From Deltaproteobacteria bacterium (lineage in GTDB: Bacteria > Myxococcota_A > UBA796 > UBA9615), in contig JAGSHC010000024.1 of assembly GCA_023954745.1 (NCBI GenBank), positions 1 to 40,967 of the forward strand: 40,967 nucleotides of DNA, in the 5' to 3' direction. Numbering within the stretch: the first letter of the stretch is position 1; every line of letters begins with the position of its first letter. A model generated the notes under the pieces. It was not told where the DNA came from. It made no database searches and saw nothing but the letters and a program-made list of their open reading frames with translations. Shown here one piece after another: positions 1-40,967 of this stretch. The translations under genes were made by a program, and so were the position numbers.

Positions 1-204
1 CCCCTCTTCCACGGGACCGACACGACCATGGCGATGCTCGCTGTCGCCGACCGGGTGATGAGCGGGCTGACGGTCCGCGAGGACCGCTGCCGAGCCGCCA
101 TGAGCGAGGAACTCTTCGCCACCGAGGAGGCCTATCGGCTGGTGCGCGAGGGCGTCCCGTTCCGCGAGGCCTACAAGCGAGTCGGCAGCAAGTATCTGAA
201 GTAG
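1..204 (+). CDS. argH: Argininosuccinate lyase, C-terminal end (partial)
   Basis: The first 67 residues read in frame 1 to a TAG and match the helical C-terminus of the fumarase/aspartase superfamily, specifically argininosuccinate lyase. The phrase ATEEAYRLVREGVPFREAY corresponds to the conserved ArgH tail in which 'A-T-D-x-A-x-x-L-V-x-K-G-x-P-F-R-x-A' precedes the last helix. ArgH cleaves argininosuccinate to arginine and fumarate in the cytosol. The gene enters from outside the window, so its start and active site are not visible. A 20-bp perfect palindrome lies 13 bases after the stop. Adenylosuccinate lyase is an alternative but lacks this tail. Confidence 0.8.
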   Translation, partial: PLFHGTDTTMAMLAVADRVMSGLTVREDRCRAAMSEELFATEEAYRLVREGVPFREAYKRVGSKYLK

Positions 205-216
205 CTGCTCCGTCGA

Positions 217-236
217 GGGTGGCGCATGCGCCACCC
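217..236. promoter_or_regulatory. 20-bp perfect palindrome, operator or terminator stem
   Basis: GGGTGGCGCATGCGCCACCC is perfectly self-complementary. It lies after the argH stop and about 14 bp before the putative -10 (250-255) of the next gene, so it overlaps where a -35 element would be. No T-run follows, which favours a protein-binding operator over an intrinsic terminator, but either is possible. Confidence 0.5.
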
Positions 237-249
237 CAGACGCCTCCCC

Positions 250-261
250 TACTGTGTCGTC
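250..261 (+). promoter_or_regulatory. Putative leaderless promoter (TACTGT, 6 nt before ATG 262)
   Basis: TACTGT at 250-255 is followed by 6 nt and then the ATG at 262. No Shine-Dalgarno sequence precedes this ATG. The same TANNNT-N6-start arrangement recurs at eight other genes in the window, which supports both a leaderless transcript and the choice of this start. Confidence 0.55.
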
Positions 262-2910
262 ATGAGCGACGCACTGGTCCTCGACCTCACCCGCATCAGC
301 CCCTCTGACTTCGCGGCGGTGGGCGGCAAGGGCGCAAACCTCGGCGCTCTGACGGCCATGGGCCTCTCGGTGCCCAGCGGGTTCTGCGTCACGACCCACG
401 GCTTTCGAGCGTTCGTCGCCGAGGACGTTGTCTTCGACGAGCAGATCGCGGGGCTCGAGAAGCTCCAGGCTGAAGACATCGAGGGAGCTCGGACGGCTGG
501 CGAGGCCCTGCGCGCTCACCTGACGAGCCGCCCTCTCCCGCACCCCGTCGCGGACGCCGTGCGGGAGGCACTCGCAGGCTCAGACCCCACGCAGGCTTGG
601 GCGGTGCGGTCGAGTGCGACGGCCGAGGACCTGCCAGGTGCTTCGTTCGCGGGCCAACAGGACACCTACCTCAACATCATCGGCGCGGACTCGGTGCTCG
701 AGCACGTGCGCCGCTGTTTCGCCTCGCTCTACACCGACCGGGCGATCCTCTATCGCATGCAGCAAGGCATCCCACACCGCGGAGTCGCTCTTAGCGCGGT
801 CGTGCAGAGGATGGTGCAGCCGCGGTCCTCAGGGATTCTGTTCACTGCAGACCCCGTGAGCGGTCACCGCGGGGTGATGGCCATCGACGCGGGCTTCGGC
901 CTGGGAGAGGCCTTCGTGTCGGGGACGGTGAGCGCCGACCTGTTCCGCATCGACCGCCGCTCTGGGCGAGTCATCGAAGAGGTCCTCGCCACGAAGACCC
1001 ACGCGATCCGCTCCCTACCGGCTGGCGGCACGGAGAACGTCGCCCTGAGCGCGGCGGAGTCCACCAAGGCCTCCCTGACCCCGCCGGAGATCGCGGCGCT
1101 CGTGGCGGCCGGCGAGGCGATTGAGGTGGCGCAGGGCTGCCCTCAGGACATCGAGTGGTGCTTCGACGAGCAGGGACTGCACATCGTGCAGGCACGGCCG
1201 ATCACCTCCCTCTTTCCGCTCCCCACCGAGGGACTCGAGCCCGAGCGACTGTGGTTCTGCTTCAACCACTTCCAGGTGATGACGGACGCCATGCCACCCC
1301 TGGTGTGCGACATATGGCGGTTGTTGATGCCCTTCGGGCGGGAGTTGATTGGAGACCCCCGCCCCGCTCCCTGGGTCCTCGCGGCCGGAGGGCGGCTCTG
1401 GGTCGACATGGGGCCAGCCGCGCGCTTCGGCCCTACGCGCAAGATGATGCTCTTCGCCTTTGGGAAGGTGGAGGCGCTGGCCCAAGGCGCGTTGGCGATG
1501 GTCACCCAGCGGCCGGAGTTCGGGACGGGCCCCAGCGTGTCGGGGCTCGGCGTGGCTCGATTCTTCGGGCCGAAGCTGGCGACCCTGCAGAAGCACCTCT
1601 GGTTGGTGAACCTCGACACGGTGCAGAACCAGAAGAACGCCTGGCTCGACGGGCTGGTCCACCGAGTCCGGGGGACGGTGCAGGCGGGAGACCTGAAGCG
1701 CCGTGTGCTCGGGACCCACATCGAGCTGTCCAACCTGTTCGGGGAGCTTCTGAACATCATCCCGGCGGTGCTGCCGGGGTTCCTCGCCTCTGGACTGCTC
1801 CGGAAGCTCATGCCCGAGCACGGACAGCACATCGACGCGTTGGGTCGGGGCCTTCACGGAAACGTCACGGTGGAGATGGATCTGGACGTAGGCGACCTCG
1901 CCGACACCGCCCACGGCCTCCCAGAGGTGAAGTCGGCGCTGCTCGACGGACGGCCCTGGCAGGACCAGGAGGGGGCCACCGCGTTCCGCGCTGCTCTCGA
2001 CACCTTCCTGGACACCTGGGGGAGCCGCGCCACCTCGGAGATCGACTTCTCGCGCCCCCGATGGAGCGAAGATCCCACCGCGATCCTCAGCGCTGTCGCC
2101 GGGAATCTGGCGACCGGCAAACCCGGCGGGGCTCGGGCGCACCACGCAGAGCTCGCCCGGCGCGGCGAGGCTGCCCAGCGCACCCTCATCGACGCAGGCA
2201 GCAAGGGCATCTTCGGCTGGCTACGGGGTCGAGTCGTCCGACGGCTCACGAGAGCAGTGCGCGCGCTCGCTCCCATGAGGGAGCATCCGAAGTTCGCGAT
2301 CATTCGCATCGGCGCCGCCGTGCGCGAGTTGGTGGAGGAGGTCGGGGTCACCCTCGCTGCCGACGACCGCTTGCTCGCTGCGGAGGACGTGTGGTTCCTG
2401 CAGTGGGACGAGCTCGAGGAGGCGGTGCACGGGTTCGACGACTACCGCGTGGTGGTGGGACAGCGAAAGGCCGAGCACGCGCGCGATCAGGCGCTCTATC
2501 CCCCGCGGGTCATGACCGGCGAGGGAGAGGTTCCTCAGGTGAGCCACGACGCCGACGTCCCGGACGGCGCCCTGGCAGGGACTGCCGCCTCGGCTGGCGT
2601 CGTGGAGGGGATCGCCCGCGTCGTGCGCGACCCCCGCACCGAGGTGCTGCACAAGGGAGAGATCCTGATCGCGCCCTTCACGGACCCGGGCTGGACCCCG
2701 CTCTTCATCAACGCGGCGGGGCTGGTGATGGAGGTGGGCGGGCTGATGACCCACGGCTCCGTCGTGGCGCGCGAGTACGGGATCCCCGCGGTGGTGTGCG
2801 TCCCCGATGCGACCGCCGCCATCAAGACCGGCCAGCGCGTGCGCCTGAACGGCACCGAAGGCTGGGTCCAGGTCCTCGAGGACCCGGCCGAAGCCCCCGC
2901 GTCGGAGTAG
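262..2910 (+). CDS. PEP-utilising phosphotransferase (PEP synthase / rifampin phosphotransferase-like)
   Basis: 882 residues. The N-terminal third is a PPDK/PEP-synthase ATP-grasp domain (VGGKGANLGAL near residue 20, AVRSSATAEDLPGASFAGQ near 115, and the closing QDIEWCFDEQGLHIVQARP near 300). A divergent helical middle of about 450 residues follows, then the swivelling phosphohistidine domain with catalytic His831 in MTHGSVVAREYGIPAV. There is no PEP/pyruvate TIM barrel, so it is not a true PEP synthase. The order and length fit the rifampin phosphotransferase (Rph) family, which moves the beta-phosphate of ATP through histidine to a substrate. The middle domain fixes the substrate, and I cannot tell whether that is rifamycin or another compound. 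An in-frame ATG at 226 is possible, but 262 is preferred because the leaderless signal fits it and the next residues match family N-termini. Confidence 0.8.
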   Translation: MSDALVLDLTRISPSDFAAVGGKGANLGALTAMGLSVPSGFCVTTHGFRAFVAEDVVFDEQIAGLEKLQAEDIEGARTAGEALRAHLTSRPLPHPVADAVREALAGSDPTQAWAVRSSATAEDLPGASFAGQQDTYLNIIGADSVLEHVRRCFASLYTDRAILYRMQQGIPHRGVALSAVVQRMVQPRSSGILFTADPVSGHRGVMAIDAGFGLGEAFVSGTVSADLFRIDRRSGRVIEEVLATKTHAIRSLPAGGTENVALSAAESTKASLTPPEIAALVAAGEAIEVAQGCPQDIEWCFDEQGLHIVQARPITSLFPLPTEGLEPERLWFCFNHFQVMTDAMPPLVCDIWRLLMPFGRELIGDPRPAPWVLAAGGRLWVDMGPAARFGPTRKMMLFAFGKVEALAQGALAMVTQRPEFGTGPSVSGLGVARFFGPKLATLQKHLWLVNLDTVQNQKNAWLDGLVHRVRGTVQAGDLKRRVLGTHIELSNLFGELLNIIPAVLPGFLASGLLRKLMPEHGQHIDALGRGLHGNVTVEMDLDVGDLADTAHGLPEVKSALLDGRPWQDQEGATAFRAALDTFLDTWGSRATSEIDFSRPRWSEDPTAILSAVAGNLATGKPGGARAHHAELARRGEAAQRTLIDAGSKGIFGWLRGRVVRRLTRAVRALAPMREHPKFAIIRIGAAVRELVEEVGVTLAADDRLLAAEDVWFLQWDELEEAVHGFDDYRVVVGQRKAEHARDQALYPPRVMTGEGEVPQVSHDADVPDGALAGTAASAGVVEGIARVVRDPRTEVLHKGEILIAPFTDPGWTPLFINAAGLVMEVGGLMTHGSVVAREYGIPAVVCVPDATAAIKTGQRVRLNGTEGWVQVLEDPAEAPASE

Positions 2911-2967
2911 GCGCGCGAGCCAGCGGACCCGGCGGCGGCTCAGTCGGCCGGGCGATCCCAAGCAGGT

Positions 2968-2999
2968 CCGCCCCGGTCTGGCAAAGCCAGCCGGGGCGG
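2968..2999. terminator. Strong GC hairpin, terminator-like
   Basis: CCGCCCCGG (2968-2976), one unpaired T, CTGGC, loop AAA, GCCAG, CCGGGGCGG (2991-2999) forms a 14-bp stem with a single bulge. It lies 58 bases after the stop at 2910. No T-tract follows, so it may act with Rho or as a 3' end stabiliser. Confidence 0.5.
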
Positions 3000-3086
3000 T
3001 CCAAGAATCAACCGAGCAGCTCAGCGCAGCGCGCTGACCCCCTCAACGCCGAGCACCGCCAAACAGCGGACTCAGCCACCAACCCC

Positions 3087-3189
3087 CTGAGGGTTTCCGT
3101 GGATCCGAGCTCAAGGAGCCGAGACGGGCGCGTACTTCAATACGCAACCGAACGAGCGACGCCGAGATCGGACTCCCGGGGACCCTCAG
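3087..3189. repeat. Long imperfect palindrome, family copy 1
   Basis: The left arm 3087-3112 begins CTGAGGGT. The right arm 3164-3189 is its imperfect reverse complement: 20 of 26 positions are exact and three more are G-U compatible. A core hairpin GCGTA-CTTCAA-TACGC sits at 3130-3145. The right arm includes the rpsR stop codon (3186-3188). Related elements lie at 20373-20478, 21574-21709 and 28391-28551. Confidence 0.65.
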
Positions 3190-3395
3190 TCGCGGTTGGC
3201 GTAGGGGAGGAGCGAGAGATGCCGAGCGCGCTTGATGGCGGTGGTCACCGCACGCTGGTTCTTCGCGCTCAGTCCGCTGCGACGGCGGGGAAGGATCTTC
3301 CCGTCCTCGCTCACGAAGCGCTTGAGGGTCTTGACATCCTTGTAGTCAATTTCGAGGCCGGGGTTCGGGTTCCGGCGGCGACGGTCCTCAGACAT
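3186..3395 (-). CDS. rpsR: 30S ribosomal protein S18
   Basis: 69 residues. This is a component of the small-subunit platform that pairs with S6. The diagnostic core is present: [22 protein letters not shown] then [26 protein letters not shown], and the overall length is normal. The ATG at 3395 is chosen because TTGGAG lies 9 nt upstream. An in-frame TTG five codons earlier falls inside that SD and is unlikely. S18 usually sits with rpsF (S6), ssb and rplI, but here it stands alone on the minus strand, convergent with the PEP-utilising enzyme and divergent from the sigma factor. The N-terminus is Arg-rich and contains no zinc-binding cysteines. Confidence 0.95.
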
Positions 3396-3444
3396 GGTCT
3401 GAATCTCCAATGAGGGAAGGCGACAGCCTCGTCCCTCGATAAAT

Positions 3445-3469
3445 GCGCTACCGAAAGCCTTTCGGGCGC
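3445..3469. promoter_or_regulatory. 25-nt inverted repeat upstream of rpsR
   Basis: GCGC-TA-CCGAAAG-C-CTTTCGG-GCGC is an interrupted palindrome whose central 15 bases are an exact odd palindrome. It lies 50-75 bases upstream of the S18 start in the divergent region to the sigma-factor gene. The single central base makes a DNA operator more natural than an RNA hairpin. Confidence 0.4.
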
Positions 3470-3539
3470 AGGGCGGCGCACCCTAACCGACCTCCCTTCC
3501 GAAGCCAAGTGCGGGTTTTTCGATCAATACGTCGAATGT

Positions 3540-3623
3540 CTGACCCGCTGACCCGTCAGAGGTTGTGAATGCGCGAGGACCGCCCCGGGGCAAATGGGGC
3601 GCAACCGAGTGCATATTGACCCG
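3540..3623 (+). repeat. Three TGACCCG repeats upstream of the ECF sigma gene
   Basis: TGACCCG occurs at 3541-3547 and 3549-3555 (a tandem CTGACCCG pair) and again at 3617-3623, the last 43 bases before the sigma-factor start. They could be binding sites for a regulator or part of an autoregulated promoter. No classic ECF -35 (GGAAC) was found. Confidence 0.35.
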
Positions 3624-3666
3624 GACACGAGGGCCGTCCGGTCTTGCCATGATTGGGGAGACGTAC

Positions 3667-4263
3667 ATGCTCGCTCGAATTGCACCCGACCAAGAACTGC
3701 TCGCCGCCTACGCCAACGGGGACGAGTCCGCCTTTGAGACCCTCTACAAGCGCTACCGGCGCCGGCTGTGGGGACTCGCCAAGAAGATGGCCTGGGACAC
3801 CCAGCAGGCCGAGGACATCCTCGTAGAAGCGATGGCGGCCGTGTCCGTCCAAGCAAAACGAGGCGCCATCAAGGGAAGCTTCATCGGCTACTCCCTCACC
3901 GCGGTCCACCACCGAGGACTTCACGTCCTCGAGCGTCGCAACGAGCGAAACGCTCGTAAGGCCGTCGAGCTCAAGGTCTCCTTGCGCTCCGACTCCCCCA
4001 CTCCCGAACAGTCCTTGATGAAGCGTGCCCTCCGGGACGAGGTCTCCCAGGCCCTCGACGAACTACCCAAGAACGAGAGCACTGCGGTCTACCTGGTTGA
4101 CTGCCAAGGTCTCACCTACAAGGAAGCCGCTGCCGCGCTCGCCTGTAGTGAGGCCACCGTGAAGCGCCGCCTCCGCGAAGGGCGCCGCACCCTGGCCTTG
4201 AAGCTGGCCCACCTCCGCCCGGGGCGTCGCCCCTCGGAGGAAGCCGAAGGAGCTGCCGTATGA
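3667..4263 (+). CDS. ECF-type RNA polymerase sigma factor
   Basis: 198 residues. Region 2 is at residues 10-75 (AFETLYKRYRRRLWGLAKKM, then QQAEDILVEAM, which corresponds to the core-binding and -10-recognition helices). Region 4 is at 125-185 (ALDELPKNESTAVYLVDCQG, then LTYKEAAAALACSEATVKRR, the -35-binding helix-turn-helix). It is a sigma-70-family regulator without regions 1 and 3. The start at 3667 follows GGGGAG with 6 nt spacing; an ATG at 3649 has no such site. The 3' end overlaps the next gene by ATGA, so the two are translationally coupled. The pair fits the usual ECF sigma/anti-sigma arrangement, with activity probably controlled by the downstream membrane protein. The signal is unknown. 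Confidence 0.9.
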   Translation: MLARIAPDQELLAAYANGDESAFETLYKRYRRRLWGLAKKMAWDTQQAEDILVEAMAAVSVQAKRGAIKGSFIGYSLTAVHHRGLHVLERRNERNARKAVELKVSLRSDSPTPEQSLMKRALRDEVSQALDELPKNESTAVYLVDCQGLTYKEAAAALACSEATVKRRLREGRRTLALKLAHLRPGRRPSEEAEGAAV

Positions 4264-5009
4264 GCGACTGCGAGTCCAGCCAGACCTGGATCTGGGAAGT
4301 GGAGAGCGTCGACGAGCTCCCTCCCCAACCAATCTCCGACCACATCGACGGGTGCACGCCGTGCCAGGGAGAGCTGCGCGCGCGCCGCGATGTCGCTCGC
4401 GATCTCCGGGCCCTGCGGTTTGCGCTCGACGAGGCACCTCCTCAGCGCACCGACCGCGCTGTGCTCATGGGCGTCGGTGAGGCCATGGTGCAGGAGCAGG
4501 AGGCGTTCCTTCCCCCTGCCTCGATCACCACCGAGGTGCACCACCACCACGGCGGCCATCAGGCCCCCAGGGCGACCCCGTCCTGGATGCTGGCTGCTGC
4601 CGCCATCCTCTTCGTCGCTCTTGGCTCCGGCTTCTTCGCCGGGCGGATGAGCGTGCCCCCAGCTCCCGTGGTGACCACCGCGCCGGCTGGAGTCACGGCC
4701 CTGGCCACCTTCCATGGCCAAGACGTGCACAAGATGCACACCGTCGGCCTGCGGCAGGCGGGTCTTCAGGGCCTCATGGCGGGCGACACCTGGCTCCTGA
4801 CCGGACCGCGCGGCGGTCCGTATCGCGTCGTGGGCCGGGTCAACGTGGACCAGCTCGACACGAACTCTCTCCCGTCGTCCGGCAACGAAGAGATCGTCGT
4901 CGCCGTGGCGAGTGAGGGCCAGTGGAGCGCGGACAAGCGTCTCGCCCTCAACGATCTGAGCGACCCGGGCGTCTCGATCCTTGCCCGACGCTCGCTGTCC
5001 CAGCGATAG
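4260..5009 (+). CDS. Putative membrane anti-sigma factor with zinc-finger motif
   Basis: 249 residues. The N-terminal cytoplasmic part carries His28-x3-Cys32-x2-Cys35, the ZAS-type zinc motif of anti-sigma factors. One membrane segment follows at about 108-126 (SWMLAAAAILFVALGSGFFAG). The outer part of about 120 residues is unrecognised. Just before the membrane segment is a His-rich stretch (EVHHHHGGH), which could bind metal. The start overlaps the sigma gene by 4 bases, so coupled expression is expected. By analogy with ZAS proteins it should hold the sigma factor at the membrane until a signal is sensed, but the family assignment rests on the motif, topology and neighbour rather than on overall similarity. 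Confidence 0.75.
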   Translation: MSDCESSQTWIWEVESVDELPPQPISDHIDGCTPCQGELRARRDVARDLRALRFALDEAPPQRTDRAVLMGVGEAMVQEQEAFLPPASITTEVHHHHGGHQAPRATPSWMLAAAAILFVALGSGFFAGRMSVPPAPVVTTAPAGVTALATFHGQDVHKMHTVGLRQAGLQGLMAGDTWLLTGPRGGPYRVVGRVNVDQLDTNSLPSSGNEEIVVAVASEGQWSADKRLALNDLSDPGVSILARRSLSQR

Positions 5010-5086
5010 CGGCTCCGAAGAGGGCGAAGACCACAGTCTCCGGTTGCCCGCCAAAGACGGCATCCTGTGGCGCCTCCTCCTCGCGG

Positions 5087-5100
5087 CCGGAGCTCTCCGG
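5087..5100. terminator. Hairpin just after the glycogen phosphorylase stop
   Basis: CCGGAG-CT-CTCCGG lies 2 bases beyond the stop at 5103 on the minus strand and between two convergent genes. A second pair, CCACAG (5031-5036) and CTGTGG (5065-5070), brackets the rest of the gap. There is no T-run, so the terminator role is tentative. Confidence 0.35.
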
Positions 5101-5102
5101 CG

Positions 5103-7166
5103 CTACTTCGCCAGATACACCTGCCGCACATAATCAGCGACCATGCGATCGGTGTTGAACGCCGGCAAGCAGGTCGCGATGGCTCGCTTCATGCGCCGAA
5201 TCCAGTCCGCTGGGAGGCCATCCACGCGGTCGTAGAACAGCGGAACCACCTGGTCCTCCAGCGTCGAATACAGCGCTTCGGCGTCCGCGGCGTCCCCCCG
5301 CGCGAGGTCCGCGTCTGGCTCGACGTCTCCGACGCCCCAGCCGGACAGAGGCTCGGACTCGTATCCCTCGAGCCACCACCCGTCGAGGGTGCTGCAGTTG
5401 AGGCCGCCGTTCATGGACACCTTCTGGCCGGAGGTTCCGCTCGCTTCCAGAGGACGGCGCGGATTGTTGATCCACACGTCCACCCCCTGGGTCATGGACC
5501 GCCCGAGGTCGATCTCGTAGTTGGGGAGGAAGATCACGTGCCCCTGCATCTCGGGGTGCCCCGCCGCGCGGACCACGCGCTCGATGATCTCCTTGCCGGG
5601 CTTGTCGCGGGGGTGCGACTTGCCCGCATAGAGGAGATAGACGGGCCGGTCCTTGTTCGTCATGAGCGCGCACGCCCGGGCGAAGTCGGAGAGCAGCAGG
5701 TCGCCGCGCTTGTAGGGGGCGAAGCGCCGCGCGAAGCCGAGCAACAACGCGTCTTCGTCGATGCGCTGACCGAGACGGTCCTCGATGGTGTCCACGAGGC
5801 TCTGCTTCTGGCGCTGATGCGCATCCCACAAGGCCTGGTCCGGCACCGCTGCGAGATCGAGCTCCTCTCCCGAGACGATCTGGGAGAGCACGTCCTTCCC
5901 GAGGTGCTCCTCCAGCACACCGCGCACGGGCGCTCCGAGCCACGACGGCGCGTGCACGCCGTTGGTGATGTGCCCAATGGGGACCTCGGCATCCTCGGAG
6001 GCGTGGCTGTACAGCCCGCGCCACATCTGCCGGCTCACCTCACCGTGCTTGGCGCTCACTCCGTTGGTGGCGCGACTCTGTTCGAGGGCGATGACCGTCA
6101 TGCAGAACGGGTCGTCCCCGTGCTTCTGCTCCCGACCCAGGTCCATGAGCTCATCGGGCGACAGCCCCAGCTGCGCTCGGTAGTTCCCCAACACCTGGTC
6201 GAGCAGCTTCTCATCGAAGCGGTCGTGTCCCGCCGGCACCGGGGTGTGAGTCGTGAACACGCACTGGGTGCGCACCCGCTCCCAGGCCTCCTCCGGGTGA
6301 CAGCCGGTGTGGATCTCTTCGCGGTACCGCTCGAGCAGCACGAAGGCGGTGTGGCCCTCGTTGAGATGGAGCACGTTCGGATTCATGCCGAGGCCACGAA
6401 TGGCCCGCAGACCACCGATACCGAGAACGACCTCCTGACAGATGCGCGTGCGCCGATCCCCACCGTAGAGCCGCCGCGTCAGCCAGCGGTCCTCCTCGAT
6501 GTTGTTGGAGACGTCCGTATCGAGCAGCAGCAGGCGGACCCGGCCAACCCGGGCCTCGAAGACCTCGGCCCGCAGGTACCGGTCGTACATCGGGACGTAC
6601 ACCTCGAGAGGCTGGCCCCCAGGCCCGAGCGCGCGCCCGAGTCCCAGGTCCGCGTGGCTCGAGGGGATGTAGTCCTCCCACTGGGCACCGTCACGGATGG
6701 TCTGTCGGAAGTAGCCATCCCGATAGAACAGACCCACCGCGGTGAAGGGCACGCCGAGGTCCGAGGCGGACTTCACGTGGTCGCCGGCGAGCACGCCGAG
6801 GCCACCGCTGTAGATGGGCAAGCTCTCGTGCACGCCGAACTCCGCGGAGAAGTACGCGACCCCTCCCGGGGCGTCGTCGGCGTGGTTCTGCTGCCACCAG
6901 GTCCCCTGCCCCGCCATGTACGCGTCGAAGGCGCCGACCACCTCGGCCAGCTGGGTCTGAACCGACGCATCCCGCGAGAGCTCACGCCACCGACGCGCCG
7001 AGATCGCCGACACGAGCTTGCTCGAAGAGCCCCGGGCCACGTCGAAGGCGTTGGGGTCGAGGGACCGGACGAAGTCGCGAGGACCGGGGTTCCAGGTCCA
7101 CCAGAAGTTGGAGAGCAGGCGGTTCAGACCCGGCAGCGCGTCGGGAATGAGGGACGAGAAGGGCAT
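5103..7166 (-). CDS. glgP: Alpha-glucan phosphorylase (short, Thermotoga-type)
   Basis: 687 residues. The enzyme phosphorolyses glycogen or maltodextrin to glucose-1-phosphate using PLP. The N-terminus (LPGLNRLLSNFWWTWNPGPRDF) and YFSAEFGVHESLPIYSGGLG, near residue 107, mark the 'alpha-glucan family phosphorylase' branch rather than the 800-residue E. coli/animal branch. The PLP lysine is Lys582 in EASGTSGQKVSMNGGLN. TTHTPVPAGHD and NGVH...SW are also typical. It lies in the cytosol. Its ATG shares one base with the stop of the upstream gene (TGATG), so translation is coupled to the unknown protein at 7166-8143. No other glycogen gene is in view. Confidence 0.93.
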   Translation of the reverse strand: MPFSSLIPDALPGLNRLLSNFWWTWNPGPRDFVRSLDPNAFDVARGSSSKLVSAISARRWRELSRDASVQTQLAEVVGAFDAYMAGQGTWWQQNHADDAPGGVAYFSAEFGVHESLPIYSGGLGVLAGDHVKSASDLGVPFTAVGLFYRDGYFRQTIRDGAQWEDYIPSSHADLGLGRALGPGGQPLEVYVPMYDRYLRAEVFEARVGRVRLLLLDTDVSNNIEEDRWLTRRLYGGDRRTRICQEVVLGIGGLRAIRGLGMNPNVLHLNEGHTAFVLLERYREEIHTGCHPEEAWERVRTQCVFTTHTPVPAGHDRFDEKLLDQVLGNYRAQLGLSPDELMDLGREQKHGDDPFCMTVIALEQSRATNGVSAKHGEVSRQMWRGLYSHASEDAEVPIGHITNGVHAPSWLGAPVRGVLEEHLGKDVLSQIVSGEELDLAAVPDQALWDAHQRQKQSLVDTIEDRLGQRIDEDALLLGFARRFAPYKRGDLLLSDFARACALMTNKDRPVYLLYAGKSHPRDKPGKEIIERVVRAAGHPEMQGHVIFLPNYEIDLGRSMTQGVDVWINNPRRPLEASGTSGQKVSMNGGLNCSTLDGWWLEGYESEPLSGWGVGDVEPDADLARGDAADAEALYSTLEDQVVPLFYDRVDGLPADWIRRMKRAIATCLPAFNTDRMVADYVRQVYLAK

Positions 7167-8143
7167 CAGGATTGCTCCAAGGTCGAGAGCCAGCGCGTGA
7201 ACGCGTCGGTAGAGACGATGTGCCGGGCTTGCACGAGCAGCAGCTCGTGGGCCGGAAGAGTGAGGGTGTCCCGCAGACCGAGCTCATCCAGGGTCTCCCC
7301 CAGAGTGCGCGTGCCCTCCGCGGTGACGAGGTCGGTGAGCCAACTGCGGAGCTGATCCTCGAAGCCGTCCCCCGTGATCCATCCGGCGATGGAGTCACGC
7401 GCGAGGCGACCGAGGCCCCGGGGGTCTGCTCCGCGAAGCTCCCGGGCAAGCTCGGGGCCCGTGAACCGCAGAGCACCGTTGAGGAGCGCAGTGCGCAGGG
7501 CTGCCTGCTCGGCGGCCCGGGCGGGGTCGGAGATCTGGTCGGCGATGCGACCCAGGACCCCGGTCAGGGCACCGTCGGTGAACTCCTCCGCCCGACGCTC
7601 CAGCTGCTTCTCTACCTCGGATCCCACCGCCCCGACCATGTCACCAGCCAGGGCGCCGAGAGTGCCTGCGCGGCGCTTCGCGAAGCGACCGAGGCCCGAC
7701 GCGAGACCACCGACCGCCGACGTCTCCCCCGCCGAGCGCGCCTTGCGGGCAAAGCCCACCACCGCATCGACGAGGATCTCCTTGAGGAGGGTGCGCACCG
7801 GCGGCTGGTCGAGGAGACGCAAGACAAGGTCGCGGCTGGGCGAGTACGGACGCGCGGCGAGGGTACGGAGACCCTCCAACACCGCGGACGGAACCCGGTC
7901 TTCGACGACTCCGTCGAGCGCTTCGAGATACTCGACCCCGTCGAGCACGCCCCGCACCAGACGCTCTTCGGCTGCGTCCGACCCTGCCCAGGCAATCAAC
8001 ACCTCGGCCGTCAGGGCAGGCCAGCGCTGAAGGTCCACCACGTCCGCCATGGGCCGCGAGAGCGCGTCGTCGACAATGAGGGCGACGAGGCCAGCCAAGG
8101 GGCCGTCTTCGGCGGGGTCTTGGAGTCGTTCCAGGAGTGACAC
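7166..8143 (-). CDS. Unknown helical protein upstream of glgP
   Basis: 325 residues, not recognised. It is rich in Ala, Leu, Arg and Glu and appears all-helical. A Gly/Ala-rich middle (SAVGGLASGLGRFAKRRAG then TLGALAGDMVGAVGSEVEKQ, about residues 150-190) could be an amphipathic membrane-associated segment. No signal peptide and no catalytic motif are seen. The frame stays open to 8287, but the extra N-terminus overlaps a better small ORF and has the Arg/Pro/Ser composition of out-of-frame sequence. GTG 8143 is chosen because TACTAT lies exactly 6 nt upstream, matching the leaderless pattern. It is coupled to glgP by a TGATG overlap, suggesting a link to storage-glucan metabolism, but this is only context. 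Confidence 0.65.
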   Translation of the reverse strand: MSLLERLQDPAEDGPLAGLVALIVDDALSRPMADVVDLQRWPALTAEVLIAWAGSDAAEERLVRGVLDGVEYLEALDGVVEDRVPSAVLEGLRTLAARPYSPSRDLVLRLLDQPPVRTLLKEILVDAVVGFARKARSAGETSAVGGLASGLGRFAKRRAGTLGALAGDMVGAVGSEVEKQLERRAEEFTDGALTGVLGRIADQISDPARAAEQAALRTALLNGALRFTGPELARELRGADPRGLGRLARDSIAGWITGDGFEDQLRSWLTDLVTAEGTRTLGETLDELGLRDTLTLPAHELLLVQARHIVSTDAFTRWLSTLEQS

Positions 8144-8170
8144 GGGCAGATAGTAACTCAGCTTTGAGTT
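8144..8170 (-). promoter_or_regulatory. Leaderless promoter with overlapping inverted repeat
   Basis: On the minus strand TACTAT (8155-8150) is followed by CTGCCC and the GTG at 8143. The palindrome AACTCA-GCTT-TGAGTT (8155-8170) touches the upstream edge of this hexamer, so a bound repressor would block polymerase. Read as RNA, it would be a short hairpin ending the small ORF transcript. Confidence 0.5.
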
Positions 8171-8198
8171 ACGTCCAGGCCCGCGACGCCCTCGGGAC

Positions 8199-8324
8199 TC
8201 AGTCCGTCGATCGTGGAGCCTGCCCCAGGTAGCGCGCGCCGTCGGCGGCTCGATAGAGCCGCTCCTCGATGAGGGGGGCGTTCGCATCGACCTTGCCCTG
8301 GCCGATGAGCTCGGCGATGGGCAT
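8199..8324 (-). CDS. 41-residue small protein
   Basis: This is a short ORF beginning MPIAELIGQGKVDANAPLI and ending QAPRSTD. The ATG at 8324 has a strong Shine-Dalgarno sequence (GGGAGGAG, 7 nt spacing), one of the best in the window. Composition and codon use look like real protein, with an acidic/basic helix (IEERLYRAADGARYL). A 12-bp palindrome GCCACGCGTGGC (8339-8350) lies directly upstream of the SD. The stop is 55 bases before the start of the unknown protein at 8143. No family is recognised. It may be a small regulator of the downstream genes or an orphan peptide; existence is likely, function unknown. Confidence 0.55.
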   Translation of the reverse strand: MPIAELIGQGKVDANAPLIEERLYRAADGARYLGQAPRSTD

Positions 8325-8338
8325 CCGGTCTCCTCCCT

Positions 8339-8350
8339 GCCACGCGTGGC
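8339..8350. promoter_or_regulatory. 12-bp palindrome before the small ORF
   Basis: GCCACGCGTGGC is perfectly symmetrical and abuts the Shine-Dalgarno sequence of the 41-residue ORF. It is also 54 bases after the stop of the hybrid kinase. It is a candidate operator or translational control hairpin. Confidence 0.35.
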
Positions 8351-8403
8351 TCACATTGCCACGGGGCAGTCAGGGCCCAGATGGGGAATCGCGGGAGGGC
8401 TGG

Positions 8404-9969
8404 CTACGGCTCGCGGCGGCTTGTCGCACCGTGAGCCGCCCGGGTCACCGCAGCGACGAGATCTTCGCGCCTGAAGGGCTTGTTGAGCACCGGGACCTCC
8501 ACCTCATCGACGAAGCCGGCGGCATCCATGGTGAACGCAGCGCCCGTCACGAAGACGAATCGTGCGGCCAGCTCGGGCCGCTGCTGCTGGACCACCGCGA
8601 AGAACTCCATGCCGGTCATGTCCGGCATCATCAGGTCACACAAGACCGCGTCGAAGGTATTGCCCTCGAGAGCCTGGAGCGCGGCTCGGCCTCCATCGAC
8701 ATCGACCACGTCCCAGTCACTGAAGACCCGGCGCAGGACGACCCGAAGAAACGGCTCGTCGTCGACGATGAGAAGCCGAAGCCGCCGGCTCGGCTCCTCG
8801 ATGTCTCGGAGGCGGACCGGCGCCGTGGAGACCCCGGAGTCCCCCGAGGTCGCCAGCGGTAGCTCGACGAAGAACGTCGTCCCCTGCCCGAGCTCGCTCT
8901 CGACCCACATGCGCCCGTCGAGCCCCGCCACGATCTGGTGGCAGACGTACAGACCCAAGCCCGTCCCGACGCCCTGAGCCTTGGTGGTCACGAACGGGTC
9001 GAAGATCCGGCCGAGGATCTCCGGGGGGATCCCGTGCCCACTGTCCTCGATGGCGATGCGCACGAGCGGACGGTCGGGTAGCTGCTTCGCCCGCACACAA
9101 ATCTGGTTTGCCGCGGCATCTCCTGGCTTGATGGCGTGAGCTGCGTTGATGACGAGGTTGAGGAACAGCTGCCCCAGCTTGCTCCGCTCGCCCCGGACAC
9201 GAAGGCCCCTTTCGATCGCGGTCTCCACCCGAGCTCGATGGCGCAGCTCGTTCTGAGCGAGCCCCAGCGTGGAGCCCAACACCTCGTCGAGCGACGTGAC
9301 TGCGTTGGTGTTCTGCCTCGAGAACGAACCCAGAGCCTGCATCACCCGCTGAATCCGGTTGGAGCCGTCGCGCGTCTGGAGGAGGAGTTCCCGCAGCGAA
9401 GGATCCGTGGTCCCCACCGCCTCGAGGGCAAAGTCGAGGTTCGCGAGGATGGTGGTCAGGGGGTTGTTGACTTCGTGAGCCACGCCCGCCGCCAGGGTGC
9501 CCACCGCAGCGAGGCGCTCTGCGAACAGCAGCTTGCCCTCCATCCGCTTGCGCTCCAGCTCGAGCTGCTTGCGCCTGGTGATGTCGACGATGGTGGCCAC
9601 CGCCCCCGTCGTGGCTCCGCCGGAATCCTTGACCGGGACCGCGGTGTAGAGCGACCAGCTGACTCCACCGTCCGGACGGCGGACCCCAATGGTGGCCGGC
9701 GGCTGCGTCTCCCCCGTCATGAGGGCCCGCGTGACGGGGTAGTCCTTCACGTCGCAGGGACTGCCGTCCTCCCAGATCGTGATGGGGGCAAAGTCCTGGG
9801 TGTACTTGCCGCTGAGCTCGTCGAAGGAGAGGCCCAGAACGCGAAGCGCCTCGTCGTTCGCCACGAGGATGGTGCCGTCGATCCGTACGTGCACCAGACC
9901 CGCAGGCATGGCTTCGATGAGGCGCCGGTTGAGCTCCTCTGTTTCGTCCTGCTCGGGTCTCTCGGCCAT
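8404..9969 (-). CDS. PAS-domain hybrid histidine kinase with C-terminal receiver
   Basis: 521 residues with no membrane segment, so probably a soluble sensor. A PAS domain spans about 15-130 (LIEAMPAGLVHVRIDGTIL), with its C-terminal PAC-like end before TRRKQLELER. The HisKA domain has phospho-acceptor His165 in AGVAHEVNNPLTTI. The ATPase domain shows the N box (NLVINAAHAI), the G1 box (DSGHGIPPE) and the G2 box (GTGLGLYVC). The receiver begins LRLLIVDDEPFLR with the acceptor Asp445 (CDLMMPD) and a conserved Lys in NKPF. The ATG at 9969 lies 16 nt after the stop of the carboxyltransferase gene; earlier in-frame starts would run into that gene. Its output may go to a separate response regulator that is not in the window. 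Confidence 0.92.
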   Translation of the reverse strand: MAERPEQDETEELNRRLIEAMPAGLVHVRIDGTILVANDEALRVLGLSFDELSGKYTQDFAPITIWEDGSPCDVKDYPVTRALMTGETQPPATIGVRRPDGGVSWSLYTAVPVKDSGGATTGAVATIVDITRRKQLELERKRMEGKLLFAERLAAVGTLAAGVAHEVNNPLTTILANLDFALEAVGTTDPSLRELLLQTRDGSNRIQRVMQALGSFSRQNTNAVTSLDEVLGSTLGLAQNELRHRARVETAIERGLRVRGERSKLGQLFLNLVINAAHAIKPGDAAANQICVRAKQLPDRPLVRIAIEDSGHGIPPEILGRIFDPFVTTKAQGVGTGLGLYVCHQIVAGLDGRMWVESELGQGTTFFVELPLATSGDSGVSTAPVRLRDIEEPSRRLRLLIVDDEPFLRVVLRRVFSDWDVVDVDGGRAALQALEGNTFDAVLCDLMMPDMTGMEFFAVVQQQRPELAARFVFVTGAAFTMDAAGFVDEVEVPVLNKPFRREDLVAAVTRAAHGATSRREP

Positions 9970-9985
9970 CCTGGGCCCCCAGGTC

Positions 9986-11548
<1,563 letters not shown>

Positions 11549-11708
11549 GTCGACTCCTGTCTGGGACGGGGAGGACGGCGATCCGGGATCGGGCAGGGGA
11601 TCGCCTTGTCCCCGGCGGCACACGATGTGCATCCTCCGGGGGAGGCAGCGCATCCTACATGACGTGTGCGCGTCGCCCGCGCGAGGGCTCGGCGCACGGC
11701 AGCGTGGA

Positions 11709-11735
11709 TATACTGCCGCCAAATCGGAGCCGCCC
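11709..11735 (+). promoter_or_regulatory. Promoter -10 and SD of the beta-helix lipoprotein
   Basis: TATACT at 11709-11714 is a near-consensus -10 element. GGAG at 11726-11729 sits 6 nt before the ATG at 11736. This predicts a short leader of about 15 nt. No convincing -35 is present. Confidence 0.5.
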
Positions 11736-14700
11736 ATGTACTCGTCCGTCCTGGCCAAGAGCCACTTGATCGCCCTACTCGTCCTCGCCATGCCCCTTTC
11801 TGGGTGCCCGGAGGGGGACGACGACGACAGCGCCGCGGAAGAAGGCGCTGTCGTGGTTTCCGGGGTCGGCTCCTTTGACAACATCCAGGACGCCATCGAT
11901 GCGGCCCCGGACTGCGCGAACATCTCCATCGCGCCCGGCATCTACGACGAGCGGCTGCAGATCGACAAGTGCATCACCATCGTCGGGGCGGGCCAGGATC
12001 AGGTCCGAATCACCGGCGGGGGCGGCGGCACCATCGTCGACATCGACCAGGTGGACGGCCCCGTGCTCCTGGCCGGGTTCCAGGTCTACGGCCCCACCGA
12101 TGAGGTCGGCACCATCCGCGGGGTGCGCGTCACGGACTCCACCAACGTCACGCTGAACGACCTGTACATCGGCTTCGAGCCCGACCCGGCGACGAACATC
12201 GACAACGGCAACGTGGGGGTGGACGTCTCGCGCTCCACGGTCGTCATCGCCGACACCACCATTCAGCGCGTCGGCTTCGGCAGCGAGGTGGGCGGCGCCT
12301 GCGTCCAGGCCCAGACCGACTCGGACATCTCCATCGAGGGCAGCACCCTGGAAGGCGGCGGCTCCTTCGGCGTGCACGCCGTGGGCGGCTCGCTCTACAT
12401 GAAGGACACCGAGGTCCTCGCCACCAACCGAAGCACCGGCGCCCAGCAGTTCGAGGCCGATGGTTCTGGCATCTACGCCGAGGACTTCAGCGAGGGCGTC
12501 ACCCTCGACAACGTCACCGTCATGAACGGCAGCTTCGTCGCTGCCTGGATGGATGTCCCCTCCCTGACCGTCAACGGTGGCTCCTTCGGTAGCTTCGCCT
12601 ACGGCGTGTACCTCCCCGGCGACCCCGCCTCGGCGTCGGGCCGCAACATGACCGTCACGGGAGCGACCTTTACCGACCTCGTGCAGCTGGGCGTGCTCTC
12701 CGTCGCCTCCGCCGTGATCACCGGGAACACCTTCGTCCTCGCCACGGGCGCCACGGACCTCGCCCTGAACCGGCCCTACGGCGCGCTGCGGGTCGTGGCA
12801 CCGGGAGGCACCGCGGACATCTCGGGCAACATCATCTCCGGCACCGGGAGCGTCGACTCCATCCGCGTCCTCGGGAACACGAACGACGGCAACGTCTCGC
12901 TGGCGACCATCTCGGCCAACACCGTGGAGAACGTGGTCGCCGCCAACGGCATCCAGGTGGTCCAGGCCGACCAGGCCATCATCGAGGACAACATCGTCAG
13001 CGGTGTAGACCACGCCTACCACATCGACAACGACAACCCAGGGAACAACGGCCTCATCGTCAACGGCTTCGGCCTCGCCTGCTTCCAGGTCGACGACTGC
13101 GCCACCTCGAACAACGAGATCAGCGGCGCCGAGTTCGCAAACCTCGTCATCGTCAACTCGTTCTTCACGTCCGTCGACGACACCCTGAACGGCGCCACCT
13201 GGCGCGCGGCCCAGGTAGAGCAGAGCCAGGGCAGCTTCACGAACCTCACCGTCGCCGACAGCCAGGGTGTGGGCGTGACCTTCATCGACTCGACGGTGGA
13301 GATCGAGACCAGCAGCTTCACCGGCCAGCTGCGCGGCACCACCTTCCGAGACTTCGATGGCAACGAAGACCCCCTCCCCGAGGACATCCAGTACCTGTTC
13401 GGCGGCGACGCCATCGAGAACTTCAGCCAGGGTTCGGCGGCGTTCCTGAGCATCACCGACAGCGTCTTCACGGACAACGTCGACAGCGCCCTCGTCAGCC
13501 AGGACAGCCAGCTGGTCTTCACCGGCAACACCCTGACGAACAACGGCTACGAGTACGACGACGGCAGCGGGATCGTCCTCGGACCGACGTCTGCCCTCCA
13601 GGTGTTCCGCGGCGACCCCCAGGCGGTCAACGGCCCCCTCATCCAGAACAACATCATCGACGGCAACGAGGGCGCCTGGGCGGTGAACATCAACGGCGCC
13701 ATCGGCGCGCAGTTCATCGGCAACACGGTCTGTGGCGGCGACTCGGCGGGCCTGTTCTTCTCTGGGAACAGCGGCGGTCTCATCAGCAACAACTGGATCG
13801 GGACCAGCCCGGCCGGTGACATGACCTCGTGCGATGACCTCGAGTGGACCTACCAGGTCTACCTCTCGGGCAACGACGCCGAGACGGCGCTGGAGACCAT
13901 CGAGGTGTCCGACAACCAGCTCGGCAACGCCGCCGCGAGCTACGGCTTCTTCATGAGCGCGCTCGGCGACTTCCTCTTTGCTGACAACGTCGTGGACGGT
14001 GGCACCATCGCCGGCATCCGGGCCGCGGCCACGCTCCCGTCGGGTCTCACCGGAGACAACGACGGCGACGGCGCGGCGGAATACCAGGGCGACTGCAACG
14101 ACGACGACCCGCTGGTCTGGTGGAACCGCTCGACGCAGATGGGCGCCCCCGAGGTCGCTGGAGACGGCCTCGACAACGACTGCGATGGCATCGCGGACGA
14201 CGGCCTCGACACGTCGGACGGGGACGGCGACGGCTACTCCATCGCCGACGGCGACTGCGACGACGTCGACCCCGCCGTGAACCCCGGTGCCATCGAGATC
14301 GTCGGCAACTTCAAGGACGACGACTGTGCCTTGTGGGCCAGCCCCAACGGGACCGAACAGCCGTCACGCTGGGCCGACCACGACGGAGTGATTCCGGTGC
14401 CGTCCCTGACGCTCGAGGGCAACACGTTCACAAACCTCGGAGCCGGGCTCGACCTCGACGGCGCCCAGGTGGTCCTGAGCAGCGGCGCCTTGGGCGACAA
14501 CCCCAACGTGTTCGACGGGATGGCCGGCAACGGCATGGTCGTCGACGACTGGATCTGGAGCAGCTCGACCCCCGAGCAGCAGGCCGGCTCGATGGTGATC
14601 GAGGAAGGCACGAGCTTCCTCAACGTGGGGGGCGACTGCGTCGTCGTTCAAGGCGAGGGCACGACTGTCGAAGCGGACGGTGTGACCTTCGCAGGCTGCG

Positions 14701-15425
14701 GTGGCAGCGCGGTGAGCATGTACGACGAAGGAGTCGTCACCCTCGAAAGCGTCATCATCGACAGCCCCGGAGACGCGGGCGTGGAGCTCGGCGCAGGGAG
14801 CATCGACATGATTGGCGGCTCCATCGACGGGGCCGCGGACGGCATCGTCAGCCAAGGCGGTGTGCTCGTCGCGGACGGCGTGACCATCTCCAACTCCACG
14901 AACGACGGCGTCCGGGTGCTCAGCTCCGGCGTGTCGACGGGTGACGTGACGATCCTCGGCGGGTCCATCACCGGCTCTCTCGGCGACGGCGTCGAGGTGC
15001 AGACGGGCGACGCCACCCTGGACGCGACCACCATCTCGTCCTCCGGCCTCGCCGGAGTCCATGCCCTCAGCGGCACGGTCTCCGCCGTCAACGTGCTCGT
15101 CAATGGTGCTGATGTCGGCGTGAGCATCGGCGGCGCAGCAGCGGTCACCCTGCTGGGCTGCACCATCGACACCACGGCGGGCCCAGGCGTCGAGCAGGTC
15201 GCAGGCACCCTCTCCATGACGAACGGAACCATCCAGAACTGTGGTGGCGACGGGGTCCTGGTGACGGGCGCCTCCGCCCTGAACATGGACGGCCCAGGCG
15301 TCATGGACAACGCCGGATACGGAATGTCCTGTGGCCCGGCGGTGACGTCGACGACCTGCAGCATCAGCGCATCCAACAACGCCCTGGGCGACCTCGACGG
15401 ATGTGGGTTCTGCACGATTCAGTAG
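11736..15425 (+). CDS. Giant beta-helix surface lipoprotein with MopE-type motifs
   Basis: 1229 residues. The signal peptide ends in LSGC with lipobox Cys24, followed by an acidic linker ([12 protein letters not shown]). Residues about 40-770 and 870-1220 are repetitive right-handed beta-helix (pectate-lyase-like NosD/PbH1 repeats; many 'GNxF', 'ISGN', 'NNxI' turns). The start, [20 protein letters not shown], is typical of the first coil. Between the helical blocks lie two MopE-type putative calcium/metal-binding motifs ([14 protein letters not shown] near 774-790 and [16 protein letters not shown] near 827-845). Such motifs occur in surface proteins of methanotrophs and myxobacteria. It should be anchored in the outer membrane, perhaps for binding or degrading polysaccharide, but no catalytic residues can be named. 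The gene divergent to it encodes the carboxyltransferase. Confidence 0.85.
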
Positions 15426-15463
15426 TCGATGCCTCGGGCCGAGCCCCCGCTCCCCACCTCCCG

Positions 15464-15475
15464 TAGGATGAACAG
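15464..15475 (+). promoter_or_regulatory. Putative leaderless promoter (TAGGAT, 6 nt before GTG 15476)
   Basis: TAGGAT at 15464-15469 then GAACAG, then the GTG start. It lies 38 bases after the stop of the preceding lipoprotein, so the ATPase can be transcribed independently. No usable SD is present. Confidence 0.5.
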
Positions 15476-17182
15476 GTGGCACGTCTCGACACCATCCTGA
15501 GGGCCGTTGCGGCCGAGAACGCCGACGGGCTCCGGCTCGCCTCCGGCTCCCCTCCCGTCATGATCTTCGGCACCTCCGCGGGTCCGATGAAGCTGCCTCC
15601 GTTCACGGACCGGCAGATGATGGAGTTCGTCCGGGAGCTGACGACCCCCGCGGACCTGGCGGAGCTGCACCAGGATGGGTCGATCGAACTCCACTACGAG
15701 TACCTCGACCAGCTTTACTCCTGCACCATCGAGGCCGGGGAGGGCGGTGGGTTCCGGGTCGACTTCGAGGTGCGGAGCCCCGACGACTACACCGACAGCC
15801 AGTACCAGCAAGAGGTGGTGCAGGCCGACCACTTCGGGGACATCGCCATCGTCGATCCGGTGGACTACGGCGGCGCTGGAGCCCGGGGGCCCGCCATGGG
15901 TCCGCTCGATGGCCCTGCGGCAAAGCCCCCTCCGTTCCGGCCCCTGGACCCCCAAGACGGCGGGCTGAAGGACGTCGGGGCGCCGAGCATGGGCTCCACG
16001 CCCACGCGGGGGAGCACTCGCCCGGCAGTTTCGATCCACTACACGCGCGAGGAGGCCACCGCGCCACCGACGTTCGGTGATCAGCTCAGCCAGGAGGCGT
16101 TTCACACGCTGCTGCGGTGGATGGTGGAGCAACAAGCCACCGACATGCACATCACGCCGCGCTTCCCACCGACGCTGCGAGTGGACAACGTCTTCCAGCC
16201 TTCCCAGGCCCGCCAGCTCAGCCCAGAGGAGGTGGAGAGGCTCCTCTACTCCATCCTCAGTCCCCGAGAGCGCGCCCACTTCGAGGAGGAGAGCTCCGTC
16301 GACCTGTCGTACCAGGTCGAGAATCTGGGTCGGTTCCGAATCAACGTGTTTCGCCAGATGTATGGAATGTCGGCGGCGATTCGACTCATCAGCGGCTCCA
16401 TCGGCTCGCTGGATGAGCTGCACCTGCCCCCAGAGCTGCTGTGGATCACGAGCCAGGACACCGGCCTCGTGCTGTTCACTGGGCCCACCGGCTCAGGAAA
16501 GTCGACCACGATGGCTGCCCTCATCGAGCAGATGAACCGGACACGCCAGCTCCACGTCCTGACCCTCGAAGCCCCCATCGAGTATCTGTTCTCGAACCAG
16601 AAGTGCCTCATCCAACAGCGGGAGGTCGGGACCCACACGAAGTCCTTCGAGCAGGGCCTCAAGGACGCGCTTCGTGAGAACCCCGACGTCATCATGGTGG
16701 GCGAGCTAAGGGACTATGAGACGGTGCAGATGGCGATGTCGGCATCCGAGACCGGGCACCTGATCCTCGCCACCATGCACGCCGCGACGACAAACAACGC
16801 CATCTCCCGTCTGATCGACGTGTTCCCCGACTCCCTCAAGGACGGCGCCCGCGCGATGATCTCCGACGTGTTGACCGGGGTCGTGAACATGCGTCTCCTG
16901 ACTCACTCCTCAGGCCGCGGGCTGGTCCCGGTGGTCGAGATGCTCAAGAACAACCACGCCGTCGCGGCCACAATCCGCGAGGGCAAGATGCACCAGCTCA
17001 GGCAGGTCTTGTCGACGTCCTCGACCGAGGGCATGTGGATGTTCGAGCGGTACCTCGCCAATCTCTTCCTCAGGCATGAGGTGTCCTACGAGGACGCCTT
17101 CCGGGTCGCCCCGGACAAGCGCCTCTTCGATCAGATGGTCGACACCGCAAAGAAGGTCAAGGCGAAGGCCCGAGGCAAGTAG
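15476..17182 (+). CDS. PilT-like secretion/retraction ATPase with extra N-terminal domain
   Basis: 568 residues; typical PilT is about 350. The C-terminal 360 residues are a PilT/PilU-type hexameric ATPase. Walker A is GPTGSGKST (336-344), the Asp box is TLEAPIEYLF with Glu365 kept, atypical Walker B is DVIMVGELRD (about 404), and the His box is GHLILATMHA. In the Asp box the usual 'EDPIE' reads 'EAPIE'. A standard PilT N-domain (TDMHITPRFPPTLRVDNVFQ) lies at about 215-310. Residues 1-105 look like a second, degenerate copy of that N-domain (ADGLRLASGSPPVMIFG). A Pro/Gly-rich linker joins the two. PilT powers type IV pilus retraction, but without pilus genes nearby the partner is unknown. Confidence 0.85.
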   Translation: MARLDTILRAVAAENADGLRLASGSPPVMIFGTSAGPMKLPPFTDRQMMEFVRELTTPADLAELHQDGSIELHYEYLDQLYSCTIEAGEGGGFRVDFEVRSPDDYTDSQYQQEVVQADHFGDIAIVDPVDYGGAGARGPAMGPLDGPAAKPPPFRPLDPQDGGLKDVGAPSMGSTPTRGSTRPAVSIHYTREEATAPPTFGDQLSQEAFHTLLRWMVEQQATDMHITPRFPPTLRVDNVFQPSQARQLSPEEVERLLYSILSPRERAHFEEESSVDLSYQVENLGRFRINVFRQMYGMSAAIRLISGSIGSLDELHLPPELLWITSQDTGLVLFTGPTGSGKSTTMAALIEQMNRTRQLHVLTLEAPIEYLFSNQKCLIQQREVGTHTKSFEQGLKDALRENPDVIMVGELRDYETVQMAMSASETGHLILATMHAATTNNAISRLIDVFPDSLKDGARAMISDVLTGVVNMRLLTHSSGRGLVPVVEMLKNNHAVAATIREGKMHQLRQVLSTSSTEGMWMFERYLANLFLRHEVSYEDAFRVAPDKRLFDQMVDTAKKVKAKARGK

Positions 17183-17194
17183 GGACGCGCCTGC

Positions 17195-18286
17195 TCAGCG
17201 GGAGGGGTAGTCCACCACCCAGCTGACTCCTTCGGTGGAGCGGCGGAGCATCGTCGAGCGCATCGCTCCTTCGGGCCGCGGCGGCAGCGCAATCTCCCCC
17301 TCGAGGTTCGCCACCCGGAAGCGCGTGGCGCTCGGGAGCGCTGGCTGCCCTCCGTCCTCAGAGCCTGGCTCCCACAGCGGAAGGCGGTCGCCACCGACTC
17401 CTTCGATGGTGGAGGGGTCCGCCTCGGAGGGGAAGGCAAAGAAGCGACTCGCGCCGATGAGCGCATCGTCTGCGGGCTCTCCGTCGACGACGACGCCCAC
17501 GGGACTCGTCCAGTGCACCCCGTCCGAGCCGTCGACCCGGAACGGGCCGAGGGGAAACGCACCGGGGACCTGGGGCATCAGCTCGAAGTGCACGGTGCGC
17601 TGCACGTACTCACGCCCCCCGGCTTCTCCCCGAGAGAAGGTCTCCCGTCGCGACTGGATGACGAAGTGCTGGAGACCACGATCCCGCCCGAGGGAGAGCT
17701 GCGCCGCCGAGACGGAGAGGGGCGCGCGGTTGAGCTGCATGACCGCGATGCTCAGGGTCAAGGGCTCCCCGACCCTCACGCGCCCGCTATCCAGCTGCAC
17801 GACGACGTCTTCTTCAGCGCGAGACAACACTCCTGCGGCGAGAAAGACCGCGACGCGGTGGTCCTCGAGCAGCGCGGAGAGGTCTGCGTCATCGCGCACG
17901 TCGTCGGCTCCGTAGCCGCCCGACATCACGGCCCTCTGGAGCCAGGCGATGGCGGCGTCGCGGTCTCCCAGGCGCGCGTGCGCACACGCGAGGTTCCAAG
18001 CAGCGGTCGCCAGGCCCGGATCGACCCCGACGGCGAGCTTGCCGTGGACCAGGGAGCGCTCGACATCTTCGACGAGCAGGAAGGCGTGGGACAGGGTGGC
18101 GCGAGCCAGCGCGTCGTCCGGCGCGGCGTCCAAGCGCCTCAGGAGGGGGGCGATGGCATCAGCCGGCGCCCCGGCGGCGATGGCGCTCTGGGCCGTCTCG
18201 ATGACGGCGCGGCCTGCGTCCTCTGCCTCCTGCCCCGGGCCACACCCGATCAGAGCCGCGACGAGGAGCCAGAGCAGTGATCTCAC
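17195..18286 (-). CDS. TPR-containing lipoprotein with BatD-like domain
   Basis: 363 residues. A lipoprotein signal is present (MRSLLWLLVAALIGC, Cys15). Residues 25-150 form TPR-like helices (RATLSHAFLLVEDVERSLVH, then TAAWNLACAHARLGDRDAAI). The C-terminal half is beta-rich and resembles BatD/oxygen-tolerance immunoglobulin-like domains (VVVQLDSGRVRVGEPLTLSI, the common 'vG..ftl.i.v' opening). The role is probably a periplasmic or outer-membrane scaffold. The start overlaps the stop of the YfiH-type gene by ATGA, so it is the second gene of a coupled pair. It converges on the PilT-like gene with a 12-base gap. Confidence 0.7.
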   Translation of the reverse strand: MRSLLWLLVAALIGCGPGQEAEDAGRAVIETAQSAIAAGAPADAIAPLLRRLDAAPDDALARATLSHAFLLVEDVERSLVHGKLAVGVDPGLATAAWNLACAHARLGDRDAAIAWLQRAVMSGGYGADDVRDDADLSALLEDHRVAVFLAAGVLSRAEEDVVVQLDSGRVRVGEPLTLSIAVMQLNRAPLSVSAAQLSLGRDRGLQHFVIQSRRETFSRGEAGGREYVQRTVHFELMPQVPGAFPLGPFRVDGSDGVHWTSPVGVVVDGEPADDALIGASRFFAFPSEADPSTIEGVGGDRLPLWEPGSEDGGQPALPSATRFRVANLEGEIALPPRPEGAMRSTMLRRSTEGVSWVVDYPSR

Positions 18287-18969
18287 GGTCGCGCGGCCAG
18301 GGCGATGGTCGCCCGCATGCGCCCGGACCGCTCCCCATCCCGCCGATACGAGTCATACCTGGTGGGCTCCGAGAAGGTGCATCCCCCGACGTCCTCGATT
18401 TGGGCGTCGGGGACACCGGCCTGGCGAAGGAGCGCGCGATTCGCGGAACGCAGGTCCACGTGGGGTCGTCCGCGAGGACCGAGCACGACCCGGAGGTCTT
18501 CGTCGGTGAGACCCGTCGCCTTGAGTCCTTGGACGACCTCCGGCCCTACCTCGAAGCGGTCACGGGAGATGCAGGGCCCGATGGCGGCAAAGACGCGCGA
18601 CGGCTCGACTCCGAGTTCCCGGCGGGCGAATGCCAGGGAGGCGCCGACGATGTCCGCAGCCGTTCCCCGCCAACCGGCGTGCACCGCACCCACGGCCCTC
18701 GGCTCCGGGCTCCAGAGGAGGATGGGCACACAGTCCGCGACCCGCACCGCGACGGGCAGATCCGGATCCGAGGTCCACAGGGCGTCCCCGGCCTCGGGAT
18801 TCTCGGGCCATCTCGCGCCCGGGCTCCGATAGACGCGGTGACTTTCGGCGCCGTGCACCTGGGTGTCACACACGACGGCGCGCGGCGGCTCGACCCCGCG
18901 CAAAGCAAAGCCACAAAGGGATAGTTGGGGGTTCGACCAGGTCGGACTCTCGTGCGACGTGCGCGGCAT
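18283..18969 (-). CDS. YfiH-family (DUF152) purine nucleoside phosphorylase / multicopper-oxidase-like
   Basis: 228 residues. The family's three metal ligands are present in order: His in TQVHG, Cys in VADCVPILLW and His in VGAVHAGWRGTA. The closing IEDVGGCTFSEPTRYDSYRRDG is also typical. Members act on purine nucleosides (adenosine, inosine) and some edit peptidoglycan precursors. The protein is short at its N-terminus because the usual opening loop with the 'SLNLG' segment is missing. ATG 18969 is used because no family sequence lies further upstream and TAGGCT is 8 nt before it. The next gene (BatD-like) overlaps by 4 bases. Confidence 0.88.
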   Translation of the reverse strand: MPRTSHESPTWSNPQLSLCGFALRGVEPPRAVVCDTQVHGAESHRVYRSPGARWPENPEAGDALWTSDPDLPVAVRVADCVPILLWSPEPRAVGAVHAGWRGTAADIVGASLAFARRELGVEPSRVFAAIGPCISRDRFEVGPEVVQGLKATGLTDEDLRVVLGPRGRPHVDLRSANRALLRQAGVPDAQIEDVGGCTFSEPTRYDSYRRDGERSGRMRATIALAARP

Positions 18970-18983
18970 CGCGAAAGAGCCTA
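18970..18983 (-). promoter_or_regulatory. Putative near-leaderless promoter (TAGGCT, 8 nt before ATG 18969)
   Basis: On the minus strand TAGGCT (18983-18978) is followed by 8 nt and the ATG. This is the same class as the 6-nt sites but would leave a leader of about 2 nt. Confidence 0.4.
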
Positions 18984-19027
18984 GCCGGGATGCACTGAAT
19001 CCCTGTTCACCGTGCAGATAAAGGCAT

Positions 19028-19057
19028 TTGACAGGGAACCGTGCACGGCCGTAGTTT
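19028..19057 (+). promoter_or_regulatory. Sigma-70 promoter, TTGACA-N18-TAGTTT
   Basis: A perfect -35 (TTGACA, 19028-19033), an 18-base spacer and -10 TAGTTT (19052-19057) form the clearest housekeeping promoter in the window. It drives the Asp-rich lipoprotein at 19147 with a leader of about 80 nt. It shows that TANNNT works as the -10 in this genome. Confidence 0.7.
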
Positions 19058-19146
19058 CCGGCGCTGATGAGGTACCGGGCCTCTCGCAAATGACTCGCGG
19101 CACCCCGGAAGGAACCAGGTGGAGATCCCACCGAACGGAGATGAAT

Positions 19147-20307
19147 ATGCGGACTCAGTGGTGGAACCTTCTTCTGCTCTCGCTCGGCCTCGCCCTTGCC
19201 GGTTGCCCCGCGACGGGTGACGACGACGATGCGGCCAACGACGACGACACCGTCGGCAACGACGACGATGCGGCGTGCGCCGGCATCCTGAGCGTCAGCC
19301 CCGAGCAGGACGAGACGGACGTCTTCGGCGACAAGGTCGCGGTCACCTGGGACGCGGTCCCCACGGGCGGCGCGCTCGCCGTGACGGACGAAGCGGGTGC
19401 TGCCGTCGCCGGCTCCACCACGGACGACGACAACGGTCGCACGCTCATCTTCACCGCGGACAGCACGTTCACGGCGAGCACGACCTTCTCGGTCACCATC
19501 AGCTGGGACTGCGAGGCGGACGTCGCCTACGACTTCACCACGGGCCCCTACGGTGACGCCGTTGGCACGGAGAGCGACCTCATCGGTCGTGCCTTCAACC
19601 TCGACCTCGCATCGGCCGACTTCGTCGAGCCTGCGGGCGTCGGCGCGCTCCTCCAGGGCTTCCTGGTCGACGTGTACGTCATCTTCAACCCCACCGCCGA
19701 CAGCGACCTCGCCAACGGCAACATGCACATCGTGGGCGCGGTCGGCGAGCTCGACGGCGGCGACATCGTGCAGGACGAATGCAACGAGACCCTCCCCTTC
19801 ACCGCTGGTGAGGATGGCGAGGTTGGCACCGCCGATGACGCGCCTGCCGACTGGCAGAACCCCGACATGGAGCTCGAGGCTGACTCCCTGGCCCTCTCGG
19901 TGCAGGGTGTCGAGGCCGAGATTCAGGACCTCCTGATCAGCGCCAAGTTCCACCCCGAGCTGACTGGCTTCGTGGGCGGCACCTTCGCTGGCAAGATCGA
20001 CACCCGCGCGCTCGTGGGCCTGCTCGACAGCGAGGACCCGAACGCCATCTGCGACCTCGTCACCGAGACCGTGGGCATCGAGTGCGAGGACTGCGGCGGC
20101 GGTGAGAACTTCTGCCTCGGCGTGGTCGCCGAGAACGTGAGCGGCAACTACCTGGACAACATCCCCGGTGGCCTGACCCTCCGCAGCTGCGTCGACATCA
20201 TCGACGACGCCACCTGCGGCAACGGTTCCTACACCCTCGACGGCGAGGACAACGGCGACATCGACCCGCTGCTCTGCCCCGACTGGGAAGCGCCCGTCGC
20301 GGACTAA
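19147..20307 (+). CDS. Asp-rich lipoprotein with immunoglobulin-like domain
   Basis: 386 residues. The signal is MRTQWWNLLLLSLGLALAGC with Cys20. It is followed by an unusual acidic linker of three Asp runs (DDDD, DDD, DDD, about residues 24-44). Residues 45-140 resemble a bacterial Ig-like (Big_5) domain: 'ILSVSPEQDETDVFGDKVAV' is the common opening, and TADSTFTASTTFSVTI is the edge strand. The rest is unrecognised and contains paired cysteines (ECEDCGGGENFCLG). ATG 19147 is favoured over the in-frame ATG at 19141 because GGAG is 6 nt upstream. It is probably surface exposed and well expressed, given the strong promoter and terminator. Confidence 0.8.
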   Translation: MRTQWWNLLLLSLGLALAGCPATGDDDDAANDDDTVGNDDDAACAGILSVSPEQDETDVFGDKVAVTWDAVPTGGALAVTDEAGAAVAGSTTDDDNGRTLIFTADSTFTASTTFSVTISWDCEADVAYDFTTGPYGDAVGTESDLIGRAFNLDLASADFVEPAGVGALLQGFLVDVYVIFNPTADSDLANGNMHIVGAVGELDGGDIVQDECNETLPFTAGEDGEVGTADDAPADWQNPDMELEADSLALSVQGVEAEIQDLLISAKFHPELTGFVGGTFAGKIDTRALVGLLDSEDPNAICDLVTETVGIECEDCGGGENFCLGVVAENVSGNYLDNIPGGLTLRSCVDIIDDATCGNGSYTLDGEDNGDIDPLLCPDWEAPVAD

Positions 20308-20333
20308 CGTCCCCAGGGTGAATGATTGACGGA

Positions 20334-20369
20334 GGGCCGTCGGGGATACCCGGCGGCCCTTCTTCTCTT
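20334..20369 (+). terminator. Rho-independent terminator of the Asp-rich lipoprotein
   Basis: An 11-bp stem GGGCCGTCGGG / CCCGGCGGCCC (20334-20344 and 20349-20359, one G-U pair), loop GATA, then the pyrimidine tract TTCTTCTCTT. It lies 27 bases after the stop and is the best canonical terminator in the window. Confidence 0.85.
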
Positions 20370-20372
20370 GGG

Positions 20373-20478
20373 GAGCTTGTGTCGAGGGACACCGGGGGCG
20401 GCGGCGCTCGCTCAGTGGCGTATGGGAGATACGCGTCCTTCGCGGCTTCTTGCCCCCGGCCCCCCTCGACACAAGCTC
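20373..20478 (-). repeat. Long palindrome, family copy 4 (reverse orientation)
   Basis: GAGCTTGTGTCGAGGG (20373-20388) and its exact complement at 20463-20478 form 16-bp arms. After three mismatches, CCGGGGGC/GCCCCCGG extends them. The core hairpin is GCGTAT-GGGAG-ATACGC (20418-20434). Read on the minus strand, the core resembles copy 1 at 3113-3165 closely. It lies 60 bases downstream of the rluD stop. Confidence 0.7.
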
Positions 20479-20526
20479 ATGCCGGTGCTGGCGAACGGCG
20501 CCGGGCTACACCGGGGGCGGCGGCGC
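20389..20526 (+). repeat. 19-bp direct repeat flanking the palindrome
   Basis: ACACCGGGGGCGGCGGCGC occurs at 20389-20407 and again, identical, at 20508-20526, 119 bases apart. One copy lies inside the left arm region of the palindrome and the other just before the rluD 3' end. It could be a duplication scar or a recombination product. Confidence 0.6.
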
Positions 20527-20537
20527 CCGTGGCTTGC

Positions 20538-21545
20538 TCAGGCGGGCGCGGTCCAGGGCCCAGGGGCGTCCGGAGCGATGCCTACCCGCTCGCGCAGTGC
20601 GCTGAGCACCGTCATGAACTCCGGCTCGGGGTCCACTCGGAACTGCACGAACTCGTCGGTGCGGGGGTGGATGAACCCGAGGCTGGTGGCGTGCAACAGC
20701 TGCCCCTTGATGGGGGCGAGCAGGGCACGGAGCTTGGGCTCCGAGGGCAGCCAGTGCTTCTTGGTCCCGCCGTACACGTAGTCGCCAATGAGCGGGTGGT
20801 GCATCTCGGAGAGGTGCACTCGGATCTGATGGGTGCGCCCCGTCTCCAGCTGGCACTGCATCAACGCGACCCGGCCGAGCTCCTCGAGGGTCGAGTAGTG
20901 GGTGACGGCGTGCTTGCCACGGGTCACTCGGCCGCTCTGCTTGCGGCGGTCCCGCGGGTCTCGGCCGATGAGCCCCTCCACCGTGCCGCTGGCGGGGACC
21001 GGGCAGCCCCAGCAGAGCATCACGTAGGTGCGCTCGATGGAATGGGCCCTGAACTGCTCCGAGAGGTGGTGGTGGGCCACGTCGTTCTTCGCGATGACCA
21101 GGAGACCACTCGTGTCCTTGTCGATGCGGTGCACCATCCCCGGTCGCTCGATGCCGTTGATGGCGCTGAGCGAGCCGAAGTGGAACAACAGGGCGTTGAC
21201 GAGGGTGCCGTCGAGGTCGTGGGTGGTGGGGTGGACCACCATGCCCGTCGGCTTGTTCACCAGGGCGAGGTCCTCGTCCTCGTAGACGATGTGCAGCGGG
21301 ATGTCCTGGGCCAGGACCTCGGAGGGTCTCGGGGGGGGAATCACCAACTCGATGAGCTCGCCGGGCTTCAGACGCTGCGACCGACGGCAGACGGCGCCGT
21401 CGACGCGCACCTCACCCTCGTCGATGAGGGTCTGCAGGTACGCGCGGCTCAGCTCGGGGAACTTGCCTGCGAGGTACTGGTCGACACGCTGTCCCATGGC
21501 GGACAGAGGGACATCGAGCTCAACGGGACCGGTGGTGCGAGACAT
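20538..21545 (-). CDS. rluD: 23S rRNA pseudouridine synthase, RluD type
   Basis: 335 residues. An N-terminal S4 RNA-binding domain (residues 15-75, RVDQYLAGKFPELSRAYLQT) precedes the RluA-family catalytic domain. The nucleophile is Asp142 in HRIDKDTSGLL. ETGRTHQIRVHLSEMHHPLI is the other family signature. RluD modifies the helix-69 uridines of 23S rRNA; RluC is the alternative, but the S4 layout and the hairpin-loop motifs fit RluD better. A leaderless-type signal lies directly before the start. It follows the J-domain/HTH gene on the same strand but is separated from it by a long palindrome, so it probably has its own promoter. Confidence 0.9.
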   Translation of the reverse strand: MSRTTGPVELDVPLSAMGQRVDQYLAGKFPELSRAYLQTLIDEGEVRVDGAVCRRSQRLKPGELIELVIPPPRPSEVLAQDIPLHIVYEDEDLALVNKPTGMVVHPTTHDLDGTLVNALLFHFGSLSAINGIERPGMVHRIDKDTSGLLVIAKNDVAHHHLSEQFRAHSIERTYVMLCWGCPVPASGTVEGLIGRDPRDRRKQSGRVTRGKHAVTHYSTLEELGRVALMQCQLETGRTHQIRVHLSEMHHPLIGDYVYGGTKKHWLPSEPKLRALLAPIKGQLLHATSLGFIHPRTDEFVQFRVDPEPEFMTVLSALRERVGIAPDAPGPWTAPA

Positions 21546-21557
21546 CGCGGCAGGGTA
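21546..21557 (-). promoter_or_regulatory. Putative leaderless promoter of rluD (TACCCT, 6 nt)
   Basis: On the minus strand TACCCT (21557-21552), then GCCGCG and the ATG at 21545. No SD is present. Confidence 0.5.
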
Positions 21558-21573
21558 GTGGATTCCCCGCGCC

Positions 21574-21709
21574 TAAGCCCCCAGGGCTCCAGGGGCTCGA
21601 GGTCAAGGAGGCGAGGAAGGAACGGAGGGAGGCGTGCTGAAGCACGTCGCACCGACGGACGTCGTCGCGGAGCCGACGCTAAGATCGAGTCGCTGGGCCC
21701 CCTGGGCTA
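21574..21709. repeat. Long imperfect palindrome, family copy 2
   Basis: The left arm from 21574 (TAAGCCC, then AGGG, CCAG and CTCGA) matches, with gaps, the complement of 21681-21709. The core hairpin CGTGCT-GA-AGCACG is at 21633-21646. The right arm includes the stop codon of the J-domain/HTH gene (21707-21709). TCAAGGAG at 21603-21610 is shared with copy 1 (3111-3118). Confidence 0.55.
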
Positions 21710-23356
21710 CGGGATGCCGTTGGCCTTGAAGTACCCCGCCACGAACTCCTTCACTGGGAGCTTCAGCAGGCGGGCCACCTGGGTGAGGTAGCCCTTCAGG
21801 TAGACCTTCGCGGGCAGCTCGGCGATGTCGTCTGCCTCCATGTAGCGAAGCATCATGACGCTGATCTTGGTGCGCTCGGAGATGTCCTTGATGGCCACCC
21901 CCAGCTCACGCCGGGCCGTCTTGAGGAACTCGCCGTTCAGACCACCGCAGTCCATCTCCATGGACTCGATGACCTCGCGCGAGAGCGGGGTCACGTGGAG
22001 CGGCCCCGCGGCACAAGTCCGGATGCTGGTGCGGTCCCAGCGACGAGACGTCGCGGCACGACGAGCAAGAGCCAGGGAGCCAGCCGTGGGCTTCGTCTCC
22101 GGGGTGATGGGCGTGGGTGCGGCCGTGGGCAGGTCCGAGACGTTGGAGACGTCTGCGACTGGAGCTGGAGTCGCCGCGACTGGAGCCGCCGCCACGACTG
22201 GAGCGGGAGCCACCACCACCGGCGCCGCCGCCACGACTGGAGCGGGAGCCACCACCACCGGGGCCGCATGAGGCAGCGACACCTGGACGGGATGGCCCGG
22301 GAACGGACGGGTGATGACCGGTGACGCCACGCCAAGGGGCGCTTCCACCTGCGCGACTGCCTGGGGGGGGGGCGCCGCCGCCTGCGGGGCGGGCTCGACC
22401 GTCGTGATCGATGGCGCCGACGACTGGGCCGGCTGGACGCGCGCGCCGGGAAGCGGCATCAGGCTCGGGTCGAAGGGGGCCTTGGCCGCCGGCCGCAACG
22501 TCTGGGGACGGCGCGCCGGAGTGACCGGAGGCATCTGCACCGGAGCAGGCGCTACCAGAGAACTCGTCACCGGCGGCAGAGGAGCGAGGAAGGCCGAGCT
22601 CGGCAGAGACTCGATGGGCTCGCTCAGGTCGTCGTCGTCGAGGGAGATGAACGCTTCGTCGTCATCCCCCTCGAGGCTCACCGGCGACAGGACCGAGATG
22701 GACTGAATCTCCTCCTCGTCGTGGCTGTCGATGTCGATGAGGACCGATGCCCGGGCGACCACCGGCTCGTCGAAGAGCGACATGGGGGGAGCCTGGTGCT
22801 GCGTGGGCCGGGGCACCAGGGCCCGGGCGGGCTCGGTGTCGACCGGGTCTCCCACCACCGTCGGCTGCCGAGGCGGCGGTGACGCCACCGCCGGCATCTG
22901 CACGCTCGACACGGGAGAAGGGTTGTAGCGCGGCTCCGGCGGGATCGAGCGCAAGGAGGCCGACACTGGCTCCTCGGCGACGCGGTCCGCCCTGCGACGC
23001 ACCTCGCTGAGTCGACCCACCTGACGCGCGAGCTGCTCGATGGGGCTGGGCCCATCGAGGTCGTGCACCAGGTCGAAGAAGACGTCCGGATCGCGCGGCA
23101 CCACCGCTCCCGGCCGGGCCGACCGGTGGTACTTCGCGTACCGCCGAGCGAGCTCCGGATCCGAGAGGATCCGGAAGGCCTCGTCGATCTTTGCGCTGAT
23201 CGCCTCGGTCTCCTCAGGTGCGTAGAGGCTGTGAATCGCCATCGAGTCCGGTCGGAAACTCTGACGCACGAGCCTGTACGCCCGCTTCACCTCTTCATTG
23301 GTGGCCCCGGGGGAGACACTGAGAATCTCGTAGTAGTCCTGTGTGACGAACTTCAT
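21707..23356 (-). CDS. J-domain / RodZ-type HTH fusion protein
   Basis: 549 residues in three parts. Residues 5-75 are a J-domain (QDYYEILSVSPGATNEEVKR) in which the Hsp70-activating HPD tripeptide is Arg35-Pro36-Asp37, so the key His is gone. Residues 80-470 are a long, disordered Pro/Ala/Val-rich linker with acidic patches (DSHDEEEIQSIS, EGDDDEAFISLDDDDL) and a 13-residue tandem repeat. Residues 475-549 are a RodZ-type helix-turn-helix (GEFLKTARRELGVAIKDISE, then LRYMEADDIAELPAKVYLKG). RodZ normally has this HTH first, followed by a membrane segment; here it is last and there is no membrane segment. ATG 23356 opens the J-domain. It follows the ParA-like gene by 92 bases. It may be a cytoskeletal or polarity scaffold, but this is inference. 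Confidence 0.8.
   Translation of the reverse strand: MKFVTQDYYEILSVSPGATNEEVKRAYRLVRQSFRPDSMAIHSLYAPEETEAISAKIDEAFRILSDPELARRYAKYHRSARPGAVVPRDPDVFFDLVHDLDGPSPIEQLARQVGRLSEVRRRADRVAEEPVSASLRSIPPEPRYNPSPVSSVQMPAVASPPPRQPTVVGDPVDTEPARALVPRPTQHQAPPMSLFDEPVVARASVLIDIDSHDEEEIQSISVLSPVSLEGDDDEAFISLDDDDLSEPIESLPSSAFLAPLPPVTSSLVAPAPVQMPPVTPARRPQTLRPAAKAPFDPSLMPLPGARVQPAQSSAPSITTVEPAPQAAAPPPQAVAQVEAPLGVASPVITRPFPGHPVQVSLPHAAPVVVAPAPVVAAAPVVVAPAPVVAAAPVAATPAPVADVSNVSDLPTAAPTPITPETKPTAGSLALARRAATSRRWDRTSIRTCAAGPLHVTPLSREVIESMEMDCGGLNGEFLKTARRELGVAIKDISERTKISVMMLRYMEADDIAELPAKVYLKGYLTQVARLLKLPVKEFVAGYFKANGIP
22185..22262 (-). repeat. 39-bp tandem repeat, two copies
   Basis: Copies at 22185-22223 and 22224-22262 are near identical and encode the 13-residue unit VVVAPAPVVAAAP in the linker of the J-domain/HTH fusion. 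The period is in frame, so copy-number change would only lengthen or shorten the linker. Confidence 0.75.
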
Positions 23357-23448
23357 CGTCGATCTGCCATCCGCTCGTGGCCCCGTCGGGCCACATACTG
23401 CTGTGCTGCTGCTGCTTCGTACCGCTGTCTGCTTCTGCTCACCGAGGC

Positions 23449-24519
23449 TCAACGCCAGGGTCGTTCTCCTCCGATTGGGGCCTCCTGCCCCGCCGATTCC
23501 TGGGCGAGCTCGGCGAGGGCTGAGAGATCAGCCCGCCAACCGCCACGGGTGGGAAGGTCCACCCCTTCGTCCATGCGCGTGAGCGCCTCATCCAATTCCG
23601 TTCCCAGAAGGTCTCCGGCGTCGGCCCCGGGCCGCGCCCGACGCCGGCGCGCGCGAATCCACGCGTCCTCGTCCCACGGCAGTGCAGCCCGGAAGCGCAG
23701 CTCGATACCCAGTCCATGGCCCGCAGCCGTCACCAGGGCATGCCCGACGTCGATGTCGTCGCCTCGGCGCACTCGGTTCATCACCAGGAAGACAGGCCGG
23801 CCACCGACGTGAGCCGCGAGGTCGTCCGCGCTGACACCCGCGAGCCGCGCGGTGGTGCGCATCCAGGTCCCCGTGCGTCCGCCGCACTCTGTCCAGGCGT
23901 CCCCGAGGACCCGGTCTGCCCGTGCCGCCCCGAGACGACGAGCCAACCAGGGGCGCGCGAGTCGTGCAAAGACACGGCCCAGCAAGCGAGCCGTAGCCTC
24001 CAGGGGCAGCCGTTCGGGCACCGCCACCAGGAGCGGGAAGTCCGCGGCGAGCCACACGTCGAGAGCTGCGTCGTGCGCGCCTCCCGGGAGGTCGAGCAAG
24101 ACCTCGTCCTGGGTGAGACGAGCCGCGTTGGTCCAAAGCCGCGCCGCGTCGCGGCGGGTGGGGTCGGCCGAGGTGGGTCCAGGACCCGGAACCAGGCTCA
24201 GCTCGTGGTGCAGCGTGGTCGCAATGGGCTCGAGCCCCTTGCCGCCGGACCACTGGGCCCGCGGAGTACTGACGTCGAGGAGCGTTCCGAGCGTCGGCCC
24301 CGTCCAGTCACCGTCGACCAGGCATGCCGACTTGCCTCGACGGACCAGACGCGCCGCCAGCGTCACCGCGAGGGTCGACCGACCGACCCCTCCGGATCCG
24401 GAAGCGAATGCCCAGGTCCTTGGCGCACGGGCACCCATCGCACCGCCGCGAATGCGGCGGAGCTTGGGGACCGGTGCACGGTCTCCGGGAGCGATGACGG
24501 GTGCGCGAAGTCGACCCAC
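23449..24519 (-). CDS. ParA/MinD-like protein with degenerate P-loop
   Basis: 356 residues of the SIMIBI MinD/FlhG/ParA fold. The P-loop reads ASGSGGVGRST where the family has SGKGGVGKT: signature Lys42 is Ser and the phosphate-binding Lys47 is Arg, so ATP hydrolysis is doubtful. The second strand (KSACLVDGDWTGPTLGTLLD) keeps the Asp that contacts magnesium, and DEVLLDLPGGAHDAALD is the third conserved strand. The GTG at 24519 gives a basic N-terminal tail; ATG 24438 is the alternative. The J-domain/HTH gene follows 92 bases later in the same direction, so the two are probably cotranscribed. Likely a localisation or scaffold factor rather than an active partition ATPase. Confidence 0.75.
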   Translation of the reverse strand: MGRLRAPVIAPGDRAPVPKLRRIRGGAMGARAPRTWAFASGSGGVGRSTLAVTLAARLVRRGKSACLVDGDWTGPTLGTLLDVSTPRAQWSGGKGLEPIATTLHHELSLVPGPGPTSADPTRRDAARLWTNAARLTQDEVLLDLPGGAHDAALDVWLAADFPLLVAVPERLPLEATARLLGRVFARLARPWLARRLGAARADRVLGDAWTECGGRTGTWMRTTARLAGVSADDLAAHVGGRPVFLVMNRVRRGDDIDVGHALVTAAGHGLGIELRFRAALPWDEDAWIRARRRRARPGADAGDLLGTELDEALTRMDEGVDLPTRGGWRADLSALAELAQESAGQEAPIGGERPWR

Positions 24520-24620
24520 GAAAAATTCCCATTGCGCCTCGACCGCTTGAGAACCCAGGAGCCAAAGGGATCATCGGCGAGGCGATCGGGGGCATCCTAA
24601 GCGCGGGGGATCATCGCGCG

Positions 24621-24679
24621 CAAGAACCATCTTGCATCGCGCACACGTTTTCCAAACCCTGTGAATCAAAAGGTTCTTG
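24621..24679. repeat. 8-bp inverted repeat CAAGAACC / GGTTCTTG
   Basis: Arms at 24621-24628 and 24672-24679 enclose a relatively AT-rich stretch (CACGTTTTCCAAA, TGTGAATCAAAAGG) unusual for this GC-rich DNA. It adjoins the DnaA-box cluster. Confidence 0.45.
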
Positions 24680-24696
24680 GCCGATCTACCAGAGCC

Positions 24697-24752
24697 TGTG
24701 GAGAGTTTTTCCACACCTGTGGATAACTCGATCAGTCCTGGTTTGTGGGAAA
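24697..24752. promoter_or_regulatory. Cluster of DnaA-box-like sites
   Basis: TTTTCCACA (24707-24715) and TGTGGATAA (24718-24726, reverse of TTATCCACA) both fit the DnaA consensus TTWTNCACA and face each other 2 bp apart. TGTGGAGAG (24697-24705) and TGTGGGAAA (24744-24752) are weaker reverse-strand matches. The first three begin 10-11 bp apart, on one helical face. It may be an origin of replication or a DnaA-titration/regulatory site between the ParA-like and kinase genes. Confidence 0.5.
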
Positions 24753-26999
24753 ACGCGCCGAAGGAGAGGTGGTGCGCCTTTCCTCGGGATCCGGAGCCGG
24801 TGCGAGCATGTCCTCGACGGTCGTGAGGGCGTCCGGTTCGTCGAGATCCGGATCCGGATCCGGATCCGGATCCGGAAGGGGAAGTCGAAGCGCGAAGCTG
24901 GTGCCGCGGCCCGGCCGACTCTGAATCTCAATCTCCCCTCCGTGGGCGCGCATGATGCGTTCGCAGATGGGCAGCCCCAGCCCCGTCCCGCTCGCCTTCG
25001 TCGTGAAGAACGGGATGAAGAGCTTGCGCGCATCCTCCTCGGTGATGCCGCGCCCCTCGTCAGCGAAGGTGAACTCCACATAGCGAAGCGAGTGCAGACC
25101 CCCGCGGCGCACCCTCACCATCGCTCCGGGCGCCATCGTGCGCAGGGAGTCGACACCCGGTGCCTGAGTCCCTCGTGTGCCGACCCGCGTCCGCACCGTC
25201 AGGGTGCCGCCCTCTTGCTGCATCGCTTCGACGCCGTTGCGTACCACGTTGAGAACGACCTGCTTCAGCTTCTCGATGTCCATGGGCACCGGCGGCAGGT
25301 CCACCCCCGCCTCGTAGTTCACGTGCACGCCCCGCGGCAGTCCCTCCGCCACCACGAGCGCCATGACTCCCTGCATCAGGGTGTCGGGCTGCAGGTCCAT
25401 GCCATGGACCTGCATGGGGCGGGCGTAGTCGAGGAACTGGCTGACGACCCCGTTCAGCCGGTCGACCTCCTCCACGATGATTCCGAGAAACTCCCGTTCC
25501 AGGTCAGCCATGTCGCGGCGATTCAACACCTGCACTGCACCCTTGATGGCACCCAACGGGTTCCGGATCTCGTGGGCCAGACCGGCCGACATCTCACCCA
25601 GCGCCGCCAGGCGGTCCCGCTCCTTGGCCTGCTCGAAGGCCTGCGAGTTGTCCAAGGCGACGGCGAGCTGGTCCGCGAGCTCCTGGAGAGCGCGGAGCTC
25701 CGCGATGGAGAAGCGCGGGGCGCCCGGCTGCGTGCGAAGTCCCCACAGCCCCACGACCGTGGTTCCAATCTGGAGCGGGACACACAGCTCGGCCTGCATG
25801 CTCTGCATGGTCGCCATCACCGACTCGATCCAGTCCGGCCGCGCCGCCCCAGGCCGCTTGACCGCCTCCGACTCCAGCGCCTCCAGCTCGTACGAGGCGC
25901 GCCCCTCGAGGTACCCATCGATGAACGGCCGGTGCGGAATGGCGGCCAGCGGGTCCTGCTCAGGATGGCCCTCCACGCCGCGAAGGCGGTAGTACCCGCG
26001 GTCCTCGTCGTAGAGGTAGACCGTGGCGAGGTCCACCCGCCCCTCCATGTAGCTGCTGTCGAGTAGGGCCTCGAGCAGCGGACCCTCCTCGATGAGCCCC
26101 GGCAACCGCCGCTTCAGCCCTCCGAGAGCCAGCAACCAGTGGACCCGCTCTCGGGAGAAGAGCCGGTTTACGCGGTCTTCGATGAGCTGCTTCAGGGGCT
26201 CGTACAGAATGAGGAGAAGGACCGTGGCGAGCAGGATGTTCACGCCCTCGGCGAAGGGGCCAGTGCGCGGAGACACGAGGCGTGCGACGACCGCGTAGAG
26301 CGTCCCCAGCGCCGTCGTCATGCCGATGAAGACCACGAACCGGGTCGCAATCTCCGCCCGGTCCAGCAGCCGGTTGCTCGTGATGATGATGCCGAGCAAG
26401 TACACGTAGGCGGCCGTCGCGAGGGACCCGAAGGGCGGCAAAAGGAACGGGCTGCCCGTCTGTCCGGCCCAGAGATTCCAGTCGAACAGCGCCATCTCGA
26501 GGGCGATGAGCAGGATGGCGGCGAGCCCCCCCCAGCTCAGGTAGCGCATGCGTCGCCGCTCGTTCTCCAGCTCCAGCTTCTGCACGAGCCGCTGCACCCA
26601 GAACCACTGCACCGCAAGGCCGCCGAACACGAGGATGCTGTTCACCGTGATGGTGACGCGACTCCGGGAGCCAAACCACACGATGATTCCCAGCTGCACC
26701 ATCGCGGCGGCCACCAGAACGACCGTGAGAAGCCTGAAGCGCGGCCGGACCCGGGACAGGAGCTGCTCGTAGACCCGGAACGACGACGGCGCGACGAACA
26801 GCGCGGACGCGAGCAGGGCGTATCGCCAGGCTTCGTCCTTGGTGAGAATCAGCGCGAAGAGGCTGAGAAAGACCACCGAGATGACGCCTGCCATCAAGGC
26901 GTACACCTGATTCAGGGGGTCCCGGGGATTGCGAATGACCGTGGACACCGCCATGGACAGGGCGATGAGCGCAGTGAACAGAGGCGCGACGGTCTCCAC
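24732..26999 (-). CDS. Membrane sensor histidine kinase with GAF domain
   Basis: 755 residues. The first 290 contain about eight hydrophobic segments (for example LMAGVISVVFLSLFALIL, ILLIALEMALF, GVNILLATVLLLILYEPL), a sensor of the membrane-embedded N-terminal type. A GAF domain follows at about 310-450 (ELCVPLQIGTTVVGLWGLRT). HisKA has His476 in SAGLAHEIRNPLGAIKGA. The ATPase domain has NVVRNGVEAMQ, DEGRGI and GTGLGLPICERI. The C-terminal tail contains an Asp-Pro repeat (PDPDPDPDPDLDEPD) from a GATCCG microsatellite. The GTG start is 6 nt from a TAGTCT hexamer that overlaps the divergent selA promoter. No response regulator is adjacent. Confidence 0.92.
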   Translation of the reverse strand: METVAPLFTALIALSMAVSTVIRNPRDPLNQVYALMAGVISVVFLSLFALILTKDEAWRYALLASALFVAPSSFRVYEQLLSRVRPRFRLLTVVLVAAAMVQLGIIVWFGSRSRVTITVNSILVFGGLAVQWFWVQRLVQKLELENERRRMRYLSWGGLAAILLIALEMALFDWNLWAGQTGSPFLLPPFGSLATAAYVYLLGIIITSNRLLDRAEIATRFVVFIGMTTALGTLYAVVARLVSPRTGPFAEGVNILLATVLLLILYEPLKQLIEDRVNRLFSRERVHWLLALGGLKRRLPGLIEEGPLLEALLDSSYMEGRVDLATVYLYDEDRGYYRLRGVEGHPEQDPLAAIPHRPFIDGYLEGRASYELEALESEAVKRPGAARPDWIESVMATMQSMQAELCVPLQIGTTVVGLWGLRTQPGAPRFSIAELRALQELADQLAVALDNSQAFEQAKERDRLAALGEMSAGLAHEIRNPLGAIKGAVQVLNRRDMADLEREFLGIIVEEVDRLNGVVSQFLDYARPMQVHGMDLQPDTLMQGVMALVVAEGLPRGVHVNYEAGVDLPPVPMDIEKLKQVVLNVVRNGVEAMQQEGGTLTVRTRVGTRGTQAPGVDSLRTMAPGAMVRVRRGGLHSLRYVEFTFADEGRGITEEDARKLFIPFFTTKASGTGLGLPICERIMRAHGGEIEIQSRPGRGTSFALRLPLPDPDPDPDPDLDEPDALTTVEDMLAPAPDPEERRTTSPSARFPTNQD
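24845..24874 (-). repeat. GATCCG hexanucleotide microsatellite (5 perfect copies)
   Basis: Five tandem GATCCG units encode alternating Pro and Asp in the C-terminal tail of the histidine kinase. The hexamer keeps frame on expansion or contraction. The tract is also a dense run of GATC sites. Confidence 0.85.
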
Positions 27000-27021
27000 G
27001 GAGAGAGACTACAGTTCGCCC
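27000..27021. promoter_or_regulatory. Back-to-back leaderless promoters (kinase / selA)
   Basis: On plus, TACAGT (27010-27015) is 6 nt before the selA GTG at 27022. On minus, TAGTCT (27011-27006) is 6 nt before the kinase GTG at 26999. The two hexamers share the TA at 27010-27011, so only one polymerase can occupy the site at a time. Confidence 0.6.
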
Positions 27022-28392
27022 GTGCTTCGTGGACTGCCCGCCATCGACAAGCTCCTCGACCACCCCGATTGGGGGGACGACGCGCACCTCCCCCACTCCG
27101 TCCGCCGAGAAGCGAGCCGAGCGGTCGTGGACGCTGTGCGCACCGCGGTTCTGAGCGGCTCCCTCAGCGAGGTGCCCCCGCTCGATGAGCTCGTGCGGCG
27201 AGCTCGTACCAGCGCGCAGCGGACGGCAGGTCCAAAGCTCGTCCGCGTGGTGAATGCGACCGGAGTGATCCTGCACACCAACCTCGGTCGCGCTCCTCTC
27301 GCCGCGGGTGCCCTCGACGCCATCAGGACCATCGCCGGGGGGTACACCAACCTGGAGATGGACCTCTGGTCGGGCAAGCGCGACTCCCGTCACGGCCGAC
27401 TCACCGACACCTTCTCCCGAGTCATCGGGTGCGAGGAGGTCGTCGTGGCCAACAACTGCGCTGCCGCCGTATTCCTGGCCCTGAGCGCCCTCGCGGGCGG
27501 CGGCGCTCAGGTCGTGGTCTCTCGTGGCGAGCTCGTGGAGATTGGCGGCTCGTTCCGCATGCCCGCCATCATGGAGGCCTCGGGCGCGAAGCTGCACGAG
27601 GTGGGGGCCACGAACCGCACGCACCTGCGCGACTACGAGGCAGCCCTCGACGCCGGCGCCCGCATCGTCATGAAGGTGCATCGCAGCAACTTCGCCCAGG
27701 TCGGCTTCACCAAGGAAGTCTCCATCGAGGAGCTCGGCGCCCTCTGTAGCGAGCGGGGCGCGCTGCTCCTCCACGACCTCGGCATGGGCGTGCTCGACAA
27801 AGCCCCCGGCTCTACGCGAGGAGCGGACGGCGCGTCGGAGTCCGTGCGGCGGAGCCTGGACGCTGGAGCGCAGGCGGTGCTCTTCAGCGGCGACAAGATG
27901 CTCGGCGGCCCGCAGGCGGGGATCATCGCCGGCTCCAGCGACGTGCTCACCAAGATCCGGAAGCACCCGGTCATGCGCCTCGTCCGACCAGGAAAGCTCT
28001 GCCTCCTCGCCCTCGAGGCGACGATGCGGGCCTGGGAGATGGACCCCACGGGAGCCCTCCTCCCCGCCGCGCGGATGCTCTCCCGCGACGAGGACGCCCT
28101 CCGCGCGGACGCAGAGTCCCTCGGCGCGCGACTGGCGCGTCTTCACGGCGTCACAGCCGAGGTCGTGCCCACAGCCAGCACCCCTGGTGGTGGCTCGCTG
28201 CCGGGAATGACCCTGCCGTCGTGGGGCGTCGCCGTCACCGTCGAGGGACTGTCCGCCACCAGCACCGCCGCCGCCCTGCGGGAAGCCGAAGCCCCCATCG
28301 TCGCTCGCATCGAAGACGACCGCGTGCTCATCGACGTGCGGACGTTGTTGGCCGGAGACGCCGACGCGGTGGTGCAGGCCCTCTCCGCCTAG
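27022..28392 (+). CDS. selA: L-seryl-tRNA(Sec) selenium transferase
   Basis: 456 residues, the usual length. SelA is a PLP enzyme that converts Ser-tRNA(Sec) to Sec-tRNA(Sec) with selenophosphate. The N-terminal LRGLPAIDKLL matches the SelA opening. NATGVILHTNLGRAPL, YTNLEMDLWSGKRDSRHGRL and the PLP lysine Lys292 in FSGDKMLGGPQAGII are all conserved. The GTG at 27022 is chosen because it precisely follows the leaderless signal and precedes the family's first conserved residues; further upstream the frame would overlap the kinase gene. selB, selC and selD are not in the window. Its presence implies the organism makes selenoproteins. The gene converges on the CPBP gene across a long palindrome. 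Confidence 0.95.
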   Translation: MLRGLPAIDKLLDHPDWGDDAHLPHSVRREASRAVVDAVRTAVLSGSLSEVPPLDELVRRARTSAQRTAGPKLVRVVNATGVILHTNLGRAPLAAGALDAIRTIAGGYTNLEMDLWSGKRDSRHGRLTDTFSRVIGCEEVVVANNCAAAVFLALSALAGGGAQVVVSRGELVEIGGSFRMPAIMEASGAKLHEVGATNRTHLRDYEAALDAGARIVMKVHRSNFAQVGFTKEVSIEELGALCSERGALLLHDLGMGVLDKAPGSTRGADGASESVRRSLDAGAQAVLFSGDKMLGGPQAGIIAGSSDVLTKIRKHPVMRLVRPGKLCLLALEATMRAWEMDPTGALLPAARMLSRDEDALRADAESLGARLARLHGVTAEVVPTASTPGGGSLPGMTLPSWGVAVTVEGLSATSTAAALREAEAPIVARIEDDRVLIDVRTLLAGDADAVVQALSA

Positions 28393-28551
28393 ACGGCTCC
28401 TCATGAAGATGAGGCGCAACTCGGGGTGAGACGAGGGGCTGGATCGCAACGAGGGACGAGCGGAGCGGGCCGTGGCCCGTGACCGAGGAGCAAGGCAGGG
28501 AGGCGGTCCCTCGGCCAGCCCGAGTGCCTCAGTTGCATGAGAAGCCGCTTA
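28391..28551. repeat. Long imperfect palindrome, family copy 3
   Basis: CGGCTCCTCATG (28394-28405) pairs with 28536-28547 (one mismatch). TGAGGC, ACTCGGG and GGCTGG elements follow in the same order on both arms, and GAGGGAC (28451-28457) pairs with GTCCCTC (28506-28512). The core is CGGGCC-GT-GGCCCG (28466-28479). It fills the gap between convergent selA and the CPBP gene and reaches both stop codons. A local hairpin CCTCAT-GAAG-ATGAGG is at 28399-28414. Confidence 0.7.
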
Positions 28552-29154
28552 GACGGGAGGCATCGTCCCGAGGGGACGCGCGTCCGCGTTCTTGGCGGCC
28601 GCCTTCCGGCCCAACAGCGTGATGTTGATCGCGTTGATCACGAAGTGCATCACGATGGGCCCCAGCAGGCCGCCTTGGCTCTCGTAGAGCACACCGAGGC
28701 CGAGCCCGAACACGAAGGCCGACGCCGTCCACCACAGGTAGACCCGCTCGGGCCCCACGTGCACCAGGGCGAACAGCAGCGTCGCCGGGACCAGCCCAAT
28801 CTCGGACTGGAGGCAGCCCCGAAAGAGCACCTCCTCTCCCACCGAGGAGAACAGCGCCAGGGCCAGCGCCTCGCGCCACCCAACTCCGGCGAGCACCATG
28901 CCGAAGCGGTCTCCGAGACGTCGAACCCCTTCCACCGTGCGCTCCAGCGCATAGCTCAGCGCGACACCGAGCAAGCCGAGCCCGGCACCGAGCGCGATGG
29001 CCGTCCAGGGGGTCGGGCCCGCGTCGTCGAAGGGGCCGGGGTAGTCCCACCACTCGGGCAGCAGCCCTCGAAGCAATCCCCACACGAGCCCCACACCGAG
29101 CATGGCGCTGTACAGCCCCGCGGCGAGGCCCACGATGCGACCGGGCTTGGTCAC
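28549..29154 (-). CDS. CPBP-family intramembrane metalloprotease
   Basis: 201 residues, about six membrane segments. The CPBP (Abi, CAAX-protease-like) motifs are complete: Glu107-Glu108-x3-Arg112 (EEVLFRG), Phe128-x3-His132 (FALVH), and His170-x3-Asn174 (HFVIN). Members are membrane glutamic/metallo proteases involved in prenylated-protein processing, bacteriocin immunity or sensor cleavage; the substrate here cannot be inferred. The ATG overlaps the stop of the preceding membrane-protein gene by ATGA, making it the last gene of a coupled set phosphatase, membrane protein, protease. The stop codon lies inside a long palindrome. Confidence 0.9.
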   Translation of the reverse strand: MTKPGRIVGLAAGLYSAMLGVGLVWGLLRGLLPEWWDYPGPFDDAGPTPWTAIALGAGLGLLGVALSYALERTVEGVRRLGDRFGMVLAGVGWREALALALFSSVGEEVLFRGCLQSEIGLVPATLLFALVHVGPERVYLWWTASAFVFGLGLGVLYESQGGLLGPIVMHFVINAINITLLGRKAAAKNADARPLGTMPPV

Positions 29155-29945
29155 TGGGGAGCGCTCGCTTCGAGGAGCTCGCTCAAGGCAGGAGCATCGA
29201 CGTCCACCCGACCGACTCCGCGGGGCCGGAGCACGCGCAGGCGGTCGCCGACGAGAGGGGCCAGCGCCTGCACGAAGGTAACTCCCGCCGTCCCCACCCC
29301 GCGCTTGTGGAACACGAACTCGAGGTCCGGCGTATCCCCCTCCTGTTCGATGATCACGCGCTCACCGCTCGGGAACGGGGGCTGGGCTGCATCGGGATAG
29401 TGGCGCCAAAACACCGACTGCACGTCCGTCCACGCCACCGAGCGTCGCCCGAGGAACGACTTGCTCGTGAGACCCGCCTCGTCGAGGACCCATCGGGTGG
29501 GACGCAAGAGCAGCTGGTCCGCCACGAAGCTGACGAAGAACAGAAGCAGCACCGCCCACTTCAGGGGGCCGACGTCCACGAAGACCAGAAGCGCGCCTGC
29601 GGCGAGGGCCGTGAACCGCAGGCCATGGGCAAACAGCCGGGCCCGCATCTCCACGAGCCGCACTCCTGCCGGCAGCGCGATGGGCTCCGCGCGGTGGACC
29701 CGTGGCTCCCCGTCGGGCCCGAGAGCCACCAACGCTGGCCCCTCCACCAGGAACCAGCGCACACCCAGGCCCGCGATGATCGCGCCCCCGAGCGCGCCGC
29801 AGGCGGAGAGCCAGACCCACGTCGAGCCGAGGCGGTCGAGCATCGCGAGGACGGGCAGGAACAGAAGGACGCCCCCCGCCACCACGAGCGAGGTGGCTTC
29901 GGTGAGGTCCCCCCGGGTGGCACCGTCGGCTCGGACGCCGCTCAT
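29151..29945 (-). CDS. Membrane protein with possible PH-like domain
   Basis: 264 residues, no named family recognised. About four hydrophobic segments occur: SLVVAGGVLLFLPVLAML, WVWLSACGALGGAIIAGL, and a hairpin of two near 135-175 (ALAAGALLVFV and LKWAVLLLFFVSFVADQLLL). A C-terminal cytoplasmic domain follows whose pattern (VLDEAGLTSKSFLGRRSVAW, TDVQSVFW, then ERVIIEQEG) resembles bacterial PH-like (YdbT/bPH2) folds: strand, 'W..I..V' and short beta hairpins. ATG 29945 overlaps the phosphatase stop by ATGA; a longer frame exists but lacks support. The three-gene coupling suggests a shared membrane role. Confidence 0.65.
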   Translation of the reverse strand: MSGVRADGATRGDLTEATSLVVAGGVLLFLPVLAMLDRLGSTWVWLSACGALGGAIIAGLGVRWFLVEGPALVALGPDGEPRVHRAEPIALPAGVRLVEMRARLFAHGLRFTALAAGALLVFVDVGPLKWAVLLLFFVSFVADQLLLRPTRWVLDEAGLTSKSFLGRRSVAWTDVQSVFWRHYPDAAQPPFPSGERVIIEQEGDTPDLEFVFHKRGVGTAGVTFVQALAPLVGDRLRVLRPRGVGRVDVDAPALSELLEASAPQ

Positions 29946-30436
29946 CGCTTCTGCCTGGCCTTGCGCCGCTCGGCCAGGATGTGCGCCACGAGCTTCTTGC
30001 TCGCTTCCTGGAGGGAGAGAGCCATGAGCCGGTAGCCCTCGACGGGGCCGCCGTGAGGGTCCACGACGTGGTCTTCGTCGCTCTCCTCCACGAAGGGCCA
30101 CATGGGAACGACCTTCTCCTGCGCGTCTGGCGAGAGCCCGAGCACGACGTCGCGGTGCATGGGCTCCATCACCACGACGTGGTCCGCCCAGGCGATGTGC
30201 ACGGACGTCAGCCTCGTCGTGCGATGCGACCGCAAGTCGAAGCCGTGCGGGTGCATCACCTCGATGGTGGAGGCAGCCGCGTTGGCGTCGTCGTAGGCGT
30301 GGGTGCCGGCCGACCTGATCTCAGCGTTCACAAATCGCTGGGCGAGCCAGTGCTCTGACCACGCCGCCGCGGTCACCGACCGATTCATGTTCGCGGTGCA
30401 GACGAAGAGCAAGCGGGGCGGGCGGAAGTCAGTCAC
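29942..30436 (-). CDS. Low-molecular-weight phosphotyrosine protein phosphatase
   Basis: 164 residues. The P-loop is Cys13-x5-Arg19-Ser20 in FVCTANMNRSVTAA, matching the LMW-PTP CX5R(S/T) signature, though the family usually has 'GNICRS'. The general acid region is VVDPHGGPVEGY, a variant of the family's DP loop. Arsenate reductases share the fold, but this protein lacks the paired cysteines. It is cytosolic and may act on a tyrosine kinase or a carbohydrate phosphate. It is the first gene of a coupled trio with the membrane protein and CPBP protease. Its promoter begins within a few bases of the upstream ALDH stop. Confidence 0.85.
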   Translation of the reverse strand: MTDFRPPRLLFVCTANMNRSVTAAAWSEHWLAQRFVNAEIRSAGTHAYDDANAAASTIEVMHPHGFDLRSHRTTRLTSVHIAWADHVVVMEPMHRDVVLGLSPDAQEKVVPMWPFVEESDEDHVVDPHGGPVEGYRLMALSLQEASKKLVAHILAERRKARQKR

Positions 30437-30448
30437 GGCCAGAGTCTA
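30437..30448 (-). promoter_or_regulatory. Putative leaderless promoter of the phosphatase (TAGACT, 6 nt)
   Basis: On the minus strand TAGACT (30448-30443), CTGGCC, then GTG 30436. It sits in the 25-base gap after the ALDH stop (30462). Confidence 0.55.
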
Positions 30449-30461
30449 CCGACCTCGCCTG

Positions 30462-31979
30462 CTAGAGGAACTCGACGCCCTGCGCCAATGGAAGCTCGCC
30501 GCCGTAGTTGATCGTGCACGTCTGACGGCGCATGTAGGCCTTCCAGGCATCCGAGCCGCTCTCCCGACCGCCGCCGGTGTCCTTCTCGCCGCCGAATGCT
30601 CCGCCGATCTCGGCGCCTGACGTCCCGATGTTCACGTTGGCGATGCCGCAATCGCTGCCCGCCGCAGAGAGGAACCGCTCGGCGCGCATCAGGTTGTTCG
30701 TGAAGATCGACGAACTGAGGCCCTGATCGGCGTTGTTCTGGTCGTTGATCGCGTCGCCGATGGTGTCCCACGGGGTGATGTAGAGAATCGGCGCGAAGGT
30801 CTCTTCGTGGCTGATGGGCAGGCGCTTCTCGCTCCACACGATGGCGGGCTTGACGTAGTGACCGGCGCGGTCGCGGATGGCCGTGCCACCGGTCAGGACC
30901 TCGCCGCCCTGCTCGACCGCGGCAGCGATGGCCGCCTCGAACATCTGGACGGAGCCTTCGTCGATGAGCGGGCCCATCAGGACACCATCCTCGAGCGGGT
31001 CGCCGATGGTGACCGTCTCGTAGGCGCGGGCGAGCTTCTCGGCCACATCGCGGGCGATGGGACGCTGGACCAGCAGGCGCCGGGTCGTGGTGCAGCGCTG
31101 TCCCGCGGTGCCGACGGCGCCGAAGGCCACGCCCCGAAGGACGAGGTCCAGATCTGCGGTCTCGTCGACGATGATGGCGTTGTTGCCACCGAGCTCCAGG
31201 AGCGACCGGCCGAGCCGCGCCGCTACAGCCTGACCGACGATGCGGCCCATGCGGCAGGAGCCCGTCGCCGAGATGAGGGGCAGGCGCTTGTCGTGGATCA
31301 TCGCGTTGCCCACGTCGGCGTCGCCTCCGATGATCGTGTTCATCACGCCCGCGTGCCCATGCTCACCAAGGACGCGGTCCACGATCTTCTGGAGCGCGAT
31401 GGCGCACAGCGGCGTCTTCAGCGAAGGCTTCCAGATCATCGTGTCGCCGCAGACGGCGGCGAGCGCCGCGTTCCAGGCCCACACCGCCATCGGGAAGTTG
31501 AAGGCGGTGATGATCCCGATGACGCCCATGGGGTGCCACTGCTCGTACATGCGATGGCTGGCGCGCTCGCTGTGCATGGTCAGGCCGTACAGCTGGCGGG
31601 AGAGGCCCACTGCGAAGTCACAGATGTCGATGGCCTCCTGGACCTCGCCCTCACCCTCGCTCCGGATCTTTCCCATCTCCAGGGAGATGAGGGCGCCCAG
31701 CTCACGCTTGTGCTTGCGCAGCTCGTTGCCGAGCTGACGGATGATCTCGCCGCGCTGGGGAGCCGGCACCGTGCGCCAGGAGACGAAAGCCTCCTGCGCG
31801 GCGCCCATCACCGTCTCGTAGTCGGCGAGGCTGGCGAGGCGCACCCCACCGATGCGGCTGCCGTCGATGGGCGTGTGCACATCCACCACCTCTCCGGTGG
31901 TGGGGATGGGGCCATTGCCAGCCCATGCGCCGTCCTGGTCACCGACCAGTCCGAGAGAGTCGAGGAATCCGTGGCTCAT
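30462..31979 (-). CDS. ALDH7-type aldehyde dehydrogenase (antiquitin-like)
   Basis: 505 residues. The catalytic Cys296 is in AGQRCTTTRRLLV, the nucleophile-activating Glu in LELGGNN, and the NAD site includes ITAFNFPMAVWAWN and SATGSCRMG. The C-terminal KDTGGGRESGSDAWKAYMRR motif and CTINYGGELPLAQGVEF closely match ALDH7A1/antiquitin, which oxidises alpha-aminoadipic semialdehyde (piperideine-6-carboxylate) in lysine breakdown. The ATG is preceded by GGAG at 5 nt. The gene follows the secreted protein at 32019-32849 by 39 bases, so cotranscription is possible. Other aldehydes cannot be excluded as substrates. Confidence 0.93.
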   Translation of the reverse strand: MSHGFLDSLGLVGDQDGAWAGNGPIPTTGEVVDVHTPIDGSRIGGVRLASLADYETVMGAAQEAFVSWRTVPAPQRGEIIRQLGNELRKHKRELGALISLEMGKIRSEGEGEVQEAIDICDFAVGLSRQLYGLTMHSERASHRMYEQWHPMGVIGIITAFNFPMAVWAWNAALAAVCGDTMIWKPSLKTPLCAIALQKIVDRVLGEHGHAGVMNTIIGGDADVGNAMIHDKRLPLISATGSCRMGRIVGQAVAARLGRSLLELGGNNAIIVDETADLDLVLRGVAFGAVGTAGQRCTTTRRLLVQRPIARDVAEKLARAYETVTIGDPLEDGVLMGPLIDEGSVQMFEAAIAAAVEQGGEVLTGGTAIRDRAGHYVKPAIVWSEKRLPISHEETFAPILYITPWDTIGDAINDQNNADQGLSSSIFTNNLMRAERFLSAAGSDCGIANVNIGTSGAEIGGAFGGEKDTGGGRESGSDAWKAYMRRQTCTINYGGELPLAQGVEFL

Positions 31980-32018
31980 CAGGTCTCCGGGGCCTCCCCA
32001 GCGCGGGGGGCCATTCGG

Positions 32019-32849
32019 TTAGTCGTTCTTTTCAGCGGTCAGCTCTTCGTCGAGCTCGAAGTCCCAGGTGTCGGAGTCGACGCTCTCGAGCTTCGCCTCG
32101 GAGAAGGTGTCTCCCCAATGCAGCTCGAGGGTGGCGAACTGCATGTCGACGATGCGCTTCTCGATCTCGAAGGTGGTCGTGAACTTGGCCTTCTCGTTGT
32201 GCTTCAGCATCGCCGGCTTGTTCTTGCGGAACGTGCTCGCGAACTCGTCGCCGGTCTGGATCTTCACGCTGATGCCCGAGGCGTCGATGTATCCGATGCC
32301 ATCCCCGGTGTACTGGCACTCCCAGCTGGTCTTCGTGACCTTGGTTGCCTGGTCATGGGCGGTGACGGAGCACTTGAAGGGCCCCAGCTCGGCCTTGTTC
32401 TTGGCCGGAGGCAGCACGAACTCGGGACCCGCAAGGGTCTCGCCGGAGCTCGACGCCTTGTAGACGCCCTTGAAGTCGACGGTGATCTCGTCGACGTGCA
32501 GGCCCGATCCCTTGAGCTTGAGGCTCAGGGACTTCTTGCCCTCGGGGTCGATGACGATGGAGGGCTTCTCCTTGCCGTCGAAGGGCTTCATGGTCTGCCC
32601 GCCGACGTCGAACTCGATCTCGTGCTTCTTCACGAAGATCCAGTCGCTCGTCGCGTTCTTCATCTTCGCCTTGAAGACCACCACGTCCTCCTGGGCGTTG
32701 ACGTTGCCGGCCTCCACGACGAGGTCACCCAGGTCGAGGTTGTCGTCCGTCTTGAAGTAGTTCTCATGCTTGTCGTCCTCATCACCGGCGAAGGCGACCG
32801 GGGAGAGAGCGAGAGAGGCAGCGAGAGCGAGAAGAGTCAACGAACGCAT
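32019..32849 (-). CDS. Secreted protein of unknown function
   Basis: 276 residues with a clear signal peptide (MRSLTLLALAASLALSPVAFA, cleaved after AFA). The mature chain is charged, Lys/Asp/Glu-rich and beta-like, with no membrane segment and no recognised domain. It has one cysteine pair (FKCSV and WECQY), which could form a disulfide in the periplasm. The ATG has an excellent SD (GGAGGAAA, about 6 nt spacing). Conserved-looking elements such as LKGSGLHVDEITVDFKGVYK suggest an Ig- or lipocalin-like fold, but I cannot name it. Confidence 0.8.
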   Translation of the reverse strand: MRSLTLLALAASLALSPVAFAGDEDDKHENYFKTDDNLDLGDLVVEAGNVNAQEDVVVFKAKMKNATSDWIFVKKHEIEFDVGGQTMKPFDGKEKPSIVIDPEGKKSLSLKLKGSGLHVDEITVDFKGVYKASSSGETLAGPEFVLPPAKNKAELGPFKCSVTAHDQATKVTKTSWECQYTGDGIGYIDASGISVKIQTGDEFASTFRKNKPAMLKHNEKAKFTTTFEIEKRIVDMQFATLELHWGDTFSEAKLESVDSDTWDFELDEELTAEKND

Positions 32850-32924
32850 GGGTTTCCTCCGTTGGGTTCGGGCCCGGCGGGCGCGAATACTTACACAAAG
32901 TCGAACGGGTGGGAGGACCGGTTT

Positions 32925-33851
32925 CTAGGGCGAGGAGGTGCACTCCAAATGCCAGAGGGTGGCGTTCTCGGCCTCACCCACGTGCAGGACCGAGCGCTCA
33001 TCGTCGTCCCACGCGATGGTCTCGCCCTGGAGCTCTGCACCCACGAGCAGCTCGCGTGTGGCCGCCTGGGAGACCCCGTCCAGGCCGTCGTCGGATACGT
33101 CGTAGTGTCGCGCGTACGTGTACGTGCGCAGGAGCAGGCGGTCTCCATCCGGAGAGAGGTCAGAGCCCGTCACGGTGTCCACGAGCCCGCCCGTTGGGCC
33201 CATGGCCAGAGTCGCCACCCGATCGGCAGCCACCGGGCCCGACCACACAGCCGGGAGTCGATACAGCCACGCATCTCCGTCCTCCCGCTTGGTGATCACC
33301 ACCGGCACTCCGTCGGGTTCGAGGACGAGCGCCTCGGCGTTCTGGGAACCTTCGGGGTAGGTGTAGACGAGCTGCTCCGGGGTGAGACTCAGGTCGAACG
33401 GGCGGTCCTCGTCGGCCAGGTCGGGCTCTCGCACCCGAAACAGGCTGTAGTCGGTCCGGGTCAGCGTGTTGTCTCCGAAGTCGCCGAGCACGAGGCACCA
33501 GTCGTCGGTTCCGTCCGCGCACGAACCGAGGGCCAGGTCCTCGGAGTCGAGGGCGCCCACCCCTTCGAGGGTGAGGGTTCCCAACGTGCGGCCCGCACGA
33601 TCCAGCGCAGTGAGGACCGGCGACGAGCCCGAGTCCTCGTGCACCCAGAAGACCCCCGACGTCCGTCGGGACGCCACGAGGCCCGAGATTTCGTCGAGCT
33701 CCCCATCGTCCACGGTGGCGAGGGAGACGGCCGGACTCCAGGAGGAGCAGGGGCGGTCCTCGCTGGACGCGGTGGTGTCGTCGTCATCCGACCCGTCGGC
33801 GGGACAACCGACCAGGAGCACGGCTACGAGGCTGAGGACGAGGCGTGGCAT
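32925..33851 (-). CDS. Asp-rich lipoprotein, beta-propeller-like
   Basis: 308 residues. The signal MPRLVLSLVAVLLVGC (Cys16) is followed by PADGSDDDDTTASSEDRPC, the same acidic linker style as two other lipoproteins here. The rest carries repeated beta-strand units (DEISGLVASRRTSGVFWVHE, EDLALGSCADGTDDWCLVLG, TGSDLSPDGDRLLLRTYTYA) that look like a YncE/SdiA-regulated-type beta-propeller. No enzymatic residues stand out. ATG 33851 is supported by TACCCT 6 nt upstream and by the compact signal peptide. The divergent gene starts only 22 bp away. Confidence 0.75.
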   Translation of the reverse strand: MPRLVLSLVAVLLVGCPADGSDDDDTTASSEDRPCSSWSPAVSLATVDDGELDEISGLVASRRTSGVFWVHEDSGSSPVLTALDRAGRTLGTLTLEGVGALDSEDLALGSCADGTDDWCLVLGDFGDNTLTRTDYSLFRVREPDLADEDRPFDLSLTPEQLVYTYPEGSQNAEALVLEPDGVPVVITKREDGDAWLYRLPAVWSGPVAADRVATLAMGPTGGLVDTVTGSDLSPDGDRLLLRTYTYARHYDVSDDGLDGVSQAATRELLVGAELQGETIAWDDDERSVLHVGEAENATLWHLECTSSP

Positions 33852-33873
33852 CGCCGGAGGGTAGTCTCTGGAG
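33852..33873. promoter_or_regulatory. Back-to-back leaderless promoters (lipoprotein / secreted protein)
   Basis: On minus, TACCCT (33863-33858), CCGGCG, ATG 33851. On plus, TAGTCT (33862-33867), CTGGAG, GTG 33874. The hexamers share TA at 33862-33863. The arrangement is the same as at 27000-27021. Confidence 0.6.
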
Positions 33874-34404
33874 GTGCGCCACGCCGCCCTCCTCTTCCTC
33901 TGGCTCTTCGCCGGAGTCGCCACCGCAGGTCCGCTGCCAGCGTCGGCCCCCGATGATCCGGATTTGACCCTGGGCTCCACCTGCCGTGGTGGCCCCTCGG
34001 CCGACGCCCTCCTCGCCGCAGTCCCGAAGCGAATCTCCGAACTCGTCGTGCTGTGGCCGCGCGTCGGGCGCACGAACGCTGCGCCGTGCCGGTCTCTCGG
34101 GCGTGTCGGCATTGTCGATCACCGAGGACTCCTCTTGACCATGTCCTTTGTTCTCGGAGAGCCACCGGGGGTGGGTTTCCAGCCCTGGCTCTCACGAGAG
34201 TCACCGGAAGAAGGCGCCCCCCCGCCGGCGGTGCGGAAGGGTCCCGCGCGCAACGAGTACACCTGGATTCCGAGAGACGGGACCCATCTCTACGTGGTGG
34301 TCGCCGGCTCTCCGTCGACCTCTGAGGAGAACCTCCAGGGCGCTACCTCGTTCCTGGAGCGCGAAGACGTGCTCGAGCCACTCTTCGCCCTTGCCGAGCG
34401 ATAG
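33874..34404 (+). CDS. Secreted protein of unknown function
   Basis: 176 residues. An N-terminal signal peptide (MRHAALLFLWLFAGVATAG) is followed by a Pro/Ser-rich spacer and a compact domain (RISELVVLWPRVGRTNAAPC, YTWIPRDGTHLYVVVAGSPS). Two cysteines could form a disulfide. No family is recognised. The GTG start is set by the signal peptide and the TAGTCT hexamer 6 nt upstream; GGAG directly abuts the GTG and is too close to act as an SD. The Cas6-like gene follows after 38 bases. Confidence 0.65.
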   Translation: MRHAALLFLWLFAGVATAGPLPASAPDDPDLTLGSTCRGGPSADALLAAVPKRISELVVLWPRVGRTNAAPCRSLGRVGIVDHRGLLLTMSFVLGEPPGVGFQPWLSRESPEEGAPPPAVRKGPARNEYTWIPRDGTHLYVVVAGSPSTSEENLQGATSFLEREDVLEPLFALAER

Positions 34405-34428
34405 CGCGAGAGATTCGAGGCTGCGTGG

Positions 34429-34442
34429 TACCTTCCGCCGCC
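34429..34442 (+). promoter_or_regulatory. Putative near-leaderless promoter of the Cas6-like gene
   Basis: TACCTT (34429-34434), then 8 nt and ATG 34443. There is no SD. This suggests the gene has its own transcript rather than only readthrough. Confidence 0.45.
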
Positions 34443-35525
34443 ATGGCTGGCCCCGGTTCCGATGACCCCCCGAAGACTCGCACCTGGCGCCGGGGGGACA
34501 ACCCTCCCAGGACGCCCGAGGCACCGTCTCAACGCATCCGCGTCGACGTGCCGCCCGGTGATGCACCCGATCCCGACGACCTCGCAAACCGGGTCCGCGC
34601 TTCGCTCGCAGGATGGCCCGTGGTGGTCCTGCGGGTGGTCGGGAAGACGACCGAGAAGGTTGCGCCCGGCTCCTGGAAGGGTCGTTGGCTGCGCGGGCAG
34701 GTGGGACTCGCCGTCGACGCAACCGTGCACCCCGACATCAGCCGCACCCTCCTCGGCCCCCACGACCCCGGGACCCGCATTTCGGGCGGCGCCTGGGCCC
34801 CGATCGCCGTGCGCAGCTCGATGCTCGCCGACGGCCGTCTCTCGCAGGGAACCGATGTGCGCGCGGAGATCGTGCTGCATGGACGCGCGGCCGAAGAAGC
34901 TGGCTACATGGTTCGGGCGCTGCTCGAGCCCAATCACTCCCGCTTTGCGGAGCCGGGAACCATTGAGTGGACCACCGTGCAGCACCTCACGTGCGACGAC
35001 GACGGGGACCTCCGCTGGCGCAAGAGCACCCCAGGGCAGCGCGCCCCGTTCCTCCCGATGGATCGCATCGAAGAGCCATCGGTCCGTCAGAGCCGACTGC
35101 TGATGACCTTCCTGAGCCCCGCAGCGATCGCCCAGCGAGGCGAGGTCGGCGAGCCCTGGCCGGAGCTGCCCGTCATCGTCGATCGCATGGGGCGCACCCT
35201 GTCGACCTGGCTCAAGCGCAGCAAGCATCGAGGCCCGCTCCTGCCGGACGCGGATCTCCTCCGCGCCGCAGCACAAGCACGCCTCGTGGCCAACCACACC
35301 CGCAGCGTGCAGCTCCCTCCCGGCATGGTCGGCGCCGAGCAGTTCGGTGGAAAACCGGCGCGGCGGGGAGCCCCTCCGCCCCCACCCGAGCCGGTCGCCG
35401 GGCTGGTCGGCAGCGCCACCTTCGCAGGCAGCTTCAAGGGTCTGGTTCCCCTGCTTCGCGCGGCGGCATGGGTCGGCATGGGACCAGGGCGCCAGAACGG
35501 CCTGGGCGAACTCACCGTCCGCTGA
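34443..35525 (+). CDS. Orphan Cas6-like CRISPR endoribonuclease (RAMP)
   Basis: 360 residues. The C-terminal half matches the Cas6 (COG5551/PF10040) pattern: LLMTFLSPAAIAQRG resembles the family's 'l.FlTP.rlk..g', VDRMGRTLSTWLKRSKH follows as the expected helix, and LVGSATFAGSFKGLVPLLRA plus WVGMGPGRQNGLGELTV is the 'G.vty.G.l..l.pLL..g..lgvGkgts.GlG' ending with its Gly-rich loop. The N-terminal part (SSMLADGRLSQGTDVRAEIV, LHGRAAEEAGYMVRALL) fits the first RAMP fold. Cas6 cuts CRISPR transcripts at repeat hairpins. Here there is no array, Cas1/2 or effector in 35 kb on its left or 5 kb on its right, so its RNA substrate is unknown. A Pro-rich insert (APPPPPEP) lies near residue 305. Confidence 0.7.
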   Translation: MAGPGSDDPPKTRTWRRGDNPPRTPEAPSQRIRVDVPPGDAPDPDDLANRVRASLAGWPVVVLRVVGKTTEKVAPGSWKGRWLRGQVGLAVDATVHPDISRTLLGPHDPGTRISGGAWAPIAVRSSMLADGRLSQGTDVRAEIVLHGRAAEEAGYMVRALLEPNHSRFAEPGTIEWTTVQHLTCDDDGDLRWRKSTPGQRAPFLPMDRIEEPSVRQSRLLMTFLSPAAIAQRGEVGEPWPELPVIVDRMGRTLSTWLKRSKHRGPLLPDADLLRAAAQARLVANHTRSVQLPPGMVGAEQFGGKPARRGAPPPPPEPVAGLVGSATFAGSFKGLVPLLRAAAWVGMGPGRQNGLGELTVR

Positions 35526-35612
35526 CTGTCCATTCGAGGCGCAGTGTCCCCTCTTTGTGCCCCTGAGAACGCCCCCCGGCGATGGTAGAGTCACGGTCCT
35601 CGGGAGCCTCTC

Positions 35613-36170
35613 ATGCGACTTCGCCTGCTCGGAATCTGTCTCGCCTTCCTACCGCTGCTCAGCTCGGGCTGCCCGGTGACGAACCCCCAGTTGGTTCCCG
35701 AGGAGTGCGTGGGCAACACCCCGCCGGTGATCGGCAACCTGGAGGTGAACTCCTCCGCGATCGCGGACACGGACAGCTGGGCGATGTGCCTGCACGTGGA
35801 CTGGCAGGACCCGGGTCTCGACGAGGCTGGCAACCGCGGCTCAGACGCTCCGAACATGTTCGGAGCGCTCGTGTCCCTCGAGGTCGAGGGCTACTCCACA
35901 CCTGGTATCTGGCTCGATGAGGCCTCGGCCCCCGAGGGAGCCACCGAGGGCGAGGTGAACGTCTACGTCTGCCTCGAAGATGCCAAGGAGGATGAGCAGG
36001 TCGAGTTCGCCCTCCGCTTGCGGGATCGCTGCAACGCGGCGTCCAACAGCAAGACCGGGACCTACGTTCTCGGTGGCGGCGCGGGCGAGCCGCACCAGGT
36101 CGAGAACCCCGAAGCTGGCGCCAACGGCTGCCCCTTCCCGGAAGGGCTCCAGATTTGCGGCGGCGAATAG
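35613..36170 (+). CDS. Lipoprotein, first of a tandem paralogous pair
   Basis: 185 residues. The lipobox is MRLRLLGICLAFLPLLSSGC (Cys20). The domain has the pattern ECVGNTPPVIGNLEV, CLHVDWQDPGLDEAGNRG, SDAPNMFGALVSLEVEG, then LRLRDRCNAASNSKTG, all of which recur in the next gene. Six or more cysteines suggest disulfides, and the Asp/Asn-rich loops suggest metal binding. The family is not recognised. TAGAGT 21 nt upstream and GGGAG 6 nt before the ATG give a conventional short leader. It overlaps the next gene by 16 bases. Confidence 0.75.
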   Translation: MRLRLLGICLAFLPLLSSGCPVTNPQLVPEECVGNTPPVIGNLEVNSSAIADTDSWAMCLHVDWQDPGLDEAGNRGSDAPNMFGALVSLEVEGYSTPGIWLDEASAPEGATEGEVNVYVCLEDAKEDEQVEFALRLRDRCNAASNSKTGTYVLGGGAGEPHQVENPEAGANGCPFPEGLQICGGE

Positions 36171-36823
36171 CGGCGGCCGCATTCGTCGTCCTCAGCGGCT
36201 GCGTCGCACCGACGACCGCTGACTGGATCGACCCTGCTGAATGCGGCACCAACACCCCACCCGCAGTGGGGCAGATCGCGGTGGCGTCCCAGTGGAACAC
36301 CGAGACCCAGCTGTTTGAGGGCTGCGTCTCCGTCAACTGGGTGGATCCCGGCCTCGACGCGGCGGGGAACCAGGGCACCGACGCGCCGAACATGTTCGGT
36401 GGACTGTTCAGCGCCGAGTTCACTGCGGCCAGCGTCCCGGGGGTCTGGCTCAACGAGGACTACGCGATTCAGGGCCAGACCGACGGCACGGTGGAGACTC
36501 CCATCTGCTCCGATGACTGGGGGCCCAGCGACCAGTTGGTCCAGAACTACCCCCACGAAGACGACCTCGACCAGGGCAACCCCAACGAGTGGCCGCCCGA
36601 CTACTCCGGCTGCACAGACTGGGATGAGGACGGCACGCTGGAGCGGGAGGACTGCTTCGCCGGCGCGGTCATCTCCTTCGCGGTACGAGTCCGAGACCGA
36701 TGCGACGCCACCTCGAATGTCATCACCGGCGACTTCCGCCTCGGCTCCCCTCGCCAGGTGAGCGAAGAGGGCCTCACGGGCTGCTCAGTGATTCCGCCGT
36801 GCCCTGGATCCGAGGAGCCCTGA
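36155..36823 (+). CDS. Lipoprotein, second paralogue, TTG start
   Basis: 222 residues. The TTG at 36155 gives MRRRIAAAAFVVLSGC with lipobox Cys16. No ATG or GTG start is possible before the lipobox. The body repeats the first paralogue: ECGTNTPPAVGQIAV, CVSVNWVDPGLDAAGNQG, TDAPNMFGGLF, VRVRDRCDATSNVITG. It adds a region (WGPSDQLVQNYPHEDDLDQG, DWDEDGTLEREDC) with EF-hand-like Asp spacing. The start lies inside the preceding gene by 16 bases, so translational coupling is expected. It is presumably a recent tandem duplication. Confidence 0.75.
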   Translation: MRRRIAAAAFVVLSGCVAPTTADWIDPAECGTNTPPAVGQIAVASQWNTETQLFEGCVSVNWVDPGLDAAGNQGTDAPNMFGGLFSAEFTAASVPGVWLNEDYAIQGQTDGTVETPICSDDWGPSDQLVQNYPHEDDLDQGNPNEWPPDYSGCTDWDEDGTLEREDCFAGAVISFAVRVRDRCDATSNVITGDFRLGSPRQVSEEGLTGCSVIPPCPGSEEP

Positions 36824-36826
36824 GCT

Positions 36827-37156
36827 CTACTCGACGGGCTCCATGGGCTCGTTGGCACCTGGCTCTACCTCGGCGCCGTCCGGCCTCGGGCCGTCCTCGG
36901 AGACGGTGGCGGCATCCATCTCTCGATCGAGCGCCCTGAGCTCCTCGCTGATGGGCTCCTCGTCCTCACCGCGCAGGTACCAGGCCACCATGCGCACGAC
37001 GGCCCAGAACCGGAGCGCGGCCATCCCGATCAGGATGTAGGCGATGATGCGGTTGCTCTCGAGGAAGCCGGCACCCACGAAGCCAAAGACCGCGGACACG
37101 AAGACACCGAACGCCGCCCGCAGCGGCCAGGGCATGTTTCGGACGGGATTCCTCAT
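36827..37156 (-). CDS. Small membrane protein with acidic C-terminus
   Basis: 109 residues, not recognised. Two hydrophobic segments occur (LRAAFGVFVSAVFGFVGAGF and IIAYILIGMAALRFWAVVRM), followed by a charged cytoplasmic tail that ends in a Glu/Pro-rich stretch (EVEPGANEPMEPVE). It is divergent from the glycosyltransferase gene, with 39 bases between the starts; that gap has a GATAAC element on the minus strand and a TATCTT on the plus strand. An in-frame ATG at 37135 is an alternative start. It may be linked to the glycosyltransferase operon by position only. Confidence 0.65.
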   Translation of the reverse strand: MRNPVRNMPWPLRAAFGVFVSAVFGFVGAGFLESNRIIAYILIGMAALRFWAVVRMVAWYLRGEDEEPISEELRALDREMDAATVSEDGPRPDGAEVEPGANEPMEPVE

Positions 37157-37182
37157 CGAGCCCACCGTCGCCCCCGGGTTGT

Positions 37183-37195
37183 TATCTTCCGCGCC
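37183..37195 (+). promoter_or_regulatory. Putative near-leaderless promoter (TATCTT, 7 nt before ATG 37196)
   Basis: TATCTT at 37183-37188 is 7 nt before the glycosyltransferase ATG. No SD is present. Confidence 0.45.
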
Positions 37196-37915
37196 ATGTT
37201 GGCGGTCTCCTGCGTCATGTACGCATACAACGAGGAGGAGAACGTGATCCCGTGCATGGAGGAGGCCCTCGCCTTCCTCCGCGAGAGCACGAGCGATCAC
37301 GAGCTCATCCTGGTGTCTGACGGCTCCACCGATGGCAGCGCCGCCGCGGCGCGGAGCGTACAGGAGCGGGATCCGGAGCACGTCCAGGTGGTGGAGTACC
37401 ACCCCAACCGGGGCATCGGTGGTGCCCTCAAGGCTGGCTACGGCGTCGCGAAGCACGAGTGGATCTGCGGCCTGCCCGCCGACGGTCAGATCCCGCCCTC
37501 GGGCCTGCAGGGCCTCTTTGACGTGGCAGAGGCTGACGACGAGATCGGCGTCGTCACCTGCTCCTTCCCCCATCGGTTCGAGGAGGCAGACAACCTCGTC
37601 CGCAAGGTGCTCAGCCGCGGACTGCGCGTCGTGATGTGGGGCGCTACTGGAGTCAGCCGCACCATGGATGGGGTGTGGCTCATTCGGCGGGCGGACTACG
37701 AGTCCATCACCACCCACTCCGATACCTTCTTCTTCAACCTCGAGCTGCCCATCAAGGCCATCCGAAGTGGCCTCAAGCCCGGGGCCAGCACCATGCGGAT
37801 CCGGCCTCGTCGAGCCGGGGAGAGCAAGGTGGTGAACCGTCGCCGCATCCAGCAGGTGATCAAGGACCTGGCCGGTCTCGGCTTCGAGTTGCGGCTTGGG
37901 AGACGACTGTGGTGA
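37196..37915 (+). CDS. Family 2 glycosyltransferase
   Basis: 239 residues. The GT2 fold begins [17 protein letters not shown]. The nucleotide-binding Asp is in [10 protein letters not shown] and the second acidic site is [10 protein letters not shown], the DxD-equivalent. The layout resembles dolichyl-phosphate mannose/glucose synthases without the membrane tail. It is the first gene of an operon in which the stop overlaps the APS kinase start (GTGA). It probably transfers a sugar to a lipid carrier for a cell-surface glycan. Confidence 0.85.
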
Positions 37916-38526
37916 AGCCCAAGTCCGAGAATCTGACCTGGCACGCCGGCACCGTCACGACGGACCAGCGCGCATCCCTGCTCGGTCACGAGGCCGCTTG
38001 CCTCTGGTTTACGGGGCTCAGCGGGTCCGGCAAGTCGACCCTCACCCGCGCGCTCGAAGCCGCCCTCGTGGAGCGAGGGGTGAATGCTTACGTGCTCGAC
38101 GGCGACAACGTGCGCATGGGGCTCAACGGAGATCTGGGCTTTGCCCCTGCCGACCGCGCCGAGAACATCCGTCGCATCGGCGAGGTGGCGAGGCTGTTCG
38201 CCGACTCGGGGGCTCTGGTCCTCACGGCGTTCATCAGCCCGTACCGCGCGGACCGGGACCGGGTGCGCGAGCTCCTCGGTGTGGGGGCCACGCCTCGCTT
38301 CATCGAAGTCTTCGTCAACCCGGGCCTGGATGTCTGCGAAGAACGCGACCCCAAAGGGCTCTACGCCCGCGCCCGCAGCGGAGAGATCGCTCAGTTCACC
38401 GGCATCTCGGCGCCCTACGAAGCACCGCTGTCCCCTGAGATCGACGTGGACACCGGTGCCCTCAGCGTCGAGGAGTCCGTCGAGGCAGTCATCGCCTGGC
38501 TCGTGAACCACCGGGTCATCACGTGA
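37912..38526 (+). CDS. cysC: Adenylylsulfate (APS) kinase
   Basis: 204 residues. It phosphorylates adenylylsulfate to PAPS using ATP. Walker A is [12 protein letters not shown], followed by [51 protein letters not shown] and [20 protein letters not shown], all CysC hallmarks. The GTG at 37912 overlaps the glycosyltransferase stop, and its own stop overlaps the next gene's GTG by 4 bases. No ATP sulfurylase (cysD/N) or sulfotransferase is in view. The position inside a glycan operon suggests PAPS is made for sulfation of a surface polysaccharide. Confidence 0.93.
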
Positions 38527-40133
38527 GCGCGGAGAACGCGACCAGCGACTCCTCCCCCTGGGACGAGTATCCCCGGTGGACCCTCGTCCTCGCGCTCGTC
38601 GCAGCGATCGCTGGCTACGTCTGGCTGCGGGACTCCCCCGGCGACCACCGCACCTGGCGCATCGTGGTCTGCTCCCTCGGCGCGATCCTCCTCGCGATCC
38701 GTGGGTTCGTCGCGGGTCCGCGCCGTCTGGGATTGAGCCTGGCGCTGGTCGCCTGGGCCGGTCTGGTGATCGGAGCGATGGCGGGGCGCCCCGCGGAGCG
38801 CCTGGTCACGAAGCAGGCCGTCAGCGAGTGGTCCTTCTTCCACTACTACCTCGGCGCGAAGTACTTCAAGGAGATGGGGTACCACGGCCTGTACACCCAA
38901 GCGGTGCTCGCGGACTCGGAGGAGGAGGAGTACTTCTACAAGGCCGGGGTGCGGTTCATCCGCAATCTCGACACCTACGAGTTCGAGGAACCCGCGCCGG
39001 AGACGCGCGACCGTCTGCCAGGCTGGACCGAGGAGCGCTGGGAGGAGTTCAGGGCAGACCTGAAGCCCTTCTACCGACCGCTGCGGAAGCGGTGGGAGGA
39101 CGTGCTCTGCGACCGCGGCTACAACGCCACGCCCACGTGGAACACCTCGGGCTGGCTGCTTGCCCAGATCCCGGCGAGCAAGGTGGGCTTTGCCGTCATC
39201 TCCGCCATCGACGTGCTGCTGCTCGCCGCCGCCTTCGCGCTGCTCGTCTGGGCGGTGGGGCCCTTGTGGGGCTTGATGGCCATCGCGTACCTGCTCGTGT
39301 TCTACGGCAATCAATCCCACGTCATCGGGCGGCCGTTCCTGCACGACTACGCGGCCGCGATGGCCGTGTTCGTGGCGATGACCATCAAGCGCAAGCCGGG
39401 CTGGGCCGCGGTGGCCCTTGCTTACGGCGCGATGGTGCGCATCTTCCCCGGCTTCCTGCTCTTTGGACTCGTCGTGTGGACGTTCCTGCGATGGCGCCGT
39501 ACGGGCGCCATCCCCCGCTACACGATGCGGTTCGCGCCAGTGTTCGTGCTGTCTTGTGCCCTCTTCGCCGGGTACGGCCTGCTCAACGGTCGTGGGGTCG
39601 GCGCCTGGACCGAGTTCCTGGGCAACATCAGCACCCACAGTGAGGACCACCGCTTCGGCGGGCGCCGCATCGGCCTTCAGCACTTCTTCACCCACAAGAT
39701 GAGCAACCCGCTCAGCAAGCGCGGGGACCGCCGTCAGAACTGGGAGGACCAGCAGAACCTCTGGCGCGCGGGCGCCCTGCTGATGTCCCTGCTGTGGCTC
39801 GGCGCGATGCTCAAGAGCGCTGGCGACGACGAGGAGCCGCTGGACGCGATGCTCCTCTCGATGGCCGTGGTGTTCGCCGTGATCGTGCTGTCCCGGTACT
39901 ACTGGGGGGTCGCGGGACTGTTCTTCGTCATGGGAGCGCGAGGGCGCGACGGCCCGTGGAAGGGCGTCGTGGGCGCACTCCTGCTGCTCATGATCCCTGT
40001 CTTCTATCTGACGAAGAGCACCTACCCCAGCGACACGTTCCCCTGGTTCGTGGTCGCCAACGGGCTGTGGATCGGCTGGTTCGTCTTCGTGCTGGTGGGA
40101 CGGATGGTGCGCCGCGTACCGTCGGGCGCGTAG
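38523..40133 (+). CDS. Multi-pass membrane glycosyltransferase (GT-C-like)
   Basis: 536 residues with about ten membrane segments ([49 protein letters not shown], and others). The first extracytoplasmic loop contains the charged [20 protein letters not shown] that resembles the 'D-x-x-x-Y' region of GT-C enzymes using polyprenyl-phosphate sugars. The acidic SEEEEYF is in the same loop. C-terminal elements ([36 protein letters not shown]) alternate loops and helices. The GTG overlaps the cysC stop. It probably adds a sugar to a surface glycan. The exact GT family is not certain. Confidence 0.7.
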
Positions 40134-40191
40134 AGACGACCTCCCCTCGCTCTACAGCAGCGACTCCATCCTCGGTTGGATGTCCTGGTCG

Positions 40192-40208
40192 CCCGCCGTG
40201 GTGGCGGG
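40192..40208 (+). terminator. Hairpin after the glycan operon
   Basis: CCCGCC-GTGGT-GGCGGG, 58 bases after the stop at 40133, is a 6-bp GC stem without a T-run. It may end the glycan operon. Confidence 0.35.
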
Positions 40209-40243
40209 AGGCTTCCCGTCGACATGGACAATGGGTCCGGTGA

Positions 40244-40262
40244 AGTCAGCTTCGAGCTGACT
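40244..40262. promoter_or_regulatory. Inverted repeat AGTCAGCT-TCG-AGCTGACT
   Basis: An exact 8-bp inverted repeat with a 3-base centre, in the 247-base gap before the thiolase gene. A second one (GCTGGC-CTGAC-GCCAGC, 40341-40357) lies nearer the start. The first is a possible operator for the downstream gene. Confidence 0.4.
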
Positions 40263-40320
40263 CCCTGAGCTCGTCGCCGCCCCCCCCATCCTGGGGGTCG
40301 CGTCCCTGGGCACTTGCCCC

Positions 40321-40380
40321 TACCTTTGCGGCCCGATCCGGCTGGCCTGACGCCAGCGATCGCATGACCCCGGAGGTCCC
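40321..40380 (+). promoter_or_regulatory. -10 element and SD of the thiolase
   Basis: TACCTT at 40321-40326 fits the TANNNT -10. CGGAGG sits 4 nt before ATG 40381, giving a leader of about 48 nt. Confidence 0.4.
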
Positions 40381-40967
40381 ATGAAGCTCAATCGTCGCGT
40401 CTTCGTCGTCGGAGGCCACGTCACTCCGTTCATCGGAAAGAACCACCCCGACTTCATCTGGAAGCGCCACCCCGACTTCGGCAAGCGCGAGAACCCCACC
40501 CTCGAGAACCACCTCACTGCGGCCATCCGCGGGGTGCTCGAGGACACGGGCGTCGACGCCAGCGCCATTCAGCGCGGCGCCGTCGGCAACTTCGTGGGCG
40601 GACTGTTCAACAACCAGGCGCACCTCGGCTCGATGGCGGTGCGCGCCCACGAGGGTCTGCACGGCACGCCCTTCGTGCGCACGGAAGCCGCCTGCGCGTC
40701 TGGCGGTCTCGCCGTCACCGCGATGGTGGACGCCATCCAGGCCGGCCTCGACGTCACGATGGCGGCCGGTGCAGAGATGCAGACGTCGGTGAGCGCGCGC
40801 GATGGCGCCGGCTTCCTCGCTCGCGCCTCCCACTGGGAGTCCGAGCGCGGCATCGACGACTTCACCTTCCCGGCGATGTTCGCCAGGCGGAACAAGATCT
40901 ACAAGGAGGCGTACGGCGCCACCGAAGAGGACCTCGCGGCCATCGTCGTGAAGGCCTACGCCAACGG
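40381..40967 (+). CDS. Thiolase-family enzyme, N-terminal part (partial)
   Basis: 195 codons before the window ends. The opening MKLNRRVFVVGGHVTPFIGK and the nucleophile Cys in EAACASGGLAVTAMVDAIQA mark the thiolase fold (acetyl-CoA C-acetyltransferase or SCP2/SCP-x type). These form or split beta-ketoacyl-CoA. The C-terminal His and Cys are outside the window. The CGGAGG SD 4 nt upstream supports the start. It lies after the glycan operon but is probably transcribed on its own. Confidence 0.85.
   Translation, partial: MKLNRRVFVVGGHVTPFIGKNHPDFIWKRHPDFGKRENPTLENHLTAAIRGVLEDTGVDASAIQRGAVGNFVGGLFNNQAHLGSMAVRAHEGLHGTPFVRTEAACASGGLAVTAMVDAIQAGLDVTMAAGAEMQTSVSARDGAGFLARASHWESERGIDDFTFPAMFARRNKIYKEAYGATEEDLAAIVVKAYAN

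What the first reader, a model, noticed from the sequence alone, without database searches (positions are those of the whole stretch)
250..37195. TANNNT hexamer exactly 6 nt before many starts: pervasive leaderless transcription
A -10-like TANNNT lies 6 nt before starts at 262, 8143(-), 15476, 21545(-), 26999(-), 27022, 30436(-), 33851(-) and 33874, and 7-8 nt before 37196, 34443 and 18969(-). Most lack a Shine-Dalgarno sequence. The same hexamer, with a perfect -35, forms the promoter at 19028-19057, so it acts as a normal -10. With a 6-nt spacer, transcription would begin at the start codon. Leaderless genes with this spacing are established in Deinococcus and Actinobacteria; to my knowledge they are not a known hallmark of this lineage. 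The rule also predicted GTG starts (8143, 27022).
Basis: partly seen in the sequence, partly recalled or inferred. Interest (0 to 1): 0.75.

Follow-up and report, generated by a model that had tools for sequence, protein, structure and literature searches.

The report
Leaderless genes, some sharing one promoter
This uncultured bacterium, probably a myxobacterial relative, appears to start reading about one in five of its transcription-unit genes right at the first codon with no leader, and some back-to-back gene pairs share the very same promoter core; the first part is a known kind of gene start, the second is a neat twist worth testing.

Summary
A gene caller blind to the motif, run on 658 kb of the same genome (501 genes), finds TANNNT 39 times at 6 nt, 13 at 7, 9 at 8, against about 1.5 per distance elsewhere. 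Genome-wide, TANNNT-N6-ATG occurs 339 times and TANNNT-N12-ATG 53 times.

Motif genes lack Shine-Dalgarno sequences (7/61 against 200/440) and are almost absent inside tight operons (2/117). The best reading is sigma70-type -10 boxes firing leaderless mRNAs. About 12% of all genes, and roughly one in five genes heading a transcription unit, carry it; Shine-Dalgarno is used too.

The lineage is probably Myxococcota. Leaderless genes were already predicted in 8 of 33 delta-proteobacteria (Zheng 2011), so it is not unprecedented. This genome ranks second of 189 sampled.

New here: two window gene pairs (26999/27022 and 33851/33874) start 22 nt apart with two -10 boxes sharing one TA (ANNNTANNNT). 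The exact symmetric site occurs 8 times in the genome, 0 for the control, always between divergent ORFs. No RNA data exist.

The parts
250..255 (+). -10 hexamer TACTGT, 6 nt before ATG 262 (PPDK_N / PEP-utiliser protein)
8150..8155 (-). -10 hexamer TACTAT, 6 nt before GTG 8143
15464..15469 (+). -10 hexamer TAGGAT, 6 nt before GTG 15476 (PilT-family ATPase); same spacing and GTG start kept in the genus mate G019 (TAGACT)
18978..18983 (-). -10 hexamer TAGGCT, 8 nt before ATG 18969 (laccase-type Cu-oxidase_4)
19028..19057 (+). ordinary leadered promoter TTGACA-N18-TAGTTT, upstream of a gene starting near 19147 that has a GGAG just before it
21552..21557 (-). -10 hexamer TACCCT, 6 nt before ATG 21545 (pseudouridine synthase)
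27006..27011 (-). -10 hexamer TAGTCT, 6 nt before GTG 26999 (sensor histidine kinase); shares TA 27010-27011 with the next part
27010..27015 (+). -10 hexamer TACAGT, 6 nt before GTG 27022 (SelA)
26997..27024 (.). back-to-back leaderless promoter CAC-N6-ANNNTANNNT-N6-GTG; predicted start sites 23 bp apart
30443..30448 (-). -10 hexamer TAGACT, 6 nt before GTG 30436 (low molecular weight phosphatase)
33858..33863 (-). -10 hexamer TACCCT, 6 nt before ATG 33851; shares TA 33862-33863 with the next part
33862..33867 (+). -10 hexamer TAGTCT, 6 nt before GTG 33874
33849..33876 (.). second back-to-back leaderless promoter CAT-N6-ANNNTANNNT-N6-GTG
34429..34434 (+). -10 hexamer TACCTT, 8 nt before ATG 34443 (Cas6-like protein)
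37183..37188 (+). -10 hexamer TATCTT, 7 nt before ATG 37196 (family 2 glycosyltransferase)

Best explanation
The hexamers are -10 elements read by the housekeeping (sigma70-type) RNA polymerase. With 6 nt between hexamer and start codon, +1 falls on the first base of ATG or GTG, so the mRNA has no leader and must be translated by leaderless initiation; genes inside operons and many single genes use Shine-Dalgarno instead. In some divergent pairs the two -10 boxes overlap by their TA (ANNNTANNNT), so one symmetric site would place polymerase in either direction and start both genes at their first codon. Shown: position, statistics, operon and Shine-Dalgarno relations, conservation. Inferred: the start of transcription, leaderless translation, mutual exclusion at the shared site.
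For: Sharp peak at d=6 with tail at 7-9 in 501 motif-blind genes; whole-genome 339 at d=6 against 53 at d=12, the same reading phase. Shine-Dalgarno motif in 7/61 motif genes, equal to the upstream control, against 200/440 others, p 1e-7. Motif in 2/117 genes lying within 10 nt of a same-strand neighbour against 59/384 others, p 1e-5. Pyrimidine at -1 enriched, p 0.02, and no TTG start among 61 (not significant). pilT keeps TANNNT-N6-GTG in the genus mate and selA keeps a -10 near its start in many genomes of the class. Symmetric sites 8 against 0 control, all between two coding ORFs. The optimal 7-bp step from -10 to start site, and 23 bp as one of the common start-site separations at bidirectional promoters, are in PMC12825309.
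Against: No RNA data for this organism. No -35 box is seen at these sites (TTG 16-19 nt upstream in 2/61 against 19/440), so their strength is unknown. Two family mates with lower GC (G020, G021) show little of the signal, so the trait changes quickly.
Confidence: 0.9

Rival explanations
1. The hexamer is a -10 box but transcription starts 1-5 nt upstream of the codon, giving very short leaders rather than true leaderless mRNA.
For: 22 of 61 motif genes have d=7 or 8, and 8 more genes d=9; selA in G020 and G021 has d=10 to its ATG.
Against: The main peak is at 6, and only one gene lies at 3-5, which fits a start site on the codon.
Confidence: 0.07
2. The motif is an AT-rich translational signal (ribosome access), not a promoter.
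For: AT-rich start regions are known in other phyla (PMC3160421).
Against: Fixed T-A-T letters at fixed spacing, absence from operon-internal genes, and the strand-symmetric ANNNTANNNT in divergent pairs make no sense for a ribosome signal.
Confidence: 0.02
3. Artefact of start choice: TAG/TAA upstream stops force the called start.
For: Half of the d=6 motifs are TAR and form an in-frame stop.
Against: The stop-free TAY..T half shows the same peak (19, background 0.9), and d=3 and d=12, in the same phase, do not.
Confidence: 0.01
4. The shared -10 pairs are chance neighbours, not a used architecture.
For: Only 8 exact sites; weak correlation over the phylum (rho 0.24); genomes without the 6-nt excess show sites equal to control.
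Against: 8 against 0 in this genome, all in divergent intergenic gaps; 119 against 66 in other genomes with d6/d12 of at least 1.5; 194 against 132 in Actinomycetota.
Confidence: 0.15

Closest known systems
Leaderless genes with an adjacent TANNNT -10 in Deinococcus-Thermus and Actinobacteria (PMC3160421, PMC12340547, PMC3898074)
   Same: Same hexamer, same position next to the start codon, coexistence with Shine-Dalgarno genes, high GC, poor middle three bases; in Deinococcus the motif was shown by experiment to act as the -10.
   Different: Here a probable Myxococcota genome, lower share of genes (about 12% strict count against 30-40% in Deinococcus-Thermus); not tested by experiment.
Leaderless genes predicted in delta-proteobacteria (Zheng et al. 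2011, PMC3160421)
   Same: 8 of 33 genomes, mean 15.8% of genes; the group then included myxobacteria.
Bidirectional promoters from -10 symmetry (Warman et al., PMC12825309; Nat Microbiol 2021)
   Same: Shared -10 region, divergent start sites at a preferred separation; 23 bp is one of the common ones.
   Different: In enteric bacteria 18 bp is commonest and the two papers read do not mention leaderless genes; here the 23-bp form dominates (8 sites against 2 for the 18-bp form) and both predicted start sites sit on start codons.

Membership tests
sigma70-type leaderless genes (TANNNT class) | -10 hexamer at a fixed 6-8 nt from the start codon, genome-wide | tested here: met
sigma70-type leaderless genes (TANNNT class) | no Shine-Dalgarno before these starts while other genes have it | tested here: met
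   7/61 against 200/440
sigma70-type leaderless genes (TANNNT class) | confined to first genes of transcription units | tested here: met
   2/117 operon-internal
sigma70-type leaderless genes (TANNNT class) | RNA 5' end on the start codon | not testable with these tools
   no RNA data
sigma70-type leaderless genes (TANNNT class) | leaderless mRNA is translated | not testable with these tools
   inferred only from intact conserved genes
bidirectional promoters (Warman type) | two -10 elements overlapping by symmetry, predicted start sites 10, 18 or 23 bp apart | tested here: met
   ANNNTANNNT at 8 sites, 23 bp
bidirectional promoters (Warman type) | measured transcription in both directions | not testable with these tools
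   no RNA data
lineage: Myxococcota | groups with known Myxococcota | tested here: inconclusive
   the same-phylum genome G218 is one contig of 10,327,335 bp with GC 0.72 in the sampled 80 kb, which fits Sandaracinus amylolyticus (10.33 Mb, 72%, PMC5010890); rpoB of relatives lies among the delta groups, away from Acidobacteria and Actinomycetota. Names are hidden, and G000 lacks rpoB and 16S, so this stays an inference.

The most novel reading that the evidence does not exclude
Back-to-back leaderless gene pairs driven by one shared, TA-overlapping -10 are a selected gene arrangement: the whole 22-nt gap between two start codons is promoter, so polymerase can serve only one gene at a time and the two proteins are expressed in mutual exclusion or balance, in Myxococcota and also in leaderless-rich Actinomycetota.
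Probability: 0.45. Interest if true: 0.62.

Novelty: new member of a known kind. Interest (0 to 1): 0.48.

Why it matters
It puts a large phylum with few transcription maps on the list of heavy users of leaderless mRNA: 85 of 189 sampled genomes show a significant excess at 6 nt. Gene starts in such genomes are easily misplaced, and a -10 rule can correct them, including GTG starts. The shared -10 pairs are about the smallest divergent promoter possible for two leaderless mRNAs and make competition for one polymerase site directly testable.

Tried and rejected
A first gene caller seeded by ORF length failed in GC-rich genomes and was replaced by one seeded on codon-position GC. SelA gave no close named relative, so it did not name the lineage. 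The first rpoB trees had wrong reading frames and were redone. The tool's backward-pattern control understates the excess; the d=12 pattern is the better control. The internal in-frame start control excludes TAR by construction, so only its TAY version is used. A -35 box at the leaderless sites was sought and not found. The 18-bp symmetric form was sought: 2 against 0 in this genome, no clear excess seen elsewhere. No paper found in the held library treats leaderless genes in Myxococcota.

Full report
WHAT WAS CLAIMED. Twelve start codons in the window are preceded by TANNNT, nine of them at exactly 6 nt, and this was read as pervasive leaderless transcription.

CHECK IN THE WINDOW. All twelve are there. 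A gene caller that uses codon usage only and never looks upstream chooses ten of those starts by itself.

CHECK IN THE GENOME. The window is contig 48 of a 7.13-Mb, 481-contig assembly. In 658 kb of it, 501 genes with readable upstream DNA give TANNNT counts of 39, 13, 9, 8 at distances 6, 7, 8, 9 and about 1.5 per distance at 15-40; shuffles give a mean of 2.0 and at most 6 at distance 6. Leaving the window out changes nothing (30 of 469 at distance 6). Over the whole assembly TANNNT-N6-ATG occurs 339 times and TANNNT-N12-ATG 53 times. The stop-free half of the motif, TAY..T, shows the same peak, so in-frame TAG or TAA is not the cause.

WHY LEADERLESS. Motif genes have no Shine-Dalgarno excess (7 of 61, like the control zone) while other genes do (200 of 440). 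The motif is nearly absent where a same-strand neighbour ends within 10 nt (2 of 117) and commonest where the upstream neighbour is on the other strand (33 of 168). Counting any start within 90 nt of the called one, 65 of 289 genes that head a transcription unit carry the motif against 7 to 15 at control distances, so roughly one in five. The base before the codon is a pyrimidine more often than elsewhere, as RNA polymerase prefers (general knowledge). The sites have no -35 box.

CONSERVATION. The pilT-family gene keeps TANNNT-N6-GTG in the genus mate at 63% protein identity over the aligned N-terminal stretch, but two members of another genus carry TANNNT boxes further upstream. selA has a -10 close to its start in the genus mate and in many members of the class, and a Shine-Dalgarno in some others.

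SHARED -10 PAIRS. In the pairs 26999/27022 and 33851/33874 the start codons are 22 nt apart and the two hexamers share their TA, giving RTG-N6-ANNNTANNNT-N6-RTG read on both strands. The exact site occurs 8 times in the genome and 0 times for the backward control, and all 8 lie between two divergent ORFs with positive coding scores, one of them short (73 aa) and weak. Of 84 divergent pairs in 658 kb, 8 have gaps of 14-24 nt and none 25-39. Around selA, G020 and G021 keep a shared palindrome AGTGTACACT, while the genus mate G019 has two separate -10 boxes, each 6 nt from its start. In 189 genomes of the phylum, those with d6/d12 of at least 1.5 hold 127 symmetric sites against 66 control sites (119 against 66 without this genome); the rest show no excess. 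A sample of 101 genomes of the phylum of an Actinomycetota record holds 194 against 132. The 23-bp spacing of predicted start sites is one of the three common spacings of bidirectional promoters in E. coli; the 18-bp form is rarer here, 2 sites.

LINEAGE. The phylum is probably Myxococcota: a same-phylum genome is a single contig of 10,327,335 bp, GC 0.72 in the part read, which fits Sandaracinus amylolyticus (10.33 Mb, 72%), and rpoB places relatives among the delta groups. The sampled members of the class look like draft genomes of uncultured organisms. Within the phylum the 6-nt excess is widespread but patchy: 85 of 189 genomes pass z above 4, none below -4, and this genome ranks second. 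In its own family two lower-GC genera show little.

KNOWN OR NEW. Leaderless genes from TANNNT are established in Deinococcus-Thermus and Actinobacteria and were predicted in 8 of 33 delta-proteobacteria. So the main finding is a new, strong member of a known kind. I found no report of leaderless gene pairs sharing one -10, but the search covered open papers only.

LIMITS. No RNA data. Gene starts are predicted. Relatives were profiled from 17-100 kb each, so their percentages are rough. The phylum name is inferred.

Noticed in passing
window 27022-28392 and loci L090-L118: selA seems to carry a -10 box next to its start in many genomes of the class, not only in this genus; it may be leaderless by long inheritance.
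   Followed up: partly
window 15476-17182; G000 elsewhere: 22 matches to PilT/PilB-type secretion ATPases in this one genome, which looks like a large set.
   Followed up: no
window 34443-35525: A Cas6-like protein (Pfam CRISPR_Cas6) with no other cas gene recognised among the window proteins scanned; CRISPR repeats were not looked for.
   Followed up: no
G000 assembly: No 16S rRNA and no rpoB found although the assembly is rated 100% complete.
   Followed up: no
window 11133-15425: A protein of about 1,230-1,430 aa with right-handed beta-helix and MopE-type metal-binding motifs.
   Followed up: no
G112, G186, G225, G145 (other families of the phylum): These genomes have a 6-nt excess comparable to this one (d6/d12 of 4.7 to 8.4), so the trait is strong in several distant families.
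   Followed up: no

Follow-up and report, generated by a model that had tools for sequence, protein, structure and literature searches.

The stretch of DNA analysed here (the window) is a single 41-kb contig, C48, of an assembly (G000) of 7.13 Mb in 481 contigs. It carries a cluster of DnaA boxes at the gap between a histidine kinase gene and a gene for a MinD/ParA-like ATPase. The genes and features of this region are the following:

18283-20472, minus strand: gene with a Cu-oxidase_4 (YfiH-type) domain, next in order in three family relatives
20538-21545, minus strand: RluA/RluD-family pseudouridine synthase gene, gene order kept in three family relatives
21707-23452, minus strand: DnaJ - HTH_25 (RodZ-type HTH) gene, overlapping the MinD/ParA-like gene by 4 bp
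23449-24519, minus strand: MinD/ParA-like ATPase gene, variant P-loop GSGGVGRST, GTG start at 24519
24520-24731, no strand: intergenic region of 212 bp, contains boxes and, putatively, the promoter
24621-24679: inverted repeat between the boxes and the ParA-like gene, arms CAAGAACC (24621-24628) and GGTTCTTG (24672-24679), located by eye
24697-24705, minus strand: weaker DnaA box CTCTCCACA, 2 mismatches, 1 bp off the facing pair
24707-24715, plus strand: DnaA box TTTTCCACA, 1 mismatch, second member of the facing pair, 2-bp gap
24718-24726, minus strand: DnaA box TTATCCACA, perfect, first (promoter-distal) member of the facing pair, at -207 from the ParA-like start codon
24744-24752, minus strand: weaker DnaA box TTTCCCACA, 2 mismatches, within the 3' end (last codons) of the kinase reading frame
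24732-26999, minus strand: GAF - histidine kinase gene, upstream of the candidate operator

The GTG start of the MinD/ParA-like gene is backed by the alignment of the upstream regions and by the protein alignment. The DnaJ/HTH_25 gene is likely to form one operon with it and the rluD gene probably belongs to the same operon; the order ParA-like, DnaJ/HTH_25, RluD-family, Cu-oxidase_4 is common to the relatives G002, G003 and G005. The top NCBIfam match of the ParA-like protein is 'KGGVGR-motif variant AAA ATPase', under the cut-off of that family, and the solved structures closest to it belong to iron-sulfur-carrier (Mrp-like) and MinD-type proteins. Neither lysine of the deviant Walker A motif is present in its P-loop, and a P-loop of the form G-S/C-G-G-V/L-G-R was present in all four family copies that were aligned. 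A chromosomal parA of a parABS system was ruled out on the grounds of this P-loop, of the neighbouring genes (histidine kinase and DnaJ/HTH_25) and of the contig, on which no parS site with up to two mismatches was found. Judged from its sequence, the gene is a variant P-loop ATPase gene in a DnaJ/RluD operon and not chromosomal parA. The combination of a MinD-type ATPase with a DnaJ/RodZ-HTH protein suggests that the operon may have a cell-positioning or envelope task.

The initial annotation had described two boxes facing each other 2 bp apart, two weaker ones at 24697 and 24744, a phasing of 10-11 bp and an inverted repeat beside the boxes. The facing pair and both weaker boxes were confirmed. 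The box starts are spaced by 10, 11 and then 26 bp, so that helical phasing is valid for three of the four boxes and fails for the last one. The inverted repeat was located as well; it overlaps a block that is partly common to some relatives in the alignment and is possibly a promoter or a second operator. An additional weak facing pair (TGATTCACA/TTTTCCAAA), reported by the pair finder at -149 in this genome, was left out of the facing-pair counts. By a mechanical cluster score the cluster is the top-scoring DnaA-box cluster within the window, and the perfect box TTATCCACA has only three copies in the whole 7.13-Mb genome, one at the window site and two upstream of iscS on contig C328. The pattern TTWTCCACA occurs five times in the 7.13 Mb versus two for the reversed control pattern; the window pair accounts for two of these and a second pair, also upstream of iscS on C328, for another two. 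When the 303 bases before the ParA-like gene were shuffled 3000 times with dinucleotides preserved, no shuffle reached the observed box score. The DnaA protein of this genome is intact, with all domains present and the usual DNA-binding signature.

A DnaA-box cluster is present in the gap between the kinase and the ParA-like gene in all six family genomes examined (G000-G005). With the gap as DNA query against 39 genomes, including its own, no match was obtained in the other five family genomes; the ParA-like protein is 49-62% identical in these five (the copies of G001 and G004 are cut by contig ends, that of G004 being in two pieces). Shuffling of each of the six regions 3000 times gave 0, 0, 1, 0, 0 and 0 shuffles that reached the box score. 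The two facing boxes are 2 or 3 bp apart, and relative to the ParA-like start codon the pair starts at -207, -197, -207, -208, -189 and -189 (mean -199.5, sd 9 bp; range 189-208 bp). The kinase reading frame ends about 17, 113, 159, 190, 245 and 210 bp from the reference box (sd 81); for G001 an intergenic length of 177, obtained by frame walk, disagreed with another estimate and was left out. Thus the ParA-like gene, described as adjacent in the initial annotation, proved to be the neighbour from which the spacing of the site is nearly constant. Of the two facing boxes, one is degenerate in G001 and G003 (CCTTCCACA; TTGTCCCCA). In G001, G002, G003 and G005 the facing pair is preceded, at 2-3 bp, by an extra box in tandem orientation. 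In G005 the only perfect box and the only strict facing core of the assembly are both found at the ParA-like site.

Outside the family, matches to the ParA-like protein at 43 bits or less were left out, and the distant genomes covered were G006 and G008. At their orthologous ParA-like - DnaJ/HTH genes, which have the same gene order in G006 and are of the same class in G008, the cluster is absent. This implies that DnaA control is not required for the operon as such. In G008 six DnaA boxes lie within about 190 bp on contig C226 (L011, 9953-10137) next to unrelated genes, and a 22-bp stretch of this cluster, identical to the window pair, was the sole non-self match of the gap in the DNA search. 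As an ortholog of the window site the cluster was rejected, since the neighbouring genes differ; the GC skew has no turn at that contig. A second strong box cluster of G008 is located at C74:32515-32737. Full-length DnaA was not found in G008 with PF00308 (best match 26 bits; assembly 94% complete); the assembly probably has a gap there.

Perfect-box loci were sorted into groups according to the neighbour genes that they share. Besides the ParA-like site, the best-kept box-bearing group was that of nrdJ, the gene of a B12-dependent ribonucleotide reductase, with DnaA boxes upstream in all five family genomes in which the gene was found; G005 (73% complete), where it was not found, is outside this count. 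The nrdJ boxes face each other as well, 2-4 bp apart. A B12 riboswitch before nrdJ, suspected from a look at the sequence, was dropped; Rfam gave no match for the window, L158 or L117. Boxes upstream of iscS were found in three of the six family genomes, namely in both members of the genus (G000 and G001) and in G004, and in none of G002, G003 and G005; in L009 12010-12121 (G000:C328) and G001:C190:20803-20912 they are mostly arranged as facing pairs and extend over about 100 bp. Smaller box-bearing groups, of two or three genomes each, were a MobA-like transferase (G002, G003), a ketoreductase/acyltransferase region (G000, G001, G004) and a ParB_N-domain protein with an AbrB/MazE-like start (L110 615-1838, L072, L061), with boxes near its gene in G003, G004 and G006. 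Strict facing cores (TCCACA-N2,3-TGTGGA) were present 17 times in the six family genomes, against two for the reversed control, and tandem cores (TCCACA-N5,6-TCCACA) 17 times against nine. Four of the 17 facing cores are at the ParA-like site and four at nrdJ. Another four (G000 C284, G001 C23, G003 C237 and G004 C575) lie in one conserved coding sequence and were discarded as a coding coincidence, so that these are not regulatory.

The cluster is best explained as a candidate DnaA operator of the MinD/ParA-like - DnaJ/RodZ-HTH operon and as part of a small DnaA regulon, a reading to which we assign a probability of about 0.6. A head-to-head dimer of DnaA would occupy the facing boxes, about 190-210 bp upstream of the start codon. 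Depending on its amount or nucleotide state, bound DnaA would then raise or lower transcription from a promoter that is presumed to lie in the gap, and expression of the operon would thereby keep step with the replication cycle. Sites of this kind before nrdJ and, in some genomes, before iscS would complete the regulon. Boxes at a nearly fixed distance before the MinD/ParA-like gene make it probable that expression of this gene is tied to replication. In favour of an operator count the position, which is held relative to the ParA-like start (sd 9) and varies relative to the kinase (sd 81), and the facing boxes at nrdJ, a gene of a type known to be under DnaA control. The clusters in all six family genomes, the box score against shuffles, the excess of strict facing cores over the reversed control, the intact DnaA and the skew, which turns at dnaA-dnaN, count in its favour as well. 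Against it stand the about 200 bp to the start codon, which is far unless the leader is long, and the absence of a sigma-70-like promoter on the minus strand, that of the gene, within the gap. Such promoters are often overlooked in GC-rich bacteria. The degenerate pair member in G001 and G003, the orthologous operon of G006 and G008 that lacks the cluster, and the restriction of the iscS boxes to three of the six family genomes also count against an operator. The same is true of the three-box order in four relatives; it is similar to the core of DARS in E. coli, whose main role is not that of a promoter element.

This last point bears on a rather less probable alternative, in which the site acts on DnaA itself, either as a regulating locus like DARS or datA or by titration; titration had also been considered in the initial annotation. 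DnaA would be bound there so that its nucleotide state or the amount of free DnaA changes, and the place before the ParA-like gene would be incidental. When measured in E. coli MG1655, the cores of DARS1 and DARS2 read > 3 > 5 < (tandem gap 3, facing gap 5). The element > 2/3 > 2/3 < of four of the six family genomes likewise consists of three boxes that form one tandem and one facing pair in the same order. Moreover, DARS is described as being distinguished by head-to-head contact of DnaA at its boxes I and II (PMC8682772, PMC5742627), and the window boxes outscore the boxes that this genome has between dnaA and dnaN. However, the facing gap in the family is 2-3 bp and not 5, and at the window site, with no clear tandem partner on that side, the DARS core arrangement is incomplete. 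In contrast to DARS, the family site has an almost constant spacing from one start codon and a variable one from the other gene; promoter control therefore fits better than titration. The same pair is moreover found at nrdJ, a classical type of DnaA-controlled gene, and the boxes are few in comparison with datA, which is described as two consensus boxes amid closely spaced weaker ones (PMC5835720).

It is unlikely that the pair merely resembles DnaA boxes and is in reality the palindromic operator of another regulator, or a hairpin or terminator in the RNA of the kinase gene. The pair is near-palindromic, with folds of modest quality (z -1.7 and -2.0), but no terminator-like site was found in the gap and the two arms are identical in none of the six family genomes. 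Each arm varies separately, without compensation, as single DnaA boxes do; in several genomes arms are the exact DnaA consensus, and the same motif recurs at nrdJ. The RNA hairpin or terminator was rejected because of the missing terminator-like site, the modest folds and the arms that are never identical.

An origin of replication at the window site, the first reading of the initial annotation, is contradicted by the GC skew of the relatives and has become very improbable. Like an oriC of the dnaA-dnaN type, the site has DnaA boxes in an AT-richer gap, and its consensus boxes and their helical phasing would suit an origin. In G002 (C144; L076 about 10790-10850) a very AT-rich stretch that resembles an unwinding element lies beside the boxes; the skew does not turn there. 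The skew of the own genome is too weak to decide on the origin, both at the window cluster (0.001/-0.019) and at dnaA-dnaN (-0.029/+0.009), and the verdict rests on the relatives. In the two with strong skew the cumulative minimum is at dnaA-dnaN (G002 C21:22228; G003 C86:22079), away from the cluster. The skew of the 10-kb flanks changes sign at dnaA-dnaN (-0.052/+0.107 in G002; -0.056/+0.080 in G003) and does not at the orthologous cluster (-0.060/-0.070 in G002; +0.055/+0.039 in G003, with 6.9-kb flanks). This indicates that oriC of the family is at dnaA-dnaN. The weakly skewed G001 also has the minimum of its dnaA contig just past dnaA (C138:33970). Exact parS-type sites are located 4-8 kb from dnaA in G001, G004 and G006, and this genome has near-matches at about 6 kb from the gene. 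In G001 the three parS sites at C138:25155-25325, about 7 kb from dnaA, have a perfect DnaA box (25225) between them. The window has neither dnaA nor dnaN, as had been noted from the start. Both are on contig C58, and the gap between them, with an AT-rich stretch and boxes of its own, is the better oriC candidate. Chance clustering of DnaA-like words, for which the GC content of the gap (58% vs about 68% in the surroundings) might be invoked, can practically be dismissed in view of the dinucleotide shuffles, the six of six family genomes with a cluster and the mere three perfect boxes in the whole genome.

If the cluster is a DnaA operator, the replication initiator would be tied to ribonucleotide reductase and to a MinD/ParA-like operon. 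A DnaA regulon would then be readable from sequence alone in genomes assembled from uncultured bacteria of the Deltaproteobacteria type, because consensus boxes are so rare in such genomes. This raises the question whether facing boxes serve gene control and other arrangements initiation. A more speculative possibility, which we put forward only tentatively, is that DnaA reads two codes in the family: head-to-head double boxes would serve as dimer operators (MinD/ParA-like operon, nrdJ and partly iscS), and weaker, scattered ones would direct initiation at dnaA-dnaN. A MinD/ParA-like - DnaJ/RodZ-HTH positioning module might then be timed directly by the initiator, and facing boxes, a geometry that is partly that of a DARS core, could render these promoters sensitive to the nucleotide state of DnaA.

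In the portions of the literature that were available, no report was found of a DnaA-controlled MinD/ParA-like - DnaJ/HTH operon. The clusters of B. subtilis and Streptomyces and datA of E. coli are described as repressing untimely initiation; the window site differs from them by having only three to four boxes and by a position that is tied to one gene. At an iscS region DnaA was found in vivo in B. subtilis (PMC4447404). DnaA control of ribonucleotide reductase genes is reported as established in E. coli and as proposed in B. subtilis and Caulobacter (PMC8203912). According to PMC11317965, DnaA of E. coli binds 16 regions, 15 of which, nrdA and nrdD included, have a double box with the two boxes 2-3 bp apart. 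The family site is like nrdA(B) and the other double-box sites of E. coli in that two boxes 2-3 bp apart stand upstream of a gene (PMC11317965; PMC8203912). The main oddity is the orientation: the E. coli double boxes are tandem in the table printed in PMC11317965, whereas the main pair of the window is facing, with a gap of 2 bp, and so is not a double box of the E. coli type. The weaker neighbour boxes in four family relatives are in tandem, unlike the main pair. As far as these sources describe it, the DnaA regulon of E. coli shares with the box set of the family that both take in ribonucleotide reductase genes.
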